The translations under genes and the position numbers were made by a program. A stretch of DNA of 64,000 nucleotides from Microbulbifer taiwanensis (GTDB lineage: Bacteria; Pseudomonadota; Gammaproteobacteria; Pseudomonadales; Cellvibrionaceae), in the NCBI RefSeq assembly GCF_014904815.1, contig NZ_JACZFR010000026.1, forward strand, positions 62,001-126,000, read 5' to 3'. The notes below the pieces were generated by a model that was not told the DNA's origin, made no database searches, and was given only the letters and a program-made list of their open reading frames with translations. Below are positions 1 through 64,000 of this stretch, one piece after another. Position 1 is the first letter of the stretch. Each line of letters opens with the position of its first letter.

Positions 1-665
1 GCGGTAATCGGTCGGCCGATTACCAGGTAATCCGCCCCCCACTCCAGCGCCTGGGCCGGCGTCACTATGCGCCGCTGATCGTCGGCGGCAGCGCCGGCGG
101 GGCGAATTCCCGGCGTGACCAGTGCAAATTCCGCACCGCACTGCCGACGCAGCGCCTGAGCCTCGCGCGCGGAGCAGACAACGCCGTCCAGGCCGCAGTC
201 TTTTGCCAGCGAAGCCAGGGTCAACACCTGTTCATCCAGCGCTCGCGTGACACCGACCGCCGCCAGCTCCTCCGGCGCCGTACTGGTCAGCACTGTCACG
301 CCAATCAGCAGCGGTTTATTGTCGCCGTAGGGCAGCAAGGCTTCCGCGGCCGCCTCCATCATGCGTGCACCGCCACTGGCGTGAACATTGACCATCCATA
401 CTCCCAGCTCCGCGGCCGCCTTGACCGCGGAGGCCACGGTATTGGGGATATCGTGGAACTTGAGATCAAGGAAGAGCTGGAAACCGCGCCCCACCAACTC
501 CTTTACAAGCTGCGGACCGGCAACGGTAAACAACTCCTTGCCCACCTTGACGCGACAGAGGGAGGGGTCCAGCTTTTCCGCCATTGCCAGGGCGGCCGCG
601 GCGTTGTCGTAATCCAGTGCGACGATCACCGGGGAAGAGACAGGGGAAGAAACCTGGGATTGCAA
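1..665 (-). CDS. pyrF: Orotidine 5'-phosphate decarboxylase, 5' part (runs off window start)
   Basis: Decarboxylates OMP to UMP, the last step of de novo pyrimidine synthesis, in the cytosol. Reading the minus strand gives the family signatures VIVALDYDN near the N-terminus, KVGKELFT, and the catalytic [10 protein letters not shown] motif (Asp-Lys-x-x-x-Asp), then VTPGIRP and VIGRPIT; the C-terminal end lies outside the window. The start is inferred to be TTG at 665: an in-frame TGA lies four codons upstream and AGAGG sits 5 nt before the TTG. An alternative GTG lies 12 codons further in. It is the last visible gene of the lapA-lapB-pyrF run, 63 nt after lapB. The gene is identified confidently from the motifs; the start codon is less certain. 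Confidence 0.93.
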
Positions 666-679
666 AAATACCTCTCAGT

Positions 680-700
680 GGTGCGCGCGGCGCACCCTAC
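680..700 (-). repeat. Half-copy of a GTAGGGTGCGC repeat
   Basis: In the lapB-pyrF spacer, the minus strand carries a 21-bp GC-rich word beginning GTAGGGTGCGCCG. The same 21 bp occurs without mismatch on the plus strand at 44974-44994, where it forms the left arm of a full palindrome. Here only one arm is present, just upstream of the pyrF ribosome binding site. Confidence 0.7.
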
Positions 701-728
701 ACATATGCCATTGAAAACTTTCTGTTAT

Positions 729-1919
729 TCACTCGCCTTCGACACCCTTGACGGAGCGCACCGAATCCCAGTGCTTGCAGCTGGGGCAGAGCCAGTGGAG
801 CTGATTGCCGGAGAAACCGCAATTACTGCAGCGGTAATGAGGCCGGCTGGCAATCAACTGGTCGATCAGGGTTTTCAGCAGCGACAGGTTTTCCCGCGCC
901 CTACCCTGGGTGCTGTCGATATGCAGGTCGAGGAAATGCCCCAGCCCGCGCAGCGACGGGCGCAGAGCCAGCTGCTTACCCATAAAGGCCGCCGCGGCCG
1001 CCTCACTCTGCTGGTGATGGATTCTCTCGGTCAGCGCGATCAGGACACTGTTGGAGGGATGCTCCCTGAGCAGGGACTCGAGATACCGATCCAGCCCCTT
1101 TTCATCGTCGATTGCCTCGTAGCAGGTAATCAGCAGCTCGAGAATCTCGGGGATATAGTCCGGATTCTGTTTCGGAATCCGCTGCAGCACCTTGATCGCC
1201 TCGCGCGGGCGACTGAGCAGATACTCCAGCCGCCCCCAAAGCAGATTGGCACGCACGGAATTGCGATCGTAGCCGAGCGCCGCGTCGATATGTTTGCGCG
1301 CGCTCAGGTAGTCCTTGCCATTGATGGCCTCCTCCGCCAGCTCGCAGCAGAAATGCGCCTGCACCGGCGCCCACTCGGGGGAGAGGCGCTTGAAGCGGCG
1401 GCCGTGCAGCAGGTTGACCGCGTGGATGGCCTTGGCCCACTCCCGCTCATCCCGGTAGACCTCTACCAGGTACTCGAGGCTGGTATTGCGCAGTTCCGAG
1501 GAGGTTTCCACCAACTCCTGCAGCAATCGCTCTGCCCTGTCCAACCAGCCAGCGGCGATATAGTCCCGCGCCAGTTCCAGCTGCGCCTTTTGCTGGCTGG
1601 CGCGCGTCAGGCTGGGGCGCGCCAGCAGATTCTGGTGTACACGGATAGCCTGGTCGTGCTCACCGCGCTTGCGCAGCAGGTTGCCCAGCGCCAGATGGGT
1701 ATCGAAGGTGGCGCTGCTGACTTCGAGCGCGTCGATAAACTTGTCGATGGCATCATCGTGGCGCTCGCTCAACAGATAATTGAGCCCCTGCGCATAGGAG
1801 CGCGCAAGGGCCTGCTGCTGTTGACTGCAGTCCACTTTCTTTTTGGTGCTTCTGCGCCCGAGCCACCAACCGATGGCGATGGCGGCGAGCAGAAAAAAGA
1901 AAAAGGTTAGATCGCCCAT
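729..1919 (-). CDS. lapB: LapB (YciM), LPS assembly regulator with TPR repeats and rubredoxin-like zinc domain
   Basis: LapB is an inner-membrane adaptor that controls LpxC turnover by FtsH and so balances LPS synthesis; this role is known for the E. coli family member. The 396-residue product has one N-terminal membrane segment (about residues 4-20, rich in Phe and Leu), a basic stretch GRRSTKKK, a long run of TPR helices, and a C-terminal rubredoxin-like metal site with two CxxC pairs (CSNC and CPSC, about residues 358-378). Length matches E. coli LapB (389 aa). It starts 7 nt after the lapA stop, so the two are probably co-translated, as in enterics and pseudomonads. Confidence 0.95.
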   Translation of the reverse strand: MGDLTFFFFLLAAIAIGWWLGRRSTKKKVDCSQQQQALARSYAQGLNYLLSERHDDAIDKFIDALEVSSATFDTHLALGNLLRKRGEHDQAIRVHQNLLARPSLTRASQQKAQLELARDYIAAGWLDRAERLLQELVETSSELRNTSLEYLVEVYRDEREWAKAIHAVNLLHGRRFKRLSPEWAPVQAHFCCELAEEAINGKDYLSARKHIDAALGYDRNSVRANLLWGRLEYLLSRPREAIKVLQRIPKQNPDYIPEILELLITCYEAIDDEKGLDRYLESLLREHPSNSVLIALTERIHHQQSEAAAAAFMGKQLALRPSLRGLGHFLDLHIDSTQGRARENLSLLKTLIDQLIASRPHYRCSNCGFSGNQLHWLCPSCKHWDSVRSVKGVEGE

Positions 1920-1926
1920 CTAGGTC

Positions 1927-2235
1927 TCAATCCGCGGACACTTGTCGACGTACAGTGTGGAGCTCCCTTTCCAGCCGTTGCAACTGCCGTTCCAGCCCGC
2001 GTGCGCGGCGGCGCTCGGCGTAGAAAGGCAGCAGGCTGACGATAAAACCCAGAACCAGGCCGAGCAGAAGGAAGCCGATCAACCAGAAGCCGACACTGCC
2101 GGGATAGAGGGTGTAGCCACCAAAGCTCGGGGCGATGGTATCCGGATTGTCGACCGCGAAGTAGACACCGACGGCAATACACAGGAGAGCCAGCAATCCG
2201 TAGAAGAGACGCATCAGCCAGCGAAGAAAAGACAA
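1927..2235 (-). CDS. lapA: LapA (DUF1049) inner-membrane protein
   Basis: Small membrane partner of LapB in LPS assembly (known for the family). The 102-residue product has two hydrophobic segments (about residues 8-27 and 40-62) and a basic, probably coiled-coil C-terminus with repeated Leu-Glu-Arg heptads (RARGLERQLQRLERELH), the usual LapA layout. The start is inferred to be TTG at 2235 because GGAGG stands 5 nt upstream; the longer reading from 2256 would place that ribosome site inside the gene. It lies between ihfB and lapB on the same strand, an order shared with Pseudomonas and E. coli relatives. Confidence 0.88.
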   Translation of the reverse strand: MSFLRWLMRLFYGLLALLCIAVGVYFAVDNPDTIAPSFGGYTLYPGSVGFWLIGFLLLGLVLGFIVSLLPFYAERRRARGLERQLQRLERELHTVRRQVSAD

Positions 2236-2286
2236 GGGAACCTCCGCGTTCCGCAAGGAATGATTAAATCAACAGCCACCGGCCGA

Positions 2287-2595
2287 TCATACTTCGGTCA
2301 TGGTCTCGTCGCGCATGCTCCGGTTGACTCTGTCGCGCAATTCCTTTCCCGGCTTGAAATGGGGCACGTATTTGCCCGAAAGCGCCACCGCATCTCCGGT
2401 CTTCGGGTTGCGGCCGGTGCGCGGCGCGCGGTAGTGCAGCGAAAAGCTGCCAAAGCCACGTATCTCGATGCGCTCCCCCTGGGACAGCACATCTGACATG
2501 GTATCCAACATCACCTTGACCGCCAGCTCCACATCTTTCACCGGCAGCTGATCCAACCTCAACGCTATCCTTTCGATCAGTTCGGACTTGGTCAT
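2287..2595 (-). CDS. ihfB: Integration host factor beta subunit
   Basis: Nucleoid protein that forms a heterodimer with IhfA and bends DNA by insertion into the minor groove. The 102-aa sequence begins [11 protein letters not shown] and carries the DNA-binding arm with [11 protein letters not shown] and [10 protein letters not shown]. The Arg/Asn-Pro-Lys-Thr-Gly tip with the intercalating proline is intact. It is slightly longer than E. coli IhfB (94 aa) because of a charged C-terminal tail. It follows rpsA on the same strand, the standard gammaproteobacterial order, with a strong hairpin between the two genes. Confidence 0.96.
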
Positions 2596-2656
2596 GCGCC
2601 CCGCAACCTTTTGTAAGTCATTGATTATTCTAGCTTAGGGCGGCAATCATCTAATA

Positions 2657-2690
2657 GAAAGCCGGACTGGGCAACCCCAGTCCGGCTTTC
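2657..2690 (-). terminator. Hairpin between rpsA and ihfB
   Basis: GAAAGCCGGACTGG pairs perfectly with CCAGTCCGGCTTTC (14-bp stem, 6-nt loop), 47 nt after the rpsA stop. On the transcribed (minus) strand the stem is followed by TATTAG rather than a long U-run. It therefore looks like a partial terminator or an mRNA-stabilising hairpin separating the highly expressed rpsA message from ihfB. Confidence 0.75.
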
Positions 2691-2737
2691 GCATTGCCCT
2701 AAACAATCAATCCAGGGCTTTCAACAACCAAGAGCTA

Positions 2738-4417
2738 TTACTCTTTGTTGTTCATCTGCGCCTTGATCAGGTCACCGATAGTCGCCGGCTGAACCTGTTC
2801 AGCCTGCTTCTTGCTGTGATCCTTGATGGCCTGCTTTTCGTCTTCCTGATCCTTGGCTTTGATGGACAGGCTGATCACGCGGTTCTTGCGATCCACGCTG
2901 GTGATCTTGGCCTCGACCTCTTCGCCCTCTTTCAGGACGTTGCGGGCATCTTCCACCTTGTCGCGACTGATTTCGGAAGCGCGCAGTACGCCTTCGACTT
3001 CGTCCGCCAGGATGATGACCGCCTGCTTGGCGTCAACTTCCTTGATGGTACCGGTTACGATGGTACCGCGGTCGTTGGTGGCCACGTAGTCAGTGAACGG
3101 ATCGGACTCCAGCTGCTTGATACCCAGGGAGATACGCTCGCGATCGGAGTCGATTCCCAGGATAACGGTCTCGATCTCGTCGCCCTTCTTGAACTTGCGC
3201 ACGGCTTCTTCGCCGGCTTCGTTCCAGGAGATGTCGGACAGGTGCACCAGGCCGTCGATGCTGCCGTCCAGACCGATAAAGATACCGAAGTCGGTGATGG
3301 ACTTGATCTTGCCGGAGATCTTGTCGCCCTTGGCGAATTTACGCGCGAAGGCATCCCACGGATTTTCCTGGCACTGCTTGATACCCAGGGAGATACGACG
3401 ACGCTCTTCGTCGATATCCAGAATCATCACCTCTACCTCGTCGCCAACATTGACAACTTTGGACGGGTGGATGTTCTTGTTGGTCCAGTCCATTTCGGAT
3501 ACGTGAACCAGACCCTCGACGCCCTCTTCCAGCTCGGCAAAGCAGCCGTAGTCGGTCAGGTTGGTCACAGTCGCCTTCACGCGGCTGTTTTCCGGGTAGC
3601 GCTGCTTGATGGATACCCAGGGATCCTCGCCCAGCTGCTTCAGGCCCAGGGATACACGGCTGCGCTCGCGGTCAAACTTCAGGACCTTCACGTCGATCTC
3701 GTCACCAACATTGACGATCTCGCTCGGATGCTTGATGCGCTTCCAGGCCATGTCGGTGATGTGCAGCAGGCCGTCGATACCGCCCAGGTCCACGAAAGCA
3801 CCGTAGTCGGTCAGGTTCTTCACGATACCCTTGATGGTCATGCCTTCCTGCAGGCTGGCCAGCAGCTGCTCGCGCTCTTCGGAAGTCGCGGCTTCCATAA
3901 CGGCGCGGCGGGATACCACAACGTTGTTACGCTTGGCGTCCAGCTTGATGACCTTGAATTCGAGCTCTTTGCCTTCCAGGTGCGCGGTGTCGCGAACCGG
4001 GCGAACGTCTACCAGGGAGCCGGGCAGGAATGCGCGGATGTTGGCCACGTCGACAGTGAAGCCACCTTTAACCTTGCCGCTGATAACGCCTTTAACCACT
4101 TCGTCAGCAGCGTGGGCCGCGTCGAGGATTTTCCAGGCTTCAGCGCGCTTGGCTTTTTCACGGGACAGACGGGTTTCACCGAAACCGTCCTCTACTGCTT
4201 CCAGGGCTACCTGTACTTCGTCGCCCACCTGCAGATCCACTTCACCCTTTTCGTTCAGGAATTGGGCAGCGGGGATAACGCCTTCAGACTTCAGGCCCGC
4301 GTGTACGGTTACCCAGTCTTTGTCCACGTCGATAACAACACCGGTCACGATGGAACCCGGGGCCATCTCTACGCTTTTCAGGCTCTCTTCAAAAAGATCA
4401 GCAAAGCTCTCGCTCAT
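2738..4417 (-). CDS. rpsA: 30S ribosomal protein S1
   Basis: Binds mRNA and delivers it to the 30S subunit. The 559-residue protein (E. coli 557) starts [14 protein letters not shown] and shows six consecutive S1/OB-fold repeats. These are visible from recurring motifs such as [34 protein letters not shown] and RISLGIKQ, at spacings of about 85-90 residues. It ends with a short Lys/Glu/Gln tail. It is flanked by cmk upstream and ihfB downstream, the classic gammaproteobacterial arrangement. Start at ATG 4417 with AGGTAATGTA just upstream. Confidence 0.98.
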
Positions 4418-4515
4418 TACATTACCTATATAAATGGACCCAGCCGCTGGTGACTATAGAGTTTAGTCAACCGCCAGCCGCGGCCCCACCGCGCTGCCAG
4501 CACGCGGGTCGGATT

Positions 4516-4559
4516 ACAACAGCGGCCGGGCGATTCTGGCTGATCCCGGCCGCTGTTGT
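4516..4559 (-). other. 15-bp perfect stem in the cmk-rpsA spacer
   Basis: ACAACAGCGGCCGGG (4516-4530) pairs without mismatch with CCCGGCCGCTGTTGT (4545-4559) around a 14-nt loop. It lies between the cmk stop and the rpsA start, about 100 nt upstream of rpsA, and has no U-run after it on the transcribed strand. It could be a terminator for cmk, an RNase processing site that uncouples cmk from rpsA, or part of the rpsA leader used for S1 autoregulation. Only the pairing is seen; the role is inferred. Confidence 0.6.
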
Positions 4560-4590
4560 TTGAAACTGATTGTAGGTCTGCCTGCGCTCT

Positions 4591-5289
4591 TCAGCCGCCC
4601 CGGACACGGATCCGGTCGCGCACCAGTTGCAGTACAGTCTGCAGGACGCCGTCGATATCCACCCCGGTACTGTCCAGCTCTACCGCATCTTCAGCGGGCG
4701 CCAGGGGGGAGGCTGCGCGGTTCATATCACGCGCATCGCGGGCGCGGATGTCCTCCAGCAGGTCGCGGAGGCTAACAGAAACCCCCTTCTCCCGCAACTG
4801 CTCAAAGCGCCGCCGGGCGCGCTCCTCGGCACTGGCGGTCAGGAAGACCTTGACCGGCGCGTCGGGAAACACAGTAGTACCCATATCACGACCGTCGGCC
4901 ACCAGGCCCGGTACCCGGCGGAAATCCCGTTGGCGCTGCAGCAGCGCCGCGCGCACACCGGGCATGGCAGCCACTTTTGACGCAGCCATGCTGACTCGCT
5001 CCATACGGATATCGCGGGAAACATCCCTATCCTCCAGCAGCGCGGCGACCTCGCCATCGCGCAACTCGAAGCGGATATCCAGGTTGGCAGCGATTTCGGT
5101 CAGGGTCGCCTCGTCGCTCAGGTCGGCGTCACGGTTCAACGCCGCCAGGGCCGTCAGTCGGTAGAGGGCACCGGAATCCAGCAGGGAGTATTTGAGCCTT
5201 TCGGCCAGCAGCTTGGCGATGGTGCCCTTGCCGGAGCCGCTGGGGCCGTCGATGGTGATAACGGGTACTTGGCTCTGTTTATCAGTCAT
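4591..5289 (-). CDS. cmk: Cytidylate kinase
   Basis: Phosphorylates CMP and dCMP to the diphosphates. The 232-aa protein has the P-loop GPSGSGKGT (about residues 14-22) near the N-terminus, LDSGALYR, and [13 protein letters not shown], the CMP-binding motif with its conserved Arg-Asp, followed by [13 protein letters not shown]. These are diagnostic for bacterial Cmk. It lies upstream of rpsA as in most gammaproteobacteria and downstream of the tyrA-aroA fusion, consistent with the serC-to-rpsA supraoperon known from Pseudomonas. Confidence 0.97.
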
Positions 5290-5324
5290 ATTGTTGGTAT
5301 CAAACTCTGTTCCGCCACAATCAG

Positions 5325-5350
5325 TCCCCTCTCACCTTGGGGAGAGGGGA
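5325..5350. repeat. 9-bp hairpin in the aroA-cmk spacer
   Basis: TCCCCTCTC and GAGAGGGGA form a 9-bp stem around an 8-nt loop in the 74-nt space between the tyrA-aroA stop and cmk start. No U-run follows, so read-through into cmk is likely. It resembles a small intergenic repeat of a type common in pseudomonads. Confidence 0.5.
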
Positions 5351-5363
5351 GCTGGTGCTTCGT

Positions 5364-7610
5364 TCACGCAACCTGCAACTTCAGACCGGCGCGCGTGGCC
5401 AACTCGGCAAAATTCGGGAAGGATGTCGCCACATTGGCACAGTGCTGGATGCGGATTGTATCGCGCGCCCTGAGAGATGCCACAGCGAAGGCCATGGCGA
5501 TGCGGTGATCGCCCAGGCTGTCGACGGTGCCGCCACCAAAGGCAACGCCTTCTCCGGCCCCCTGAATCACAATGCCGTCCTGCGTCGGCTCTGCGTCAAC
5601 GCCCAGGATGCGCAGGCCGTCGGCCATGGCCTGGATACGATCGCTCTCCTTGACCCGCAGTTCCTCGGCGCCGGTCAGCACCGTCTCGCCGTCGGCGCAG
5701 GCGGCGGCGACAAACAGGGCCGGAAATTCATCGATGGCCAGCGGCACCTGGTCCTCGGGGATTCGGACACCCCTCAGCGGCGCTTGGCGCACGCGGATAT
5801 CCGCCACCGGCTCACCACCGACGGAGCGCCGGTTCTGCAGCTCAATATCGGCCCCCATCAGGCGCAGTATATTGATCACGCCGTCGCGGGTCGGGTTGAT
5901 ACCCACATGTTCGAGCAGCACATCGGAGCCGGGGGCTATGGCGGCGGCGACCATGAAGAAGGTTGCGGAGGAGATATCTGCCGGCACATCGATCTTGCCC
6001 GCAGACATTTTGCCACCACCGCGCAGGGTCGCACAGGCGCCATCGCGCCGTACTTCGTAGCCAAAACCCTGGAGCATGCGTTCCGTGTGGTCGCGGGTCG
6101 GTGCCGGCTCTGTGGTACTGGTCTCGCCATCGGCATAGAGGCCGGCCAACAGCACACAGGATTTCACCTGGGCACTGGCCATCGGCAGCCGGTAATCGAT
6201 CCCGCGCAGCTTGCGACCACCCCTGATCAGCAGCGGCGGACGCCCCTCGGGCCCCGTCTCTATTTCCGCGCCCATTTCCCGCAGCGGGTCGGCCACCCGG
6301 TTCATCGGGCGCTTGGACAGGGAATCATCCCCGGTCAGGGTCACGTCGAATGCCTGACCGGCGAGCAGGCCAGCGAACAGGCGCATGGCCGTTCCCGAGT
6401 TGCCCAGGTACAGCGGCCCCGGCGGCGCCTGCAGCCCGTGCAGGCCGACACCGTGAATCACCACGCGACCGTCCACCGGCCCCTCGATCACCACGCCCAT
6501 ATCGCGAAATGCCTGCAGGGTAGCCAGGGCATCCTCTCCTTCCAGAAAACCCTCGACCTCGGTGACACCCTCGGCCAGCGAGCCCAGCATGATGGAGCGG
6601 TGGGACATGGATTTGTCGCCGGGTACCCGCAGCCTGCCACTGACAGCCCCGCCCGGTTGCGCGATAAAAGTAACTTCCTGTGCTTGCATAGGCTCTGTAT
6701 ACGCTTTCTTGGTCAACATTTTTGTAAAGTGATCCCGCGCCGCCTTGGCCCGGGTAAAGACGCCCATCAATTGATCACTGTCGCCGACGGCAATAGCGCT
6801 GCGCAGCGATGCAAGATTGGCGCTGTAGAGATCGATCGCCTTGAGGATGGCGTCGCGGTTCGCCAGCATGATGTCCCGCCACATCACCGGGTCGCTGGAG
6901 GCGATGCGGGTGAAGTCGCGGAAGCCGCCGGCAGCGTAGCGGAAGATATTCTCGTTCTCGGCGTCGTGGGCCAGGGTATCCACCAGGCCGAAGGCAATCA
7001 CGTGCGGCAGATGACTGGTGGCCGCCAGCACCTCGTCGTGCTCCTCTACCGGCATATTCAGCACTTCCGCGCCGGTCGCCTGCCACATTAGCACCGTCTG
7101 ACGCAGGTGGTCCGGATCGGTATTTGCCAGTGGTGTCAGGATAATACGGTGGGCGATGTAGAGATCGTCCCGCGCCGCGGTGACACCACTCTTTTCCGAG
7201 CCGGCAATCGGGTGGCCAGGCACCAGGAAGTCCGGTACCTGCCCCCAGATCTTTTCCGCTGCAGCAATCACACTACCCTTGACGCTGGCGCCGTCGGTGA
7301 CAGTCACACCGGCCGGCAGCTTATCCCTGAGTTCGGCAAACACCTGTTCCACCGCCAGGGTCGGCACGGCGATAAAGACCACATCGCCCGGCTCCAACTG
7401 CGGCAGCACTTCGCGCAACCCGGTCACCGCTCGATCGACAATACCCAACCCCACAGCCTGCTCGCAGGTGCGCTGGCGCCGCGCGACACCGATCACTTCG
7501 CGGCAGGCACCGGCGGCCTTCAGGGCCAGGGCCAGACTGCCACCGATCAGGCCTATGCCGACAACCACCAATCGGCCGATTTGCGGCCGCCCCCCCGCCG
7601 CTTCGAGCAT
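5364..7610 (-). CDS. tyrA-aroA: Bifunctional prephenate dehydrogenase / 5-enolpyruvylshikimate-3-phosphate synthase
   Basis: A fusion of two aromatic amino acid enzymes. Residues about 10-300 form the TyrA NAD-binding domain (VVVGIGLIGGSLALALK) with the catalytic region HPIAGSEKSG. Residues about 315-748 form AroA, with the PEP/S3P site GDKSMSHRSIMLG, NSGTAMRLFAG, SAQVKSCVLLAGL and the C-terminal DHRIAMAFAVA. The fusion is known in Pseudomonas and relatives and channels the pathway on both sides of chorismate. The start ATG overlaps the pheA stop by one base (TGATG), so translation is coupled. All active-site motifs look intact in both halves. Confidence 0.96.
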   Translation of the reverse strand: MLEAAGGRPQIGRLVVVGIGLIGGSLALALKAAGACREVIGVARRQRTCEQAVGLGIVDRAVTGLREVLPQLEPGDVVFIAVPTLAVEQVFAELRDKLPAGVTVTDGASVKGSVIAAAEKIWGQVPDFLVPGHPIAGSEKSGVTAARDDLYIAHRIILTPLANTDPDHLRQTVLMWQATGAEVLNMPVEEHDEVLAATSHLPHVIAFGLVDTLAHDAENENIFRYAAGGFRDFTRIASSDPVMWRDIMLANRDAILKAIDLYSANLASLRSAIAVGDSDQLMGVFTRAKAARDHFTKMLTKKAYTEPMQAQEVTFIAQPGGAVSGRLRVPGDKSMSHRSIMLGSLAEGVTEVEGFLEGEDALATLQAFRDMGVVIEGPVDGRVVIHGVGLHGLQAPPGPLYLGNSGTAMRLFAGLLAGQAFDVTLTGDDSLSKRPMNRVADPLREMGAEIETGPEGRPPLLIRGGRKLRGIDYRLPMASAQVKSCVLLAGLYADGETSTTEPAPTRDHTERMLQGFGYEVRRDGACATLRGGGKMSAGKIDVPADISSATFFMVAAAIAPGSDVLLEHVGINPTRDGVINILRLMGADIELQNRRSVGGEPVADIRVRQAPLRGVRIPEDQVPLAIDEFPALFVAAACADGETVLTGAEELRVKESDRIQAMADGLRILGVDAEPTQDGIVIQGAGEGVAFGGGTVDSLGDHRIAMAFAVASLRARDTIRIQHCANVATSFPNFAELATRAGLKLQVA

Positions 7611-8713
7611 CAGAGGACCCCGCGCGGGTAGGAGCCGAGCACCTTCATATCGGAGGCGCAGGCACCCACTTCCTTCAGCGCCGCGGCGACATCCGGCGTA
7701 TCGCGATGGCCCTTGAAGTCGATAAAGAACACATAGGTCCAGTTGCCGGACTGGGATGGACGCGTCTCCACCCGGGTCAGGTCAACATTATGGCGGCGGA
7801 AGGGCTCCAGCAGATCGTGCAGGGCGCCGGGCTCATTGCGCATGGATACCATCAATGAGGTCTTGTCGTCGCTGCTGGCCGGCACTGCCTGGGTACCGAC
7901 AATCAGGAAACGAGTGGAGTTGTCCGGGCGATCCTCGATCTTCTCCGCCAGCATTTTGAGGCCGTACAGATCCGCGGCCATATCACCGGCGATTGCCGCC
8001 GCGTTCCACTCTCCCTTTACTCTTTTCGCCGCTTCGGCGTTGCTGGCCACCGCCACCCGCTCCACGTTCGGGTAGTGGGAATCCAGCCACTTGCGGCACT
8101 GGGCCAGACTCTGGGCGTGGGAGTAGATGCGCGTGATCGCATCCGGGCGGGTGATATCGGAAATCATCAGGTGGTGATGGATGCGCAGCTCCACCTCACC
8201 GCAAATCTTCAGGTTGGAGGTCATAAAATTGTCGAGAGTGTGGTTGATCACCCCCTCGGTGGAATTCTCCACCGGCACCACACCGTAGTTGGCCGCACCT
8301 GCCTCGACCTCGCGGAACACCTCGTCGATCACTGCCAGCGGGCGACTCTGGGCCGAATGCCCAAAATGCTTCAGTGCTGCCTGCTGGGTGAAGGTCCCCT
8401 CAGGCCCCAGATAGGCGACTTTTACCGGCTCTTCCAGCGCCAGGCAGGCGGACATTATCTCGCGAAACAGTCGCGCCATCTCCTCGTCGGTCAGCGGCCC
8501 CTGGTTGCGCTCCATGGCCTTGCGCAGCACCTGCGCCTCACGCTCGGGCCGATAATAGAGGGCATCCTCGCCGGTGGCCTTTTTCACTTCCGCCACTTTC
8601 AGCGCACACTCGGCGCGCTCGCTGATCAGGCGGGCAATATTACCGTCTATCTCGTCGATACGGTCTCGCAGCTCCAGCAGATGCTGGTCGCTGCTCACAA
8701 TTTCTTCAGTCAT
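7610..8713 (-). CDS. pheA: P-protein: chorismate mutase / prephenate dehydratase
   Basis: Converts chorismate to prephenate and then phenylpyruvate for phenylalanine synthesis. The 367-aa protein has an N-terminal AroQ chorismate mutase (about residues 8-95; RDRIDEIDGNIARLISERAE). The dehydratase domain (VAYLGPEGTFTQQAA to VENSTEGVINHTLD and NSTRFLIVG) spans about 97-275. A C-terminal ACT domain with MSMRNEPGALHDLLEPF and ETRPSQSGNWTYVFFID (about 285-360) is the phenylalanine feedback site. It overlaps the next gene by one base and follows serC by 31 nt, forming one operon. Confidence 0.97.
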   Translation of the reverse strand: MTEEIVSSDQHLLELRDRIDEIDGNIARLISERAECALKVAEVKKATGEDALYYRPEREAQVLRKAMERNQGPLTDEEMARLFREIMSACLALEEPVKVAYLGPEGTFTQQAALKHFGHSAQSRPLAVIDEVFREVEAGAANYGVVPVENSTEGVINHTLDNFMTSNLKICGEVELRIHHHLMISDITRPDAITRIYSHAQSLAQCRKWLDSHYPNVERVAVASNAEAAKRVKGEWNAAAIAGDMAADLYGLKMLAEKIEDRPDNSTRFLIVGTQAVPASSDDKTSLMVSMRNEPGALHDLLEPFRRHNVDLTRVETRPSQSGNWTYVFFIDFKGHRDTPDVAAALKEVGACASDMKVLGSYPRGVL

Positions 8714-8744
8714 CCTTTTTGCCTACATTGCTCCATTGAGTAAA

Positions 8745-9836
8745 TCACCCGTGACGCTGTTCAAAATCCGCCATAAAGGCCACCAGCGCCTCTACTGCCT
8801 GCAGTGGCACCGCGTTGTACAGCGACGCGCGCATACCGCCGACGGATCTGTGGCCCTTCAGGTTCAGCAGTCCCATTTCTTCGGCCTGCTGCAAAAACTC
8901 TTTGTCGAGGCGCTCGTCCGCCAATACGAAAGGTACATTCATACGCGAGCGACTGCCCTTTTCCACCGGGCTGGAATAGAAACCGCTGCGATCGATAAAG
9001 TCGTACAGCAGCGCGGATTTCCGCCCGGCCAGCTTTGCCATCGCCTCGACACCACCCTGCTCTTTCAGCCATTGGAATACCAGGCCGGACAGGTACCAGG
9101 CAAACGTGGGCGGCGTGTTATCCATGGAACCGGCATCCGCCGCGACCTTCCAACTCAGGCTGCGGGGAATTCCGTCCATGGCCCTATCGAGCAGATCGTC
9201 GCGCACTATTGCAACCGCGATGCCGGAAGGTCCGATATTCTTCTGCGCGCCGGCATAAATCATGCCGAACTTTTCCACCGGAATCGGCTGCGAGAGTATG
9301 TTCGAGGACATATCTGCCACCAGTGGGCAGCTGACCTCTGGCACATAGTCGAACTCCACGCCGCCGATGGTCTCATTGGGTGTGTAGTGGAAATAGGCCG
9401 CATCTTTACTCTGCTGCCAGCTGTCCGCCGCCGGCGCGTAGGTAAAATTGCGGTCCTCACTGGAAGCCACGACGTTGACCTGCCCGTAGCGTCGCGCTTC
9501 CCTGATCGCCTTATCCGCCCACTGACCTGTATGAATATAGTCGGCTACCCGCTTTTCACGACCGTCACCGGCACCAAACAGGTTCCAGGGCACGGCACTG
9601 AATTGCCCTGTGGCACCCCCCTGCAGGAAAAGCACCCTGTAACTGTGCGGGATCGACAGCAGATCACGCAGATCCTGTTCGGCGCGCTCGGCCACCTCGA
9701 CGAACTCCGGCGAGCGATGGCTGACCTCCATTACCGAGCAGCCACGACCACCCCAGTCGAGCAATTCCTGTTGCGCCTGAAGCAGAACCGCTTCCGGCAG
9801 TGCGGCGGGACCGGCACAGAAATTAAACTTCCTCAT
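8745..9836 (-). CDS. serC: Phosphoserine aminotransferase
   Basis: PLP enzyme that makes 3-phosphoserine (serine pathway) and also works in pyridoxine synthesis. The 363-aa product begins MRKFNFCAGPAALPE and carries the PLP-lysine motif YAGAQKNIGPSG near residues 193-204, along with VADMSSNILS. Length is the family norm (about 360). It precedes pheA in the same direction, matching the serC-pheA-tyrA/aroA-cmk-rpsA order of pseudomonads. Confidence 0.97.
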   Translation of the reverse strand: MRKFNFCAGPAALPEAVLLQAQQELLDWGGRGCSVMEVSHRSPEFVEVAERAEQDLRDLLSIPHSYRVLFLQGGATGQFSAVPWNLFGAGDGREKRVADYIHTGQWADKAIREARRYGQVNVVASSEDRNFTYAPAADSWQQSKDAAYFHYTPNETIGGVEFDYVPEVSCPLVADMSSNILSQPIPVEKFGMIYAGAQKNIGPSGIAVAIVRDDLLDRAMDGIPRSLSWKVAADAGSMDNTPPTFAWYLSGLVFQWLKEQGGVEAMAKLAGRKSALLYDFIDRSGFYSSPVEKGSRSRMNVPFVLADERLDKEFLQQAEEMGLLNLKGHRSVGGMRASLYNAVPLQAVEALVAFMADFEQRHG

Positions 9837-9956
9837 AACTCAATTTCCATAAGGACAGCAAAAATTGGTTTCAAAATTAACTAGATAAACTGACGCCAAT
9901 TTCCATAAACGGGAAATGAGCATCACGCTTTCGAGCGCTTTTTAGATAGCCAGAGT

Positions 9957-9985
9957 CAAAAAAGGCCGCGAGAATCGCAGCCTTT
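9957..9985 (-). terminator. Rho-independent terminator of gyrA
   Basis: On the minus strand AAAGGCTGCGA pairs with TCGCGGCCTTT (one G-U) around a TTC loop and runs into TTTTTTGAC. It sits about 20 nt beyond the gyrA stop and fits the classic stem plus U-run pattern, separating gyrA from serC. Confidence 0.85.
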
Positions 9986-10005
9986 CCTGACAACAGAAGC
10001 GGGGA

Positions 10006-12567
10006 TCACTCTTCCCCGCCCTCTTCCTGATCCTCTTCTTCACTTTCCTGGATACGCGCAAGGCCAACCAGGTGCTCGCCGCTCTTCAGGCGAATCACCC
10101 GCACACCCTGAGTGTTGCGCCCCAGGATTGAGACCTCATCGACGCGGGTACGCACCAGGGTACCCTGATCGGAAATCAGCATGATCTCCTCACCCGGATG
10201 CACCTGGCAGGCACCGACCAGGGCACCGTTGCGCTCGCTCTCGGCAATGGCGATTACGCCCTGGGTGCCGCGGCCCTTGGTGGGGAAATCCGCAGTGGCA
10301 GTGCGCTTGCCGTAACCGTTCTCGGTCACCATCATCACGGATCCGCCCTCTTCCGGGATCACCATGGCGATAACCGACACACCCTCGGCCATACGAATAC
10401 CGCGCACGCCGCGGGAAACCCGCCCCATGGAGCGCACATTCTCCTCGGCAAAGCGGGCCGCCTTACCGGCGCTGGTGAGCAGCAGCACATCGCGGCTGCC
10501 ATCGGTGACGGCGGTGGCCACCAGGCGATCACCCTCATCCAGCTCTATGGCTTTCAGGCCCACACTGCGCGGTCGCGCGAAGGCGGGCAGCGGTGTCTTC
10601 TTCACGGTGCCATTGGCGGTGGCAAAGAAGATAAAGTAGTTCTCGTCGTACTCGGACACCGGCAGCATGCTGCTGATGCGCTCATCCTCTTCCAGCGGCA
10701 GCATGTTGACCATCGGCCGGCCGCGGGAGGCGCGCCCGGCGGTGGGCACCTCGTAGACCTTGAGCCAGTACACCTTACCCTTGTTGGAGAAGCACAGGAT
10801 GGTGTCGTGGGAATTGGCGATCAGCAGGTGCTCGACGAAATCCTCGTCCTTCACCTGGGTCGCAGACTTGCCCATGCCGCCGCGGCGCTGGGCCTGGTAG
10901 TCTGCCAGCGGCTGGCTCTTGGCGTAACCGCCGTGGGAGATGGTCACCACCTTGTCTTCCGGGGTGATCAGGTCCTCGACGGTCAGGTCCTGGCGAGAGG
11001 CGACGATATCGGTGCGACGCTCGTCGCCGAACTCCCTGTCGAGCTGCTCCAGCTCCTCGCGAATCACTTCCATCAAACGCTCGAAGCTGCCGAGAATATG
11101 CAGGTATTCGGCGATCTGCTCCAGGCGCTCGCTGTACTCGGCCAGCAGCTTGTCGTGCTCCATACCGGTCAGGCGGTGCAGGCGCAGTTCCAGGATCGCC
11201 TGGGCCTGGGCCGGGGACAGGTAATAGCTGCCGTCACGCAGACCGAATTCCGGGGGCAGGTCGTCCGGGCGGCAGGCGTCGGCGCCGGCGCGCTCCAGGA
11301 ACTGCTGCACCTCGCCCACCGGCCAACCCTTGGCCAGCAGCGCCTCGCGCGCATCCGCCGGAGTGGCGGAGGACTTGATCAGCTCGATGACCGGGTCGAT
11401 ATTGGAGATGGCAATCGCCAGGCCTTCGAGGATATGGCCGCGCTCGCGCGCCTTGCGCAGCAGGTAGACGGTGCGGCGGGTCACCACTTCCTGGCGGTGA
11501 CGGATAAAGTACTCGAGCAGTTGCTTCAGGTTCAGCACTTTGGGCTGGCCGTCGACCAGCGCCACCATATTGATGCCGAACACGCTCTCCAGCTGGGTCT
11601 GGGAGTAGAGGTTGTTCAGGACCACATCGCCCAGCTCGCCGCGCTTCAGTTCGATCACCACGCGCAGGCCGTCCTTGTCGGACTCGTCGCGCAGCTCGGA
11701 GATACCCTCGATCTTCTTTTCTTTGACCAGTTCGGCGATGCGCTCTATCAGGCGCGCCTTATTCAGCTGGTAGGGTATCTCGTGGACGATGATGGTTTCG
11801 CGGTTGGTCTTGTCGTCCCGCAATACTTCCGCCTTCGCGCGCACATAGATGCGCCCACGGCCGGTGCGATAGGCCAGCAGAATACCGGCACGGCCATTGA
11901 TGGTGGCCCCGGTGGGGAAGTCCGGCCCGGGGATATACTCCATCAGGTCGTCGACAGTCAGCTCCGGATTGTCGATCAGCGCCAGGCAGGCCCTGACCAC
12001 TTCGCTCATGTTGTGCGGCGGGATATTGGTGGCCATGCCTACGGCGATACCGGAGGAGCCGTTCACCAGCAGATTCGGAACCCGCGACGGCAGTACTTCC
12101 GGCATCTGCTCGGAGCCGTCGTAGTTGTCGATAAAGTTGACGGTTTCCTTGTCCAGGTCGGACAGCAGCTCGTGGGCCAGCTTGTCCATGCGGATCTCGG
12201 TGTAACGCATGGCCGCCGGGCTGTCGCCGTCGATGGAGCCAAAGTTGCCCTGGCCGTCTACCAGCATGTAGCGCAGCGAGAAGGGCTGGGCCATACGCAC
12301 TATGGTGTCATACACCGCGGTGTCGCCGTGCGGGTGGTACTTACCGATCACGTCGCCGACGACACGTGCCGATTTTTTGTACGGCTTGTTCCAGTCGTTT
12401 TTCAGTTCGTTCATCGCGTAGAGCACGCGCCGGTGCACCGGCTTCAGGCCGTCGCGCACATCCGGCAGCGCACGGCCCACGATCACGCTCATCGCATAGT
12501 CGAGATAGGACTGCTTGAGTTCTTCTTCGATATTGATCGGAGAGATTTCTTTGGCTAATTCGCCCAT
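10006..12567 (-). CDS. gyrA: DNA gyrase subunit A
   Basis: Breakage-reunion subunit of gyrase. The 853-aa protein has the winged-helix CAP region with the catalytic tyrosine in [12 protein letters not shown], and the quinolone-determining stretch [20 protein letters not shown]. Thr stands at the position of E. coli Ser83, as in Pseudomonas aeruginosa. The GyrA-box [10 protein letters not shown] opens the C-terminal beta-pinwheel, and the protein ends in a strongly acidic tail ([14 protein letters not shown]). Divergent from the deaminase gene across 168 bp that should hold both promoters. Confidence 0.98.
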
Positions 12568-12735
12568 GGCTTACGGCGTTCCTTTTTATACGGCAGGCCT
12601 CAGAATGCAAACGCTGCACCCGGCCCGGATAAGCGGGCGATTCTACCACAGTTTGGCGCCAGAGCACCGCGGTTGCCCGCCCCGGGTTCCGCCGCTAAAG
12701 TCTACCGCTCCGCAGACAGCCACGTAGCCACCCCC

Positions 12736-14058
12736 ATGCCCCAATCCATAGACACGCTGATTCACGCGCGCTGGATAATTCCGGTCGTCCCCGAGCAAAA
12801 AGTGTACGAAAACTGCTCGCTGGCCATCGCAGACGGCAGCATAGTCGCCCTGCTGCCCACGGCGGCGGCTGAAGCGCGCTATCAGGCCAGGGAGGAGATC
12901 CGGCTTGACCACCATGCGCTGATTCCCGGCCTGGTCAACACCCACAACCACGCCGCCATGGCCCTACTGCGCGGCTATGCCGACGACCTGCCGTTGATGG
13001 ACTGGCTCGAGAACCATATCTGGCCGACAGAGAAGAAATGGGTGAATCCAGAGTTCGCCGCCGACGGCAGTCGCCTGGCGGCAGCAGAGATGATCCGAAG
13101 CGGCACCACCAGCTTCTCCGACCAGTACTTCTTCCCCGAGGCCACCGCCCTGGTGGCCAGGGAGACGGGCCTGCGCGCGCAGATCGCCTTCCCGATCATC
13201 GACTTCCCCACGCCCTGGAGTCGCGACGGCGAAGACGCCCTGCAGAAAGGGCTGGCCCTGCGCGATGATTACAAGGCCAACGAGCGCATCGACGTGGTCT
13301 TCGCCCCCCACGCCCCCTACACGGTGGGCGATGCCACTCTGGAGAAGATCGCCGTCTACGCCGCCGAGGCACAGATACCGGTGCAGATGCACTTGCACGA
13401 AACCGCCGGCGAAGTGGCGCGCGCCCTGGCGGAAACCGGCGAGCGTCCCACCGAACGACTGCTGCGCCTGGGCCTGCTGGGCCCGCAGACACTCTGCGTG
13501 CATATGACCGCGGTGAATGAACGGGATATAGAACTGCTGCAACAGAGCGGCGCCCACGTGGCCCACTGCCCCAGGTCCAACCTGAAACTCGCCTCCGGCT
13601 TCTGTCCCGCGGCCAGATTACTGGAAGCCGGAATCAATGTTGCGCTGGGCACCGACGGCGCCGCCAGCAACAACGGCCTGGACCTGTTTACCGAAGCCAA
13701 TACCGCGGCCCTGCTGGCCAAGGCCGTCAGCGGCAACGCCGCCGCCCTGCCCGCCCATCAGGCCCTCGCAATGGCCACCATCAACGGCGCGCGCGCGCTG
13801 GGCATCGACGAGGTGACAGGCAGCCTCGAGGCGGGCAAGAGCGCAGACCTGGCCGCGATCGATCTCGGCGGGCTGGAGCAGCAGCCACTGCATGACCCCA
13901 TATCGCAGCTGATCTATACCGCCAGCGGGCACAATGTCACTGACGTATGGGTGGCCGGCAAACCGCTGCTGAAGGATCGCCAGCTGCAGACGCTGAACGA
14001 GGCGGAGGTGATTCAGCGGGCGCAAATGTGGCGTGCTAGAATCGCCGGCCAGATTTGA
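12736..14058 (+). CDS. MtaD/TrzA-type amidohydrolase (5'-methylthioadenosine/S-adenosylhomocysteine deaminase family)
   Basis: Metal-dependent deaminase of the TRZ/ATZ amidohydrolase group, which hydrolytically deaminates MTA, SAH or related purines. The 440-aa product has the metal site [20 protein letters not shown] with TrpLeu-Glu-x-x-IWP downstream, [10 protein letters not shown] (third His), [14 protein letters not shown] and [14 protein letters not shown] (metal Asp). All residues of the TIM-barrel centre are visible. ATG 12736 ([14 protein letters not shown]) is chosen over an upstream in-frame start at 12673, which would extend into the divergent promoter. The ubiG gene follows after a repeat element. 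Exact substrate is not decidable from sequence; several relatives are annotated mtaD. Confidence 0.85.
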
Positions 14059-14089
14059 TCGGGGCTTGATAAGAGTATCTGTACTCAGT

Positions 14090-14211
14090 GCGAAGGCGCT
14101 GATATTGGTAGCCTTTTGCGGGACTGCCTGTGAGAGGGACCTCGCAGACAAGCCTCCAGGGATGGATTCACGGCGCGTCCCGCAAAAGGCTACCAGTAGC
14201 AGGGCCGCCAC
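14090..14211 (-). repeat. Palindromic intergenic element, copy A
   Basis: A 122-bp unit with about 30-nt inverted arms: read on the minus strand, GGTAGCCTTTTGCGGGAC is answered by GTCCCGCAAAAGGCTACC. The core of about 60 nt contains CGCCGTGAATCCATCCCTG and a small inner hairpin around GAGGTCCCTCTC. The outermost part of the stem has three mismatches. The same layout recurs at 31923-32043 and 40152-40272 with different but self-complementary arms. It fills the space between the deaminase stop and the ubiG ribosome site. Confidence 0.85.
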
Positions 14212-14233
14212 GAAGTTAATAAAGGACCGCAAA

Positions 14234-14947
14234 GTGGCCGAACCAACGAACAATGTAGATCCGGCGGAAATCGCCAAATTCGAACAGCTCGCCAGCCGCT
14301 GGTGGGATCGCGAGGGCGAGTTCAAGCCGCTGCATGAAATCAACCCGCTGCGCGCCAACTATATCGACCAGCGTGCACCGGTGGCGGGCAGGAAACTGCT
14401 GGACGTCGGCTGCGGCGGCGGCATATTGACCGAGGCCATGGCCCAGCGCGGCGCCGAGGTGACCGGCATCGATATGGGTGAGGCGCCGCTAAATGTGGCC
14501 AAGCTGCACGCGCTGGAAAGCGGCGTCAATGTGGACTATCGCCGCATGCCCGTAGAGAAACTGGCCCGGGAACAGCCGGCCAGTTTCGATATCGTCACCT
14601 GCCTGGAAATGCTCGAGCATGTACCCGACCCCGCATCCGCAATCCGCGCTTGCGCTGCATTGGTGAAGCCGGGGGGACAGTTGTTTTTCTCCACCATCAA
14701 CCGCACCGCCAAGGGCTGGCTGTTCGCGGTGGTGGGCGCCGAGTATGTGTTGCGCCTGCTGCCCAAAGGCACCCACGAATACGGCAAGTTTATCCGCCCG
14801 TCCGAGATGGGCGCCTGGCTGCGCGAAGCCGACCTGGAACTCCGCGACATCACCGGCATGACCTACAACCCGTTGACCCGCAGTTACAAGCTGAATCCGC
14901 GGGATGTCGACGTAAACTACCTGATGCATGCCTGTAAACCGGAATAA
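14234..14947 (+). CDS. ubiG: Ubiquinone biosynthesis O-methyltransferase
   Basis: Performs the two O-methylations of ubiquinone synthesis using SAM. The 237-aa product starts at GTG 14234, with AAAGGA 7 nt upstream. It begins [25 protein letters not shown], a UbiG N-terminus, and has the SAM motif [19 protein letters not shown], then [11 protein letters not shown] and the C-terminal YLMHACKPE. An upstream reading from 14033 would cross repeat copy A and is rejected. The gph gene follows within 15 nt, forming the ubiG-gph pair seen in many gammaproteobacteria. Confidence 0.96.
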
Positions 14948-14962
14948 GTGACCGGAAACAAA

Positions 14963-15622
14963 ATGAAAGCTGTTTTATTTGATCTGGATGGCACCCTATT
15001 CGATACGGCGCCGGACTTTATCGTCGTCCTCAACCAGCTGCGCCAACAGGAACAACTGCCGCCGCTGCCGGATGACGCAATCCGCTCGGTAGTCTCCAAC
15101 GGCGCGCGCGCCCTGGTGAGACTGGGCTTTGGCAAGGACGAAGGCGACTCCGGGTTCGACGGGCTGCGCCAGCGGCTGCTGGACCTGTATCTCGCACACC
15201 TGGCCGAAAAAACCGTGCCCTTCCCCGGTATCGAGGCGCTGCTGGACAATCTCGCAGAAAACCAGATCGCCTGGGGCATAGTCACCAACAAGCCGGAAGC
15301 CTATACGGTACCGCTGATGCAGGCCTTCGACCAACTGCCCACTCCCGGTGCGGTCATCTGCCCCGATCACGTGAGCAAACGCAAGCCGGACCCGGAGCCG
15401 GTCCTGCTCGCCTGCAGCCAGATCGGCTGCGATCCGCGGGAAGCGGTCTACGTGGGCGACCACGAGCGGGACATCGCCGCCGGCCGCGCCGCCGGCATGC
15501 CCACCATTGCCTGCAGCTACGGCTATATTGACGAGGGCGACAGCGCCGCCAACTGGGGCGCGGATCACCTGGTGGACTCGGCGGAAGAGATCTGGCCGCT
15601 GCTGCAGCGGCACTATCTCTAG
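14963..15622 (+). CDS. gph: Phosphoglycolate phosphatase-type HAD hydrolase
   Basis: HAD-superfamily phosphatase, probably removing 2-phosphoglycolate formed in DNA repair. The 219-aa protein opens MKAVLFDLDGTLFDTAPDF (motif I, nucleophile Asp), with TNKPEAY (motif II Thr), KRKPDPEP (motif III Lys) and YVGDHERDIAAGRAAG (motif IV acidic pair). ATG 14963 is preferred to the GTG at 14948, which abuts the ubiG stop. Position after ubiG supports the Gph assignment over other HAD phosphatases. Confidence 0.9.
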   Translation: MKAVLFDLDGTLFDTAPDFIVVLNQLRQQEQLPPLPDDAIRSVVSNGARALVRLGFGKDEGDSGFDGLRQRLLDLYLAHLAEKTVPFPGIEALLDNLAENQIAWGIVTNKPEAYTVPLMQAFDQLPTPGAVICPDHVSKRKPDPEPVLLACSQIGCDPREAVYVGDHERDIAAGRAAGMPTIACSYGYIDEGDSAANWGADHLVDSAEEIWPLLQRHYL

Positions 15623-15644
15623 AAGGTGAGTTGCGGGAAGACCT

Positions 15645-15670
15645 TGTAGGAGCGGCCGGTGGCCGCGATC
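15645..15670. repeat. REP-like hairpin
   Basis: TGTAGGAGCGGCCGGTGGCCGCGATC contains GCGGCC/GGCCGC arms and opens with GTAGGAGC, the hallmark of REP sequences described in Pseudomonas. It lies between gph and yciK. A related but longer element is at 61131-61206. Confidence 0.6.
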
Positions 15671-15703
15671 GGTGGTTCAGCCACCACAGAATCTGGAATT
15701 GTT

Positions 15704-16462
15704 ATGTCTGAATTTATCGGCGACTACCAAGCGCCCCAAGACCTGCTCAAGGACAAAATCATCCTGGTCACCGGCGCCGGCGACGGTATCGGCAAGACCG
15801 CGGCCAAGACCTTTGCCGCCCACGGCGCCACGGTAATCCTGCTCGGCCGCACCACGCCCAAGCTGGAAATGGTCTACGACGAAATCGAAGCGGCCGGCGG
15901 GCCACAGCCGGCGATATTCCCGATGGACCTGAACACGGCGACAATCGAAACTTTCGAACACTTCGCCGAAGCCGTGGACCAGGAATTCGGTCGCCTCGAC
16001 GGTCTGCTGCACAACGCCAGCCTGCTGGGCCAGCGCACCCCCATCGCCAACTACCATTTCGGCACCTGGCAGCAGGTGATGCAGGTAAATGTCAACGCCG
16101 CTTTTGGCCTCACCAAAGTGCTGCTGCCGCTGCTGGATAAATCCGAGGCCGGCTCGATTGTCTTTACCGGCTCCGGCGTCGGCCTCAAGGGCCGCGCCTA
16201 CTGGGGCGCCTATTCGGTGTCGAAGTTTGCCACTGAAGGACTGATGCAGGTACTGGCCGACGAGCTGGACGGCGTCTCCAACACCCGCGCCAACAGCGTC
16301 AACCCCGGCGCTACCCGCACCAACATGCGCGCCACCGCCTATCCGGCTGAGGACCCAAAATCGGTAGTAGCGGCGGAAGAAATAATGCCCACCTACCTGT
16401 ACCTGATGGGAGCCGACAGCCGCGGGGTGAGCGGCAGGCAGTTCAATGCCCAGAAGAGGTAG
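15704..16462 (+). CDS. yciK: YciK-family short-chain dehydrogenase
   Basis: NAD(P)-dependent oxidoreductase of the SDR fold; physiological substrate unknown. The 252-aa protein has the cofactor motif VTGAGDGIGKTAAKTFAAHG, the NxxS region LHNASLLG, and the catalytic Ser...Tyr-x-x-x-Lys as FTGSGVG and YSVSKFA. The N-terminal ENDYQ-like lead (IGDYQAPQDLLKDKIILVTG) is typical of YciK. ATG 15704 is chosen because the upstream part of the open frame spans the REP-like repeat. A bidirectional terminator follows. Confidence 0.88.
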   Translation: MSEFIGDYQAPQDLLKDKIILVTGAGDGIGKTAAKTFAAHGATVILLGRTTPKLEMVYDEIEAAGGPQPAIFPMDLNTATIETFEHFAEAVDQEFGRLDGLLHNASLLGQRTPIANYHFGTWQQVMQVNVNAAFGLTKVLLPLLDKSEAGSIVFTGSGVGLKGRAYWGAYSVSKFATEGLMQVLADELDGVSNTRANSVNPGATRTNMRATAYPAEDPKSVVAAEEIMPTYLYLMGADSRGVSGRQFNAQKR

Positions 16463-16497
16463 TGGTCGGTGATCGGCGATTAGAGATCGGATAAAAA

Positions 16498-16527
16498 ATA
16501 CCCGGGCAGGCCCCGGGTATTTTTTTG
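16498..16527. terminator. Bidirectional rho-independent terminator
   Basis: AATACCCGGG and CCCGGGTATT form a 10-bp stem with a CAGGC loop. It is followed by a T-run on the plus strand and preceded by an A-run, so it also works on the minus strand. It lies between the converging yciK and the acidic membrane protein gene and can end both transcripts. Confidence 0.92.
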
Positions 16528-16547
16528 CGGATTCGATTGACTTAGGG

Positions 16548-16895
16548 TCATTCCTCCGTGTGGTCGATATCCTCCTCCGGCATTTCGTCCATTGCCTCTT
16601 CAGTCATTTCCTCCGCTTCCTCTGCGGCGGCTTCCATTGACTCCGCCGCCTCTTCGGCGCTACCCATCATATGCTCCGGGGCATCGGCAAAGACATCGCC
16701 CTCGACTTCCATCAATTCATTACTGGCTACCACCGTCTCGTCCGCAGCCTTCTCCATCGCCTCACCAGCCTGCTCCACCGCAGATTCGACTTCTTTGGCG
16801 ATAGCCGCTTCGGAAGTGGCGGGCTCCATGTTCTGGTAATAGAAGTAGCCGCCGATGGCGGCAATCACAATAGCGGGAATAATGATTTTCTTCAT
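16548..16895 (-). CDS. Membrane-anchored acidic Ala/Glu-rich protein
   Basis: Unrecognised small protein of 115 residues. It has a short basic start and one membrane segment (KKIIIPAIVIAAIGGYFYY, residues 2-20), then an extremely acidic Ala/Glu/Met-rich body (repeats like EEAAESMEAAAEEAEEM). It probably forms a helical or disordered periplasmic or cytosolic tail. ATG 16895 with GGGGTCGGAAA upstream is a better start than the longer reading from 17024. It ends at the shared terminator with yciK. Function unknown; low complexity makes homology calls unreliable. Confidence 0.75.
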   Translation of the reverse strand: MKKIIIPAIVIAAIGGYFYYQNMEPATSEAAIAKEVESAVEQAGEAMEKAADETVVASNELMEVEGDVFADAPEHMMGSAEEAAESMEAAAEEAEEMTEEAMDEMPEEDIDHTEE

Positions 16896-17050
16896 TTTCC
16901 GACCCCTGGATAGTGTGGATTTATGATTATTTGCGCAGTCCATTGTTCCACGGTGGTTCTGGCAAAAATGTGACCTGCAACACGTTTCTGTTTGTCGATT
17001 TTCCGGTACTCGGGCAGAATCCACCTATCCCAACTAGCGAAGCTGTCAAT

Positions 17051-17476
17051 ATGCGAACTCTCTACACCATACCATTGCTGGCACTGCTCGCCGCCGGCGC
17101 CACCGCAGAGGACTCCCTCACCAAGCAACTGCGCGGCTGCTCTACCATTAAAGACAACAGCGAGCGCCTGGCCTGTTACGATGCCCTGAGCAAGACCCTC
17201 GACAAGCGCGCGGAACAGATCTTCGGCCAGGAGCAACAGCGTATTGCCGAAGAGGCCCCCGAGTCCATCGACGCCACTATTGCCGAGGTTCAGAAGATCG
17301 CCTACGGCAAGCTGCTGATTACACTGGACAATGGACAGGTGTGGCGCCAGAACGACAGCGGGCGGGTTCACTGGAAAGGCGGCGATACTGTCACATTGGA
17401 GCGCGGCCTGTTTGGCTCCTTCTTTATGAAGGCGGAGGACGGAGGACGGAAAATACGCGTAAAGCGCGTCCAGTAG
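17051..17476 (+). CDS. Secreted hypothetical protein with LACYDAL motif
   Basis: A 141-aa protein with a signal peptide (MRTLYTIPLLALLAAGATA, cut before EDS). It has a short motif with two cysteines, CSTIKDNSERLACYDALSK (about residues 32-50), found in many small proteobacterial periplasmic proteins, and a C-terminal beta-rich part (LLITLDNGQVWRQND, GDTVTLERG, MKAEDGGRKIRVKR). The later part resembles small OB-like periplasmic domains; no function is assigned. ATG 17051 is chosen because the signal peptide begins there. The YceI-like gene follows 100 nt downstream on the same strand. Confidence 0.75.
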   Translation: MRTLYTIPLLALLAAGATAEDSLTKQLRGCSTIKDNSERLACYDALSKTLDKRAEQIFGQEQQRIAEEAPESIDATIAEVQKIAYGKLLITLDNGQVWRQNDSGRVHWKGGDTVTLERGLFGSFFMKAEDGGRKIRVKRVQ

Positions 17477-17576
17477 ATTGGCGACCTCCCCGATCCATTC
17501 CGCGAATTGGCCGCCTTTGCTGCGGCCAATTCCGCCCCCCCTAAAATCCCCGCAGCGAAGCGGCCGGAGGCCACCC

Positions 17577-18224
17577 ATGTTCCACCGAAGCGCCCGCCTT
17601 TTCAGCCTGCTGCTACTCCTCGCCGGCCCGGTTTCCGCCGAAAGTGTAGACTTCGCCATCGACTCGCCAGCTTCCGATATCCACTGGCGCATTTACAGCG
17701 ACGGCCCCCTGCCACTCGGGCACAACCACATCATCTCGACCAGCCGTATCAGCGGCAGCGTGCGACTGGCAGATGCGCCCGAGGCCTCGCACTTTGAATT
17801 GCTGATTCCCGTCGCGGCCCTGTTAGTGGACAGTCCCGCGCTGCGACAGCGCTACGGAAAGCAATTTTCCTCGCGCGTGTCCCCCAGGGCCAGGGCCGGC
17901 ACCCGCGCCAATATGCTCGGCAACTCGCTGCTGAACGCTGCACACCATCCCGATATCCGCCTGGGCGGCTCTGCCGTGGTCGCCCGTGACAAGCGCCGGC
18001 AGAACCTGGTCCTGGATACGACCCTTGAACTGGCCGGACGCAGCATCCGGTTGAAGATTCCCGCCCAGATCGAATTCGGCGATCGCGAAGTGCGCGCCCG
18101 CGGCCATTTCACCCTGAGCCACAGCCAGTTGGGACTGGCGCCATTCCGGGCCGCGCTGGGCGCACTGCGGGTGGCCGACAATATAGACTTCACCTACGAC
18201 ATCCAGGCTAGGCGCACCGAGTGA
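17577..18224 (+). CDS. YceI-like periplasmic protein
   Basis: Predicted lipocalin-like periplasmic protein; YceI relatives bind isoprenoid-type lipids. The 215-aa product has a signal peptide (MFHRSARLFSLLLLLAGPVSA), a core with GHNHIISTSRISGSVRLAD, FELLIPVAALLVDSPALR, MLGNSLLNAAHHPDIRL and a C-terminal strand series ending NIDFTYDIQARR. The His in GHNH and the NSLLNAAxxPxI segment match the YceI pattern. Its 3' end overlaps the convergent methyltransferase-fold gene by 17 bp. Confidence 0.8.
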   Translation: MFHRSARLFSLLLLLAGPVSAESVDFAIDSPASDIHWRIYSDGPLPLGHNHIISTSRISGSVRLADAPEASHFELLIPVAALLVDSPALRQRYGKQFSSRVSPRARAGTRANMLGNSLLNAAHHPDIRLGGSAVVARDKRRQNLVLDTTLELAGRSIRLKIPAQIEFGDREVRARGHFTLSHSQLGLAPFRAALGALRVADNIDFTYDIQARRTE

Positions 18225-19416
18225 CCGCTGGCAACTCCCCTAGCTGAAACAGGAGCTCCCCCAGTTGCTGTGCTGCGGCAGAGGGAGATGCGACAATGCG
18301 CTGCCCACAGAAACCCGGCAGCTGCGGCGGGGCCCCGCACTCCAGCGGCACTGAACCCGGCGACAATTCAACTTTTACCACGCCACCGCCGGTCAGCTGC
18401 AGGCAGCGGGGGCAAAACGCGATGCCGCCGTCCAGCGCCAGCAGTTGCGTAGACTCGCGGCACAGCGGCGCGAGCCAGTGGGCAAACACCTGCTGGGCCA
18501 CGGGAGACAGGTGATTCAGCAGGTCCCAGGCAATGACGACGTCGAATTTCCTCTCCCCGACACAGCTTCCCAGCAGCCGGCGAATCGCTGCCTCCGGTGA
18601 CTCACTCCCGGAGCGCGCGCCCTGCTCCACCGCTGTGTAAAGATCGACCACTTCCAGCTCGGCCCCCTCCCGCAACCAGAGCGCCCGGTGCCCCTCTCCT
18701 CCCAGGTCCAACAGCTTCACACCGATGCTGTCCCTCAGGCGGGCCAGCAGCCGCCCGAACATCGGCGAATGGTATTGCATGGAAGTCTCGCCGCCATCAC
18801 CCCGCGCTTCGGCGACAACCGTGCTCGCCCGCGAATCGGGTTCGTAGCGGAAAACCTGCTCGGACACGCCCGGCTGCATGCCCGGCCGCTCGCAATAGGT
18901 GTGCAGAATACTGTAGTGCTCCAGGGCCTTGAGCAGCTCCGCGGCGCTGTGTCGGGGGAGTCTGCGCGGGCCCAGCGGCGCTTCTTCCAGGTCCAGCTGT
19001 CCCTCGTCACAGATAGAGAAACGGCGCGGTGCCTCGGGAATGCGCGCGGACAGATAATTCACACTGTGCACCAGCGTGCCCGGCTTACAGAATTGTTGCA
19101 GCCGGCGCAACAGTGCGGCGACGGCATCCAGGGGCAGGTAGTTGAACAGATCCCAGGTCAGGACGATATCGAATCGCTCACCCGTCCTGTGGCCCAGCAC
19201 GAAACGCTCCAGTGCATAGATAAGGTTGCCGGTGGAGAGACGCCCCTTCTCGGCCACAAACTGGTCGAGATTCTCGAAGTGAATTTTGCAGCAGCTGCCG
19301 GAAAAGTGCTGGAAGGTGCGGCTGCTCATGGAGCCCAGATCCAGAACCCTGTTTTGACGCCCCGGTGCCAGGGCGCGGCAAACGGACTGGATTCCCGGTG
19401 AACAGTGAATGGCCAT
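18208..19416 (-). CDS. Tandem methyltransferase-fold protein
   Basis: A 402-aa cytosolic protein built of two similar halves. Residues about 1-200 contain NRVLDLGSMSSRTF...FDIVLTWDLFNYLPL, and residues about 220-400 contain VKLLDLGGEGHRALWL...FDVVIAWDLLNHLSPV. Both halves look like a Rossmann SAM-methyltransferase core (motif I DLG, motif IV-like V-x-x-W-D-L-x-N-x-L), arranged as an internal duplication. The Gly-rich loop of the first half lacks the GxGxG pattern, so it may be non-catalytic. It is 70 nt upstream of the bactofilin gene on the same strand; substrate unknown. Confidence 0.7.
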   Translation of the reverse strand: MAIHCSPGIQSVCRALAPGRQNRVLDLGSMSSRTFQHFSGSCCKIHFENLDQFVAEKGRLSTGNLIYALERFVLGHRTGERFDIVLTWDLFNYLPLDAVAALLRRLQQFCKPGTLVHSVNYLSARIPEAPRRFSICDEGQLDLEEAPLGPRRLPRHSAAELLKALEHYSILHTYCERPGMQPGVSEQVFRYEPDSRASTVVAEARGDGGETSMQYHSPMFGRLLARLRDSIGVKLLDLGGEGHRALWLREGAELEVVDLYTAVEQGARSGSESPEAAIRRLLGSCVGERKFDVVIAWDLLNHLSPVAQQVFAHWLAPLCRESTQLLALDGGIAFCPRCLQLTGGGVVKVELSPGSVPLECGAPPQLPGFCGQRIVASPSAAAQQLGELLFQLGELPAVTRCA

Positions 19417-19486
19417 AGTGCGGTTGTTATTGTTATTCGGGCTGTATGCGCCCCCGGAGAGTCGCCTACAGCCACGATATGGTCAC

Positions 19487-20035
19487 TTACTCTTCGAGCA
19501 CCGTTTCGGGCTGTTTTTCCGTACCTGCACCCCTGGTCCCGGGTTTAACCGACCAGCTGGCACCAGTTTTCTCGCCGACTTTCTGCAACTGGTCGCGGTG
19601 CGCCTCCACATCCATATCGATGGAACCGCGGAATCTGGCACCGTCCTCCAGAATTACCCGCTCGGCGACCAGGTTTCCCTGCACATTGCTGGAAGAGAGA
19701 ATGGCGATCCTCTCCTGGGCGAAGATATCGCCCTCCACCTCCCCCTGCACGGTGATGGTCTTGGCCAGTACATTGGCCTTCACCTTTCCCTGTTCGCCGA
19801 CGGTCAGGTTGTTGTCCTTGAGGTCGATGGTGCCGTCAATCTGCCCCTGGATCAGGAGATCCTCTTCCCCCACCAGCTCCCCGCGGAAACGGATCTTGGG
19901 CCCGATGATCGCGGCCGGAGCCGATACCTCCTGCGCCGCGAGCACATCGAAATGACCGGCAGCCGAGCCATTGCCCGCCAGGGAGGGCTTGGGATTGACT
20001 TCGGATTTGATGGTGTCACTTTTGCTGCCAAGCAT
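19487..20035 (-). CDS. Bactofilin (polymer-forming cytoskeletal protein)
   Basis: Bactofilins polymerise into filaments that position cell-wall and polysaccharide machinery. The 182-aa protein has a disordered N-terminus, a central right-handed beta-helix domain (about residues 45-140: FRGELVGEEDLLIQGQIDGTI, NLTVGEQGKVKANV, ITVQGEVEGDI, AILSSSNVQGNLVAERVILEDGARFRGSI) and a charged C-terminal tail. The repeating hydrophobic-Gly strands are diagnostic. Start ATG 20035 with GAGGAG 9 nt upstream. It is divergent from the sigma factor gene. Confidence 0.93.
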   Translation of the reverse strand: MLGSKSDTIKSEVNPKPSLAGNGSAAGHFDVLAAQEVSAPAAIIGPKIRFRGELVGEEDLLIQGQIDGTIDLKDNNLTVGEQGKVKANVLAKTITVQGEVEGDIFAQERIAILSSSNVQGNLVAERVILEDGARFRGSIDMDVEAHRDQLQKVGEKTGASWSVKPGTRGAGTEKQPETVLEE

Positions 20036-20505
20036 TGGCCGAACTCCTCAATGATTGAATCTGGATTTATCGGATGGTAAAGCCAAATCAATAAAGCAGC
20101 TGCGGCGAACAGCCGCAGCTCGAAGGGCCGGCTGGCACGGGATACTTCGCAGTTTTCGGTCACAAGTCACTGGAAACTGCGCGAATTACTGCGCGAGATT
20201 GACTGCTCCAATTCCCGCAACTCTCTCCGGGACAGAGAGAAACCTGCTATACAGAGGTCATCGACTGATTATCACTTGCCCCCGAACGGCCGCAGACAAT
20301 GGCTGATGCACTCGATCTATAACGGCTTCAATTCATAGTTCTATTGGCAATAATCCCCCCTGCCCCCCAAAACCCCCCGGTCAGACAAAGTGCGACGCAC
20401 CCTTCCACATTCATCTATATTCAAAATGAATCAGGCGCCACGCGGCTGTCGCCCAGCGACACCGCGACCGCAGCCAGCCATACAGCCAACAGAAGGTTTA
20501 CTCTC
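20036..20505. promoter_or_regulatory. Divergent intergenic region between bactofilin and sigma factor
   Basis: 470 bp without a convincing gene; it should carry both promoters. It contains a clean hairpin AGCTGCGG-CGAACAG-CCGCAGCT (20098-20120) close to the bactofilin start, possibly in its leader. An open frame from 20344 continues into the sigma factor, but it has no ATG and no ribosome site and is treated as leader. Confidence 0.5.
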
Positions 20506-21672
20506 TTGTCCCGAGAAAATATTTACTCAAGGGATGAAGCATGGCTGAAGGACACAGACGAATCCCTCTCAGGGGCCGCTCCCCTCGATGAGGCCGCCGA
20601 AGATATATCCGAGCGCGCGGCCGATAGCGGAAGTGAGGCGGGATCCGCCGAAACGCCCGCCGCCGGGGATACGACCGCGGAAAGCAGCAGCACCCCGATG
20701 CAGAGCTATCTCAAGCACCTGTATCGACTGGAACTGTTGACTCCCGAAGAGGAACACACCACCACCTGCCTGCTCAGGGATCTGGAAGACAAACTGATCG
20801 CACTGCTGCAAAAACGCGGTGTGGAGCTGGTGCAATTGCGCAGCGAGGGGGTGGAACAGCGCGGTAGTACCGGGGCCTATGACCACGGCCTGATTATCGC
20901 CCGCGCCGAGGAGCTGCTGGCTTCGGACAAGTTGCCGCGGCGCGATCGCAGCTCGATGCAGAGCCTGCTGCGGCGTTTCCAGGCACAGCGCAAGAAGCTG
21001 ATCCAGTGCAACCTGCGCCTGGTCATCGCCATTGCCAAACGCTTCCGCAACCCCTCAGTGCCTTTCATCGACCTCATTCAGGAGGGCAATGTCGGCCTGA
21101 TGAAAGCCATCGAGCGCTTCAAGCCGCAGATGGGATACCGCTTTTCCACCTACGCCTACTGGTGGATTCAGCAGGAAATTCAGCTGGCACTGCGCCGCAA
21201 TGAAGACCTGGTGCGCCAGCCCGCCAATGTGCAAGACGACCTGCGCACCATCTATCGCGCCATCGGCGAGGTGCGCGCAGACGGACTGCCCGCCTCCGAC
21301 GAGAATCTCGCCAGGCACACCGGTCTCGAACTGGAACGCGTGCAGAGCCTGTTGAAGCTACCCGGCCCCACCGGCTCACTGGACGACCCTGTCTCCGATG
21401 ACCAGAGCAGTACGCGACTGGATTACGCACCGGCGGACGAGCTCTACAACACCGATGAACTGGTCACCAACCAGGAGCTGGCACAGAGGTTGCGCGAAGC
21501 CGTGGCGCGGCTACCCGCGCGCCAGCGCACGGTGCTGAACCTGCGTTATGGGCTTATCTCCGATAAGGACTGCTCCTTCCGCGTCATCGGCGAACAGTTG
21601 GGGCTCAGCCAGGAGCGCGCACGGCAGCTGCATTCGGATGCACTGCGCCAGCTCAAGCGCCAGTGGCGCTAG
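20506..21672 (+). CDS. Divergent RpoS/RpoD-like sigma-70 family factor
   Basis: RNA polymerase sigma subunit with regions 1.2 to 4. The 388-aa product (TTG start, AGAAGG 9 nt upstream) has an acidic Ser/Ala-rich N-terminus, then region 1.2-like MQSYLKHLYRLELLTPEEE. Region 2 reads LRLVIAIAKRFRNPSVPFIDLIQEGN and YRFSTYAYWWIQQEI; region 4 has LPARQRTVLNLRYGL and LGLSQERARQLHSDALRQLKRQW. The promoter-melting stretch after WWIQQEI is NEDLVRQPANV instead of the usual TRTIRLP-type sequence, so promoter preference is likely altered. It keeps the RpoS-like length but is not a typical RpoS. An earlier start is not excluded. Confidence 0.82.
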   Translation: MSRENIYSRDEAWLKDTDESLSGAAPLDEAAEDISERAADSGSEAGSAETPAAGDTTAESSSTPMQSYLKHLYRLELLTPEEEHTTTCLLRDLEDKLIALLQKRGVELVQLRSEGVEQRGSTGAYDHGLIIARAEELLASDKLPRRDRSSMQSLLRRFQAQRKKLIQCNLRLVIAIAKRFRNPSVPFIDLIQEGNVGLMKAIERFKPQMGYRFSTYAYWWIQQEIQLALRRNEDLVRQPANVQDDLRTIYRAIGEVRADGLPASDENLARHTGLELERVQSLLKLPGPTGSLDDPVSDDQSSTRLDYAPADELYNTDELVTNQELAQRLREAVARLPARQRTVLNLRYGLISDKDCSFRVIGEQLGLSQERARQLHSDALRQLKRQWR

Positions 21673-21772
21673 ATCCACGTGGTGGGTGACAAGCGGGTAG
21701 AATAGGGCTTGCCTTCGGCAGAGATACCGCTAGGCTTATTTACTGTTTCAACTCAGTATTAAGCGATTTGTC

Positions 21773-22366
21773 ATGCGCAGATTTTTTGCCGCCGCGCCAG
21801 TTTCCTCTGCACTTTCTTCCTCCACACTGTTTCTCACCGCGATCCTGGGCAGCTTGTTAACGGCACCCGGCGCCCGTGCGGAACAGGAACTGATCGTCAG
21901 CGCCGGCAAGGGACTCGGCGACGCACTGATTCAGCAGGAGTCCATTTCCGGCGCGGACATGGCGGGAATCAACTACTCCTACCTGTTCTCAGAGTACCGG
22001 GGCGGCGCCGGCAACTGGCAGTGGTGGGCCCAGGGCAGCTATTCCCATATGCGTCTCGACTACCGCGGGGAGCAGCAGCGCCAGAATATCTTCGAACTGA
22101 AGCCGGTGCTGCGCTGGTACCCCCAGCAGGAGGCATTCGGTATCTTCGCTGAAGCCGGCGTCGGCGTCGCCTACCTGACCAACAAAGACTTTGGCGATAT
22201 CCACCTCACAACCAAACCCAATTTCGCCCTGCATTTCGCCGGCGGCTATCGCATGCGCAATGGCTACACCCTGTCGCTGCGCTACAGCCACTTCTCCAAC
22301 GCCTACACCAACACCCCGAATCCCGGCTTTGACTTCGCGTCCCTGAACGGGCATTTTCATTTCTAG
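21773..22366 (+). CDS. PagL-family lipid A 3-O-deacylase (acyloxyacyl hydrolase)
   Basis: Outer-membrane beta-barrel esterase that removes the 3-O acyl chain of lipid A in known PagL proteins. The 197-aa product has a long signal peptide ending near GARA-E and alternating beta strands. The C-terminal active-site block is RYSHFSNAYTNTPNPGFDF (about residues 168-186), matching the PagL pattern His-x-Ser-Asn-Ala...Pro-Asn-x-Gly, and it ends in Phe. At the position of the known catalytic Glu (14 residues after the His) there is Asp. Located downstream of the sigma factor with 100 nt between them; co-transcription is possible. Confidence 0.82.
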   Translation: MRRFFAAAPVSSALSSSTLFLTAILGSLLTAPGARAEQELIVSAGKGLGDALIQQESISGADMAGINYSYLFSEYRGGAGNWQWWAQGSYSHMRLDYRGEQQRQNIFELKPVLRWYPQQEAFGIFAEAGVGVAYLTNKDFGDIHLTTKPNFALHFAGGYRMRNGYTLSLRYSHFSNAYTNTPNPGFDFASLNGHFHF

Positions 22367-22505
22367 GGAGGCAGCCCCTGCCCGCACTTCATAAATACCA
22401 GGGGACAATGACCTGAACACCCGGCGTCGCCAAACAGTCACATTTCAATCAAATTTCTGTCACAGGCATCCCGCAGAATACGCCCCATAAAAATATGGGG
22501 GACTT

Positions 22506-23609
22506 ATGGGCGCTAAGAGTTCAGCGTTTCACAGTGACGATCGGGCGGCACCAGGCCTCCGCCAGGCCGCGGAGGCGCTGAGCAGCAGGGATCACGCGGG
22601 TCCGCTCAGTATCTGCCACCTGATTGCCAGCCGCGAACACGGCGGCATGGAAAAACACGTGGCGGATCTCTCCCGCTGGCAGGCGCGCAACACCGATGCC
22701 AGAATTTCCGTTATTGCCCACCCCCGCTACCAGAGCACGCTCGATGAGCGGGTTCAGTTTATTCCACTCAACACCGATCGCAGCCGCCACCATCCCAACC
22801 TGATCTGGCGCCTGGCCAACCATATCCGCGCCGGCGAATACCAGATAGCCCACGGACACGGCAGCAAGTCAGCGCAGCTGCTGGCGGCGGTACAGAAATA
22901 CACCGAGGCGCAACAGGTCATCACTCGCCACAACGTGCGTCACCCGCGCGACAAACTGGCCAGCGCCTTTGCTGCGCGCATCGCCGTCAGCCGCAGCGCC
23001 GTCGCCAATTCCCGCCTGGCCTGGCATATCATCCCCAACGGCATCGACATCCCCACCTACCCACTGTCGCCGCTGGAATTCGACCTGGGGCCGGCTCCCA
23101 GAATCCTGGCGGCGGCGCGCCTGGTGAAGCTCAAGGGTATCGACCTGTTGCTGGAAGCCCTGACCGAACTGCCACGGGTGCAACTGATCGTTCTTGGAGA
23201 GGGGCCGGAAAAGGCCAACCTCGAGCAACAGAGCAAAGCCCTGGATCTCGGCGGCCGTGTAAGATTTGTCGGTGATACCGACAGGGTCAGTGCCTTTATG
23301 CGCGCCGCCGACCTGCTGGTAATCCCCTCGCGCAGCGAGGGCGCGCCCTACACGCTGGTAGAATCACTGCTGAATCGCTGCCCGGTGATTTCCAGTCGCG
23401 TCGACAACGCCGAGGACTATATTCCACCGGCATATCTACTCGACAGCCTGGAGCCCTCGCATCTGGCGGAAAGGCTCGACTACGCCTTGCAGGACAGGGA
23501 GAGGCTATGCAGCGACTTCGCCACGACTTTTGAGCAAGCTGCCAGCGAGCTCACATTAGACAATATGGCGCAGGCGACCTGGCGGATTTACTCGCAGTTG
23601 ATCTCCTGA
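22506..23609 (+). CDS. GT4-family glycosyltransferase
   Basis: Retaining glycosyltransferase of GT-B fold, probably acting on LPS core or another surface glycan. The 367-aa protein has the N-terminal donor of GT4 enzymes (ICHLIASREHGGMEKHVADLSR, about residues 35-56) and AHGHGSKSAQLL. The C-terminal nucleotide-sugar domain has RILAAARLVKLKGIDLLLEAL, VLGEGPEKANLEQQ and the E-x7-E-like segment IPSRSEGAPYTLVESLLNRCPVI. Start ATG 22506 with GGGGGA close upstream. It converges with another GT4 gene 12 nt away. Confidence 0.88.
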   Translation: MGAKSSAFHSDDRAAPGLRQAAEALSSRDHAGPLSICHLIASREHGGMEKHVADLSRWQARNTDARISVIAHPRYQSTLDERVQFIPLNTDRSRHHPNLIWRLANHIRAGEYQIAHGHGSKSAQLLAAVQKYTEAQQVITRHNVRHPRDKLASAFAARIAVSRSAVANSRLAWHIIPNGIDIPTYPLSPLEFDLGPAPRILAAARLVKLKGIDLLLEALTELPRVQLIVLGEGPEKANLEQQSKALDLGGRVRFVGDTDRVSAFMRAADLLVIPSRSEGAPYTLVESLLNRCPVISSRVDNAEDYIPPAYLLDSLEPSHLAERLDYALQDRERLCSDFATTFEQAASELTLDNMAQATWRIYSQLIS

Positions 23610-23621
23610 GTCAGGACTGAA

Positions 23622-24737
23622 TCATGCCGACTGACACAGTTCCCGGTACACCGCGAGCGTCTGCGCAGCCGTATCCTCATGGCTCAAACCATTGAAAGAC
23701 ACAGGCTGTGGGCACTCGAGTATCTGCAGGCTGGCCTGTACCAGCGCCTCCAGGTTGCCGCGCTCTACCAGCCCAGCAGTAAAGCACTGTTGTAGTATTT
23801 CGGCTGAAGCGCCATCCGCATAGGTGACGACGGGGCAGTCCATTGCCAGTGCCTCTGCAGCAACCGGGCTGACGACCTCCGGGCGTCCAGGCAGGGCGTA
23901 AGTGATCTGTGAACTGGCATAGAGCTCACGCATATCGCGGCGCTCACCCAGAAACAGCACCCTGTCGCTCAGTCCCAGGTCGAGCGCCTGCTGCTCTAGC
24001 TTGCGCGCGTACTTTTCCATCCCCGGGTCCGCTCCGCCAACCACCAGCCCGAACACATCGTCCCGCTGCCGGGCGATGACTGCCAGCAACTGCAGAAAAG
24101 TACCCTGGCCATTATCCGGCGCAAGGCGCGCGGGCATCAGTAGCCAGTGCCTGCCTTCCAATTGCGGATAATCGTTGAGCAGGCGCAGTTGCCACTGGCC
24201 GGAAATGGGCGCATCGCGATCGAACTCCCTCGTATTCACGCCGCGGTAAATGACCTGCGGCGGCCTGCGCAGCCGCTTGCCGTAGCGCGCCTGCAGGTAG
24301 TCGGCCACACCGCGGGAGGCGGCAATGACCCGCTCGCCGGAAGCCATGACACCACTGTAGAGAATTTCAGAATACTGGCCGTGTACACAGGTAACCAGTC
24401 GCGGGCGATTTCCTTCCGCCATACCGCGCCAGGCGAGCCAGGTAATCCAGGCGGGCATGCGCGAGCGCACATGGACGACGTCTGCCTGCAACTCCTGCAA
24501 CAACCGGCGCAGGCGGCTTACCTGGCGCAGGGACCAGAGGGACTTCCTGTGCAGCGACATCTGGATATGCCGACTGCCGCGAAGAGTGAGGCGCGGCACC
24601 AGTTCACCGCCATTGGATATCACGATGGACTCATGGCCGAGCCGCACCAGTTCATGGGCGAAATCCAGCGCGGCCTTCTCAACCGCCCCGGCATCCAGCC
24701 CGGATAATATTTGTACGACTTTCACGACTGTCACCAT
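23622..24737 (-). CDS. GT4-family glycosyltransferase
   Basis: Second GT-B glycosyltransferase (371 aa), convergent with the previous one. Motifs: QILSGLDAGAVEKAALDFAHELVRLGHE at the N-terminus, VHVRSRMPAWITWLA, VIYRGVNTREFD, LLMPARLAPDNGQGTFLQLLA, LFLGERRDMRELYASSQITYALPGRPEVVSPVAAEALAMDCPVVTY. These give the GT4 core including the second conserved Glu. It may start at an internal GTG (24722, KVVQILSG) since no clear ribosome site precedes 24737. Likely acts in the same surface-glycan pathway as its neighbour; substrate unknown. Confidence 0.86.
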   Translation of the reverse strand: MVTVVKVVQILSGLDAGAVEKAALDFAHELVRLGHESIVISNGGELVPRLTLRGSRHIQMSLHRKSLWSLRQVSRLRRLLQELQADVVHVRSRMPAWITWLAWRGMAEGNRPRLVTCVHGQYSEILYSGVMASGERVIAASRGVADYLQARYGKRLRRPPQVIYRGVNTREFDRDAPISGQWQLRLLNDYPQLEGRHWLLMPARLAPDNGQGTFLQLLAVIARQRDDVFGLVVGGADPGMEKYARKLEQQALDLGLSDRVLFLGERRDMRELYASSQITYALPGRPEVVSPVAAEALAMDCPVVTYADGASAEILQQCFTAGLVERGNLEALVQASLQILECPQPVSFNGLSHEDTAAQTLAVYRELCQSA

Positions 24738-25012
24738 GAACCCAGTGAAAACTTACCTATTCTGAAGCTCCCGCGGATGAAAACACAGTAAATCCCGCAC
24801 AGTTTTCTCTTTCAGCCGGGCCAACCGAAACCGGCTTCCCAATGCCCCGCGGGGAAAACAATATCATCCCGCTATCGCCGGCCTCCTTCTTCTTCCTCCT
24901 TCCCCCTTTCCCACCCCTTGCCAACTGTGCGAAATGCCGGAAAACCGCCGGATGTAGGGTGTTGCAATGGGTGCTACCATGCTTGAACAGTCAACAAGAA
25001 CAGGGAAAAACA

Positions 25013-25903
25013 ATGAGATACCCCCGCCTATTGCTGCCAATGTTCGCCCTATTGCTATTGATCTGCGGCGTCGCCTCTGCGGGCGAAACCGATAGAGGTG
25101 TCTTCTGGAAGGCGGACAAAGAGGGGCAGACGGTCTATTTGCTGGGCTCCGTACACCTGGCCACACCCGACTTCTACCCCCTGCGGCCGCAGATCGAGCG
25201 CGCCTACGCCGATAGCGACGCGCTGGTGGTCGAAGCGGATATTCTCGCCGCGGAAGCCGACATGGCTCTGCAGCAGCGGATCATGCTGGAATCCCTCTAC
25301 CAGGGCGATCGCAGCCTGCGCGACGATCTCTCACCCGCCACTTACCGCCAACTCCAGGATTGGCTGAAGCGACGGCAACTGCCGGAGGCGATGTTCATTC
25401 GCCAGCGCCCCGCCATTGCGATGGTCACCCTGAGCATGATGGAAATGCAGGCACTGGGCCTGGATCCCAGTCTCGGTATAGATCGCCACTTCCTGAAGAA
25501 AGCAAAACGGGACGGCAAGCCCGTCGTGGAACTCGAGGGCGTATTGCAACAGCTGCAACTACTGAACAATCTTGAAAATCCGGACCTGCTGCTGCAGCAG
25601 ACCCTGGAGCAGCTGGAAGATATCCAATCTTTTGTGCCGCAGATGACCAGTGCCTGGAAGAAGGGGGATACCGACTTACTTTATCAACTCATCATCGCCG
25701 ACGGCCTCGCAGAGCACCCCGAATACGCTCCGCTGTACGAAACCCTGTTTTTCCGTCGCAACCGGCTCATGGCAGAAAAAATTGCCAGTGCAGACCCGGC
25801 CCACAATCCCCTGTTTGTCATTGTCGGTGCGGGACACCTGATTGGGGATAAGAGCGTTGTAGCGCTGCTAAAAAAAGAGGGATACAAACTGCAACGCCTG
25901 TAA
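25013..25903 (+). CDS. TraB/GumN family protein
   Basis: Predicted periplasmic hydrolase of the TraB/GumN (Tiki-like erythromycin-esterase-related) fold, related to metalloproteases. The 296-aa product has a signal peptide (RLLLPMFALLLLICGVASA). It has YLLGSVHLATPDFYPLRPQIERAY with the family's GxxH, VVEADI with the acidic ligand, and the C-terminal VIVGAGHLIGDKSVVALLKKEGY with the second GxxH. These paired GxxH and Glu motifs define the family. ATG 25013 is chosen because the signal peptide begins there. No operon partner. Confidence 0.88.
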   Translation: MRYPRLLLPMFALLLLICGVASAGETDRGVFWKADKEGQTVYLLGSVHLATPDFYPLRPQIERAYADSDALVVEADILAAEADMALQQRIMLESLYQGDRSLRDDLSPATYRQLQDWLKRRQLPEAMFIRQRPAIAMVTLSMMEMQALGLDPSLGIDRHFLKKAKRDGKPVVELEGVLQQLQLLNNLENPDLLLQQTLEQLEDIQSFVPQMTSAWKKGDTDLLYQLIIADGLAEHPEYAPLYETLFFRRNRLMAEKIASADPAHNPLFVIVGAGHLIGDKSVVALLKKEGYKLQRL

Positions 25904-26043
25904 CTGCCTTCCTCCCCGCGCAACCCGATATTAATTATTCTTGAAATTAATGATTACTACGGGTTGCCATTCCCGCAACTGCTAAACTCGAATTGCATTG
26001 TTTATACAAACTATTGCAGGGAACAGATACAGGGAGGTATCCA

Positions 26044-27318
26044 ATGATCCGTTGTGGAATTTTCTGCGCCCTGGCCGGCGTGGTATTGATCAACCCGGCT
26101 ATTGCCGACCAGGCGGAAACCAAAGGCGGACTGAAAATCACTTCGGATGACGGCAACTTCTCTTCCCAACTCGGCGGCCGCATCCACTTTGACACCTATC
26201 TTTTCGACCCCGACATCGAAGACCCGGTAAGCACCACCGAAATCCGTCGCGCGCGCCTGGCAGTGAGTGGCCAGCTGTGGAAATGGGAGTACAAACTGGA
26301 TCGCGACTTCGCCTCCAGCGGCACCGGCGGTATGCGCGACGTCTATATCGCCACCAAAGTGCTCGGTGGAAAGCTGACCATCGGCAATTTCAAACCCTAT
26401 CGCTCCATGGAAGAGATGACCAGCTCCAATGAAATAACCATGATGGAGCGCTCATTTACCAGCGCCGGAGGTATCTATGCCGACCGCCAGCGGCAACAGG
26501 GCATCGGCTGGCACACCTTCTGGGACTGCTATACCCTCGGTGTCGCCGGCTATAACCTGCGCGACCCCGGCGGCCCGCGCAACGAGGGGCTGGGAGCCTC
26601 CAGCCGCTTTACCTGGGCCCCTCTCAATGACAGCCTAAGCACTGTCCACCTGGGGATTTCGGGGAGCCATGACAATGCCAACCGGGATTCGGACCCCCTA
26701 GTGGCTGACGTCACCTACGCCGGACGCCGCGGTCCGGACCAGCTGATTGCATTGACTCCGGGCGACAGGTCTTTCTTTGTTGAAGACTTCGACAACGACG
26801 ATTTTTTCTTCGGCGATCAGGGCGGCAGCGTCAACACCGTGGGCCTGGAGCTGGCGGGAACCCACGGCCCTCTCTACGCACAGGCGGAATATGTGTACGG
26901 GGATTTCGAGGGAGACTACTTCTTGTCGGAAATTGCCTTCGAAGACTTCTTTGGCGCCCCGCCAAGCTTCGAGTGCGACCCGGATTTTGGCTGCTATATC
27001 GGCGGCCAGGACGTGCGTACCTGGTACGTCATGGGAAGCTGGGTGATCACCGGTGAACACAAACCCTACGACAGCAAAAAAGGCGTATTCAGATCCGTCA
27101 AACCGCGCAGCGGCTGGGGCGCCTGGGAGCTGACCGCGCGCTACCAGACCATCGAAAACAAGGACATTGACGACCTGGAAGCGAGCAACGTCACGCTGGG
27201 GGTCAACTTCTACTTCAACCCGCGCGTGCGATTTATGCTCAATGTGGTATTGGGGGACGATGACTTTACCGGCGACGAAACCGACCAGCTGGCGTTTCGC
27301 GCCCAGGCGAGCTGGTGA
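26044..27318 (+). CDS. OprO/OprP-type outer-membrane porin
   Basis: Phosphate-selective porin O/P family beta-barrel. The 424-aa protein has a signal peptide (MIRCGIFCALAGVVLINPAIA) and KGGLKITSDDGNFSSQLGGRIHFDTYLFD, a typical first strand. It then shows RRARLAVSGQLWKWEYKLDRDF, a C-terminal VNFYFNPRVRFMLNVVLGDDDF and a final aromatic residue. A strong AGGGAGG ribosome site precedes ATG 26044. The stop codon overlaps the start of a heptamer repeat tract. It converges with the oxidoreductase gene. Confidence 0.9.
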   Translation: MIRCGIFCALAGVVLINPAIADQAETKGGLKITSDDGNFSSQLGGRIHFDTYLFDPDIEDPVSTTEIRRARLAVSGQLWKWEYKLDRDFASSGTGGMRDVYIATKVLGGKLTIGNFKPYRSMEEMTSSNEITMMERSFTSAGGIYADRQRQQGIGWHTFWDCYTLGVAGYNLRDPGGPRNEGLGASSRFTWAPLNDSLSTVHLGISGSHDNANRDSDPLVADVTYAGRRGPDQLIALTPGDRSFFVEDFDNDDFFFGDQGGSVNTVGLELAGTHGPLYAQAEYVYGDFEGDYFLSEIAFEDFFGAPPSFECDPDFGCYIGGQDVRTWYVMGSWVITGEHKPYDSKKGVFRSVKPRSGWGAWELTARYQTIENKDIDDLEASNVTLGVNFYFNPRVRFMLNVVLGDDDFTGDETDQLAFRAQASW

Positions 27319-27387
27319 TGCGGAATGCGGAATGCGGAATGCGGAATGCGGAATGCGGAATGCGGAATGCGGAATGCGGAATGCGGA
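27318..27387 (+). repeat. Heptamer tandem tract (ATGCGGA)x10
   Basis: Ten exact copies of ATGCGGA begin on the last base of the porin stop codon. The unit is 7 bp, so expansion would not keep a reading frame, but it lies after the stop. The inverted unit recurs at 27480-27514, so the two can pair. Confidence 0.95.
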
Positions 27388-27479
27388 ATAGAATGTTCGG
27401 CCGAGGCTTAATCGTCAAACCCACTATTCCGCTAGCTTAGGCGCGGCCCCCGCTCCAGCGGAATACGCGATGCTCATTC

Positions 27480-27514
27480 GCGTATTCCGCATTCATCATT
27501 CCGCATTCCGCATT
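27480..27514 (-). repeat. Inverted partners of the heptamer tract
   Basis: Several ATTCCGCATTC units (the reverse complement of the ATGCGGA heptamer) lie just downstream of the oxidoreductase stop codon at 27518. Together with 27318-27387 they could form a long stem in either transcript and act as a bidirectional terminator. Confidence 0.75.
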
Positions 27515-27517
27515 TCC

Positions 27518-30500
27518 TTACCCCACCTGCTGCGCCTTGGCCGGATCGAAGACCTCCACCGGCGCAGCACCATTCAGGTCCGCCGCCGGGTTCTCGAAGC
27601 GCAGCAGAGCAGCATCGCGCTGCTTCCGCGCCCGCTCCAGGCTCTCGTCCTTGACCAGGCCGTAACCGCGGATCAGGTCCGGGTAGCTGAGCAATTCTAT
27701 GGCGGCGGCGTGATTCTCGGCGTTCAGTTCGCCGATCACCCTGTCCACCAACTGCTCGAACTCGCCGATCAGGGCGCGCTCCATCTTGCGCTCAGCGGTG
27801 TAGCCGAAGATATCCAGCGGCGTGCCGCGCAGGACTTTCAGTTTCGCCAGCAGACCGAAGGCCCTGTACATCCAGCCGCCAAATTTGAGCTTGCGCGGGC
27901 GACCCAGCGCCTTGTCGAAGGGCGCTATCAGCGGCGGTGCCATATTGAATTCCAGCTCGAAGTCGCCGGCGAAGTTCTCTTCCAGCGCCTTGATAAAGCG
28001 GCCATCCGTATAGAGGCGAGCCACCTCATACTCGTCCTTGTAGGCGAGCAGCTTCGCATAGTAGCGCGCGACCACTTCCGCCAGCGCCTCGCTGCCGGGC
28101 ACTTTCAGAATTTCCGCCGCCTTGACCCTGTCGACCAGAGAGCGGTAGCGGCTCGCCAGCTCGGCGTTCTGGTAACCGGTCAGATGCTCGACGCGGTGCA
28201 CGACTATTTCTTCCAGGCCGCGCGGCAGTTCGACTTCTTTCTCGTCCCGCGACAGCAGTGCGTCCAGCCCCTTGCGGTTGGCGGCGGCCAGGCGGCCGGC
28301 GGCGAAGCCCTGCAGGTTGCCCTCCACGGCGACGCCGTTCAGCTCGATCGCCTGCAGCAGGGAATCCTGCGCCAGGGGCAACAGCCCTTTCTGCCAGGCG
28401 TAGCCCAGCATAAAGATATTGGCAGCCAGGGTATCGCCCAGGGCGGCGCTGGTCAGCTTGTGGGCCTCCACCGCCTCCAGCTCTTTCACCGCACCGCTGA
28501 GAGTGTCCAGCACCGCCTGCGGCGAGTGCACGTCCTCACGCCCCAGTACCGAGGCCGCGGTCGGGCTCAGATGGGTGTTCACCACGGCGCGGCTCAGGGT
28601 CTCGTCCAGCTTGGCCAGGCAGGCCTGCAGGTTACCCGCGGCAATCAGGTCGCAGGCCATCAGCGCATCGGCGCGACCGTCGGAAATGCGCACCGCCTGC
28701 AGCGCCTCCGGCTCGGCGGCAAAGCGCACGTGGGAATAGACAGCCCCGCCCTTCTGCGCGAGCCCCGTCTGGTCCAGGGTGCTGCTCGCTTTGCCTTCGA
28801 TATGCGCCGCCATTGCCAGCAGCGCACCTATGGTCACCACGCCGGTGCCCCCAACGCCGGTTACCAGCAGGTTGTAGGGTTCGCTCAATGCGGGCAACTG
28901 CGGCGGCGGCAGCTTTTCCGCCTCGGTGCGCAGCACGTCGCCGACGCCGGCGCGCTTGGCCAGCCTGCCGCCTTTTACGGTGACGAAAGACGGACAGAAA
29001 CCGTTGACACAGGACATATCCTGGTTGCAGCCGGTCTGGTTGATGCGGCGCTTGTCACCCAGGGCGGTCTCCACCTTCTCCACCGCAATACAGCTGGATT
29101 GCTGCACGCAGTCACCGCAGCCCTCACACACCCGCTCATTGATAAACGGGCGCCCCTCCGCTTTCGGCAGCAGGCCGCGCTTGCGCTTGCGGCGCAGTTC
29201 GGTGGCACAGGTCTGGTCGTAGATGATGACAGTACAGCCTTCGGTTTCGCGCAGCTCCTCCATCACCACGGGCAGATGGTCGCGGTGGCGGATCTCCACC
29301 TCGCTGGGAAATGTCAGTGCACCCTTGTACTTGTCCGGGTCGTCCATCACCAGCACGACTTTGCGCACGCCCTCCCCCAGCACCTGGCGACAGATCATGT
29401 CCGGTGCCAGCTCGCCGTCGTGGGGTTGGCCGCCGGTCATGGCGACGGCGTCGTTGAATAGTATCTTGTAGGTGATGTTCACCTTGGCCGCGACAGAGGC
29501 GCGGATGGCGAGGATGCCGGAATGGAAATAGGTGCCGTCGCCCAAGTTGACGAACACATGCTTCTCACTGGTAAAGGGCGCCTGGCCGACCCAGTTAACG
29601 CCCTCGGCACCCATCTGGGTGAAGGTATAGGTCTCGCGGTCCAGCCACTGGGCCATATAGTGGCAGCCGATGCCGGCCAGGGCACGACTGCCCTCAGGTA
29701 CCTTGGTGGAGCGGTTGTGCGGGCAGCCGGCGCAGAACATCGGCAGGCGCGACACACTGGAACCGGCCTGCTCGGCGACGCGCTCCGCCAGCGCATTGAG
29801 ACGCATCAGACGGTGCCTGCCGCGCTCATCCAGTTTCTCGTCGCCCAATACCCTGCCCAGGACCTGGGCGATAATCGCCGGCGACAGTTCACCGTACATC
29901 GGCATCAGCGGACGGTCGTTCTCATCCACCTTGCCGAGGATTCGCGGAAAATGCGGATCCTTCTGGTGCACGTTGTACAGCTCTTCTTTCAACTGCACTT
30001 CCATCAGGCTGCGCTTTTCTTCCAGCACCAGCAGTGTGTCCAGGCCGCGGGCGAATTCCTGGATGCCGGGCACGTCCAGCGGATAGGTCATACCCACCTT
30101 GAGGATACGGATACCGAGCGCTTTCGCCCGCTGTTCGTCTATACCCATATCCTCGAAGGCCTGCATCAGGTCCAGGTGCGCCTTGCCGGTGGTGACTATC
30201 CCCAGGCTCGCGCGCGGGTTTTCCAGCACCACCTCGTTCAGCTTGTTGGCGCGGGCGAAGGCCAGGGCCGCCGGGCGCTTGTAGCGCCACAGGCGCTCCT
30301 CCTGTTCCAGCGGGTTGTCCTGCTTGCGGATATTGAGGCCGCCCTCGGGGCGCTCGATTTCCGGATAGGAAAACTGCACCCGCTCCGGATCCACCTCGAC
30401 GGTAGCGGAGCTATCCATGTTTTCCGCCAGGGTGATCATCGCCACCCAGCAGCCGCTGAAGCGGGACAGTTCCAGGCCGTAGTGGCCGTAGTCCAGCACC

Positions 30501-31084
30501 TCCTGCACGGTAGCCGGGTTCAGTACCGGAATATGCATATCCACGAAGGCGAATTCGGACTGCCCCGGATAGGAAGAGGACTTGCAGCCGTGGTCGTCGC
30601 CGGCGACGATCAGGGCACCGCCCTTCGGGGAGGAACCGGCCGCATTGGCGTGGCGGAAAGCATCGCAGGAGCGGTCGACACCCGGCGTCTTGCCGTACCA
30701 GATGCCGCAGACACCATCCACCTCGGCGCCCTCAAACAGGCCTACCTGCTGTGAACCCCAGACAGCAGTCGCCGCCAGCTCCTCATTCACGCCGGGCTGG
30801 AAGCGGATATTCTGTTCTTCGAGAAGTTTTTTCGCGCGGGCCAGCTGCTGGTCATAGCCGCCAAGCGGCGAGCCTCGGTAACCGGAAATAAAAGTGGCGG
30901 TGTTGAGCCCGCGGGACCGGTCCATACGCATCTGGTCGATGGGCAGGCGCACCAGAGCCTGGATACCCGACAGCAACACGCGCCCCTTCAGGGTGGTGTA
31001 GCGATCGTCCAGGGAGACCTGCTTTGCCTGGCCTATCACCTGGGACTGGGCCGCGCCTTGCGCGCCGCTTACTTTTTCACTCAT
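27518..31084 (-). CDS. Fused indolepyruvate ferredoxin oxidoreductase
   Basis: TPP- and Fe-S-dependent oxidative decarboxylase of aryl or branched 2-oxo acids, single-chain form (1188 aa). The N-terminal part (about 1-640) carries the TPP domains with FCAGCPHNRSTKVPEGSRALAGIGCHYMAQW and NLGDGTYFHSG. At about 635-690 a Cys-rich segment CEGCGDCVQQSSC...CVNGFCPSF fits an iron-sulfur site. About 715-940 is the gamma-type domain (LLVTGVGGTGVVTIGALLAM...DQTGLAQKGGAVYSHVRFA). The C-terminal about 250 residues are the DUF6537-type extension. It is divergent from an Lrp/AsnC gene, which likely regulates it in response to amino acids. Confidence 0.93.
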   Translation of the reverse strand: MSEKVSGAQGAAQSQVIGQAKQVSLDDRYTTLKGRVLLSGIQALVRLPIDQMRMDRSRGLNTATFISGYRGSPLGGYDQQLARAKKLLEEQNIRFQPGVNEELAATAVWGSQQVGLFEGAEVDGVCGIWYGKTPGVDRSCDAFRHANAAGSSPKGGALIVAGDDHGCKSSSYPGQSEFAFVDMHIPVLNPATVQEVLDYGHYGLELSRFSGCWVAMITLAENMDSSATVEVDPERVQFSYPEIERPEGGLNIRKQDNPLEQEERLWRYKRPAALAFARANKLNEVVLENPRASLGIVTTGKAHLDLMQAFEDMGIDEQRAKALGIRILKVGMTYPLDVPGIQEFARGLDTLLVLEEKRSLMEVQLKEELYNVHQKDPHFPRILGKVDENDRPLMPMYGELSPAIIAQVLGRVLGDEKLDERGRHRLMRLNALAERVAEQAGSSVSRLPMFCAGCPHNRSTKVPEGSRALAGIGCHYMAQWLDRETYTFTQMGAEGVNWVGQAPFTSEKHVFVNLGDGTYFHSGILAIRASVAAKVNITYKILFNDAVAMTGGQPHDGELAPDMICRQVLGEGVRKVVLVMDDPDKYKGALTFPSEVEIRHRDHLPVVMEELRETEGCTVIIYDQTCATELRRKRKRGLLPKAEGRPFINERVCEGCGDCVQQSSCIAVEKVETALGDKRRINQTGCNQDMSCVNGFCPSFVTVKGGRLAKRAGVGDVLRTEAEKLPPPQLPALSEPYNLLVTGVGGTGVVTIGALLAMAAHIEGKASSTLDQTGLAQKGGAVYSHVRFAAEPEALQAVRISDGRADALMACDLIAAGNLQACLAKLDETLSRAVVNTHLSPTAASVLGREDVHSPQAVLDTLSGAVKELEAVEAHKLTSAALGDTLAANIFMLGYAWQKGLLPLAQDSLLQAIELNGVAVEGNLQGFAAGRLAAANRKGLDALLSRDEKEVELPRGLEEIVVHRVEHLTGYQNAELASRYRSLVDRVKAAEILKVPGSEALAEVVARYYAKLLAYKDEYEVARLYTDGRFIKALEENFAGDFELEFNMAPPLIAPFDKALGRPRKLKFGGWMYRAFGLLAKLKVLRGTPLDIFGYTAERKMERALIGEFEQLVDRVIGELNAENHAAAIELLSYPDLIRGYGLVKDESLERARKQRDAALLRFENPAADLNGAAPVEVFDPAKAQQVG

Positions 31085-31290
31085 ACGCCTACTTCCGGTT
31101 ATCTATCCAGTTCGAAACGACTTTCGGACTATTGGTCATTATTCTTTCGGCTTTGCTGCCATCAGCCGTCGGCAGTGTAGTTTGCCCGGCCCGGATGAGC
31201 GGACTGGCGGGCAATCACAAAAAGCGTAGAATCTGCGACGGACTGGTCAGGGTCATACTAGTGCGTTAAGCGCAATAGAGCATTGCTTTA

Positions 31291-31318
31291 TTTACACATA
31301 TGCGCGTAAAATTATGAT
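31291..31318 (+). promoter_or_regulatory. Possible sigma-70 promoter of the Lrp/AsnC gene
   Basis: TTTACA (31291-31296) and TATGAT (31313-31318) are 16 nt apart and lie 43 nt upstream of the Lrp ATG, in an AT-rich patch of the 276-bp space shared with the divergent oxidoreductase gene. Match by eye only. Confidence 0.4.
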
Positions 31319-31360
31319 GAAAATCTCGACCAGTACAAATTTTGTAGGATAGGAGTTTAT

Positions 31361-31831
31361 ATGAAGCGTTCGACAGACCTGGATGATTTTGACCGTAAGA
31401 TACTGCGAGCGCTGCAGGAGAACGCCGATTATTCCATGGCGGAACTCGGAGACAAAGTGGGCCTGTCCCACACACCCTGCTGGCGCCGAATCAAACGCCT
31501 GGAGGCCGAGGGCATAATCCGCGGACGCGTCACCCTGCTCGACCCCCGTAAACTCGACCTAGGGGTCACAGTATACTGCTATGTCACCATTCACAACCAC
31601 GACGAAGAATCCCTGAACAGTTTCGAGTCCGCCGTACAGGACGTGCAAGAAGTCGTGGAGTGTTATTCCACCAGTGGCGACAAGGACTATGTACTGCGTG
31701 TGGTGGTGGACAGTGTCGAGCACTACGAGCAGTTGCTGAAGCGTTCGCTGGTGCACCTGCCCAATGTGGCATCGGTCAATTCCACCTTTGCGTTGAAGCA
31801 GGTCAAGTACACGACTCAGCTGCCGCTTTAA
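31361..31831 (+). CDS. Lrp/AsnC family transcriptional regulator
   Basis: Feast/famine regulator that binds DNA as dimers or octamers and senses amino acids. The 156-aa protein has an N-terminal winged helix (LDDFDRKILRALQENADYSMAEL through LSHTPCWRRIKRLEAEGIIRG, residues about 6-60) and a RAM ligand domain (about 70-150; VTIHNHDEESLNSFESAV, ECYSTSGDKDYVLRVVV). AGGAG precedes ATG 31361. Divergent placement from the fused indolepyruvate oxidoreductase suggests control of that gene by aromatic or branched-chain amino acids. Confidence 0.93.
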   Translation: MKRSTDLDDFDRKILRALQENADYSMAELGDKVGLSHTPCWRRIKRLEAEGIIRGRVTLLDPRKLDLGVTVYCYVTIHNHDEESLNSFESAVQDVQEVVECYSTSGDKDYVLRVVVDSVEHYEQLLKRSLVHLPNVASVNSTFALKQVKYTTQLPL

Positions 31832-31922
31832 TTTCACGTCTGGGAAATTATCATCAAGGGCAACCCGCATGTTTGCCCTTACTCGCGAGGAACATCAAGC
31901 GCCGAACCTCCATCCAGCTTGG

Positions 31923-32043
31923 TGGCGGCCCTGATGCCGGTGGCTATTTGCGGGACACGCCGTGAATACATCCCTGTAGGCTTGTCGGCGAGGTCCCTCT
32001 CGCCAACAGTCCCTCAAATAGCCACCGGCATCAGGGCCTTCGC
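31923..32043 (+). repeat. Palindromic intergenic element, copy B
   Basis: The best-formed copy: about 30-nt arms, from GGCCCTGATGCCGGTGGC onward, pair with the distal arm with only one mismatch. The core carries CGTGAATACATCCCTGTAGG and an inner hairpin GGCGAG-GTCC-CTCTCGCC. It lies between the converging Lrp and shikimate-kinase-like genes. Compare 14090-14211 and 40152-40272. Confidence 0.92.
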
Positions 32044-32091
32044 TTCAAGCACTGGTATTCTTCCGCTGCTCCCGAGCCTCAGAAACTGATA

Positions 32092-32604
32092 TTAATTCAG
32101 CGCCTTTAATCCTACCAGTACCCGATCCAGCACCTGCTGCAGATCCCTGCCGTCGCAGTCCACGGTGATATCCGCATATTTCCGGTACAGCGCCTGCCGC
32201 TCGGCAAACAGCTCCTCGAACGACTGCCCCGGCGCCTTGGCGATACCGCGGCTCTCGTAGTTGTGAATGCGACGGCGCAACTCATCTGCGGAACAGTTCA
32301 GGAAAACCACAGGACCGAAACGCTGCAGGTTTGCCATACCCTCTTCGCTGTACACGACACTGCCGCCGGTGGCGATCACATGATTGGGCAGGTCGGCATC
32401 GGCGATCACCTCGCCCTCGATACGGCGCAGGTTCAGGTAATCGCTCTCGTCCATGATTTCCTGCAGCGTTTTGCTCTCGCGCAGCTGGATCAGCACGTCG
32501 GTGTCGACGAAATCCAGAGCCAGCTCCTTGGCCAGCAACACCCCCAGGGTACTCTTGCCGGCGCCCGGCATGCCTATCAGGACAATACTTTTGTTTTTTT
32601 TCAT
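32092..32604 (-). CDS. Shikimate-kinase-family protein
   Basis: P-loop kinase of the AroK/AroL family (170 aa): Walker A GMPGAGKST (residues 11-19), DTDVLIQ with the conserved Asp, LRRIEGEVI with the shikimate-binding Arg, and ERQALYRKYAD with the lid-side Arg. The normally invariant ATGGG is ATGGS here, and the lid RPLL region reads RGIAKAPG. It is far from aroB and sits 63 nt after an acyltransferase gene. It may be a paralogue with another small-molecule substrate in the neighbouring glycan cluster, or a second shikimate kinase. Confidence 0.78.
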   Translation of the reverse strand: MKKNKSIVLIGMPGAGKSTLGVLLAKELALDFVDTDVLIQLRESKTLQEIMDESDYLNLRRIEGEVIADADLPNHVIATGGSVVYSEEGMANLQRFGPVVFLNCSADELRRRIHNYESRGIAKAPGQSFEELFAERQALYRKYADITVDCDGRDLQQVLDRVLVGLKALN

Positions 32605-32667
32605 TTCGCTATTTTATTACCGATACCGCCGGGAGTCAGTTACCAGTGAAACCTTTAGCGGCACCGG

Positions 32668-33390
32668 TCAATCGCCGTGACGGGGAAACACCAGCGAGCG
32701 CAACCAACCCCTCAGGGAGTTGCCCTGCAGCAGCATCCGATCCAGTTCATCCATATTGTGGGCCTGGCGGAAGGCATCGGCGAAGAGGGCCTCGCGGGTG
32801 ATCATACGCCGGCGGGGATTGATCTGCTTGATCTCGTGGGCCGGGTTTCCGGCCACAACGGTATTCGCCGGCACGTCTTTTGTCACCACACTGCCGGCAC
32901 CAATGACCGAATTGTCACCGATGCTGACCCCCTTGCAGATAATGGCGCTGTCCCCTATCCAGACATTGTTCCCCAGGCGCACCGGTGCGGTGCAGCGGAA
33001 GGGGCGAGTGCGATTGTAGAGACCGTGCCAGTCGGAATCGGAGATATAGACGTTGGCAGCGATCATGCAGGCATCGCCAATGGTAATCGACTCGGCAGCG
33101 GAAATGCGCACACCGGGAGAAATCAGCACATAGTCGCCAATGGTGATAAAGGCATCGCCGCCCTTGTGACCCAGCGTGGTAAAGCGAATACACTTGTCCG
33201 GTGTGGAGATCAGGTGCGGATAATCGCCCAGGCGGATATTCTTGCCGAACACAGATACGGAACCCGGATCCATGATTTCCGGGTCAGCGCCGACCGCATC
33301 AAACTGCGGCAACAGGAAGTAGCGCGTGCGCCACTTACGCCACCGCAATAACCAGTGCTTCAACCAGTAGGGTCTATGATCCTTACGCAT
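32668..33390 (-). CDS. Hexapeptide-repeat acyltransferase
   Basis: Left-handed beta-helix O-acyltransferase (LbetaH), 240 aa. Repeats of the [IVL]-G-x4 type run from about residue 75 to 180 ([85 protein letters not shown]). This matches the maltose/galactoside acetyltransferase group, with the catalytic His region in SDSDWHG. It probably acetylates a sugar in the adjacent cluster. Divergent from the methyltransferase gene at 33499. Confidence 0.88.
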
Positions 33391-33498
33391 TATTCACAAC
33401 CGACTAACCCGCCTCTTACTCAACGTACACCGCACTCAATTGCATTTCTGGAGGCGGCGGTTTACTGTTTGCGCCACGAAAAGAACGAGCGGTAATTC

Positions 33499-34116
33499 AT
33501 GTCACTCAAACTGCCCATCGACATCCACACCATCAAGGGATTTCTCGCTGCCCACGAGGGAGAGGCACTCTATCATCTGGCCGCCGAAGCCAGCGCCCTG
33601 GGCCCCAGCCTCGAGGTCGGCAGCTACTGCGGCAAGTCCACCGTTTACCTCGCCTCTGCCTGCAAACTGACCGACAGCGTACTGTTTGCCGTGGACCACC
33701 ATCGCGGTTCCGAAGAGCACCAGCCCGGGGAGGAATACCACGATCCGGACCTCTTCGATGATCGCGCCCAGCTGATGGACAGCTTCCGTACATTCCGCGC
33801 GAATATGCGCGCTGCGCAGCTGGAGGACTGGGTGGTACCCGTCGTCGCCCCCTCGGCCGTTGCCGCGCGCTGTTGGAATACACCCCTGGGCCTGGTATTT
33901 ATCGATGGCGGCCATTCACTGGAAGCCGCGATGACGGACTATCGCAGCTGGTCCCGCCATATAGTGCCGGGCGGCTACCTCGCCATTCACGATATTTTTC
34001 CAGACCCGGCCGATGGCGGCCAGGCGCCCTATGATATTTACAAGCTAGCCCTGGCTTCCGCTCAGTTCGAGCTGGTGGAGACAGTCGACACCCTCGGTAT
34101 TCTGCGCCGGATCTGA
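33499..34116 (+). CDS. Class I SAM methyltransferase (Methyltransf_24 type)
   Basis: Predicted SAM-dependent methyltransferase, 205 aa. Motif I reads LEVGSYCGKSTVYLASA (about residues 38-54), motif II FAVDHHRG, then LGLVFIDGGHSLEAAMTDYRSW (acidic metal/cofactor region) and GGYLAIHDIFPDPADGG. The FIDGGH motif and DxxH are characteristic of the Methyltransf_24 group acting on sugars or small molecules. It is the only plus-strand gene in the cluster, and its 3' end overlaps the convergent six-hairpin gene by 72 bp, an unusually long convergent overlap. Confidence 0.85.
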   Translation: MSLKLPIDIHTIKGFLAAHEGEALYHLAAEASALGPSLEVGSYCGKSTVYLASACKLTDSVLFAVDHHRGSEEHQPGEEYHDPDLFDDRAQLMDSFRTFRANMRAAQLEDWVVPVVAPSAVAARCWNTPLGLVFIDGGHSLEAAMTDYRSWSRHIVPGGYLAIHDIFPDPADGGQAPYDIYKLALASAQFELVETVDTLGILRRI

Positions 34117-35160
34117 CAGCAGTCGCACGGATGTAAAGAGCCCGCTCGCCGGCGTCAGCCCGGCGAGCGCGTCCGCCGCCAGCAGCATGGCGCCCACCGT
34201 CCAGGTGGGTTTCTCCTCCGGCCAGATCGCCTTGTCGCGGTAAACGTAACCGGTCCAGTAGCCGCCGTCCCCATCCTGCCAGCGGTGCAGTGCGCGATAG
34301 AGTTTCGCCGCGCGACTGCGCTCTCCGGCCGCCACCAGTGCCATGGTCAGCTCGCAGGATTCCGCCACTGTCACCCAGGGTTCATCACTGACACAGCGAC
34401 AGCCGAGCCCGGCCACGACAAATTCATCCCATTTTTTCTGCAGTCGCGCGCGCGCCGCGCTGCCGGAGAAGACACCAGTCAGCACCGGATAAAACCAGTC
34501 CATCGAAAAGCGCGCCTTGCTCTCCCAGGTGCGATCGAAGCGCTCGGGCTTCTCCCGCAGTGCCCGACCCAGCTGCGCCCTGCCCTCAATCCAGCGCGGG
34601 CGGGATTGGCCCAGGGAATGGGCAATATTGATGGCGCACTCCAGGCTCTTGTATATCGAAGAACAGCCGGTAATCAGCGCATCCTCTTTGGGCCGGCCGT
34701 CACCGTCGACCGCCCAGTGAATCTCACCGTGCCCCGTCTGCAGCGCCAGCACGAACTCCACTGCGCGCTCGACCATGGGCCAGTAGCGGCGCAGGAAGTT
34801 TTTATCTTCTTCGATCAGGTAGTGATGCCAGATACCGGTGGCGATATAGGCCACGAAATTGCTCTCGCGGCGCTCGCGGTTGTGCACTTCGCCGTCTTTG
34901 TATGCCGCCCACCAGCTGCCGTCGGCGAGCTGGATATCGGCCAGCCATCCGTACGCCTTTTCTGCCGCGGCGTATTCACCGGCAATACTGAGCCCCATCG
35001 CCGCCTCAACGTGATCCCAGGGATCCGCATAGCCGCCGTCGAACCAGGGAATGGCACCGTCTGCCTGCTGCCGCGAGAGAATATAGCCCGCACTGGCGCG
35101 CAAAAAACCGCTGGGAAATAGCGCATTGCCGGACAGTGCGGGAAGTGCCAGATCGCTCAA
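34045..35160 (-). CDS. Six-hairpin (alpha/alpha barrel) protein, often annotated prenyltransferase-like
   Basis: A 371-aa cytosolic protein with repeated helical hairpins bearing aromatic-rich loops: GAIPWFDGGYADPWDHVEAAMGL, DGSWWAAYKDGEVH, GEIHWAVDGDG, WQDGDGGYWTGYVYRDKAIW. This pattern resembles (alpha/alpha)6 glycosidases and terpene-cyclase-like folds; database names for such proteins ('prenyltransferase') are not proof of function. The start overlaps the previous gene's stop by 4 bp, so translation is coupled. Probably acts on the glycan made by the neighbouring enzymes (inferred). Confidence 0.65.
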   Translation of the reverse strand: MSDLALPALSGNALFPSGFLRASAGYILSRQQADGAIPWFDGGYADPWDHVEAAMGLSIAGEYAAAEKAYGWLADIQLADGSWWAAYKDGEVHNRERRESNFVAYIATGIWHHYLIEEDKNFLRRYWPMVERAVEFVLALQTGHGEIHWAVDGDGRPKEDALITGCSSIYKSLECAINIAHSLGQSRPRWIEGRAQLGRALREKPERFDRTWESKARFSMDWFYPVLTGVFSGSAARARLQKKWDEFVVAGLGCRCVSDEPWVTVAESCELTMALVAAGERSRAAKLYRALHRWQDGDGGYWTGYVYRDKAIWPEEKPTWTVGAMLLAADALAGLTPASGLFTSVRLLSDPAQNTEGVDCLHQLELSGSQG

Positions 35161-35930
35161 GACTGCACCTCCATTGCCACTGCCGCTGTCTCCTGCCCAT
35201 ACTTCCGGGGCTCATCCGGGGGCGACTGCGGTTTGACAAAGTAGAGCACTATGCTTTTGCCCAGAATCGGGTTCAGTAGTTTTTCCAGTGCGCGGGTCAG
35301 CAGTGGTTTTTGCATCAGGTCCCAGACCAACAGGCGATGATAGGCCGCGAGGAGACGCGACTCCGGCTTGCTCCAAAGCAGGCACTTAAGCCACCAGAAG
35401 GGTGCGTGCAGGGCGTGCGCCTTGTGGCGAGCAAAGTACTGATGTCCCAGGCTTTCGATACTGTTGCGCAGTTCGCGCTCGCGGAATATCCGGATATGGC
35501 CACCCTCCACCTGATGGTACTCGTCGCTGAATTGCCAGCAGACCCACTCCGGGAAAAAGGTCGGTACACTCGCGGCGAAGATACCCGCGGGCTTCAGTAC
35601 CCGATCTATCTCCGCAAGGACACCGCGGTAGTCCAGGATATGCTCGAGGACTTCGGAGCAGATCACCACATCGAAGCTATTATCGGCGAAAGGCAACTGC
35701 AAGCCGTTGCCGACCCCGAGTAGCAACCGCCCCGGCGTTTGCGGCTCACCCACAAATGGCTTGGCGCGCTCACTGGCCGTGCGCACATCGTCGATACTCA
35801 GATCGATACCTACCACATCCACCGCCTCGGACACCAGCAAGTGGATTGCGTGGCGCCCCTCGCCGCAACCCAGATCCAGCACTCGCTGCCCAGCCTGCAG
35901 ATTCAGATTGCGCAGTTCGACAGTAATCAT
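35157..35930 (-). CDS. Class I SAM methyltransferase (Methyltransf_11 type)
   Basis: Small-molecule or glycan methyltransferase, 257 aa. It has motif I VLDLGCGEGRHAIHLL (about residues 18-33), VVGIDLSIDDV, the post-I LPFADNSFDVVICSEVLEHI, and IDRVLKPAGIFAASVPTFFPE. The C-terminal half is unusually rich in Trp and Arg (FARHKAHALHAPFWWLKCLLW), perhaps for membrane or lipid-carrier contact. Start ATG overlaps the glycosyltransferase stop by one base (TGATG). Middle gene of a coupled three-gene operon. Confidence 0.9.
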   Translation of the reverse strand: MITVELRNLNLQAGQRVLDLGCGEGRHAIHLLVSEAVDVVGIDLSIDDVRTASERAKPFVGEPQTPGRLLLGVGNGLQLPFADNSFDVVICSEVLEHILDYRGVLAEIDRVLKPAGIFAASVPTFFPEWVCWQFSDEYHQVEGGHIRIFRERELRNSIESLGHQYFARHKAHALHAPFWWLKCLLWSKPESRLLAAYHRLLVWDLMQKPLLTRALEKLLNPILGKSIVLYFVKPQSPPDEPRKYGQETAAVAMEVQS

Positions 35931-37303
35931 CAGGCTGCCTCCGCGCCACTTGAGGCCTCGGTGCGTGTCGCAACGCGCGGCAGCGACCTGACCCGCGGTT
36001 CGCCGAGAATCCGGCGGTAATAATCCACCAGGTGTGCCGCCGCCAGGCGCCAGGAAAACTGCTGCTCGATACGCTCCCGGCCCTTGCGCCCCAAATCCTG
36101 ACGCAGGGACTCATCGGATAGCAACTTATGCAGCGCCTGCGCCAGCGCTACACAGTCTCCCGCCGGCACAACCAGACCAGCATCGCCCACCACTTCCGGC
36201 AAGGCGCCGCCATCGCTGGATACCACCGGTACACCGCAGGCCATGGCTTCACCGGCCGGCAGGCCGAACCCCTCATACAGGGACGGACAGGCCACTACGC
36301 TTGCGCTCGCGTAGTACTCCACCAGCTCCTGGTTGGAGATACCGGATACAAAACGCACCGCATCCTGCAACTGCAACTCGTGCAGTAATTGCTCTGTGGC
36401 GCCGCCTTCCTGAAGGCGCCCGACTACCAGCAACTCGAGTCCAGGATGGCGCTGGCGCAGCTCCGCCAGCGCCTGTAGCAAAAAGCGCAGCCCCTTGAGC
36501 GGCTGGTCGGCAGATGCGGTGGTCATGATACGCAGCGGCTTGCGCACTACCTGCGGCTGCGGCTTGAACAGATCCGTGTCTATACCGTTGTAGATCAGCT
36601 GGATCTGCTGCGGATCCACACCGAACTGTTCGACAATATCCCGCTCTGACTGGCGCGAGACAGTGACAATATTGCGCAGTCTGCGCGAAACCCTGATCTG
36701 CATCCCCAGGAAGCTGTGCCAACGGCGCACTAGCAGCCGGTAACGCCAGTCCGGCGCCGCGTCCAGGGCCAGTTGCCGGTCGCGGGTAATCGGATGGTGA
36801 ATGGTGGCCACAACCGGCAATCCACTTTTTTCGATATCGAGCAGGCCATAACAGAGGGACTGGTTGTCGTGCACTATGTCGTAGTGGCAGCCATGCTCGC
36901 GCAGGTACCTGGCCGCGCGGCGGCCGAAAGTGTAGGGCTCGGCGAAACCGCCGGTCAGCTTGCCCCACCACTCGAAGAAATCGGTCCAGGACAGCAGGTG
37001 ACGCCATTTCAGCGCGCGCGTGGGACGCTCTTCCTCAAACAGGTTCAGCCCCGGCATCTCAATCAGCTTTACGCGCGGGTCCAGTACCGGATAGGGCTGC
37101 CCGGAGATAACATCCACCGTGTGACCCGCCTCTACCAGCGCCTTGCTCAGATAGTGGAGATAGACCCCCTGCCCCCCACAGTAAGGATGGCTGCGATAGC
37201 CCAGCAGGCAAATTCTCAGTGGTCGCGACTTCAGTGGCTGCGGCGGCGCGACCGATGGGCCGCCCGTACAATTCCTCTCTCTACCCTTGCCCGAGGCGGT
37301 CAT
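35930..37303 (-). CDS. GT4-family glycosyltransferase heading the glycan operon
   Basis: Retaining GT-B enzyme, 457 aa. The N-terminal acceptor domain has ICLLGYRSHPYCGGQGVYLHYLSKALVEAGH (about 31-61) and VVATIHHPITRDR; the C-terminal donor domain has NIVTVSRQSERDI, VIYNGIDTDLF-like QLIYNGIDTDLFKP, PLKGLRFLLQAL and CPSLYEGFGLPAGEAMACGVPVVSSDGGALPEV, with both conserved Glu. First gene of the run GT4 - methyltransferase - six-hairpin protein. Likely modifies a surface polysaccharide or a lipid-linked sugar. Confidence 0.92.
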   Translation of the reverse strand: MTASGKGRERNCTGGPSVAPPQPLKSRPLRICLLGYRSHPYCGGQGVYLHYLSKALVEAGHTVDVISGQPYPVLDPRVKLIEMPGLNLFEEERPTRALKWRHLLSWTDFFEWWGKLTGGFAEPYTFGRRAARYLREHGCHYDIVHDNQSLCYGLLDIEKSGLPVVATIHHPITRDRQLALDAAPDWRYRLLVRRWHSFLGMQIRVSRRLRNIVTVSRQSERDIVEQFGVDPQQIQLIYNGIDTDLFKPQPQVVRKPLRIMTTASADQPLKGLRFLLQALAELRQRHPGLELLVVGRLQEGGATEQLLHELQLQDAVRFVSGISNQELVEYYASASVVACPSLYEGFGLPAGEAMACGVPVVSSDGGALPEVVGDAGLVVPAGDCVALAQALHKLLSDESLRQDLGRKGRERIEQQFSWRLAAAHLVDYYRRILGEPRVRSLPRVATRTEASSGAEAA

Positions 37304-37444
37304 GACTTCCCCATCTGTGTTGTTCTATTACCGGAGGCTGGAAACTGCGAAGAATACACTGGCGCAGAAATGACTGCCAGACAGAATCAGTTCACGTTGA
37401 TTGCTCCATCCGTAGCCCTCGCCCTTAGGGCAGCCTTCAGCCGT

Positions 37445-37470
37445 ACTAAGCGGCAATCCTGCCGCTTAGT
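37445..37470. other. 11-bp stem with ATCC tetraloop
   Basis: ACTAAGCGGCA and TGCCGCTTAGT pair perfectly around ATCC. It lies upstream of the GT4 operon on the minus strand and 79 nt beyond the ompW stop. It could be a leader hairpin of the operon or a second ompW terminator; no U-run is present. Confidence 0.6.
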
Positions 37471-37493
37471 GACATATTTTCAACACGCACAGA

Positions 37494-37526
37494 AAAGCAG
37501 GTGAGCGGCCCGGGCCCCTCACCTGC
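37494..37526 (-). terminator. Rho-independent terminator of ompW
   Basis: On the minus strand GCAGGTGAG and CTCACCTGC form a 9-bp stem around a GC-rich loop and run into TTTTC, 23 nt after the ompW stop. Confidence 0.8.
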
Positions 37527-37548
37527 CTCGCGAGATGCAGCGGGTGGA

Positions 37549-38400
37549 TTAAAAGCTGAAGCGATAGCCCACGCCCAGATTGAACATCCAGGGACTCATG
37601 TCCAGCTCATCGCGTACACGCACTGGCAGGATGATGGAATCACTGAATCCGGGCACCAGTGTCTCGGTGTCGTAACCGATGTAGATGTCCGGTTCGGCAT
37701 CCACATACATCGCGGAGGCGTTGATCTGCCAACCGTTGTCACGGCCGAAATTGAAATCCACACCGACCTGCGCCGTCCAGGTGAAATCGCTGCCGAAATC
37801 CAGCAAACCGAATTCACCAAATTGATCGCGGAAAACCGGTCGCAAAAACTCCTGCTCGATATCGACGTAGCTGACACCCAGACCGACGTAGGGCTGAATC
37901 AGGCAGGTGGGGCTCATCGGATACCAGTTTGCGAAAAGACTGGTGGTATAGGTATCGAAATCGCCGACCCCCTGGGAGAAGCTACCAAAGGAACTGCCTC
38001 CGGTACTGGCAATTGAAGTGAGTGTTGCATCGAGATTGGCGTCGGCACTTAAGTAGAGCTCTATCCCCAGGTGCTCAATCGGTAACCAAACGCCACTGAT
38101 ATACCAGGTAGTATCATCATCCAGGTCCACGTCGGTAAACACGTTGACATTTACAAAATCACTCGCCACCGGGTTTTCGATCGCGGGATCAGCCACGCTG
38201 AATACCTGGGTTCCAGAAAAGACGTTATCGTCCGGCTCTACATACGAGGCGCCGACACGCAACATGACGGTTCCAGCGGTATATATTCCCGGTGATGGCT
38301 GCTGTACTGGATAACCAGATGGGCCCGCCAGGGCCGGCTGGGCGGCGAAGCCGGCGTATCCCGCCAGTGCCATGGGGATTAGGAGGGACTTCAATCTCAT
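37549..38400 (-). CDS. ompW: OmpW-family outer-membrane protein
   Basis: Eight-stranded beta-barrel that lets small hydrophobic molecules through the outer membrane in known OmpW proteins. The 283-aa product has a signal peptide (RLKSLLIPMALAGYAGFAAQPALA) and YTAGTVMLRVGASYVEPDDN at the first strand. It then has TWYISGVWLPIEHLGIELYLSAD, FANWYPMSPTCLIQPYVGLGVSYVD and a C-terminal GVGYRFSF ending in Phe. These are typical OmpW strand motifs. It is somewhat longer than E. coli OmpW (212 aa). A terminator follows. Confidence 0.9.
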   Translation of the reverse strand: MRLKSLLIPMALAGYAGFAAQPALAGPSGYPVQQPSPGIYTAGTVMLRVGASYVEPDDNVFSGTQVFSVADPAIENPVASDFVNVNVFTDVDLDDDTTWYISGVWLPIEHLGIELYLSADANLDATLTSIASTGGSSFGSFSQGVGDFDTYTTSLFANWYPMSPTCLIQPYVGLGVSYVDIEQEFLRPVFRDQFGEFGLLDFGSDFTWTAQVGVDFNFGRDNGWQINASAMYVDAEPDIYIGYDTETLVPGFSDSIILPVRVRDELDMSPWMFNLGVGYRFSF

Positions 38401-38544
38401 GGGGTAACTCCTTGTAACGCTGAAAAGCTCCTTCGCCGCAGTTGCGGTTACTTCCAGTATAGGTGGGCTTTTTCAACATGCAGCAAGGCGTACCAATTAG
38501 AGAGCGGATCTGGGGAAATATATTCCGACAGTGTGTTGCCGGAC

Positions 38545-38572
38545 AAAAAAAATGCCCGCCAAATGGCGGGCC
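38545..38572 (-). terminator. Terminator of the PuuA-like gene
   Basis: On the minus strand GGCCCGCC-ATTT-GGCGGGC runs into TTTTTTTTG. It lies about 150 nt beyond the ligase stop, in the 318-bp gap before ompW, which otherwise holds only a short palindrome AAGCGCG-TTA-CGCGCTT (38608-38624) and the ompW promoter region. Confidence 0.85.
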
Positions 38573-38718
38573 AGATTTCTCGAACACACTTTCAGGAGGA
38601 GAGTCTCAAGCGCGTTACGCGCTTAACCTAGGTATAGCAAATGTTTATCCCCGCCTGCGATTCCTGTCGCCAAAGCCGTCGAGTAGTTGTGGCAAGTGCC
38701 GCCCCTCTGTGGATAGGG

Positions 38719-40104
38719 TCACACCCGGTGCAGGTAGCTCTGGTACTCCACATCGGTCACGCGCGCACCTATCTCCGCCAGTTCCTGGCGCTTCAGTAGC
38801 AGGAAGAGTTCGACAAAGCGCGGATCCAGGTATTTCTGCCACAGGGGACTCTTCTCGAAGCGCTTCAATGCGTCGCTCCAGGTGTTGATCAACTGCTCGC
38901 TCTCCACCTGGTAGGCATCGCCTTCAACCGGCGCCGGGGGCTCCAGCTTGTTCTCGATACCGTGGCAGACTCCGGCGAGGATCGCTGCCAGCACCAGGTA
39001 GGGATTCACATCGGCGCCGGCGATGCGGTGCTCGATGCGCCGCGCTTCCGGATTGCTGGCCGGCACTCGCAGGGTGGTGGTGCGGTTGTCATAGCCCCAG
39101 CAGAGGTTGAGCGGCGCGTGGGAACTCTCCTGGAAACGACGGTAAGAATTGCTGTGCGGCGCGAAGAAGGCCATCGCGTCATTGGCGGTGGCCAGCATGC
39201 CGGCGGCTGCCTGGCGCAGCAGCTCGGAGCCTTGCTCGCTGCCGTCGTCGAAGACATTTTTGCCGCTGTCGTCGATCAGGCTCATATGCACGTGCATGCC
39301 ATTGCCGGCCTGGTCGCCGAAGGGTTTGGCCATGGTGCTGACGCGGAAGCCGTGACTGCGCGCCACCCCCTTCAGCAGGCGCTTGAACAGCAGTGTCTGG
39401 TCGGCGACCTTCACCGGGTCGGCGCTGTGCAGCAGGTTGATCTCGAATTGCCCCGGCGCGCACTCGGACAGGACGGAATCCGCCGGGATGCCCTGCTCTT
39501 CACAGGCGGCGCGCACATCGGCGAAGAAATGCCGCTGGGCGTCCAGCTCCGAGAGGTCGTAGACATCGGTGGACGGCACCAGCTCGGCATCGTTGTCGCT
39601 GACCGGACGCGGCCGCGCCAGGTGGTCCGCCTCTTCGCGCAGCAGGTAGAACTCGAGTTCGGTGGCGCACACCGCGGTGTAACCGAGCTCCTTTAGTTTT
39701 GCGACCACGCCCTGCAACTGGGTGCGGGGATCGGCGTAGAGCGGCGAGCTGTCCGCCTCGTGCAGCTGCATATGCAGCTGTGCCGTCTGTTCCCGGTGCC
39801 AGGGCGCCAGGCAGATGGGTGAAACCGGGATGCAGATGCCATCGCTGTCGCCGCTGGCGAATACCAGCGGACTGTTTTCAATATCCCGCCCCCAGATATC
39901 CAGGCTGGCGGCACTGCGCGGCATCTGCAGGCTGCCCTTCAGCAGCTTTTCCGCCGAATCCGCCGGCAGCCACTTGCCGCGGGGAACACCGTTGATATCG
40001 AACATAAAGCCCTCGATCCATTTCAGATCGGGGTTTTCAGCGAGGACCTGGCGCGATTTTTCCAGCAGTTCCGGTAGCGGTATAAATTCTTTTTCCTGAG
40101 ACAT
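38719..40104 (-). CDS. puuA: Gamma-glutamylputrescine synthetase (PuuA/SpuI-like glutamine synthetase)
   Basis: ATP-dependent ligase joining glutamate to putrescine at the start of the Puu pathway. The 461-aa protein has the GS beta-grasp (FMFDINGVPRGKWLP) and the catalytic domain: ATELEFYLL, GQFEINLLH, KPFGDQAGNGMHVHMSL, APHSNSYRRFQ, WGYDNRTTTLRVP and EHRIAGADVNPYLVLAAILAG. These signatures and the adjacent class III aminotransferase point to the polyamine type rather than nitrogen-assimilating GlnA. AAAGG stands 6 nt before ATG 40104. Confidence 0.88.
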   Translation of the reverse strand: MSQEKEFIPLPELLEKSRQVLAENPDLKWIEGFMFDINGVPRGKWLPADSAEKLLKGSLQMPRSAASLDIWGRDIENSPLVFASGDSDGICIPVSPICLAPWHREQTAQLHMQLHEADSSPLYADPRTQLQGVVAKLKELGYTAVCATELEFYLLREEADHLARPRPVSDNDAELVPSTDVYDLSELDAQRHFFADVRAACEEQGIPADSVLSECAPGQFEINLLHSADPVKVADQTLLFKRLLKGVARSHGFRVSTMAKPFGDQAGNGMHVHMSLIDDSGKNVFDDGSEQGSELLRQAAAGMLATANDAMAFFAPHSNSYRRFQESSHAPLNLCWGYDNRTTTLRVPASNPEARRIEHRIAGADVNPYLVLAAILAGVCHGIENKLEPPAPVEGDAYQVESEQLINTWSDALKRFEKSPLWQKYLDPRFVELFLLLKRQELAEIGARVTDVEYQSYLHRV

Positions 40105-40151
40105 AGTTTGCCTTTACCGGGATCCCGGATTCGGGGCCCCTTGATGTGTCC

Positions 40152-40272
40152 GTGGCGGTCCTGATACCGCTGGCTGTTTGCGGGACGCGCTGTGAATACA
40201 TCCCTGTACGCTCTAATCGGCATCCCTGCCTCATAAGGCCCCGCAAACAGCCAGCGGTATCAGGACCTTCGC
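40152..40272 (+). repeat. Palindromic intergenic element, copy C
   Basis: A 121-bp unit with perfect 27-nt arms: CCTGATACCGCTGGCTGTTT is matched by AAACAGCCAGCGGTATCAGG, plus GCGGG/CCCGC. The core shares CGTGAATACATCCCTGTA-like sequence with copies A and B, but the inner hairpin is degenerate. It lies between the PuuA-like start and the aminotransferase stop and would be part of a read-through transcript. Confidence 0.92.
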
Positions 40273-40315
40273 ATCAAATTTCGGTTCATTTTCCCGAGTC
40301 CGGGACCCGAGAATA

Positions 40316-41668
40316 TTACGCCAACGCCTTGGCCGTGTCGTCCAGCGCGCGGTGCGCCTTCTCCACCAGCTCGTCCACCTGCTCGGTGGTGAGGATCAGC
40401 GGCGGCGCGATGATCATGGTGTCGCCGGTGGCGCGCATCACCAGGCCGTTCTTGATGCTCATATCGCGGCAGATACCACCGGCGGTGCAGTCATCGTCGA
40501 AGCGCGCGCGGCTGCCTTTGTCCTTGACCAGCTCCAGCGCACCCACGAGGCCCAGGCTGCGGGCCTCACCGACAATCGGGTGATCCCCCAGCTCAGCCCA
40601 GCGCTTGGCCAGGTAAGGGCCGGTAACATCGCGTACGTTTTCGATGATCTTCTCGTTGCGCAGGATATTGATGGTCGCCAGGCCGGCCATACAGGCCGCC
40701 GGGTGCGCGGAGTAAGTGTAGCCGTGGGTGAATTCACCGCCCTTGGCCTTGATCACGTCCGCCACGCGGTCGCTGACCATGGTGCCGCCCAGCGGGAAGT
40801 AGCCGTTGGTCACCGCCTTGGCGAAGGTCATCAGATCCGGCTGCATGCCGTAGTAGTCGGCACCGAACCACTCGCCGGTGCGACCGAAGCCGAAAATCAC
40901 TTCGTCCATCACCAGCAGTATGTCTTCGTACTGGTCCAGCACCTTTTTCACTTCCGGCCAGTAGGTTTCCGGCGGGATGATCACGCCGCCGGCGCCCTGG
41001 ATCGGCTCGGCGATAAACGCGGCCACCTTTTCCGGGCCCAGCTCCTGGATTTTTTCATCCAGCGCACGGGCGGCCTGGACACCAAACTCCTCCGGGGACA
41101 TGTCACCGCCCTCGCCGAACCAGTAGGGCTGCTGGATATGTTCGATATAGTCCAGCCCCTGGAACTGCTTGTGCATGCCGTTCATGCCGCCGAGGCTGGC
41201 GCCGCCGATGGTGGAGCCGTGGTAGGCGTTCTTGCGCGAAATGACGATGCGCTTCTCGGGCTTCTCCTGCAGGTCCCAGTAGCGGCGGATAAGGCGCAGG
41301 TTGGTGTCGTTGGCTTCGGAACCGGAACCGGTGAAGAACACGTTGTTCATGCCCGCCGGCGTCACTTCCGCCAGGGCGTCCGCCAGCTCGATGGAGGGTA
41401 CGGTCGTGCACTGGAAAAAGCTGTTGTAGAAAGGCAGCTTGTTCAGCTGCTCGTAGATGGCGTCGCTGATTTCCTTGCGGCTGTAACCCAGGTTACAGCA
41501 CCAGAGACCGGACATGCCGTCCAGCATCCGGTGACCGTCGATGTCGGAGATATAGGCGCCGTCGGCGCTGGTGATCACACGGGTACCCTGTTTGCCCAGG
41601 TCGTGGAAGTCGGTAAAGGGGTGCAGCAGGTGCTCGCGGTCGTGTTGTTGCAGTTGACTCTTGTTCAT
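40316..41668 (-). CDS. spuC: Class III aminotransferase, putrescine/omega-amino acid type
   Basis: PLP aminotransferase moving the amino group from putrescine-type amines to pyruvate. The 450-aa protein has FFTGSGSEANDTNLRLIRRYW (cofactor region), AYHGSTIGGASLGG, LLVMDEVIFGFGRTGEWFG and MTFAKAVTNGYFPLGG. The Lys in FAKAVT is the PLP-binding residue and all key residues are present. The pairing with a gamma-glutamylputrescine synthetase suggests polyamine catabolism, although beta-alanine or other omega-amino acids are possible substrates. An 18-bp palindrome lies 64 nt upstream of the start. Confidence 0.88.
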   Translation of the reverse strand: MNKSQLQQHDREHLLHPFTDFHDLGKQGTRVITSADGAYISDIDGHRMLDGMSGLWCCNLGYSRKEISDAIYEQLNKLPFYNSFFQCTTVPSIELADALAEVTPAGMNNVFFTGSGSEANDTNLRLIRRYWDLQEKPEKRIVISRKNAYHGSTIGGASLGGMNGMHKQFQGLDYIEHIQQPYWFGEGGDMSPEEFGVQAARALDEKIQELGPEKVAAFIAEPIQGAGGVIIPPETYWPEVKKVLDQYEDILLVMDEVIFGFGRTGEWFGADYYGMQPDLMTFAKAVTNGYFPLGGTMVSDRVADVIKAKGGEFTHGYTYSAHPAACMAGLATINILRNEKIIENVRDVTGPYLAKRWAELGDHPIVGEARSLGLVGALELVKDKGSRARFDDDCTAGGICRDMSIKNGLVMRATGDTMIIAPPLILTTEQVDELVEKAHRALDDTAKALA

Positions 41669-41731
41669 GGTCTCGCTCCTGATGAAACCGCCCCTGGCCC
41701 TGTCGCAGACGTCCAGGCCAGAGGCGACGGC

Positions 41732-41749
41732 AAAATGTGATCACATTTT
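41732..41749. promoter_or_regulatory. 18-bp perfect palindrome, likely operator
   Basis: AAAATGTGATCACATTTT is a perfect palindrome 64 nt upstream of the aminotransferase start. The TGTGATCACA core fits operators of some GntR (FadR-type) regulators, and a GntR/FCD gene is 2 kb away. The half sites lack the 6-bp spacer of CRP sites. Regulation is inferred. The remaining 319 bp up to the XRE gene show no gene. Confidence 0.6.
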
Positions 41750-42068
41750 AGTGTGAGCCGAGCCGGATACGCAATAGGGATTGTAGATTCCGGGGCAGGG
41801 CTCGACGGAATAGCTCCTCTCTTTCCCGGGCTGCCGAGTATAGGGCCAGAGGGAGAGGGTCATCCGGAGAGAACACCAGTGCCAGCTGTTAAGGCCTTGC
41901 AATCGGTTGCCGCCTCGACCGGGAGATGACAGTTGTGTGATTTGAAAAATGCTTGCATCACCCGCCAAAATCTGGAAATTCCTTTGTATGGCCCGATATT
42001 CATCTCGCTTTCCCGACATGAATACAAAAGAATTCGTTTGATTTTCAAACAGATATAAGGATATGCCC

Positions 42069-42788
42069 ATGACGTTTGGCCAATTTATCAAAAACCAGCG
42101 CGAGGCGAAAAACTGGACTCAGCCTGAGGCCGCAGCCCAGATCGGCATCGAACAGTCCTATTTGTCCAAGCTGGAAAACAATAAGGCCGTCCCCTCGCCC
42201 GAGAGCTTCGACAAGCTGATGCAGGCCTACGAATTCGACATGGCCGCTGTTGGCCAACAGGTGACGGATACCGAGCTGCACAAGCTGAAAGACATAGCTC
42301 AGGTGCGCGATTTAATTGTCAATCACAAAAAACGTAGTGAACGGACCCGGCGCTCGTGGCTGCTTGCGGGGTTGCTGGCCCTGATGGTGGGTTCGGCGTT
42401 AACGGCCTACGGCACAGTTATTAAGGACGCCAAGGTCGGTACCTTTCTGTACGAATCCAAGGGTTGGATCAAGCAGGGGGAACCGCCGTTTCTGTTTGCC
42501 GAAATGCCTGAGTATCGGAGCTTTGTCCCTCGCATGCAAAACGTGGCATACAGGGAGCACATCCGGCAGCATCCATTGTTTGCCCGGCTGGACTACAAGC
42601 AAATTCGATCCCCCCAATACCTGGGCGCGTATTATGACGTCGAGGAGAAGGGAAAGCTGCGTCGCTTTGCCTTTGTAGGGCGTGATCGCACTGCTGCGAT
42701 CCCCGTCGCCTTCTATACGAGTATCAGCTTTGGCGCCATGCTGCTGGCCGGCGCCATGGGCGCTTTCTTTGTCAGCCGCCGCTGGTAG
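42069..42788 (+). CDS. Membrane-anchored XRE (HTH) protein
   Basis: A 239-aa protein with an N-terminal XRE/Cro helix-turn-helix (FGQFIKNQREAKNWTQPEAAAQIGIEQSYLSKLENNKAVPSPESFDKL, residues about 4-52). A linker with basic residues (NHKKRSERTRRS) leads to a membrane segment (about 98-118: LLAGLLALMVGSALTAYG), a domain of about 80 residues probably in the periplasm, and a second membrane segment near the C-terminus (ISFGAMLLAGAMGAFFVS). DNA binding would be at the membrane, as in CadC- or ToxR-like systems (inferred). Start ATG 42069 is chosen for TAAGGA 7 nt upstream. No obvious target gene adjacent. Confidence 0.82.
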   Translation: MTFGQFIKNQREAKNWTQPEAAAQIGIEQSYLSKLENNKAVPSPESFDKLMQAYEFDMAAVGQQVTDTELHKLKDIAQVRDLIVNHKKRSERTRRSWLLAGLLALMVGSALTAYGTVIKDAKVGTFLYESKGWIKQGEPPFLFAEMPEYRSFVPRMQNVAYREHIRQHPLFARLDYKQIRSPQYLGAYYDVEEKGKLRRFAFVGRDRTAAIPVAFYTSISFGAMLLAGAMGAFFVSRRW

Positions 42789-42860
42789 TGCCCGGACGGC
42801 TCGCGGCGGCAGTCTCACCGCGCGGAGCCAGCGAATCGCCGGGGAACCCTGGAAACAGAA

Positions 42861-43169
42861 TCAGATACCGCAGTCCAGCGCATCCAGCAGCATATGGGTG
42901 ATCAACCCGATACCCAGATAGCGCACCGGTTTCCAGGGCAGGAACATCATGGCGCCGTAGAGGGAAATCGGCAGCATCTTGTGCAGCGGGTGGAAGTTGA
43001 TACTGCAGCGGCCGGGATCATAGATGGGGCTGGCCAGCAGGTGATCCAGGTCCACCAGGTTGGCGGCGAGCATGATCAGCGCCGCCCTCTTCCAGTCGGC
43101 ACGGAAGCAAAACCAGGCGATGGCCAGCGGCACCAGCAGGTGCAGGGCGATGTGGATGTAACTGAACAT
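42861..43169 (-). CDS. DUF6122-like small membrane protein
   Basis: A 102-aa protein with three to four membrane helices and a D-x-D-H pair (NLVDLDHLL, about residues 38-46) with further His in INFHPLHKMLP and THMLLDALDCG. This pattern resembles the DUF6122/metal-dependent membrane hydrolase (YdjM-like) families. The start at 43169 lies 2 nt after the GntR stop, so it is probably the third gene of the patatin-GntR operon. The longer open frame to 43550 is only an antisense shadow of gntR. Function unknown. Confidence 0.72.
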   Translation of the reverse strand: MFSYIHIALHLLVPLAIAWFCFRADWKRAALIMLAANLVDLDHLLASPIYDPGRCSINFHPLHKMLPISLYGAMMFLPWKPVRYLGIGLITHMLLDALDCGI

Positions 43170-43171
43170 AT

Positions 43172-43843
43172 TTATAGAAGTTCTTCTGCGGAGATGGAGC
43201 CGAGGCCCTCTTCGATATCCTGGCGGATGGCGGTGCGCACGCTCTCCGCGTCGCCGGAACCGATGGCATCGATCAGGTCCTGGTGGCGGTCGGGCAGCTC
43301 CTGCACGCCGAAACGCTGGAATACCAGGTGCTGCAGTGGCGCCGTCTGCAGCCACAGGCTCTCGATCAGCGACAGGATGATATGGGGCCGCCCGAGGCGG
43401 TAGAGGGTGAAGTGGAACTCCAGGTTGGCGGTGACATATTCCTCTATGTCCTTGTCCGCCAGGGCCGCAGTGACCCGCCCGTCCAACTGGCGCAACTGGT
43501 CCAGCTCCTCCGGACCGACATAGGGCAGCGCCTGTGCGGCCGCCTGGCACTCCAGCGCCACCCGCGCCGCGCAGATTTCCGCCAGTTTTTCCGGGGTCAT
43601 GGTGGGTACCGTCACCCTCCGGGTGTCGGACAGCTCCAGCGCCCTCTCGGAAGTGAGTCGGCGCAATGCCTCGCGCACCGGCATGGGGCTGCAGCCCAGG
43701 TCTGCGGCCAGGCCGCGGATGGTGATCGCGTGGCCGGGCAGAAACTTGCCGCGCAAGATGGCGTCGCGCACCTGGTAGTAGACCCGCTCCTGGGTGGTTC
43801 GGTACTCCTCCTGGGGCGCGCTGAACTCCTGTGCATTACTCAC
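43172..43843 (-). CDS. GntR family regulator with FCD domain
   Basis: FadR-subfamily repressor, 223 aa. It has an N-terminal winged helix (VYYQVRDAILRGKFLPGHAITIRGLAADLGCSPMPVREALRRLTSERALEL, about residues 20-70) and a C-terminal all-helical FCD ligand domain (ICAARVALECQAAAQAL, FHFTLYRLGRPHII, HQDLIDAIGSGDAESV). GTG 43843 overlaps the patatin stop by 4 bp (GTGA), giving coupled translation. The longer frame from 43927 lies inside the patatin gene. It may control its own operon or the nearby palindrome upstream of the aminotransferase. Confidence 0.88.
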   Translation of the reverse strand: MSNAQEFSAPQEEYRTTQERVYYQVRDAILRGKFLPGHAITIRGLAADLGCSPMPVREALRRLTSERALELSDTRRVTVPTMTPEKLAEICAARVALECQAAAQALPYVGPEELDQLRQLDGRVTAALADKDIEEYVTANLEFHFTLYRLGRPHIILSLIESLWLQTAPLQHLVFQRFGVQELPDRHQDLIDAIGSGDAESVRTAIRQDIEEGLGSISAEELL

Positions 43844-44946
43844 GCTGCGGTTACCCGTGACAGCTTGTGGGGAATATCCTCTGAGCCCACCTCGATCAGG
43901 TGATCGGCAACGGCGCCGGTCTGCCACAGCTCGTAAAAGTCATCCGCTACCTGCCTGCTCATATCCACCACCCTGTTCCAGTACTTCAGCCGCTCTTCGG
44001 TGCTGAGCTTATAGAAGTCGTTGCGGTCGGGAATCTTACCGTAGGGCAACCGGGCAACAAAGGCCGGCGACGGCGACACCAGCAGAGTGTTCTGCATGTC
44101 CCCGCCCCGGACCCGGCGCCAGAACAGGCTCTTGTCGAACCACCCCGGCACCATATAGGGGAAGAAATGCGGATAGAGCGCCAGCCCCTCCGGGTGTCCG
44201 AAACGCAGGTCAAAGTGGTAATCGGTGATACCGCCATCGCGGTAGTTGCCGGCGGGCGCGCCGTGGGGGTTCTGCACACCGGCCATTACCAGCGGGATGG
44301 AGCCGCTGGCCAGTACCGCGTCGCAGACATTCTCCTCTGACAGCCGCGTATTGACGGTGCGCAGGCTGTCGAAGTGTACGCTGGCGCTGTCACCGTTATG
44401 GAAAACCACCCTGTCCCAGAAAACACGCAGGCTGTGGCGGGACATGGCGTTGGCCAGTGCCGAAGCCAGCAGCGCCGGCGCCAGCAACGCGCGCCTTTCA
44501 CTGGCCAGGGGCCCGCGACCACGCACCGTCACGAAATGGCTGTGCCAGATGGGACTGTTCGCCACCTGGCGCGCGCCCTCGCCGCCCAGCGCGTCCCGCA
44601 ATATCTTCTCGCCCGCCGCGGTGATCTCCACCGGCGTCGGTCTGCCCGAGTCATAGGTCTGGTGAATATAGCCGAACTCAAGGCGCTCCAGCGCGCCGAG
44701 AGAATCCTCCATCGCGTAACACATATTGCGGAAGCTGCCGATGGACGAGCCCACTGTGGCGACAGGCTGGCTGCGGCCCTTGAAGAACTCTCCCATCAAC
44801 ACCCGGTCCAGCTGGCTGATGACCAGCCACTTGGGACCGCCGGAGGCGCCCACCAGGGTCGAGAATTGCTCCTGGCGCAGGCCCTCCTCGCGGATACGCT
44901 TCGCGGCAGAGGTGCCGGCCAGTAGTACGCAATTGGATCTTTTCAC
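43840..44946 (-). CDS. Patatin-like phospholipase
   Basis: Predicted Ser-Asp dyad lipase of the patatin fold, 368 aa. It shows an oxyanion-like Gly-rich segment (TLVGASGGPKWLVIS), the nucleophile elbow GSSIGSF (G-x-S-x-G, about residues 66-72), and the aspartate box NYRDGGITDYHFD (D-G-G, about 235-247). No signal peptide, so cytosolic or secreted by another route. It is the first gene of a coupled set with gntR and the DUF6122-like gene. Substrate unknown; relatives act on phospholipids or storage polyesters. Confidence 0.83.
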   Translation of the reverse strand: MKRSNCVLLAGTSAAKRIREEGLRQEQFSTLVGASGGPKWLVISQLDRVLMGEFFKGRSQPVATVGSSIGSFRNMCYAMEDSLGALERLEFGYIHQTYDSGRPTPVEITAAGEKILRDALGGEGARQVANSPIWHSHFVTVRGRGPLASERRALLAPALLASALANAMSRHSLRVFWDRVVFHNGDSASVHFDSLRTVNTRLSEENVCDAVLASGSIPLVMAGVQNPHGAPAGNYRDGGITDYHFDLRFGHPEGLALYPHFFPYMVPGWFDKSLFWRRVRGGDMQNTLLVSPSPAFVARLPYGKIPDRNDFYKLSTEERLKYWNRVVDMSRQVADDFYELWQTGAVADHLIEVGSEDIPHKLSRVTAA

Positions 44947-44973
44947 TACTCTTCTCTAACTCAATTCGGAGCC

Positions 44974-45028
44974 GTAGGGTGCGCCGCGCGCACCGTCCAG
45001 GCCAGCCGGTGCGCACGGCACACCCTAC
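44974..45028. repeat. Full palindromic GTAGGGTGCGC repeat
   Basis: Two arms, GTAGGGTGCGCCGCGCGCAC... and ...GTGCGCACGGCACACCCTAC, are inverted with only two C/T differences. They lie between the patatin and glyoxalase genes. The left arm is identical to the half-copy at 680-700. Confidence 0.8.
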
Positions 45029-45049
45029 GCAAGCCCGGAATATTCCGGT

Positions 45050-45490
45050 CTACCACTCGCCGGTATTCTCCATGGAGGCCCAGGGCTCCTGCGGCTCCAG
45101 CGGTTCACCCTTTTGCAGCAACTCGATGGAGATGCCGTCCGGGGAGCGCACAAAAGCCATATGGCCGTCGCGGGGCGGGCGGTTGATGGTGACGCCTTCG
45201 TCCATCAGCCGCTGGCAGATCGCATAGATATTATCCACACGGTAGGCCAGATGGCCAAAGTTGCGCCCACCGGTGTAAGTTTCCGGATCCCAGTTGTAGG
45301 TCAGCTCCAGGCAGGGCGACTTGCTTTCCCGCGCACTGTCCGCGTCACCGGGCGCGGCGAGAAATATCAGCGAAAAGCGACCCTTGTCATAATCCTTGCG
45401 GCTGACCTGCTGCAGCCCCAGCTTTTCGCAATAAAACTTCAATGACTCGTCCAGGTCCGCCACGCGCACCATCGTATGTAGATATTCCAC
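45050..45490 (-). CDS. gloA: Lactoylglutathione lyase (glyoxalase I)
   Basis: Detoxifies methylglyoxal as the glutathione hemithioacetal. The 146-aa VOC-fold protein has LHTMVRVADLDESLKFYCEKLGL (first metal His, GloA start motif) and FSLIFLAAPG. It continues with CLELTYNWDPETYTGGRNFGHLAYRV, where ELTYNW and GHLAYRV carry further metal/GSH-site residues, and SPDGISIELLQKG with the catalytic Glu. GTG 45490 is chosen because AAGGAGT lies 7-8 nt upstream; the ATG at 45517 would bury it. Confidence 0.92.
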   Translation of the reverse strand: MEYLHTMVRVADLDESLKFYCEKLGLQQVSRKDYDKGRFSLIFLAAPGDADSARESKSPCLELTYNWDPETYTGGRNFGHLAYRVDNIYAICQRLMDEGVTINRPPRDGHMAFVRSPDGISIELLQKGEPLEPQEPWASMENTGEW

Positions 45491-45569
45491 CGCACTACTC
45501 CTTCCTTTTGTCTCCATCTACAATGCCGGCAGCAAAATAAAACACCCGCATTGCAGACACCAGAACCAA

Positions 45570-46733
45570 ATGTACCAGAAATACTATCGACAGTTTTTAC
45601 AGGCCCCCAGTGGCAGCCCGACTTCCATGCTGCACATGGCGTGCCACTCCCACCACTACTGGCCGGACGTCACCCTCGATGCCGTGCAACAGTACTGGCG
45701 CGACTCGGCCCTGCTCGCCGACGACAAGTGGGGCCCCATTTTCGAGGAGAAGATCCCCGCCTGGCAGGGCGCCGTGGCCCGCACACTGAATCTGCCGGAC
45801 CCGGACCGCATCGCCATTGCGCCCAACACCCACGAGCTGGTCTACCGGTTGCTCAGTGCCTTCGACCTGAGCCGGCCGCTGCGCATCCTGACCACCGATG
45901 GCGAATTCTACAGCTTCGCGCGCCAGCTGCAGCGGCTCGATGAGCTCCCCGGTGTCGAAGTGACCCGTATTCCCAAAGAGCCCTACGCCACCCTGGCAGA
46001 GCGCTTCGAGCAGGAACTTCACCGCGGCGACTACCAGCTGGCCTACGCCAGCCAGGTGTTTTTCGATTCCGGTGTGGTATTTCCAGAGCTGTTGCAGATT
46101 GCCGGGCGCAAGCCGGCGCGCACCGAATTGGTGATCGACGGCTACCACGCCTTCTTCGCGCGCCCCATCGATCTCGGCGAGATAGCAGACAAGGTATTTT
46201 TTACCGCCGGCTCCTACAAATACCTGGGTGCCGGCGAGGGAATGTGCTTTATGAGCATTCCCGCGAACTGCCAGCTGCGCCCGCTGAACACCGGCTGGTT
46301 TGCGGAACTGGCGGAGCTGGAGAACCGCGCCGACCGGGTCGGCTATGCCGACAACTGGCTGCGCTTTGCCGGCGCCACCATGGACTACTCCGCCCTGTAC
46401 AAAGGCCTGGCTATATTCGAGCTGTTCGAGCGCGAGGGCATCAGCGTGGAAAGGATCCACGACTATGTCCTCGCGGCGCAAAAGCGCTTTCTCGACACCA
46501 TGGATGCGGTCGATCACCCTCTGCTGAACCGGGACAACCTGATCTACCACGACCTGCAAAATGGCCACGGACACTTTTTCACCTTCGACTGCGGCACCGC
46601 CGAGCAATCGGAGCGGCTGCAGCAGGAGCTGAAATCCCGCGCAGTGTTGTCCGACCGCCGCCAGCGGCTGCTGCGACTCGGATTTGCCATTTATCACGGA
46701 GAAAATGAAACTTACCGGCAGGTTTTCCGCTAG
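45570..46733 (+). CDS. Kynureninase-like class V aminotransferase-fold PLP enzyme
   Basis: PLP-dependent fold I enzyme, 387 aa. LTTDGEFYSFARQL and the PLP-lysine motif VFFTAGSYKYLGAGEGMCFM (about residues 207-226) fit the kynureninase/NifS-like group, as does WFAELAELENR. The N-terminus (SMLHMACHSHHYWPDVTLDAVQQYW) is close to kynureninase entry motifs. No other kynurenine-pathway gene is nearby, so the substrate is uncertain. Confidence 0.78.
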   Translation: MYQKYYRQFLQAPSGSPTSMLHMACHSHHYWPDVTLDAVQQYWRDSALLADDKWGPIFEEKIPAWQGAVARTLNLPDPDRIAIAPNTHELVYRLLSAFDLSRPLRILTTDGEFYSFARQLQRLDELPGVEVTRIPKEPYATLAERFEQELHRGDYQLAYASQVFFDSGVVFPELLQIAGRKPARTELVIDGYHAFFARPIDLGEIADKVFFTAGSYKYLGAGEGMCFMSIPANCQLRPLNTGWFAELAELENRADRVGYADNWLRFAGATMDYSALYKGLAIFELFEREGISVERIHDYVLAAQKRFLDTMDAVDHPLLNRDNLIYHDLQNGHGHFFTFDCGTAEQSERLQQELKSRAVLSDRRQRLLRLGFAIYHGENETYRQVFR

Positions 46734-46815
46734 GGAACCTGCCGCTCAGCTTGTGTTCAGATAACAGCGCCTATGATCGGGCCACTTTTTTAGAGTCACT
46801 TACAAGGAAAAAGTC

Positions 46816-47520
46816 ATGAAGGTTGTAAAACTATCGGCCATTGCCCTGCTCGCAGTACTCGCCACCGCCTGCGGTAGCGATCACCCCGGCGAGCCTGGCA
46901 CCCTGGTCTCCATTTCCGCCAATGGCGAGGCCAGCAAGGTGCCGGATGTAGCCAATATCTCCGCCGGAATGGTCACCGAAGCCGAGGACAGCGAAAAGGC
47001 GATGCGCGACAACGCCGAACAGATGGATAAATTGATCAAGGCGATCAAAAAAGCCGGCATCGACGACAAGGACGTGCAGACCAGCGGTATCAGCCTGTCG
47101 CCGCGCTACCACTACCAGCAGGATCGCAAGCCGCAGATCACCGGCTATATCGCCCGCAACACCGTCAGTATCAAGGTACGGGAGCTGGAAAAGCTGGGCA
47201 AGATTCTGGATGACCTGGCAGCCGCCGGGGCCAACCAGATTCACGGCCCCAGCCTGGAAATCGGCGAACCGGAACCGGTAATGGCCGAGGCCCGCGAGCA
47301 GGCCCTGCAAAAAGCCCAGGTCCGCGCCGAGACCTACGCCAAGTCACTGGGCATGAAGGTACGCCGTATCGTCAGCATTTCCGAAAGCGGCAGCGGCGGC
47401 ATTCCTCGCCCGATGATGCGCGCGGAGATGGCGGCGGCCAAGGCGGATGTGGCGACACCGGTTGCGCCAGGGGAGACCACGCTGACGGTGAATCTGGATC
47501 TGGTATTCGAGCTGGAGTGA
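46816..47520 (+). CDS. SIMPL-domain (DUF541) lipoprotein
   Basis: Periplasmic lipoprotein of 234 aa with lipobox LLAVLATAC (Cys at residue 19). The SIMPL domain has SISANGEASKVPDVANISAGMVTEAED, TSGISLSPRYHYQ, ITGYIARNTVSIKVRELEKLGKILDDLAAAGANQIHGPS and ARAETYAKSLGMKVRRIVSISE. The family (YggE-like) is linked to stress responses; exact role unknown. The stop codon is followed at once by relatives of the heptamer repeat. Confidence 0.9.
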   Translation: MKVVKLSAIALLAVLATACGSDHPGEPGTLVSISANGEASKVPDVANISAGMVTEAEDSEKAMRDNAEQMDKLIKAIKKAGIDDKDVQTSGISLSPRYHYQQDRKPQITGYIARNTVSIKVRELEKLGKILDDLAAAGANQIHGPSLEIGEPEPVMAEAREQALQKAQVRAETYAKSLGMKVRRIVSISESGSGGIPRPMMRAEMAAAKADVATPVAPGETTLTVNLDLVFELE

Positions 47521-47526
47521 TTCCTT

Positions 47527-47580
47527 AATGCGGAAATCGGAATGCGGAATTAATTGGCACCGCATTCCGCATTCCGCATT
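47527..47580. repeat. Inverted heptamer-type repeat after the SIMPL gene
   Basis: AATGCGGAAATCGGAATGCGGAA is answered by CGCATTCCGCATTCCGCATT across a 10-nt loop. Another unit (ATTCCGCATTC) forms the last codons of the converging amidohydrolase (47661-47671). Same word as at 27318-27514. Confidence 0.75.
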
Positions 47581-47658
47581 CATGAGGCGCCTCCCTGCGC
47601 CTCACCCGCTTCGCGGGCAGCCTTCGACTGTGCAAATTAGTTCCAGAAAAGTTTGTCA

Positions 47659-48978
47659 TCATTCCGCATTCAGAAAAACCTTGCCGTCCTTCATCACAAA
47701 CCGGACCTTCTGCAACTCGGAAATATCCTCCAGCGGATCGCCGGCCACAGCGATAATGTCCGCCTTTTTGCCCTCGCTGATACTTCCCAGTTCGTCCTGA
47801 ACCCTGAGCAGCCTCGCCGCATTCCAGGTGGCGCTGCGGATGGCATCCGCCGGGGTCATACCGCCCTGCACCATCAGCGCGAACTCGCGCGCATTATCGC
47901 CGTGGCGGCTGACGCCGCTGTCGGTGCCGAAGGCGATATTCACACCGCGCTTGTAGGCATTGGCAAAGGTCTGCTGGATCAAGGGACCGATGGTGGCCGC
48001 CTTGGAGCGCACCATTTCCGGGAAGAAACCGTCCAGTGCGGATTTCTGTGAAACCCACTCCCCGGCCAACAGGGTGGGCACATACCAGGTGTTGTTGCGG
48101 CGCATCAGTTCGATGGTCTCGCCATCCATGTAGGTACCGTGCTCAATGGAATCGACACCGGCGCGGATGGCGCGATCGATCCCCTCCTTGCCGTGGGCGT
48201 GCACCGCCACGGTAAAACCGTAGTCCCTGGCGGTGGCGACAATCGCCTCCAGTTCGTCCTGCATGAACTGCGGATTCTGGCCGCTCTTGGCCACACTCAG
48301 TACACCGCCGGTGGCGGTGATCTTGATCAGGTCGGCGCCATCCTTGTAGCGCTGCCGCACCGCTTCGCGGGCGCTGGCCGCGCCGTTCACAACCCCTTCC
48401 GCCGGACCCGGGCTGCCCATCAGGTCCTGGCGGTAACCATTGGTGGGATCGGCGTGACCGCCGGTGGTGGCGATGGACTTGCCGGCAGTAAAGACGCGCG
48501 GCCCCTCGATGGTGCCGGCATCGATCGCCTTGCGCAGGCTGACGGTGACATTGCCGCTGTCGCCCAGGTCGCGCACGGTGGTGAAACCTGCCCGCAGGGT
48601 GCGCCGCGCGGCATCGACGCCGCGCAGTGTGTAGTCCGCCGGGTTCCAGGTGAAAGTCTCCATATAGGTGCGCGGGCCGAACTCATAGACCAGGTGGGTG
48701 TGCATATCCATCAGACCCGGCAGCACCGTGTAATCGCGCAGGTCCACCAGCTTCTCGCGGTCGCGCTTGGCAAAGCCCTTCTGCACCGACGCTATGCGGC
48801 CGTCGACGATATGGATTGTGCGATTTTCCAGCATCTCACCGCTCTCGCTGTCGAACAGTTTGCCGGCGTATATCGCCGTGGCCTCAGCCAGTGCCTCGGA
48901 ACAGCTGAGGCCCACAACAAGAGCCAGCAGCGCGGCGACGCGACTGAGTAAGTTGCCCCGTTTGGTATTTGTTGTCAT
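47659..48978 (-). CDS. Secreted metal-dependent amidohydrolase (dipeptidase-like)
   Basis: TIM-barrel amidohydrolase of 439 aa with a signal peptide ([23 protein letters not shown]). Metal motifs: [12 protein letters not shown] (first His pair), [12 protein letters not shown] (carboxylated Lys region), [26 protein letters not shown] and [13 protein letters not shown] (Asp). Close to the Xaa-Pro/Xaa-Arg dipeptidase-like amidohydrolases found in marine bacteria and Caulobacter. ATG 48978 with GGGTGGG 3 nt upstream is preferred over a start at 48999. Its final residues NAE are encoded inside a heptamer-type repeat unit. Confidence 0.86.
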
Positions 48979-49113
48979 TGTCCCACCCGTAAAATCCAAC
49001 TTAGAGTCGTATGGTTTTTATTGAAGCTACACAATCTACCCCAAGCGCCCCCCCAACCCAAGGGAAGAGTCCCAAGGGGTGCGTCGCCAAGTGATGATTC
49101 GAGAGGATGCCCG

Positions 49114-49725
49114 ATGAAGATCTACGAATTCGCCAGTGCCCCCAACTGCCGCCGGGTCCGCATGTACCTGGCCGAGAAAGGCATCGATATGGAATATGTA
49201 CCGGTGGACCTGGCCAAGGGCGAAAACCTGAGCGAGGAGTACCGCAGCAAAGACGTCAATGCCAAGGTGCCGGTGCTGGAACTGGATGACGGCAGCTGTA
49301 TCGCCGAGTCGGTGGCGATTCAGCGTTACTTCGAGGAGCTGCAGCCGCAACCGCCGCTGTTCGGCCGCGATGCGAAGGAAAAGGCGCTGGTGGAAATGTG
49401 GACCCGCCGCGCCGACTTTAACATGATGCTCGCCGTGGGCATGTGCTTCCAGCACACCTCCGGCTTCTTCGCCGACCGCATGGCAGTATTTCCGGACTTT
49501 GGCGAGGACGCCGGCAAGCGGGCACTGAAGTTCTTCGATGTCCTGGATCGGCACCTGGCGAACAACCAGTACCTGGTGGGGGATTATTTCTCGGTGGCGG
49601 ATATCGGCATGTTGTGCAGCCTGGATTTCGGCAAGGTGGTGCAGCTGCGGCCGGATGCCGAGAAACATGCGAATCTGGTGCGCTGGCGGGATCAGTTGAA
49701 TGAGAGACCCAGCGCCAAGGCCTGA
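49114..49725 (+). CDS. Glutathione S-transferase
   Basis: GST of 203 aa with the thioredoxin-like N-terminal domain (KIYEFASAPNCRRVRMYLAEKGI, about residues 2-24; KVPVLELDDGSCIAESVAIQRYFEEL with the cis-Pro and Glu-Ser GSH contacts) and an all-helical C-terminal domain (ANNQYLVGDYFSVADIGMLC with the N-capping box Asp). GAGAGGA lies 6 nt before ATG 49114. Class and substrate not decidable. Confidence 0.9.
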   Translation: MKIYEFASAPNCRRVRMYLAEKGIDMEYVPVDLAKGENLSEEYRSKDVNAKVPVLELDDGSCIAESVAIQRYFEELQPQPPLFGRDAKEKALVEMWTRRADFNMMLAVGMCFQHTSGFFADRMAVFPDFGEDAGKRALKFFDVLDRHLANNQYLVGDYFSVADIGMLCSLDFGKVVQLRPDAEKHANLVRWRDQLNERPSAKA

Positions 49726-49732
49726 TTAAGTC

Positions 49733-49803
49733 GTCACCCCGGCGCAGACCGGGGTCCAGCGACCTCAGCAATGGATGCCGGCCTGCGCCGGCATGACGAG
49801 CGG
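49733..49803. repeat. GTCACCCCGGCGCAG-type intergenic repeat
   Basis: Two hairpin modules, CCCCGG-CGCAGA-CCGGGG and ATGCCGGCCTGCGCCGGCAT, fill the gap between the GST and M16 genes. A related copy with CGGCGCAGGCCGG is at 56282-56355. Confidence 0.65.
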
Positions 49804-49804
49804 A

Positions 49805-52621
49805 TTAATCACCTGACGGCAACACTTCCACCGGTCCTATATCCAGCGCCTCGATTTCCTTCTGTATCTTGCCCAGGTCGCCGACAATCACCCAGGTAAA
49901 CTGCTCCGGTGCCAGGAACTCCTGCGCCGAGGCCTCGACGCTGTCTTTGGTCAGGGCCGCCACCCGCTGCGGATATTCGGCGATATACGCCGGCGGCAGC
50001 CCCTTCTCGACCTGCCAGGTGATGCTGGACAACAACTGCCCCTTGGTTTGGAAGCGCCCGCTCTGCTTCAACACTTCGTCATCGCGGTAGTCCGCCAGCT
50101 CCTCCTCACGCACCGGCTTGTCGCCGAGATAACTGCGGTATTCTTTCAGCAGTTCCTCGATCGCCGGTGCCGTCTTGTCCGTCTGTACCGGCGCAAACAG
50201 GATATAGGGGCGCTGCCCCTCAGTATCCAGAGACACGGCACGGGCACCGTAGGACCAGTGCTTATCTTCGCGCAGATTCATATTCACCCGCGAGGTGAAC
50301 TTGCCAGCGATAATATTGGCCATGGCGTCAAAGGCCTCGGCACCCTCTGGCTGCCAGGGGGGCATCACCAGGCCGGCCATGATGTAGCTCTGCTCCGCAC
50401 CGGGACGGTCCAGCAGATAGACCCGCGCCCGCTGCGGCCGCTCCACTTGTGGCACCTGGACTTGCGCCAACTCGGACTTGGGCGCCTTCCAGCCTGCGAG
50501 CGCCTTGTTCAGCAGTGTCTTGATTTCCTCCTCGGTGACATCGCCGACCACGGTCAGCATGGCGTTGTCCGGCCGCACCCAGTTCTCGTGGAACTGCACC
50601 AGGTCATCGCGACTGATCGCCCCTATGCCCTCGACGGTGCCGGAACCGGTCAGCGGCGATCCGTAGGGATGTCCCTTGCCGTATAGCAGCGGCGGCAATT
50701 CGCGCAGGGCCAGCCCCTGGGGCTGGGCCTTTTCCTGAGCGATGGCGTCTATGCGATTGGATTTCACCCGCGCCAGATCTTTTTCCGGGAAGAGCGGCTG
50801 CAGCACCACCTTGGCAAACAGCTCCAGCGACGGTTCCAACTGGGTCTTCAGGGCACTGAAGGTAATGCTGTTGTAGTCCAGGCCGCTGCCGGCGCCGATA
50901 CTCGCCCCCAGCTCCTCCTGGCGCGCGCTGAACTCCAGGCCGTCCAGCTCCCCCGCCCCCTCGCTCAGCATCTGCGCGGCCATGGAGGCCAGGCCCGGCT
51001 TGTCGCGGTCCGCGGCCGCACCACTGCGAAATTGCAGATTCATAAAGACCGCCGGCGTATCGTGGCGCTCGGCCAGCACCACAGGCAGGCCGTTGTCCAG
51101 GGTGAAGGCTTTCTGCTCAGGCAGCTCCAGCTCCACGGTCTTGTCCACCGCCGGCAACTTGCTGCGATCCACGCCCTTATCTGCCGAAGAGTATTTTTTC
51201 TTCGGTTTCACGATCAGCGTGTAACTGTTCGGCTTGAGCCAGCGGCTGGCCACATCCTGCACTTCCAGTGCGGAGACCTTGGCGTACTCCTCCAGGCCGC
51301 CAATCAGCGCCCCCGGATCGCCGTAATAGAACTCTGATCGGGCGAGGATATCGCTCTTGCCGCCGAAGCCGCCGGTTTTTTCCAGACCTTTCACCAGTCC
51401 GGCAAACTCGCTCTGCTTGATACGGCGCAACTCTTCCGTGCTCACACCGCCCTTGGCAAATTCGCGCAGTTCCGCATCCAGCAGCTTTTCCACTTTTTCC
51501 AGCGGCTGCCCGGGCTTCACATCTACCATAATGACCAGCTGTCCGGCCAGCTGGCGTCCGTAATAGAAGGCACTCACACCTGTGGCCACCTGCTCATCGC
51601 GGACCAGGCGTCGGTACAGAAGCGAGTTCTTGCGGTTTGCCAGCAACGAAGTCATCAGGTCGAGAGCATCCTCCTCCTCACTGCCAATGGCCGGTACATT
51701 CCATACCTTGTAGATGCGCGTCTGCGGCACCTGGTCGAAGATGATTTCGCGTTTGTTGACCTGCGCTGGCAACTCCCAATTCTTCAGGCGCGGCTGCACC
51801 TCTGTACTGGGAATATCACCGAAATACTGCCGCGCCTTGGCCATCGCCTCCTCGACGGAGATATCGCCGGCGATCACCAAGATTGCATTAGCCGGCTGGT
51901 AGTAATCCGCAAACCACTTTTTCACATCTTCCAGGCTGGCGTTGTCCAGGTCCTCCATGGAACCGATCGGCGTCCACGAATAGGGGTGGTATGGGGGGAA
52001 GGTGCTGATGGCGATGGTATCGAAGGCCTTACCGTAAGGGGCATTCTCCCCCTGGCGCTTCTCGTTCTTCACCACGCCACGCTGCTCGTCCAGAACTTCC
52101 TGGGTGATGGCGCCGCTGAAATGGCCCATACGGTCGGATTCCATCCACAGCGCCATATCCAGCGCCCCCTTGGGCACTGTTTCGAAATAATTGGTGCGGT
52201 CGTTGTTGGTGGTACCGTTCATATCCGTGGCACCGGAGCGCTGGAAAGGTTCGAAGTATTCGCCGGGATAGTTTTCCGAGCCGTTGAACATCAAGTGTTC
52301 GAACAGGTGCGCAAATCCGGTCTTGCCCGGCACCTCATCCTTGGAGCCCACCTTGTACCAGATATTGATCGACACCACCGGCGCCTTGTGGTCCCCGTGC
52401 ACTATCACCGTGAGGCCGTTGTCCAGCACTTCTTTGTGAAAGGGAATCTCCAGCTTGGGCGCCGCCACATAGGCCTGCTTGTCCGCCGCCGCGGCGCGAC
52501 TGCTGGCGGCGGCTTCCTTGTCTACAGACAGCGCACGATGACTCTCTTCGTCCGGCTGGCCGCAACTGGCGAGAAAAAATGTACTGAGAAACAGGCAGAT
52601 TAGGACTTGGCGCAATTCCAT
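49805..52621 (-). CDS. M16 family zinc peptidase, two-domain lipoprotein
   Basis: Large insulinase-type metallopeptidase (938 aa), probably outer-membrane or periplasmic. It has lipobox FFLASC at the N-terminus, then the active half with FAHLFEHLMFNGSENYP (inverted zinc motif H-x-x-E-H, about residues 106-110) and the downstream Glu in GVVKNEKRQGEN. The second, inactive half begins near residue 510 (KAFTLDNGLPVVLAERHD), a layout known for full-length M16 proteins. The presence of both halves in one chain suggests an oligopeptidase chamber. Convergent with GST. Confidence 0.92.
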   Translation of the reverse strand: MELRQVLICLFLSTFFLASCGQPDEESHRALSVDKEAAASSRAAAADKQAYVAAPKLEIPFHKEVLDNGLTVIVHGDHKAPVVSINIWYKVGSKDEVPGKTGFAHLFEHLMFNGSENYPGEYFEPFQRSGATDMNGTTNNDRTNYFETVPKGALDMALWMESDRMGHFSGAITQEVLDEQRGVVKNEKRQGENAPYGKAFDTIAISTFPPYHPYSWTPIGSMEDLDNASLEDVKKWFADYYQPANAILVIAGDISVEEAMAKARQYFGDIPSTEVQPRLKNWELPAQVNKREIIFDQVPQTRIYKVWNVPAIGSEEEDALDLMTSLLANRKNSLLYRRLVRDEQVATGVSAFYYGRQLAGQLVIMVDVKPGQPLEKVEKLLDAELREFAKGGVSTEELRRIKQSEFAGLVKGLEKTGGFGGKSDILARSEFYYGDPGALIGGLEEYAKVSALEVQDVASRWLKPNSYTLIVKPKKKYSSADKGVDRSKLPAVDKTVELELPEQKAFTLDNGLPVVLAERHDTPAVFMNLQFRSGAAADRDKPGLASMAAQMLSEGAGELDGLEFSARQEELGASIGAGSGLDYNSITFSALKTQLEPSLELFAKVVLQPLFPEKDLARVKSNRIDAIAQEKAQPQGLALRELPPLLYGKGHPYGSPLTGSGTVEGIGAISRDDLVQFHENWVRPDNAMLTVVGDVTEEEIKTLLNKALAGWKAPKSELAQVQVPQVERPQRARVYLLDRPGAEQSYIMAGLVMPPWQPEGAEAFDAMANIIAGKFTSRVNMNLREDKHWSYGARAVSLDTEGQRPYILFAPVQTDKTAPAIEELLKEYRSYLGDKPVREEELADYRDDEVLKQSGRFQTKGQLLSSITWQVEKGLPPAYIAEYPQRVAALTKDSVEASAQEFLAPEQFTWVIVGDLGKIQKEIEALDIGPVEVLPSGD

Positions 52622-52731
52622 GTTGTTATCCCTGATAAAGAACGGCTCACAAGAGGGGAAGTGTAGGCAACAAAATGGGGCTGGTGTCGGCTAATTCGCC
52701 GGAAACTCCAAATAATGCGGCAGGCTGCAGG

Positions 52732-52758
52732 CAAAAAAAATGGGCACCTAGGTGCCCA
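52732..52758 (-). terminator. Terminator of the leucine dehydrogenase gene
   Basis: The perfect palindrome TGGGCACCTAGGTGCCCA (52741-52758) is followed on the minus strand by TTTTTTTTGC, about 85 nt after the dehydrogenase stop. Confidence 0.85.
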
Positions 52759-52842
52759 AGTAAATACATCACAGAGAGAAGCGATGATGCAAATCGCCAA
52801 AGGGGAAAGATTACCAGTAGGAGCCAGGCTCCTGCTCAAAAA

Positions 52843-53931
52843 TCAAGCGGCTTCCGAGTCAGTTTTTTTTAGCGCTCCGTTTACAGCATCCTCGTGCCCG
52901 AAACGCTCTTCTGCAACGCGATCCGCCACGTGGGCAGTGGTCTCACCGCTCTCGTCGGCGCGCTGGAATACTTCCTTCATGGTGGTGCCGATAGTGTCGA
53001 TATGCTCCTTCACCTGCGCCGGGTTGTAGTCGCCCTGCTGCTGGTAGTACACATCGATGATGCCGCCGGCATTGATCACATAGTCCGGTGCGTAGAGGAT
53101 CCCCTTCTCGCGCAGTACCGCCGCGTGGCGCTCTTCCGCCAGCTGGTTGTTGGCGGCACCGGCGATGGCGCCCACTTTCAGGCGGGAGATGGTATCGTCA
53201 TTCAGGATGGCGCCCATGGCACAGGGAGCAAACAGATCCACATCCAGGTCGAAAATCTCGTCAGCGCCAACGGCGGTCGCACCCAGCTCGTTGACGGCGC
53301 GGTCGATGTTGTCCTGGAAGATATCGGTCACGAACAGTTCGGCGCCCGCCTCCTTCAGCAGCCTGGCCAGGCGGAAGCCCACATTGCCCACGCCCTGAAT
53401 GGAAACCTTGAGGCCGGCCAGGTCGGTCCTGCCCCAGCGGTGCTCGACCGCGGCTTTGAGCCCGACGAATACACCGTAGGCAGTAGACGGAGACGGGTCG
53501 CCACCGTGCTCGGATTCCTCGATCAGGCCGGAAACGAACTTGGTGCGCTCGCCGATGACATGCATATCCTCGACGCTGGTGCCGGAGTCCTCAGCGGTGA
53601 TATAGCGGCCGCCCAGGGTGTTGATAAAGTCGCCCATGGCGCGCAGCAACTCGGGAGTCTTGTCCTTGCGCGGGTCGCCGATGATCACGGCCTTGCCGCC
53701 GCCCAGCTTCAGTCCGGCCATGGCAGATTTGTAGGTCATTCCGCGGGAAAGACGCAGCACGTCGTTCAGCGCCTCGCCGTCATCGGCGTAGGGCCACATA
53801 CGGCAGCCGCCCAGTGAGGGTCCCAGATTGGTGTTGTGCACCGCAATAATCGCCTTCAGTCCGCTTTTGGCGTCCTGATAGAAAGCCACCTGTTCGTGCT
53901 TGTCGTAGGCGGGATGGGAAAAAATACTCAT
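52843..53931 (-). CDS. Leucine-type amino acid dehydrogenase
   Basis: NAD-dependent oxidative deaminase of the Glu/Leu/Phe/Val family, 362 aa. It has [57 protein letters not shown] (substrate domain with the catalytic Lys in the GLKLGGGKA motif), [15 protein letters not shown], and the NAD fold [18 protein letters not shown]. Length and LGGCRMWPY favour leucine/valine dehydrogenase over GDH. Supports use of branched-chain amino acids, in line with the fused oxidoreductase at 27.5 kb. Confidence 0.92.
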
Positions 53932-54301
53932 TTACTGTTCCTCTCCGGAGACCGGTTCTACAGCTGGGGAACAACCACAGCCCTTATCTGTTTTATCGGA
54001 AGGTAAGATTATATCCACCTCCGGCAGATAGGGTTTGCAATTTTTGCACAACCACACCCATTGCCAGCCAAACCATCACAAATTTTCAAATAATTTAGGA
54101 TGACAGGTCACCCAGGAACGTCTGTGGAGGTACAGTCATCGATTCTGCACGCGACAATTTCCTCCCCGCACAGACCGGATCCCCTTTGCCGTCTGGATGG
54201 GAGGCATTCTAGGGTGCGCAGGTGCCGTTACACCGGGTCACATGCGTCTGGTAGAATCCGCGCCCACTATCGACCTCCAGACGACCCGTAGAGACATCTC
54301 G
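53932..54301. promoter_or_regulatory. Divergent spacer between leucine dehydrogenase and RNase II genes
   Basis: 370 bp with no convincing gene. It is AT-rich around 54040-54105 (TTGCAATTTTTGCACAAC and ACAAATTTTCAAATAATTTAGG), where the promoters for both genes are likely. An in-frame start at 54197 for the RNase gene is possible but has no ribosome site. Confidence 0.4.
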
Positions 54302-56251
54302 ATGCTGAATGCCGACGCCCTCAATCAACTCAAACAACTGAAAACCGATATCCGCTCCAGCAAGGAGTTTGCCGAGGGCCGGGTGCGCGGCAGCAGCGGC
54401 AAGTTCGGATTTGTGGTACTGGACGACGGCCGCGAGGCCTTCCTGCCGCCGGCGGAGATGGAGCGCGTCTTCCCCGGCGACCGGGTGCGCATCAGTCTGA
54501 ATGAGGAAGACAAGGGCAAGCTGTCCGCGGAGCTGGATGCGCTGCTGGAGAGCGAACTCAAGTTCCTGGTGGGCCAGTATGTGCAGCGCGGCCAGGGCCA
54601 CTTTGTACAGCCGAGCCAGAACGGCCTGACCCGCTGGATCTTCCTGCCGCCCAAGGCCCGCGGCAAGGCGCAGCCGGGCGAATTCATCGCCTGCAGGATC
54701 AATCGCCACCCGTTTAAGGACGGCAAGGCCCAGGCCAGAGTCGAAACCGTGATCGGCAAACCGGATATGCCCGGCATAGAGCACGCCTTCGTGGTCGCCC
54801 AGCACCAGCTGCCGGAGCAGTTCAGCCAGGCGGCCCTGAAACAGGCGGAGGAGATCAAGGGCAAGCTGGAATCGGTCACCGCCGAACGCAAGGACCTGTC
54901 CGAGCTGGGCTTCGCCACCATCGACGCCCCCTCCACCCTGGATATGGACGACGCCCTCGCCGTCAGCACGCGCGACGGCGGCTGGACCCTGCATATCGCC
55001 GTCGCCGATCCATCCTGCCTTATAGCGGAGGGCAGCCCGCTGGACAGAGAGGCCGTCAAGCGCGCCCACAGCCAGTACCTGCCCGGCGAGACACTGCCAA
55101 TGCTGCCCCGCGACCTGTGCGAGAACCTCTTCTCCCTGGTCGCCGGCGAGCTGCGCCCGGTGCTGGCAATTCATGTCGATATCGACAGCGACGGCAGTAT
55201 CGGCGACAGCCGCTACGAGTTCGCCGTCATTCGCTCCCAACACAAGCTGAGTTACGAGCAGGTCTCAGCGTTTATTGAGGGCGACGAGACCGCTGTGCCG
55301 GAAGAGCAAAAGGAAAGCCTGCGCAACCTGGCTGCCCTCGGCGAAGCCCGGGCAAAATACCGCGCCGGCCACTCGCTGATCATGGAGGATCGCCCCGATT
55401 ACGCCATCTATCTGGACGACAAACGCAAGATTGAGCGCATCGAAAAGCAGGAACGCAACGTCGCCCAGCGCATGGTGGAGGAAGCCATGCTCGCCGCCAA
55501 TATCAGTATCGGCCGCGAACTGGCGGAAACGCAGCAGGGCTGCTTCTCGGTACACCTGGGCTTCCGCGACGAGCGCATGGGCGAAGTAAGGAGCCTGCTC
55601 AAGGAATCACTGCCAGAGCACGCCGAAAAGGACCTGCACCAGCTGGAAAACTACCTGGCGCTGGTCAAATACCTGGAGACCCACGACGAACCGCAGATGC
55701 AGAACCTGCTCGCAGTGCTGAAGCGCATGCTGCGCCCGGGCCAGTTGGCCAACAAACCCGGCGCCCACCTGGGCCTGGGCCTCGATGCCTACGCCACCGT
55801 CACCTCGCCGATCCGCAAATACAACGACCTGCACAACCACCGCGCACTGCGCGCCGCCGCCGAAAACCAGCAACCCAAGGTTCTCGACGACGAGCAGATT
55901 GAGGCCCTGCAGGACAGTCTGATCCGCGGCCGCCAGGCCAACCGCGCGCTGGAACAGTGGCTCTATGCCCAGTTTATGCAGGACAAGAAGGATCGGGAAT
56001 TCGAAGGCAGGATCACCCTGGTCAACGGCGCCGGCCTGGGCGTGCGACTGGATGAAAACGGTATCGACGGCTTTGTGCGCCTGAACGGCAACAAGAAAAA
56101 GTTGCCTGAGTTCGATGGCAAGCACTTGCAGCTGACCTACAACGAGAAGACTTACCAGCTGGAACAGCAGGTGAAGGTCAAAGTCGCTGCAGTGGATGTG
56201 GACAAGCGCCGCATCGCGCTCGAACTGGTAGAAGCGGCCGAAGCCGAATAA
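54302..56251 (+). CDS. rnb: Ribonuclease II family 3'-5' exoribonuclease
   Basis: Processive hydrolytic mRNA exonuclease. The 649-aa protein (E. coli RNase II 644) has two N-terminal cold-shock-like domains. The RNB domain starts with LGFATIDAPSTLDMDDALAV (the catalytic Asp cluster, about residues 200-219) and has LPMLPRDLCENLFSL and HLGLGLDAYATVTSPIRKYNDL. A C-terminal S1 domain spans about residues 560-645. Order and length match RNase II rather than the longer RNase R. ATG 54302 is chosen because it begins MLNADALNQLKQLK; the 54197 option adds 35 unlikely residues. Confidence 0.9.
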   Translation: MLNADALNQLKQLKTDIRSSKEFAEGRVRGSSGKFGFVVLDDGREAFLPPAEMERVFPGDRVRISLNEEDKGKLSAELDALLESELKFLVGQYVQRGQGHFVQPSQNGLTRWIFLPPKARGKAQPGEFIACRINRHPFKDGKAQARVETVIGKPDMPGIEHAFVVAQHQLPEQFSQAALKQAEEIKGKLESVTAERKDLSELGFATIDAPSTLDMDDALAVSTRDGGWTLHIAVADPSCLIAEGSPLDREAVKRAHSQYLPGETLPMLPRDLCENLFSLVAGELRPVLAIHVDIDSDGSIGDSRYEFAVIRSQHKLSYEQVSAFIEGDETAVPEEQKESLRNLAALGEARAKYRAGHSLIMEDRPDYAIYLDDKRKIERIEKQERNVAQRMVEEAMLAANISIGRELAETQQGCFSVHLGFRDERMGEVRSLLKESLPEHAEKDLHQLENYLALVKYLETHDEPQMQNLLAVLKRMLRPGQLANKPGAHLGLGLDAYATVTSPIRKYNDLHNHRALRAAAENQQPKVLDDEQIEALQDSLIRGRQANRALEQWLYAQFMQDKKDREFEGRITLVNGAGLGVRLDENGIDGFVRLNGNKKKLPEFDGKHLQLTYNEKTYQLEQQVKVKVAAVDVDKRRIALELVEAAEAE

Positions 56252-56281
56252 CCTTTAATTACCGGGAGCACTCCGCTCCCT

Positions 56282-56355
56282 GAGCCCCGGCCTTCGCTGG
56301 GGCGACGCCGGAACCTCAATCTCGTCGTTCCGGCGCAGGCCGGAACCCAGACAAC
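56282..56355. repeat. Intergenic repeat, CGGCGCAGGCCGG type
   Basis: Two modules, GCCCCGGCCTTCGCTGGGGC and GTTCCGGCGCAGGCCGGAAC, occupy the RNase II-pepD gap, matching the style of the element at 49733-49803. Confidence 0.6.
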
Positions 56356-56443
56356 CCCACAGCTTCCGGCCGGCACTGGGGCCGCGGCAAAACCGCGCTT
56401 CAGTCACGAGCCAATCTCAAAAAGAATCAACTCGAGGCCTCCG

Positions 56444-57916
56444 ATGAGCAATATTGCCGAACTGAACCCCGCCCCCCTGTGGAAACACTTCGCCAGACTC
56501 TGCGAAATCCCCCGCCCGTCCAAACACGAAGAAAGGGTGGTGGCCTACATCGTCGACTTCTGCAATGAGCGCGGCCTCGACGTCAAGCTGGACAAGATCG
56601 GCAATGTCATCATCAAGAAACCGGCGACTGAAGGAATGGAGAATCGCAAGACCCTCGCCATGCAGAGCCACGTGGATATGGTGCCGCAGAAAAACGCCGA
56701 CTCGGACCACGACTTCCTCAAGGATCCCATACGCCCGCAGATTGACGGCGAGTGGGTCGCCGCCACCGGCACCACTCTCGGCGCCGACAACGGTATAGGC
56801 GTGGCCGCGATACTGGCCCTGCTGGAGAGCACCGACATCCCCCACCCGGCCCTGGAAGCCCTGCTCACCATCGACGAGGAAGCCGGCATGACCGGCGCCA
56901 AGAACCTGCAGCCGGGCTACTTCGAGGCAGAACTGCTGCTGAACCTGGATACCGAGGACGAGGGCGAACTCTATATCGGCTGCGCCGGCGGCGTGGACGT
57001 GAATATACAGTTACTCTACTCCGCCGAGGCCGTACCGGCGAATCACAAGACCTTCAAGCTGAGCGTGCGCGGCTTAAGAGGCGGCCACTCCGGCCTGGAT
57101 ATCGACAAGGGCCGCGGCAACGCCAACAAGATCGCCAACCGCATTATCGACACCGCGAGCCGCGAGATCAGCGAACTGCGCATCGCCAGCCTCGACGGCG
57201 GTAGCCTGCGCAACGCCATACCGCGGGAATCCTTCAGCACCGTCACGGCACCGGCGGAAAACGCCGCACGCCTGATGGAAATCGCCCTGCAGGAAACCGC
57301 GCTGATCAAGGCGGAGCTGGACAACGAACCCAAGCTGGATATCACCCTGGAAGCCACCGAGACCCCAGCTAGTGTGATGGACAAAGATTCCCAACAGAAA
57401 CTGATCCGCACCCTCCGCTGCTGCCCCAACGGCGTAGAGCGCATGAGCACCGCCCTGGAGGGCATCGCCGACACCTCCAACAACCTGGCCCGCGTGGTCA
57501 GCGAAGAAGTGGATGGCAAGAGCCAGGTGCGTATCCAGTGCCTGGTGCGCAGCCTGTCCGACTCAGCCCGCGACCAGCACGGCCTCAACGTCGCCGCCGC
57601 CTTCGAACTGGCCGGCGCCCAGACCTCACTGGACAACGCCTACCCCGGCTGGACCCCAAACCCCAAGTCACCGCTGCTGACACTGATGAAGGATGTGTAC
57701 AAGGAGATGGAAGGCGAGGAACCGCAGGTAAAGGTTATCCACGCCGGACTGGAATGCGGCCTGCTGGCCAAGCCCTACCCCCACTGGGATATGGTCTCCT
57801 TCGGCCCGACTATCCGCCGCGCGCATTCGCCGGAGGAGCGGGTGCATATTGAGAGTGTGGGGAATTTCTGGAAGTACTTCCTGAAAGTGGTGACCGCCAT
57901 TCCAGCCAACAACTGA
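56444..57916 (+). CDS. pepD: Cytosol nonspecific (aminoacyl-histidine) dipeptidase
   Basis: M20C di-zinc peptidase, 490 aa (E. coli PepD 485). It has MQSHVDMVPQKNADSDHDF (first metal His-x-Asp), GTTLGADNGIGVAAILALLE (bridging Asp), TIDEEAGMTGAKNL (catalytic Glu pair), LNLDTEDEGELYIGCAGG and a C-terminal IHAGLECGLLAKPYP with the last metal His region and SFGPTIRRAHSPEERVHIESV. All metal residues are present. Start ATG 56444 follows a GGCCTCCG stretch. Confidence 0.95.
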   Translation: MSNIAELNPAPLWKHFARLCEIPRPSKHEERVVAYIVDFCNERGLDVKLDKIGNVIIKKPATEGMENRKTLAMQSHVDMVPQKNADSDHDFLKDPIRPQIDGEWVAATGTTLGADNGIGVAAILALLESTDIPHPALEALLTIDEEAGMTGAKNLQPGYFEAELLLNLDTEDEGELYIGCAGGVDVNIQLLYSAEAVPANHKTFKLSVRGLRGGHSGLDIDKGRGNANKIANRIIDTASREISELRIASLDGGSLRNAIPRESFSTVTAPAENAARLMEIALQETALIKAELDNEPKLDITLEATETPASVMDKDSQQKLIRTLRCCPNGVERMSTALEGIADTSNNLARVVSEEVDGKSQVRIQCLVRSLSDSARDQHGLNVAAAFELAGAQTSLDNAYPGWTPNPKSPLLTLMKDVYKEMEGEEPQVKVIHAGLECGLLAKPYPHWDMVSFGPTIRRAHSPEERVHIESVGNFWKYFLKVVTAIPANN

Positions 57917-57931
57917 TCTCCCGACTACGCT

Positions 57932-57956
57932 GCCCCGAGCCAAACCAGCCCGGGGC
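57932..57956 (+). terminator. Hairpin after pepD
   Basis: GCCCCG and CGGGGC pair around a 13-nt loop, 15 nt after the pepD stop, with no long U-run. The rest of the space to 58167 holds an AT-rich promoter-like patch (GCATTTTTTTACAAAC). Confidence 0.45.
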
Positions 57957-58167
57957 TATTCCGCTCTCAGTCCCGGCAAAGATTTTCCAGCGCCAACTCC
58001 AAGCCCCGAGACCAGCCCCGAATACGGTCACACCCCAACCTGCCTTACGCGACTTTCCATTACATACGAATAGGGCGGGAAAATTTTTGCATTTTTTTAC
58101 AAACTGAGAGAACAATAATATCGTTCCTTGGTCACAGTGGTGCCTATATCTGAACAAGGAAGATTCG

Positions 58168-58674
58168 ATGAAAAAGCTGCTCGCTCTCTGTGCACTGTTC
58201 CCCCCCATGAGTATGGCTGACGTGGATTCCCAATTTGGCCTGGGTCTGGGCACCCAGTATGGCGGTCTGGCGGGGATAAAATATTCTGCAACAATGGATA
58301 ACGACAAGATTTATCTTGGCGCTGGCCTCGCGAGCCCATCGAGCGACAGGAACATTGCGTATGGGATATCAATCGGCTGGGAGAAGGCCCTCACAGACAA
58401 GCACGCCCTTGGGCTCGCTGTAAGGACAAAAAAGCGAGAAGGCGGAGGGTATCGCAGCTACTGGGATTCCGATGCAACACCTCCAACTCATATTCACGCG
58501 AAAAAACGCTACGAAAGCTTTGTCGCAGCCACCTACACCTACTACTTCAATAATGCCTATGAAGCAGGCTTTCTGACAGGCCTCAGCGCGGGCAAGACAT
58601 ACATGAATACGAATGTGAAAAAGGAATTTGAGTCCGGTATGGAATACGGTTTGTATTTCGGGTATCAGTTCTGA
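58168..58674 (+). CDS. Small outer-membrane beta-barrel-like protein
   Basis: A 168-aa product with a signal peptide (MKKLLALCALFPPMSMA) and alternating strands (FGLGLGTQYGGLAGIKYSA, IYLGAGLASPS, AYGISIGWEKAL, ALGLAVRTKK, FVAATYTYYFNNAYEAGFLTGLSAG), ending in Phe (LYFGYQF). This strand rhythm and terminal Phe fit an eight-stranded outer-membrane barrel. AAGGA lies 7 nt before ATG. No family recognised. Codon use looks less GC-rich than the core genes. Confidence 0.7.
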   Translation: MKKLLALCALFPPMSMADVDSQFGLGLGTQYGGLAGIKYSATMDNDKIYLGAGLASPSSDRNIAYGISIGWEKALTDKHALGLAVRTKKREGGGYRSYWDSDATPPTHIHAKKRYESFVAATYTYYFNNAYEAGFLTGLSAGKTYMNTNVKKEFESGMEYGLYFGYQF

Positions 58675-58772
58675 ACTCTAACAACAGACCCTGCCTGTCA
58701 TATAGGCCCACTTTCACATGTCGGGCGGGGCAGTAACGAATGAGATACGACAAGGAAAAAGGGAAGAAAACG

Positions 58773-59093
58773 ATGAGATTGATCTGGACGCTCCTCGCTG
58801 GACTTTCGCTCACCGCTTGCGGCACCTTCAACACCCTGACCAAATCGGATCACGAAATTGCAGCCAATCTGAAAAGGCAAAAATCGAACTGTGCATCTAT
58901 CCCCAGAGTGTACAGCGGCGTTTCCTACAATGTGTGCAAGATGAACTCCAACAAAAACTCCATCTATTTCGATTGGCAACTGGGTTTTTATCTGTTTGAC
59001 AGCGTAGCCTCAGCGGCAACTGATACTATCGCTCTGCCCTACACTGTTTATAGCCAGAACAAGAATGGTCAATTAATGGTCGCGGAACATTAA
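58773..59093 (+). CDS. YceK/YidQ-like lipoprotein
   Basis: A 106-aa lipoprotein with lipobox LSLTAC (MRLIWTLLAGLSLTACGTF). The body has IPRVYSGVSYNVCKMNSN and a C-terminal LGFYLFDSVASAATDTIALPYTVYSQ, which matches the P-F-x-x-D-x-P-x-S-x-x-x-D-T-x-x-L-P-Y pattern of YceK-type proteins in part. ATG 58773 is used because it begins the signal; the frame from 58740 adds charged residues in front. Function unknown. Confidence 0.72.
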   Translation: MRLIWTLLAGLSLTACGTFNTLTKSDHEIAANLKRQKSNCASIPRVYSGVSYNVCKMNSNKNSIYFDWQLGFYLFDSVASAATDTIALPYTVYSQNKNGQLMVAEH

Positions 59094-59173
59094 AGTGGAT
59101 GAAATAATTGTTGCCCCACAGCGCCTCGCTACGGTGACTGCGCCAGGTAGATTAACCAAGATAGGAGGACTGT

Positions 59174-59575
59174 TTGTTTAGTCATGCAACGGTTGGGTGC
59201 AGTAACATCGACACGGCCATCGCCTTCTACGATGCAGTTTTAGTTCCGCTAGGCCTCAAGCAGCGCATTGTTACACCCGATGGAGGTCCCCCATCGGCTT
59301 GCTGGATTTATCCGGGAAGCGCCTTGCCAAGGTTCTATGTCTACATCCCGTTTGACGGCAAGCCCGCGAGCAACGGAAACGGCAGCATGGTTGCTTTTAC
59401 TGCACCGTCTATTGAGGCCGTTAATGCCGCCTATGCGGCAGGAATTGCTGCCGGCGGCACCGATGACGGTCCACCCGGCCCTCGCGCCCATTATGGAGCA
59501 GGTTACTATGGCGCATACCTAAGGGACCCTGACGGGAACAAGATTCACGTTGTTTATCGCGGAGACTTACTCTAA
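59174..59575 (+). CDS. VOC (glyoxalase/dioxygenase-like) family protein
   Basis: A 133-aa single-domain VOC protein: FSHATVGCSNIDTAIAFYDAVLVPLGLKQR opens the first beta-alpha-beta unit, and YYGAYLRDPDGNKIHVVYRG gives the metal-site His/Glu region of the second (D-P-D-G-N-K). The start is TTG 59174, with a perfect AGGAGG 5 nt upstream. Member of a group often fused to or near resistance and detoxification genes; substrate unknown. Confidence 0.82.
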   Translation: MFSHATVGCSNIDTAIAFYDAVLVPLGLKQRIVTPDGGPPSACWIYPGSALPRFYVYIPFDGKPASNGNGSMVAFTAPSIEAVNAAYAAGIAAGGTDDGPPGPRAHYGAGYYGAYLRDPDGNKIHVVYRGDLL

Positions 59576-59709
59576 GTGAGCGAACTGCATGGATTCACGT
59601 GGGTAGACCAGGCAGGTATAACAAGTAACCGCGATGTCAAGCTGCCAGCTCACCCCATACTCCCCCGCAGAAAATTCCGTCTCTTAGAATCACATTACAG
59701 AGTTATTAG

Positions 59710-60207
59710 ATGATCCTGGCCATTGACGTAGATTACCGGGAGTCAGATGCCCTAGCTGCCGGTATTTCCTTCAATGATTGGCAAGATGAAATACACAGCC
59801 ATATATATCGCGGCGTCATTTCTGAAATCGAAGACTATGAGTCCGGCAGCTTCTATCGAAGAGAGCTGCCGTGCATCCTTCACTTACTAAAGGAACACCA
59901 CCTATCTCCCGAAATCATCGTTATCGACGGTTTCGTCCACCTGGGCGATGAGTCCAGGCCGGGGCTGGGTATGCACCTCTACAATGCGCTGGACAGAAAA
60001 GTTCCGGTCATAGGTGTAACAAAAAGTCCCTTCAAGAAAACCGCAGCGGATACAAAGCTGCTGCGCGGCGACAGTGCAAGGCCGCTGTATATAACCGCTG
60101 CGGGAATGGAGCTTGAGACTGCAAAGGCTTGCATACTGTCCATACACGGTAAACACAGGATTCCGACGCTGTTAAAGCAGGCAGACCGCGAGTGCAGGAG
60201 AAAATAA
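59710..60207 (+). CDS. Short endonuclease V homologue
   Basis: A 165-aa protein with the endonuclease V core: AIDVDYRESDALAAGI with the first catalytic Asp, YESGSFYRRELPCILHLL in the place of the family's PGFLxxRE (Glu), VIDGFVHLGDE with the third Asp, and VIGVTKSPF. The usual N-terminal helices (about 30 residues before the first Asp in E. coli Nfi, 223 aa) are missing. It may cleave deaminated bases in DNA or RNA; activity without the N-terminus is uncertain. Confidence 0.78.
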   Translation: MILAIDVDYRESDALAAGISFNDWQDEIHSHIYRGVISEIEDYESGSFYRRELPCILHLLKEHHLSPEIIVIDGFVHLGDESRPGLGMHLYNALDRKVPVIGVTKSPFKKTAADTKLLRGDSARPLYITAAGMELETAKACILSIHGKHRIPTLLKQADRECRRK

Positions 60208-60210
60208 CCC

Positions 60211-60370
60211 AGTGGCCCAAGCGGTAAATTCTGTAACCGATCTCTTCGCCACAGCCCCCAGCGCGGCGTTGAAATAGCTTGAACTAGCGCTGCTAGTCCT
60301 GCGCTGTTTCGCCTTGCTCTGGGGCCTGTGGCTGTGAGCTCTAGTTACCGAATTTACCGCTTGAACCACT
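60211..60370. repeat. 160-bp imperfect palindrome with 28-bp terminal inverted repeats
   Basis: The ends CAAGCGGTAAATTC-TGTAAC and (reverse complement) CAAGCGGTAAATTC-GGTAAC form 28-bp terminal repeats with 24 matches. Inside, GCCACAGCCCCCAG pairs imperfectly with its inverted partner near 60321-60334, and the tip has ACTAGCGCTGCTAGT. It fills the gap between the endonuclease V gene and yccF and overlaps the yccF stop. Confidence 0.8.
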
Positions 60371-60830
60371 AGCGCCCACCGCGAACCCCCACCACCTGTC
60401 TATCAGCATTCGCCCTGCGCGCTGCATCGGCGACCTCTATAGTCACAATCGTCTTGCCAATCGGCCACAGGGCAATACCGGCCAGTTTCAGGTGCTGAAT
60501 GCCGAACGGAATCCCGATAATGGTGATAAAACAGCAGAGTGCGCTGCACAGGTGACCGAGTGCCAGCCACAGGCCGGCGAAGAGAAACCAGATAATATTG
60601 CCGATCATACCGAAGGGGCTGGTGCCTATATCCCCGCGGTTCGATAGCTCCTCGCGGTTGATCGCCTCGCGGCCGAAGGGCAGGAAGGTGAACTGGCCTA
60701 TTACGAAGCAGGCCCTGGCCCAGGGCAGACCGACGATGGTTATCGCGGCCACCAGGCCGACCAGCCACCACATCAGACCCATAAAGACGCCGCCCAGGAT
60801 AAACCACAGGAAATTGCCAATAGCGCGCAT
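60369..60830 (-). CDS. yccF: YccF-domain inner-membrane protein
   Basis: A 153-aa protein with two YccF repeats and about four membrane helices: RAIGNFLWFILGGVFMGLMWWLVGLVAAITIVGLPWARACF and GMIGNIIWFLFAGLWLALGHLCSALCCFITIIGIPFGIQHLKLAGIALWPIG. The duplicated I-x-x-G-[LI]-P-[FW] motifs define the family. Function unknown. GGAGAG lies just before ATG 60830. Confidence 0.93.
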   Translation of the reverse strand: MRAIGNFLWFILGGVFMGLMWWLVGLVAAITIVGLPWARACFVIGQFTFLPFGREAINREELSNRGDIGTSPFGMIGNIIWFLFAGLWLALGHLCSALCCFITIIGIPFGIQHLKLAGIALWPIGKTIVTIEVADAARRANADRQVVGVRGGR

Positions 60831-61130
60831 TTTCTTCTCTCCTTGTGTCCCCTGTGTGTCAGGGTAGTTGTCGCTATCAATCGGAAGCTGGGCGACATTC
60901 TTGCACAGAATTGGACCGCTGCGGCAATGAGAGGCAGCGCATATTTTCGCAATGCCCGTCCCTTTCTAGCGGCGACGCGACGGCGACTTCCGGTTCGCTT
61001 CCCTGGGTGTGGTGCAGACACAGTAAATTCCTGCCTCTGCAACTCGGCGCCGCTCACCGAGCGGCCTTTTGTGTTTGCGGCAGGCCAGAAGGCACAAACT
61101 TAGGGCCCCGCATGGGCGCTGCGCGAGACT
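60831..61130. other. Gene-free spacer upstream of yccF
   Basis: About 300 bp with no supported gene on either strand; short open frames here lack ribosome sites. It should hold the yccF promoter. No clear operator was seen. Confidence 0.4.
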
Positions 61131-61206
61131 GTTGGAGCCTGCCCTGCAGGCGATTGTGACGGGATCACTGGCAATGCGGTTTCGCCAGCAGGGCTGGCTC
61201 CCACAG
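61131..61206. repeat. REP-type palindrome GGAGCCTGCCCTGCAGGCG
   Basis: Outer arms TTGGAGCCTGCCCTGCAGGCGA and, reading the opposite strand, TGGGAGCCAGCCCTGCTGGCGA flank a core of about 30 nt. Each arm is itself a small hairpin. Same style as the unit at 15645. Confidence 0.65.
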
Positions 61207-61244
61207 GGTAGCTACTCTCAACATAGCGCCTCTCGGATCGGGCA

Positions 61245-62258
61245 TTATTTTTCCGGCACCAACCCAATCACCCCTACCCGGCCATCCGCGCCGGCGCCGA
61301 GTATCAACTGCGCGCCTGCAGCAAGTGTGTAGAAACCCTCTCCCGGCAGTGGCTGCCAGCCAGCGCCGCCGTCAAAGGAGATATCGTTGGCGGTCTTGCC
61401 GCTGGCGATACAGGTGTTTTCGACACAGGCCATGGCTGTGAGCAGGCCGCGTCGACCGTTGTCGGCCACCACCCAGCCGTCGGCGCCGAGCATGGCCAGG
61501 TTGTTGTATGCACCGGGCCTGTCCCGATAGTCCCCGCCCATTGCGAACAGTTGATCACGTCGGTTCAGCGCCAGTGCATAGCCGCCGGATGTCTGGCTTT
61601 CACTGTGCAGCGGTACCCGGCTGCGCTGCCAGCTGTGGCCGTAATCCTCACTCGTGTAGACCGAGGCCTGGAATCCACCGGTGGTAAAGTATGCACTGCC
61701 GCCGGGGCCGGTAATCAGCGTATTGCCACTGGCGGCGAAGGCGGCCTCGTTGGGCACTAGCGGCGGCAGCTTGTCTTTGGCGATCCGATTCCAGCTGCGC
61801 CCACCGTCTTTCGTAACCACGACCACGTAATAGCCATCCACCGGATCTCCCAGCAGCAGGCCGCGATCCCGGTCCCAGAAGGCGATGGAGTCGAAGAAGC
61901 CGCTCTCGTCGGGGTTTTCAAACAGCAGCCGCCATGACCCGCCGCCGTCTTCGGTCAGGTAGAGACGCGACTGGGCGCCGCTGCCGACGCCCATCACCAT
62001 GGCGGTCTGGTCGTCGAACAGTTCGATATCGCGGAAGTCTGTCGCCGGCTGCTGTTTTACGGAAACATCCTGCCAGCTCTTACCCCCGTCTGTGCTTTTG
62101 AAAACGGTGTTGTCAGTACCGCTGACCCAGAGACTGCTTGGGCCCACCGCACTGCCGCGCAGGGAGTCGGGCTTGTCCAACTGTGTCACCTGCCATTCGG
62201 GCATTGCCACAGCGCCGACGGCAAATGAAATAGAGACCAGAATAAGGAGTATGCGCAT
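61245..62258 (-). CDS. Secreted BNR/YCF48-like beta-propeller protein
   Basis: A 337-aa protein with signal peptide (MRILLILVSISFAVGAVA) and repeated blades with Asp-box motifs: VFKSTDGGKSWQDV, LYLTEDGGGSWRLLF, VVVTKDGGRSWNRI, VYTSEDYGHSWQRS and DISFDGGAGWQPL. S-x-D-x-G-x-x-W boxes mark the sialidase-like propeller or photosystem-II-stability (YCF48) fold; catalytic sialidase residues were not identified. Role unknown. ATG 62258 is used. Confidence 0.85.
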   Translation of the reverse strand: MRILLILVSISFAVGAVAMPEWQVTQLDKPDSLRGSAVGPSSLWVSGTDNTVFKSTDGGKSWQDVSVKQQPATDFRDIELFDDQTAMVMGVGSGAQSRLYLTEDGGGSWRLLFENPDESGFFDSIAFWDRDRGLLLGDPVDGYYVVVVTKDGGRSWNRIAKDKLPPLVPNEAAFAASGNTLITGPGGSAYFTTGGFQASVYTSEDYGHSWQRSRVPLHSESQTSGGYALALNRRDQLFAMGGDYRDRPGAYNNLAMLGADGWVVADNGRRGLLTAMACVENTCIASGKTANDISFDGGAGWQPLPGEGFYTLAAGAQLILGAGADGRVGVIGLVPEK

Positions 62259-62600
62259 CACTGAGTCTTCCCCCCTTTTAATAGATTTTTATTGATTTTT
62301 TCGCACTGCATCATAACAGAAACAGACCCTGTCGCCGGCAATGGCCATCGATCACCATTTTCACGGCCCGCGACGAAGCAAAACCCGGAATCATTTCGAC
62401 GGAAAAAATTGACGCAATCCTCGCAGTGAAAACAAATTGTAAATTTCATCGGATTGTAAAAAACCATTCATCATTTCAGGTCATTGTACGCGCGCCAGAA
62501 CAAAGAGCAGTCGCATACAACATCGATCGGGCGCTGTGCCCTTCCAAAGTCCGAAGACTGCCAAATGACCTGACAATACGAGACAACCGGGGACACTCCG
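62259..62600. promoter_or_regulatory. Divergent spacer upstream of the TonB receptor
   Basis: 342 bp, AT-rich (for example ATTGTAAATTTCATCGGATTG at 62440-62455 with a repeated GATTGTAAAAA). It should carry the receptor promoter and the propeller-protein promoter. A possible minus-35 TTGACG at 62409 lacks a good minus-10. Confidence 0.35.
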
Positions 62601-64000
62601 ATGAAAACTGCAAAAAAACACCTGGCTTCGGCCATCTCCCTCGCTACCGCCATGGCGGCCACCCCCTGGTAGCACAGGAAAACATTGACAAGAACGACGG
62701 GAAACTCGAAGAAGTGATTGTTCTCGGCAGCGGCGAGACCTTCAACAGCAATGCCGTGTCCGAGCCGATGCGCAGGCAGCAGTCCACCATCACCAGTGTC
62801 AATGCGCTGATCGACAACCTGCCGGGCGTTTCGGTGAACGAGGGGGATACCTACGGCTTCGACGACTGGTCCACCAATATTTCTGTGCGCGGCTTTACCA
62901 CCAGCCTCGACGAGCAGCAGATAGGCACCGCCATCGACGGCATTCCCAACGGCGGCTCCGGCTACGGCGGCGGCTCCAAGGCCAACCGCTTTGTCGATCC
63001 GGCCAATATCGGCGGTATCGAGGTATCCCAGGGCACTGCGGATATCGCCTCCCGCTCTCACGAGGCGCTGGGCGGCACCATCGACTACAGGACCGACGAC
63101 CCGCTGGACAGCAGCCGCACCCGCGTCGAGGTCTCCCTGGGTGAGTTCGATGCACAGCGCCTCTACCTCCGCTATGACACTGGCACCTTTGCCGAAAACA
63201 CCAAGGCCTGGATCTCCTACTCCAACCAGCAGGCCACCGACTGGATCACCGAAACCGCCGAGAACGAGCGCGAACACGTCGCCGCAAAACTGGTGGCGAC
63301 CTACCCGGCTGGCACCATCAAGGGCTATGTGTCCTACGACGATATCCACGAGGACAACTACCAACGCATCTTTTCTGAAGCCCAGTTCGCGCAGTTCCCG
63401 GATACCGACTTCCTGACCGGCGAATGGACCGGTATCCCCTACATCGATCAGCTCTACCGCCAGGGCTGGTCCACCCTGCGGGAAAACCTGCTGGCCTACG
63501 CCCAGTTCGATTTCGATATCACCGACACCTTGAACGTGCAGGGCGGCTACTACTTCCACACCAACGAGGGCCGCGGCGACTGGGTGCCGCCCTACCTGGT
63601 GGACGTGACCGACGACGGCGAAAACGGCCAGTCCGAATTCCTCGGCGGCAGCACCGCCAGGACCGGCCGCAGCAGTGGCCTTATCTACTTCGTGGACGCG
63701 GACGGCAATGCGCTGACGCCGGCCAAAGGCTGCGAGTCCCAGATAGTCACCATCTACGGCCCGGCCGATTCCCAATACGATCCCAGCTGTTATGCGGCCG
63801 GTGCCATTCCGGTGATGTCCTACCGCCACACTCACTATGAAAAAGAACGTGCGGGTTTCACCTTCGACTTTACCCACGATAGCACCATCGCCGGCCTGGA
63901 CAATGAACTGCGCGGCGGCTTCTGGTATGAGGATGCCACCCGCGACGAGCACCGCGACTGGCACAAGATCACCGATGCAACCCGGGGCCACGGTTTCGAT
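62601..64000 (+). pseudogene. TonB-dependent receptor, frameshifted in the signal peptide and cut by the window end
   Basis: From ATG 62601 the frame reads a signal peptide (MKTAKKHLASAISLATAMAA) and stops at TAG 62670 after TP-W. One added C in the run of five Cs (62662-62666) restores LVAQENIDKNDG and then 445 open codons to the window end. These include TonB box EEVIVLGSG, plug motifs LIDNLPGVSVNEG, ISVRGF and IDGIPNGG, and barrel strands. Thus the product is a receptor/transporter with a minus-1 frameshift: sequencing error, phase-variable homopolymer or true lesion. No downstream start would restore the signal peptide. Confidence 0.85.

Follow-up and report, generated by a model that had tools for sequence, protein, structure and literature searches.

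Three palindromes in one window

The stretch of DNA analysed here (the window) covers 64,000 nt of the Microbulbifer taiwanensis genome (contig NZ_JACZFR010000026.1, positions 62,001 to 126,000) and contains three similar palindromes. They raise the question of whether such repeats are a mobile DNA unit or a structured RNA, and which strand would then matter. We found the three copies of the preliminary description at 14090-14211 (A), 31923-32043 (B) and 40152-40272 (C), written there on the minus, plus and plus strands, respectively. The core pattern occurs three times in the window, where 0.13 occurrences are expected. RNA folds of the strands written there were very stable (z = -7.0 for A, -10.7 for B and -10.5 for C), and equally stable shuffles were 0 of 200 for each copy. 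In addition, the arms of B and C differ at four positions and every difference is matched on the other arm, as described before, although the quoted arm has 20 letters and not 22. The copies, with the opposite strand as the proposed RNA strand, and their neighbours are as follows.

12673..14058, plus strand: amidohydrolase-family gene; precedes copy A in the RNA sense (PF01979, 5.6e-75)
14090..14211, plus strand: copy A, proposed RNA strand; RNA fold -71.9 kcal/mol, z -7.75; in the own-genome covariance-model matches as G000:C89:76087-76211 (offset 62001)
14135..14140, plus strand: copy A, hairpin 2 loop AGGGAC (A-N-GGA-X), a 6-nt loop in the predicted fold
14158..14163, plus strand: copy A, hairpin 1 loop AGGGAT (A-N-GGA-X), a hairpin in the predicted fold
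14234..14947, plus strand: methyltransferase-domain gene, downstream of copy A (PF13489, 3e-24; GTG start at 14234 chosen in this analysis)
31361..31831, plus strand: Lrp/AsnC-type regulator gene, convergent towards copy B (PF01037, 4.3e-21)
31923..32043, minus strand: copy B, proposed RNA strand; RNA fold -84.2 kcal/mol, z -9.46
31970..31975, minus strand: copy B, hairpin 1 loop AGGGAT in TAC-AGGGAT-GTA, a hairpin in the predicted fold
31993..31998, minus strand: copy B, hairpin 2 loop AGGGAC, a 6-nt loop in the predicted fold
32092..32604, minus strand: shikimate-kinase-domain gene; precedes copy B in the RNA sense (PF01202, 6.5e-32)
38719..40104, minus strand: glutamine-synthetase-domain gene; follows copy C in the RNA sense (PF00120, 3.6e-104)
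40152..40272, minus strand: copy C, proposed RNA strand; RNA fold -75.3 kcal/mol, z -9.98
40200..40205, minus strand: copy C, hairpin 1 loop AGGGAT, read from the sequence and open in the minimum-energy fold
40222..40227, minus strand: copy C, hairpin 2 loop AGGGAT, a hairpin in the predicted fold
40316..41668, minus strand: class-III aminotransferase gene; precedes copy C in the RNA sense (PF00202, 2.9e-85)

Copy number and distribution of the family

Further copies are present in the genome. A covariance model (R1) gave 110 rows at E <= 0.01, which merged into 63 distinct places; R1 was built from 39 own-genome copies, so those 39 match by construction. The elements are 112-125 nt long and dispersed, often as inverted pairs, and alternating arrays were also found. 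Furthermore, of 397 genomes sampled across the phylum, 34 had related elements, every one of them from the same class. For the collected set, 196 pattern matches were reduced to 186 with both arms in the locus and then to 173 scoring at least 15; the alignment A2 holds 68 copies at a score cut of 17. A palindrome search of the same loci that did not require the loops found 156 elements, 135 with two exact loops and 21 with one.

Among plasmids and phages, copy B had no match. Rfam at gathering score gave no family in the window, and in 13 element-bearing loci its sole match was 5_ureB_sRNA, in L163 and away from the element. The sub-threshold Rfam matches at copy B were mostly long-stem miRNA models.

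Stem covariation and the selected strand

The covariation of the stems was 0.787, compared with 0.176 for shuffled and at most 0.148 for slid alignments, which, together with the many further copies, supports the earlier suggestion of selection for a hairpin; with the controls used here, neither of the two refuting conditions named there was seen. Paired cells made up 93%, and the arms reach up to 30 bp while their sequence varies nearly without limit between copies. A double change was seen in 38 of 46 pairs in the larger covariation analysis, and at least one in 23 of the 30 predicted pairs of the own-genome alignment of 39 copies. The arms appear to be selected for pairing rather than for sequence. 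Within the own genome, the middle of the stem holds Watson-Crick pairs almost exclusively, of several types and with few intermediates; this kind of Watson-Crick exchange is also compatible with copying from arm to arm.

The non-Watson-Crick pairs are distributed unequally between the strands. On the strand of the preliminary description there were 109 A.C against 24 G.T over 64 arm types (p = 4e-14); when each arm type is represented by a single copy, the counts are 68 and 11. On the opposite strand the prevailing state is G.U and not A.C, and therefore the fold of the opposite strand is the one that matters. The mean number of non-Watson-Crick pairs was 1.63 in sense copies and 1.34 in antisense copies, so the sense copies are not better kept. 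This G.U versus A.C asymmetry provides a simple in-silico test for the selected strand of dispersed palindromes.

Two loops of the Csr/Rsm type

On the RNA strand, hairpin 1 reads C-A(N)GGAX-G in 38 of 38 survey matches (41 rows minus three opposite-strand rows), the letters at N and X being free. Hairpin 2 reads the same in 37 of 38 with N present, and N is absent in the remaining match. In the 173 collected copies, hairpin 2 has the loop ANGGAX in 155, AGGAX in 10 and no GGA in 8. The collecting pattern contained hairpin 1 and not hairpin 2, and the models R1 and R2 favour elements resembling their building sets; the loops are thus tested more independently by hairpin 2 and by the survey matches. 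The closing pair of hairpin 2 is C-G in 61 of 68 copies and G-C in 7, and the two hairpins are 22-24 nt apart in all 68.

The targets of RsmE have the form A(N)GGAX, in which N may be missing, with a C-G closing pair (PMC4005645). The hairpin loop that marks Csr/Rsm-binding RNAs, A(N)GGAX closed by C-G, is therefore present in the family, apart from the 8 of 173 hairpins 2 that have no GGA. In addition, the own genome and 36 of the 41 genomes of the genus have a match to csrA (in G008 a partial match only). The gene was unmatched in 5 of the 41, and in one of these, G028, the sequence beside lysC is not covered, so that absence is not implied there. The csrA-unmatched genomes G018, G027 and G028 have 17 element rows each.

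Changes at orthologous sites

Comparison of orthologous sites showed both replacement of elements and change in place. The whole element was replaced at 4 of 9 ortholog pairs. At one Stenotrophomonas locus, the right-hand copy in 7 species had 169 Watson-Crick, 6 G.U and no A.C cells, with full exchange at 2 positions, and the left-hand copy had 4 G.G cells; this comparison includes neither the left-hand copy of L407 or L411 nor the versions L414-L418 and L423. At site C, G017 and G016 differ by three arm changes, each giving G.U on the RNA strand. Three near-identical ortholog pairs showed single changes on the same strand, namely two G.U, one A.C and one C.C, and L365 had two further unmatched arm changes, of which one is of the A.C type.

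Other genomes have simple hairpins in the same intergenic positions as sites B and C. Site A among congeners carries in part full, deleted or other element versions, and nothing recognisable in the others. The Stenotrophomonas lines without the right-hand copy (L419, L421, L422) have ragged deletions, and no clean empty site was seen among the orthologs compared.

Comparison with known repeats and regulatory RNAs

Like the GTAG- and CGTC-tagged REPs, BIMEs and REPINs, the present elements are dispersed intergenic palindromes with inverted pairs and more convergent than divergent gaps (PMC3733652). However, REPs and REPINs measure 20-40 bp, whereas the present family has 112-125 nt, conserved loops and variable stems. 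We rejected membership in the REPs and REPINs of RAYTs, since the size differs and no strong copy was found at the 33 Y1_Tnp loci examined. At L055, one of four loci scanned for inverted repeats, a GTAG-type palindrome adjoins the Y1_Tnp gene. GTAG lies within 16 nt upstream of 8 of 41 own-genome copies, compared with 2 of 41 at a control position. The terminal inverted repeat families of the TIRYT transposases of Stenotrophomonas are likewise moderately abundant, with some self-complementary members and dimers; their published motif GGGGWSAS differs from the conserved core here (PMC3733652). RUP, NEMIS and ERIC are bacterial MITEs (PMC3733652). They resemble the present element in size class, dispersal and transcribable hairpin, but it differs from them in having no target duplication above chance.

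The Csr/Rsm antagonist RNAs (RsmX/Y/Z, CsrB/C) share with the element the A(N)GGAX loops on short C-G-closed stems, several per molecule (for RsmZ, PMC4005645). They are described as single genes, whereas here two sites sit on a long variable stem that is repeated genome-wide. RsmU of Xanthomonas is an RsmA-binding sRNA from a 3'UTR (PMC7694677); its published description mentions no repeat character. In the titles and abstract openings searched, we found none that joins CsrA/RsmA with a dispersed repeat.

Mobile DNA, mRNA end or CsrA/RsmA dock

The preliminary description left open DNA or RNA. RNA fits better, and the strand in question is the complement of the one written, since both the strand-specific non-Watson-Crick states and the Csr/Rsm loop consensus point to that strand; the REPIN/RAYT option found no support. 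The main rival is a palindromic mobile element acting at the DNA level, whose two loops, displayed when one strand folds as single-stranded DNA, would be recognised by a transposase or recombinase; only well-folded copies would move, and the Csr/Rsm likeness would be accidental. The dispersal over so many places, the inverted pairs and arrays, and the replacement of whole elements speak for it, and so does the lack of sense bias near genes: between codirectional genes there were 65 sense and 56 antisense copies (p = 0.47, some loci counted twice). A weak leading-strand bias in G034 (41 of 67, p = 0.09; origin and terminus were taken from the skew of the same loci) also speaks for it. In single-stranded DNA, G.T is the best tolerated mismatch, and thus the strand asymmetry is compatible with this rival as well. 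However, no partner was found: 33 Y1_Tnp loci (4 in the own genome and 29 in the genus, part of the places found) lacked a strong copy, with a moderate match at L275 (E = 1.8e-6), a weak one at L056 and one short core-pattern match at L055. Of 41 flanks, 12 show direct repeats of at least 5, where 11.8 would be expected, so that target duplication is at chance level. The compensated change in place at the Stenotrophomonas locus and the fixed A, GGA and C-G with free N and X, which is specifically the Csr/Rsm pattern, also argue against this rival, and we consider it rather unlikely.

An RNA hairpin at mRNA ends, acting by its long stem as an exonuclease block or a guide of processing or termination, with loops bound by another RNA-binding protein or a ribosomal factor, would agree with the RNA-strand asymmetry, with the excess of convergent over divergent gaps (39 vs 12, p = 2e-4) and with the simple hairpins at sites B and C in other genomes. 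Yet a stem alone needs neither an invariant double loop nor a fixed 23-nt spacing. A terminator-like hairpin next to the element, downstream of it, was found in the RNA sense at only 3 of 18 survey loci, all of one family (0 in the other sense), and at only 2 of 173 collected copies (2 in the other sense as well); this explanation is improbable. Arm-to-arm copying by template switching or cruciform mismatch repair would match the arms without selection on RNA and leave the variable arms neutral. It would suit the nearly pure Watson-Crick mid-stems of the own genome, the paired one-base insertions on both arms of L019, L031 and L042, and the symmetric indels that distinguish L408 from L412, both at one locus. 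However, on this account neither G.U nor A.C should prevail, and the excess found argues against it as the sole cause; it also leaves the conserved loops unexplained, and as a full account it is very improbable.

The best reading, which we hold to be somewhat more probable than its alternatives together, is a module of structured RNA, dispersed over the genome, with two sites by which it would bind CsrA/RsmA. What speaks for it is read from the sequence: fold and covariation, the asymmetry between the strands, the consensus of the loops, their spacing, and a csrA gene in the own genome. It supposes that the element is transcribed, bound by CsrA, titrates it and acts in cis. Against it count the missing sense bias near genes, the sense copies being no better kept, the mixed single changes in the near-identical ortholog pairs, the G.G cells of the left-hand Stenotrophomonas copy, the terminator counts, the csrA-unmatched genomes that have element rows, and the Watson-Crick exchange that arm-to-arm copying would also give. 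On the transcribed strand, opposite to the one first described, a long stem of arbitrary sequence would present the two small hairpins at their 22-24 nt distance, each offering a mostly C-G-closed Csr/Rsm loop. Most likely, the two hairpins would capture one CsrA/RsmA dimer. Dozens of copies together may buffer free CsrA, and in cis a copy may protect or regulate its carrier transcript. Spread between sites would occur at the DNA level; the dispersal, inverted pairs and whole-element exchange at orthologous sites mean that such a history is still needed. Arms might conceivably arise anew at each insertion, through a duplication of flanking sequence in inverted orientation.

Since the loops keep the letters gripped by CsrA/RsmA, the elements may form a genome-wide set of docking sites. 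It is possible, as a tentative proposal, that many Gammaproteobacteria possess a network of tens of exchangeable two-site CsrA/RsmA docks on free-sequence stems, in which copy number sets the level of free CsrA and individual transcripts are marked for CsrA. If this is true, a family easily mistaken for passive palindromes would be a large set of CsrA/RsmA sites, two per place at the 63 places of the own genome, and repetitive DNA would be part of a global post-transcriptional circuit. Repeat copy number would then be tied to a global regulator, which is directly testable.

Structure of the element

The preliminary description had placed three palindromic copies of about 121 bp in the window, and all three were found where it put them. 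Each lies in the RNA sense to its upstream gene, the proposed RNA strand being opposite to the strand on which that description wrote the copies (here, the reader's strand).

14090-14211, RNA strand +: copy A, upstream gene amidohydrolase
31923-32043, RNA strand -: copy B, upstream gene shikimate-kinase-like
40152-40272, RNA strand -: copy C, upstream gene class-III aminotransferase

Copies A, B and C fold far more stably than shuffled sequences on both strands, with z = -7.0, -10.7 and -10.5 for the reader's strand and z = -7.75, -9.46 and -9.98 for the opposite one. In the Microbulbifer taiwanensis genome, BlastN with copy B gave 67 matches, arm echoes included, and R1, a covariance model built from 39 copies of this genome, gave 110 rows (E <= 0.01), which merged into 63 distinct places, 3 of them inside the window. 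The window also contains ATGCGGA units in a tandem array (27304-27394).

On the RNA strand, the element runs arm, CGGGACCGT, hairpin 2, GAGC, hairpin 1, TTCACGGCGTGTCCCG, arm'. In some survey loci, the GGGAC/GTCCC foot was altered and both hairpins were kept. The arms reach 30 bp, and arm types are nearly unrelated in sequence, yet complementary. Pairing was found in 93.1% of 3128 cells versus 60.7% after shuffling, a percentage slightly lifted by the use of arm complementarity as a pre-filter of copies (173 of 186 past the first cut). Double changes occurred in 38 of 46 pairs, and covariation was 0.787, versus 0.176 in shuffled controls and no more than 0.148 in slid ones. With these values and the folds, the hairpin reading of the preliminary description proved right.

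Several fetched loci carry additional sequences. In several copies whose arms differ (L018, L019, L024, L026, L042, L039 and the second copy of L013), hairpin 1 contains a 15-nt block, GGCTAGGCGCCCCCC, always in the same position; this block is present or absent between orthologs (L360 and L365 versus L302 and L304). In L039 and L126, hairpin 2 encloses a further repeat (GGCCGAAGGCGCC...), which destroys the hairpin 2 loop. Another core (GCTCAACAGCCTCATCGGCAAA...) sits inside the same outer arms in L094, L096 and L067, from genomes G034 and G023. The M. taiwanensis copies L002, L006, L016, L025, L034, L039 and L040 are flanked, on one side or on both, by a second palindrome, GGGCGAACACAAGGTTCGCCCCTA, which was not found in the window.

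Strand asymmetry and loops

When a pair changes in double-stranded DNA, G.T and A.C are expected equally often on a given strand. The 173 copies were clustered into 64 arm types, and on the reader's strand there were 109 A.C versus 24 G.T arm events (p = 4e-14), besides 95 events with other mismatches; one copy per arm type gave 68 versus 11. Because A.C exceeds G.T where equality is expected, the strand whose fold matters is judged to be the reverse one, on which A.C reads G.U. At a conserved Stenotrophomonas locus, seven species gave 169 Watson-Crick, 6 G.U and 0 A.C cells for the right-hand copy, with complete exchange at two positions, and four species gave 94 Watson-Crick, 2 G.U and 4 G.G cells for the left-hand copy. 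At the locus of copy C, G017 and G016 were separated by three arm changes, each of them a G.U when read on the RNA strand.

On the RNA strand, each of the two hairpins carries C-A(N)GGAX-G. Loops were tallied in 41 matches to R2, the covariance model described below, from 25 survey loci, reduced to 38 by excluding 3 opposite-strand rows. Hairpin 1 fitted in 38/38 and hairpin 2 in 37/38, the remaining one missing N; over both hairpins, all four bases occurred at N and all four at X. In the 173 copies, whose collecting pattern did not contain hairpin 2, its loop was ANGGAX in 155 and AGGAX in 10, and the other 8 lacked GGA there. Of 68 copies, 61 closed hairpin 2 with a C-G pair and 7 with G-C, and the GGA-to-GGA distance was 22-24 nt in 68/68. 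For bridging by one CsrA dimer, the preferred spacing is near 18 nt. According to work on RsmE, the recognised unit is A(N)GGAX above a C-G-closed stem, two natural RsmZ loops lack N, and the high-affinity form is a hexaloop directly on the stem (PMC4005645).

The M. taiwanensis genome has one csrA match. PF02599 was matched in 36 of 41 genus genomes, partially in G008; in G028, one of the five others, lysC was found and the adjoining stretch was not covered, so absence of csrA is not concluded.

Distribution and turnover

Copy B was matched (E 1e-6) in 31 of 58 sampled genomes, M. taiwanensis included. A core-pattern scan of named contigs found at least 120 matching stretches. The 80 listed include Microbulbifer, Marinobacter, Alcanivorax, Stenotrophomonas, Xanthomonas, Luteimonas, Thermomonas, Haliea, Halioglobus, Rheinheimera and Sedimenticola, and a single Nitratireductor bin with a Marinobacter-like core, which may be mis-binning. 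The Microbulbifer records have the same outer arms as the M. taiwanensis element. Under stricter filters and with 9 candidates scored per genome, R2, a covariance model from 68 copies (about one per arm type), matched 34/397 genomes of the phylum and 22/231 genera; all 34 belong to one same class, the out-of-class share of the 397 not being given. In addition, G003, G004, G006, G009, G010, G014, G030 and G058 have 5-19 CsrA-family matches each; the copy B search covered seven of these eight, with two matches in G014 and none in the other six, and G006 has nine R2 matches.

Forty fetched loci each from G034 and G023 yielded nine orthologous pairs. Three were near-identical, with mixed changes (two G.U, one A.C, one C.C), two had the same arms and a differing core, and in four the whole element and some flank were swapped for another family member. 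The locus of copy A held full, deleted or other element versions in part of the congeners. Because the pairs range from near-identical to wholly replaced, and given these versions, some addresses are judged long-lived, their contents being exchanged via conversion among copies or re-insertion. No target duplication was found in 41 flanks. In Xanthomonas, one element is apparently fused to half of another in inverted orientation (L176, L217), and an inverted array is made up of two alternating subfamilies that differ in their arms (L200:2480-3380).

Discussion

The preliminary description had also suggested a REPIN, and this was not supported, since no transposase partner was found at 33 loci around Y1_Tnp (RAYT) genes. 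A dispersed CsrA/RsmA-binding RNA module would account most economically for the strand asymmetry, the loops varying just where Csr/Rsm sites may, the fixed spacing and stems of free sequence. We consider this account slightly better than an even chance, and no higher because we infer both binding and transcription of the module from sequence.

The RNA reading is at its weakest in gene context. No sense bias was found between codirectional genes (65 sense versus 56 antisense, p = 0.47), and convergent gaps numbered 39 versus 12 divergent (p = 2e-4), in counts that used gene calls from a purpose-written codon-bias script and included some loci twice. Sense copies were not better preserved than antisense copies. 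A terminator lay downstream in the RNA sense in 3/18 survey loci, all three of one family.

No Rfam family of Rsm antagonist RNAs matched the element at its gathering score in the window or in 13 element-bearing loci, yet the proposed mode of action is alike: the element would act like an Rsm antagonist RNA.
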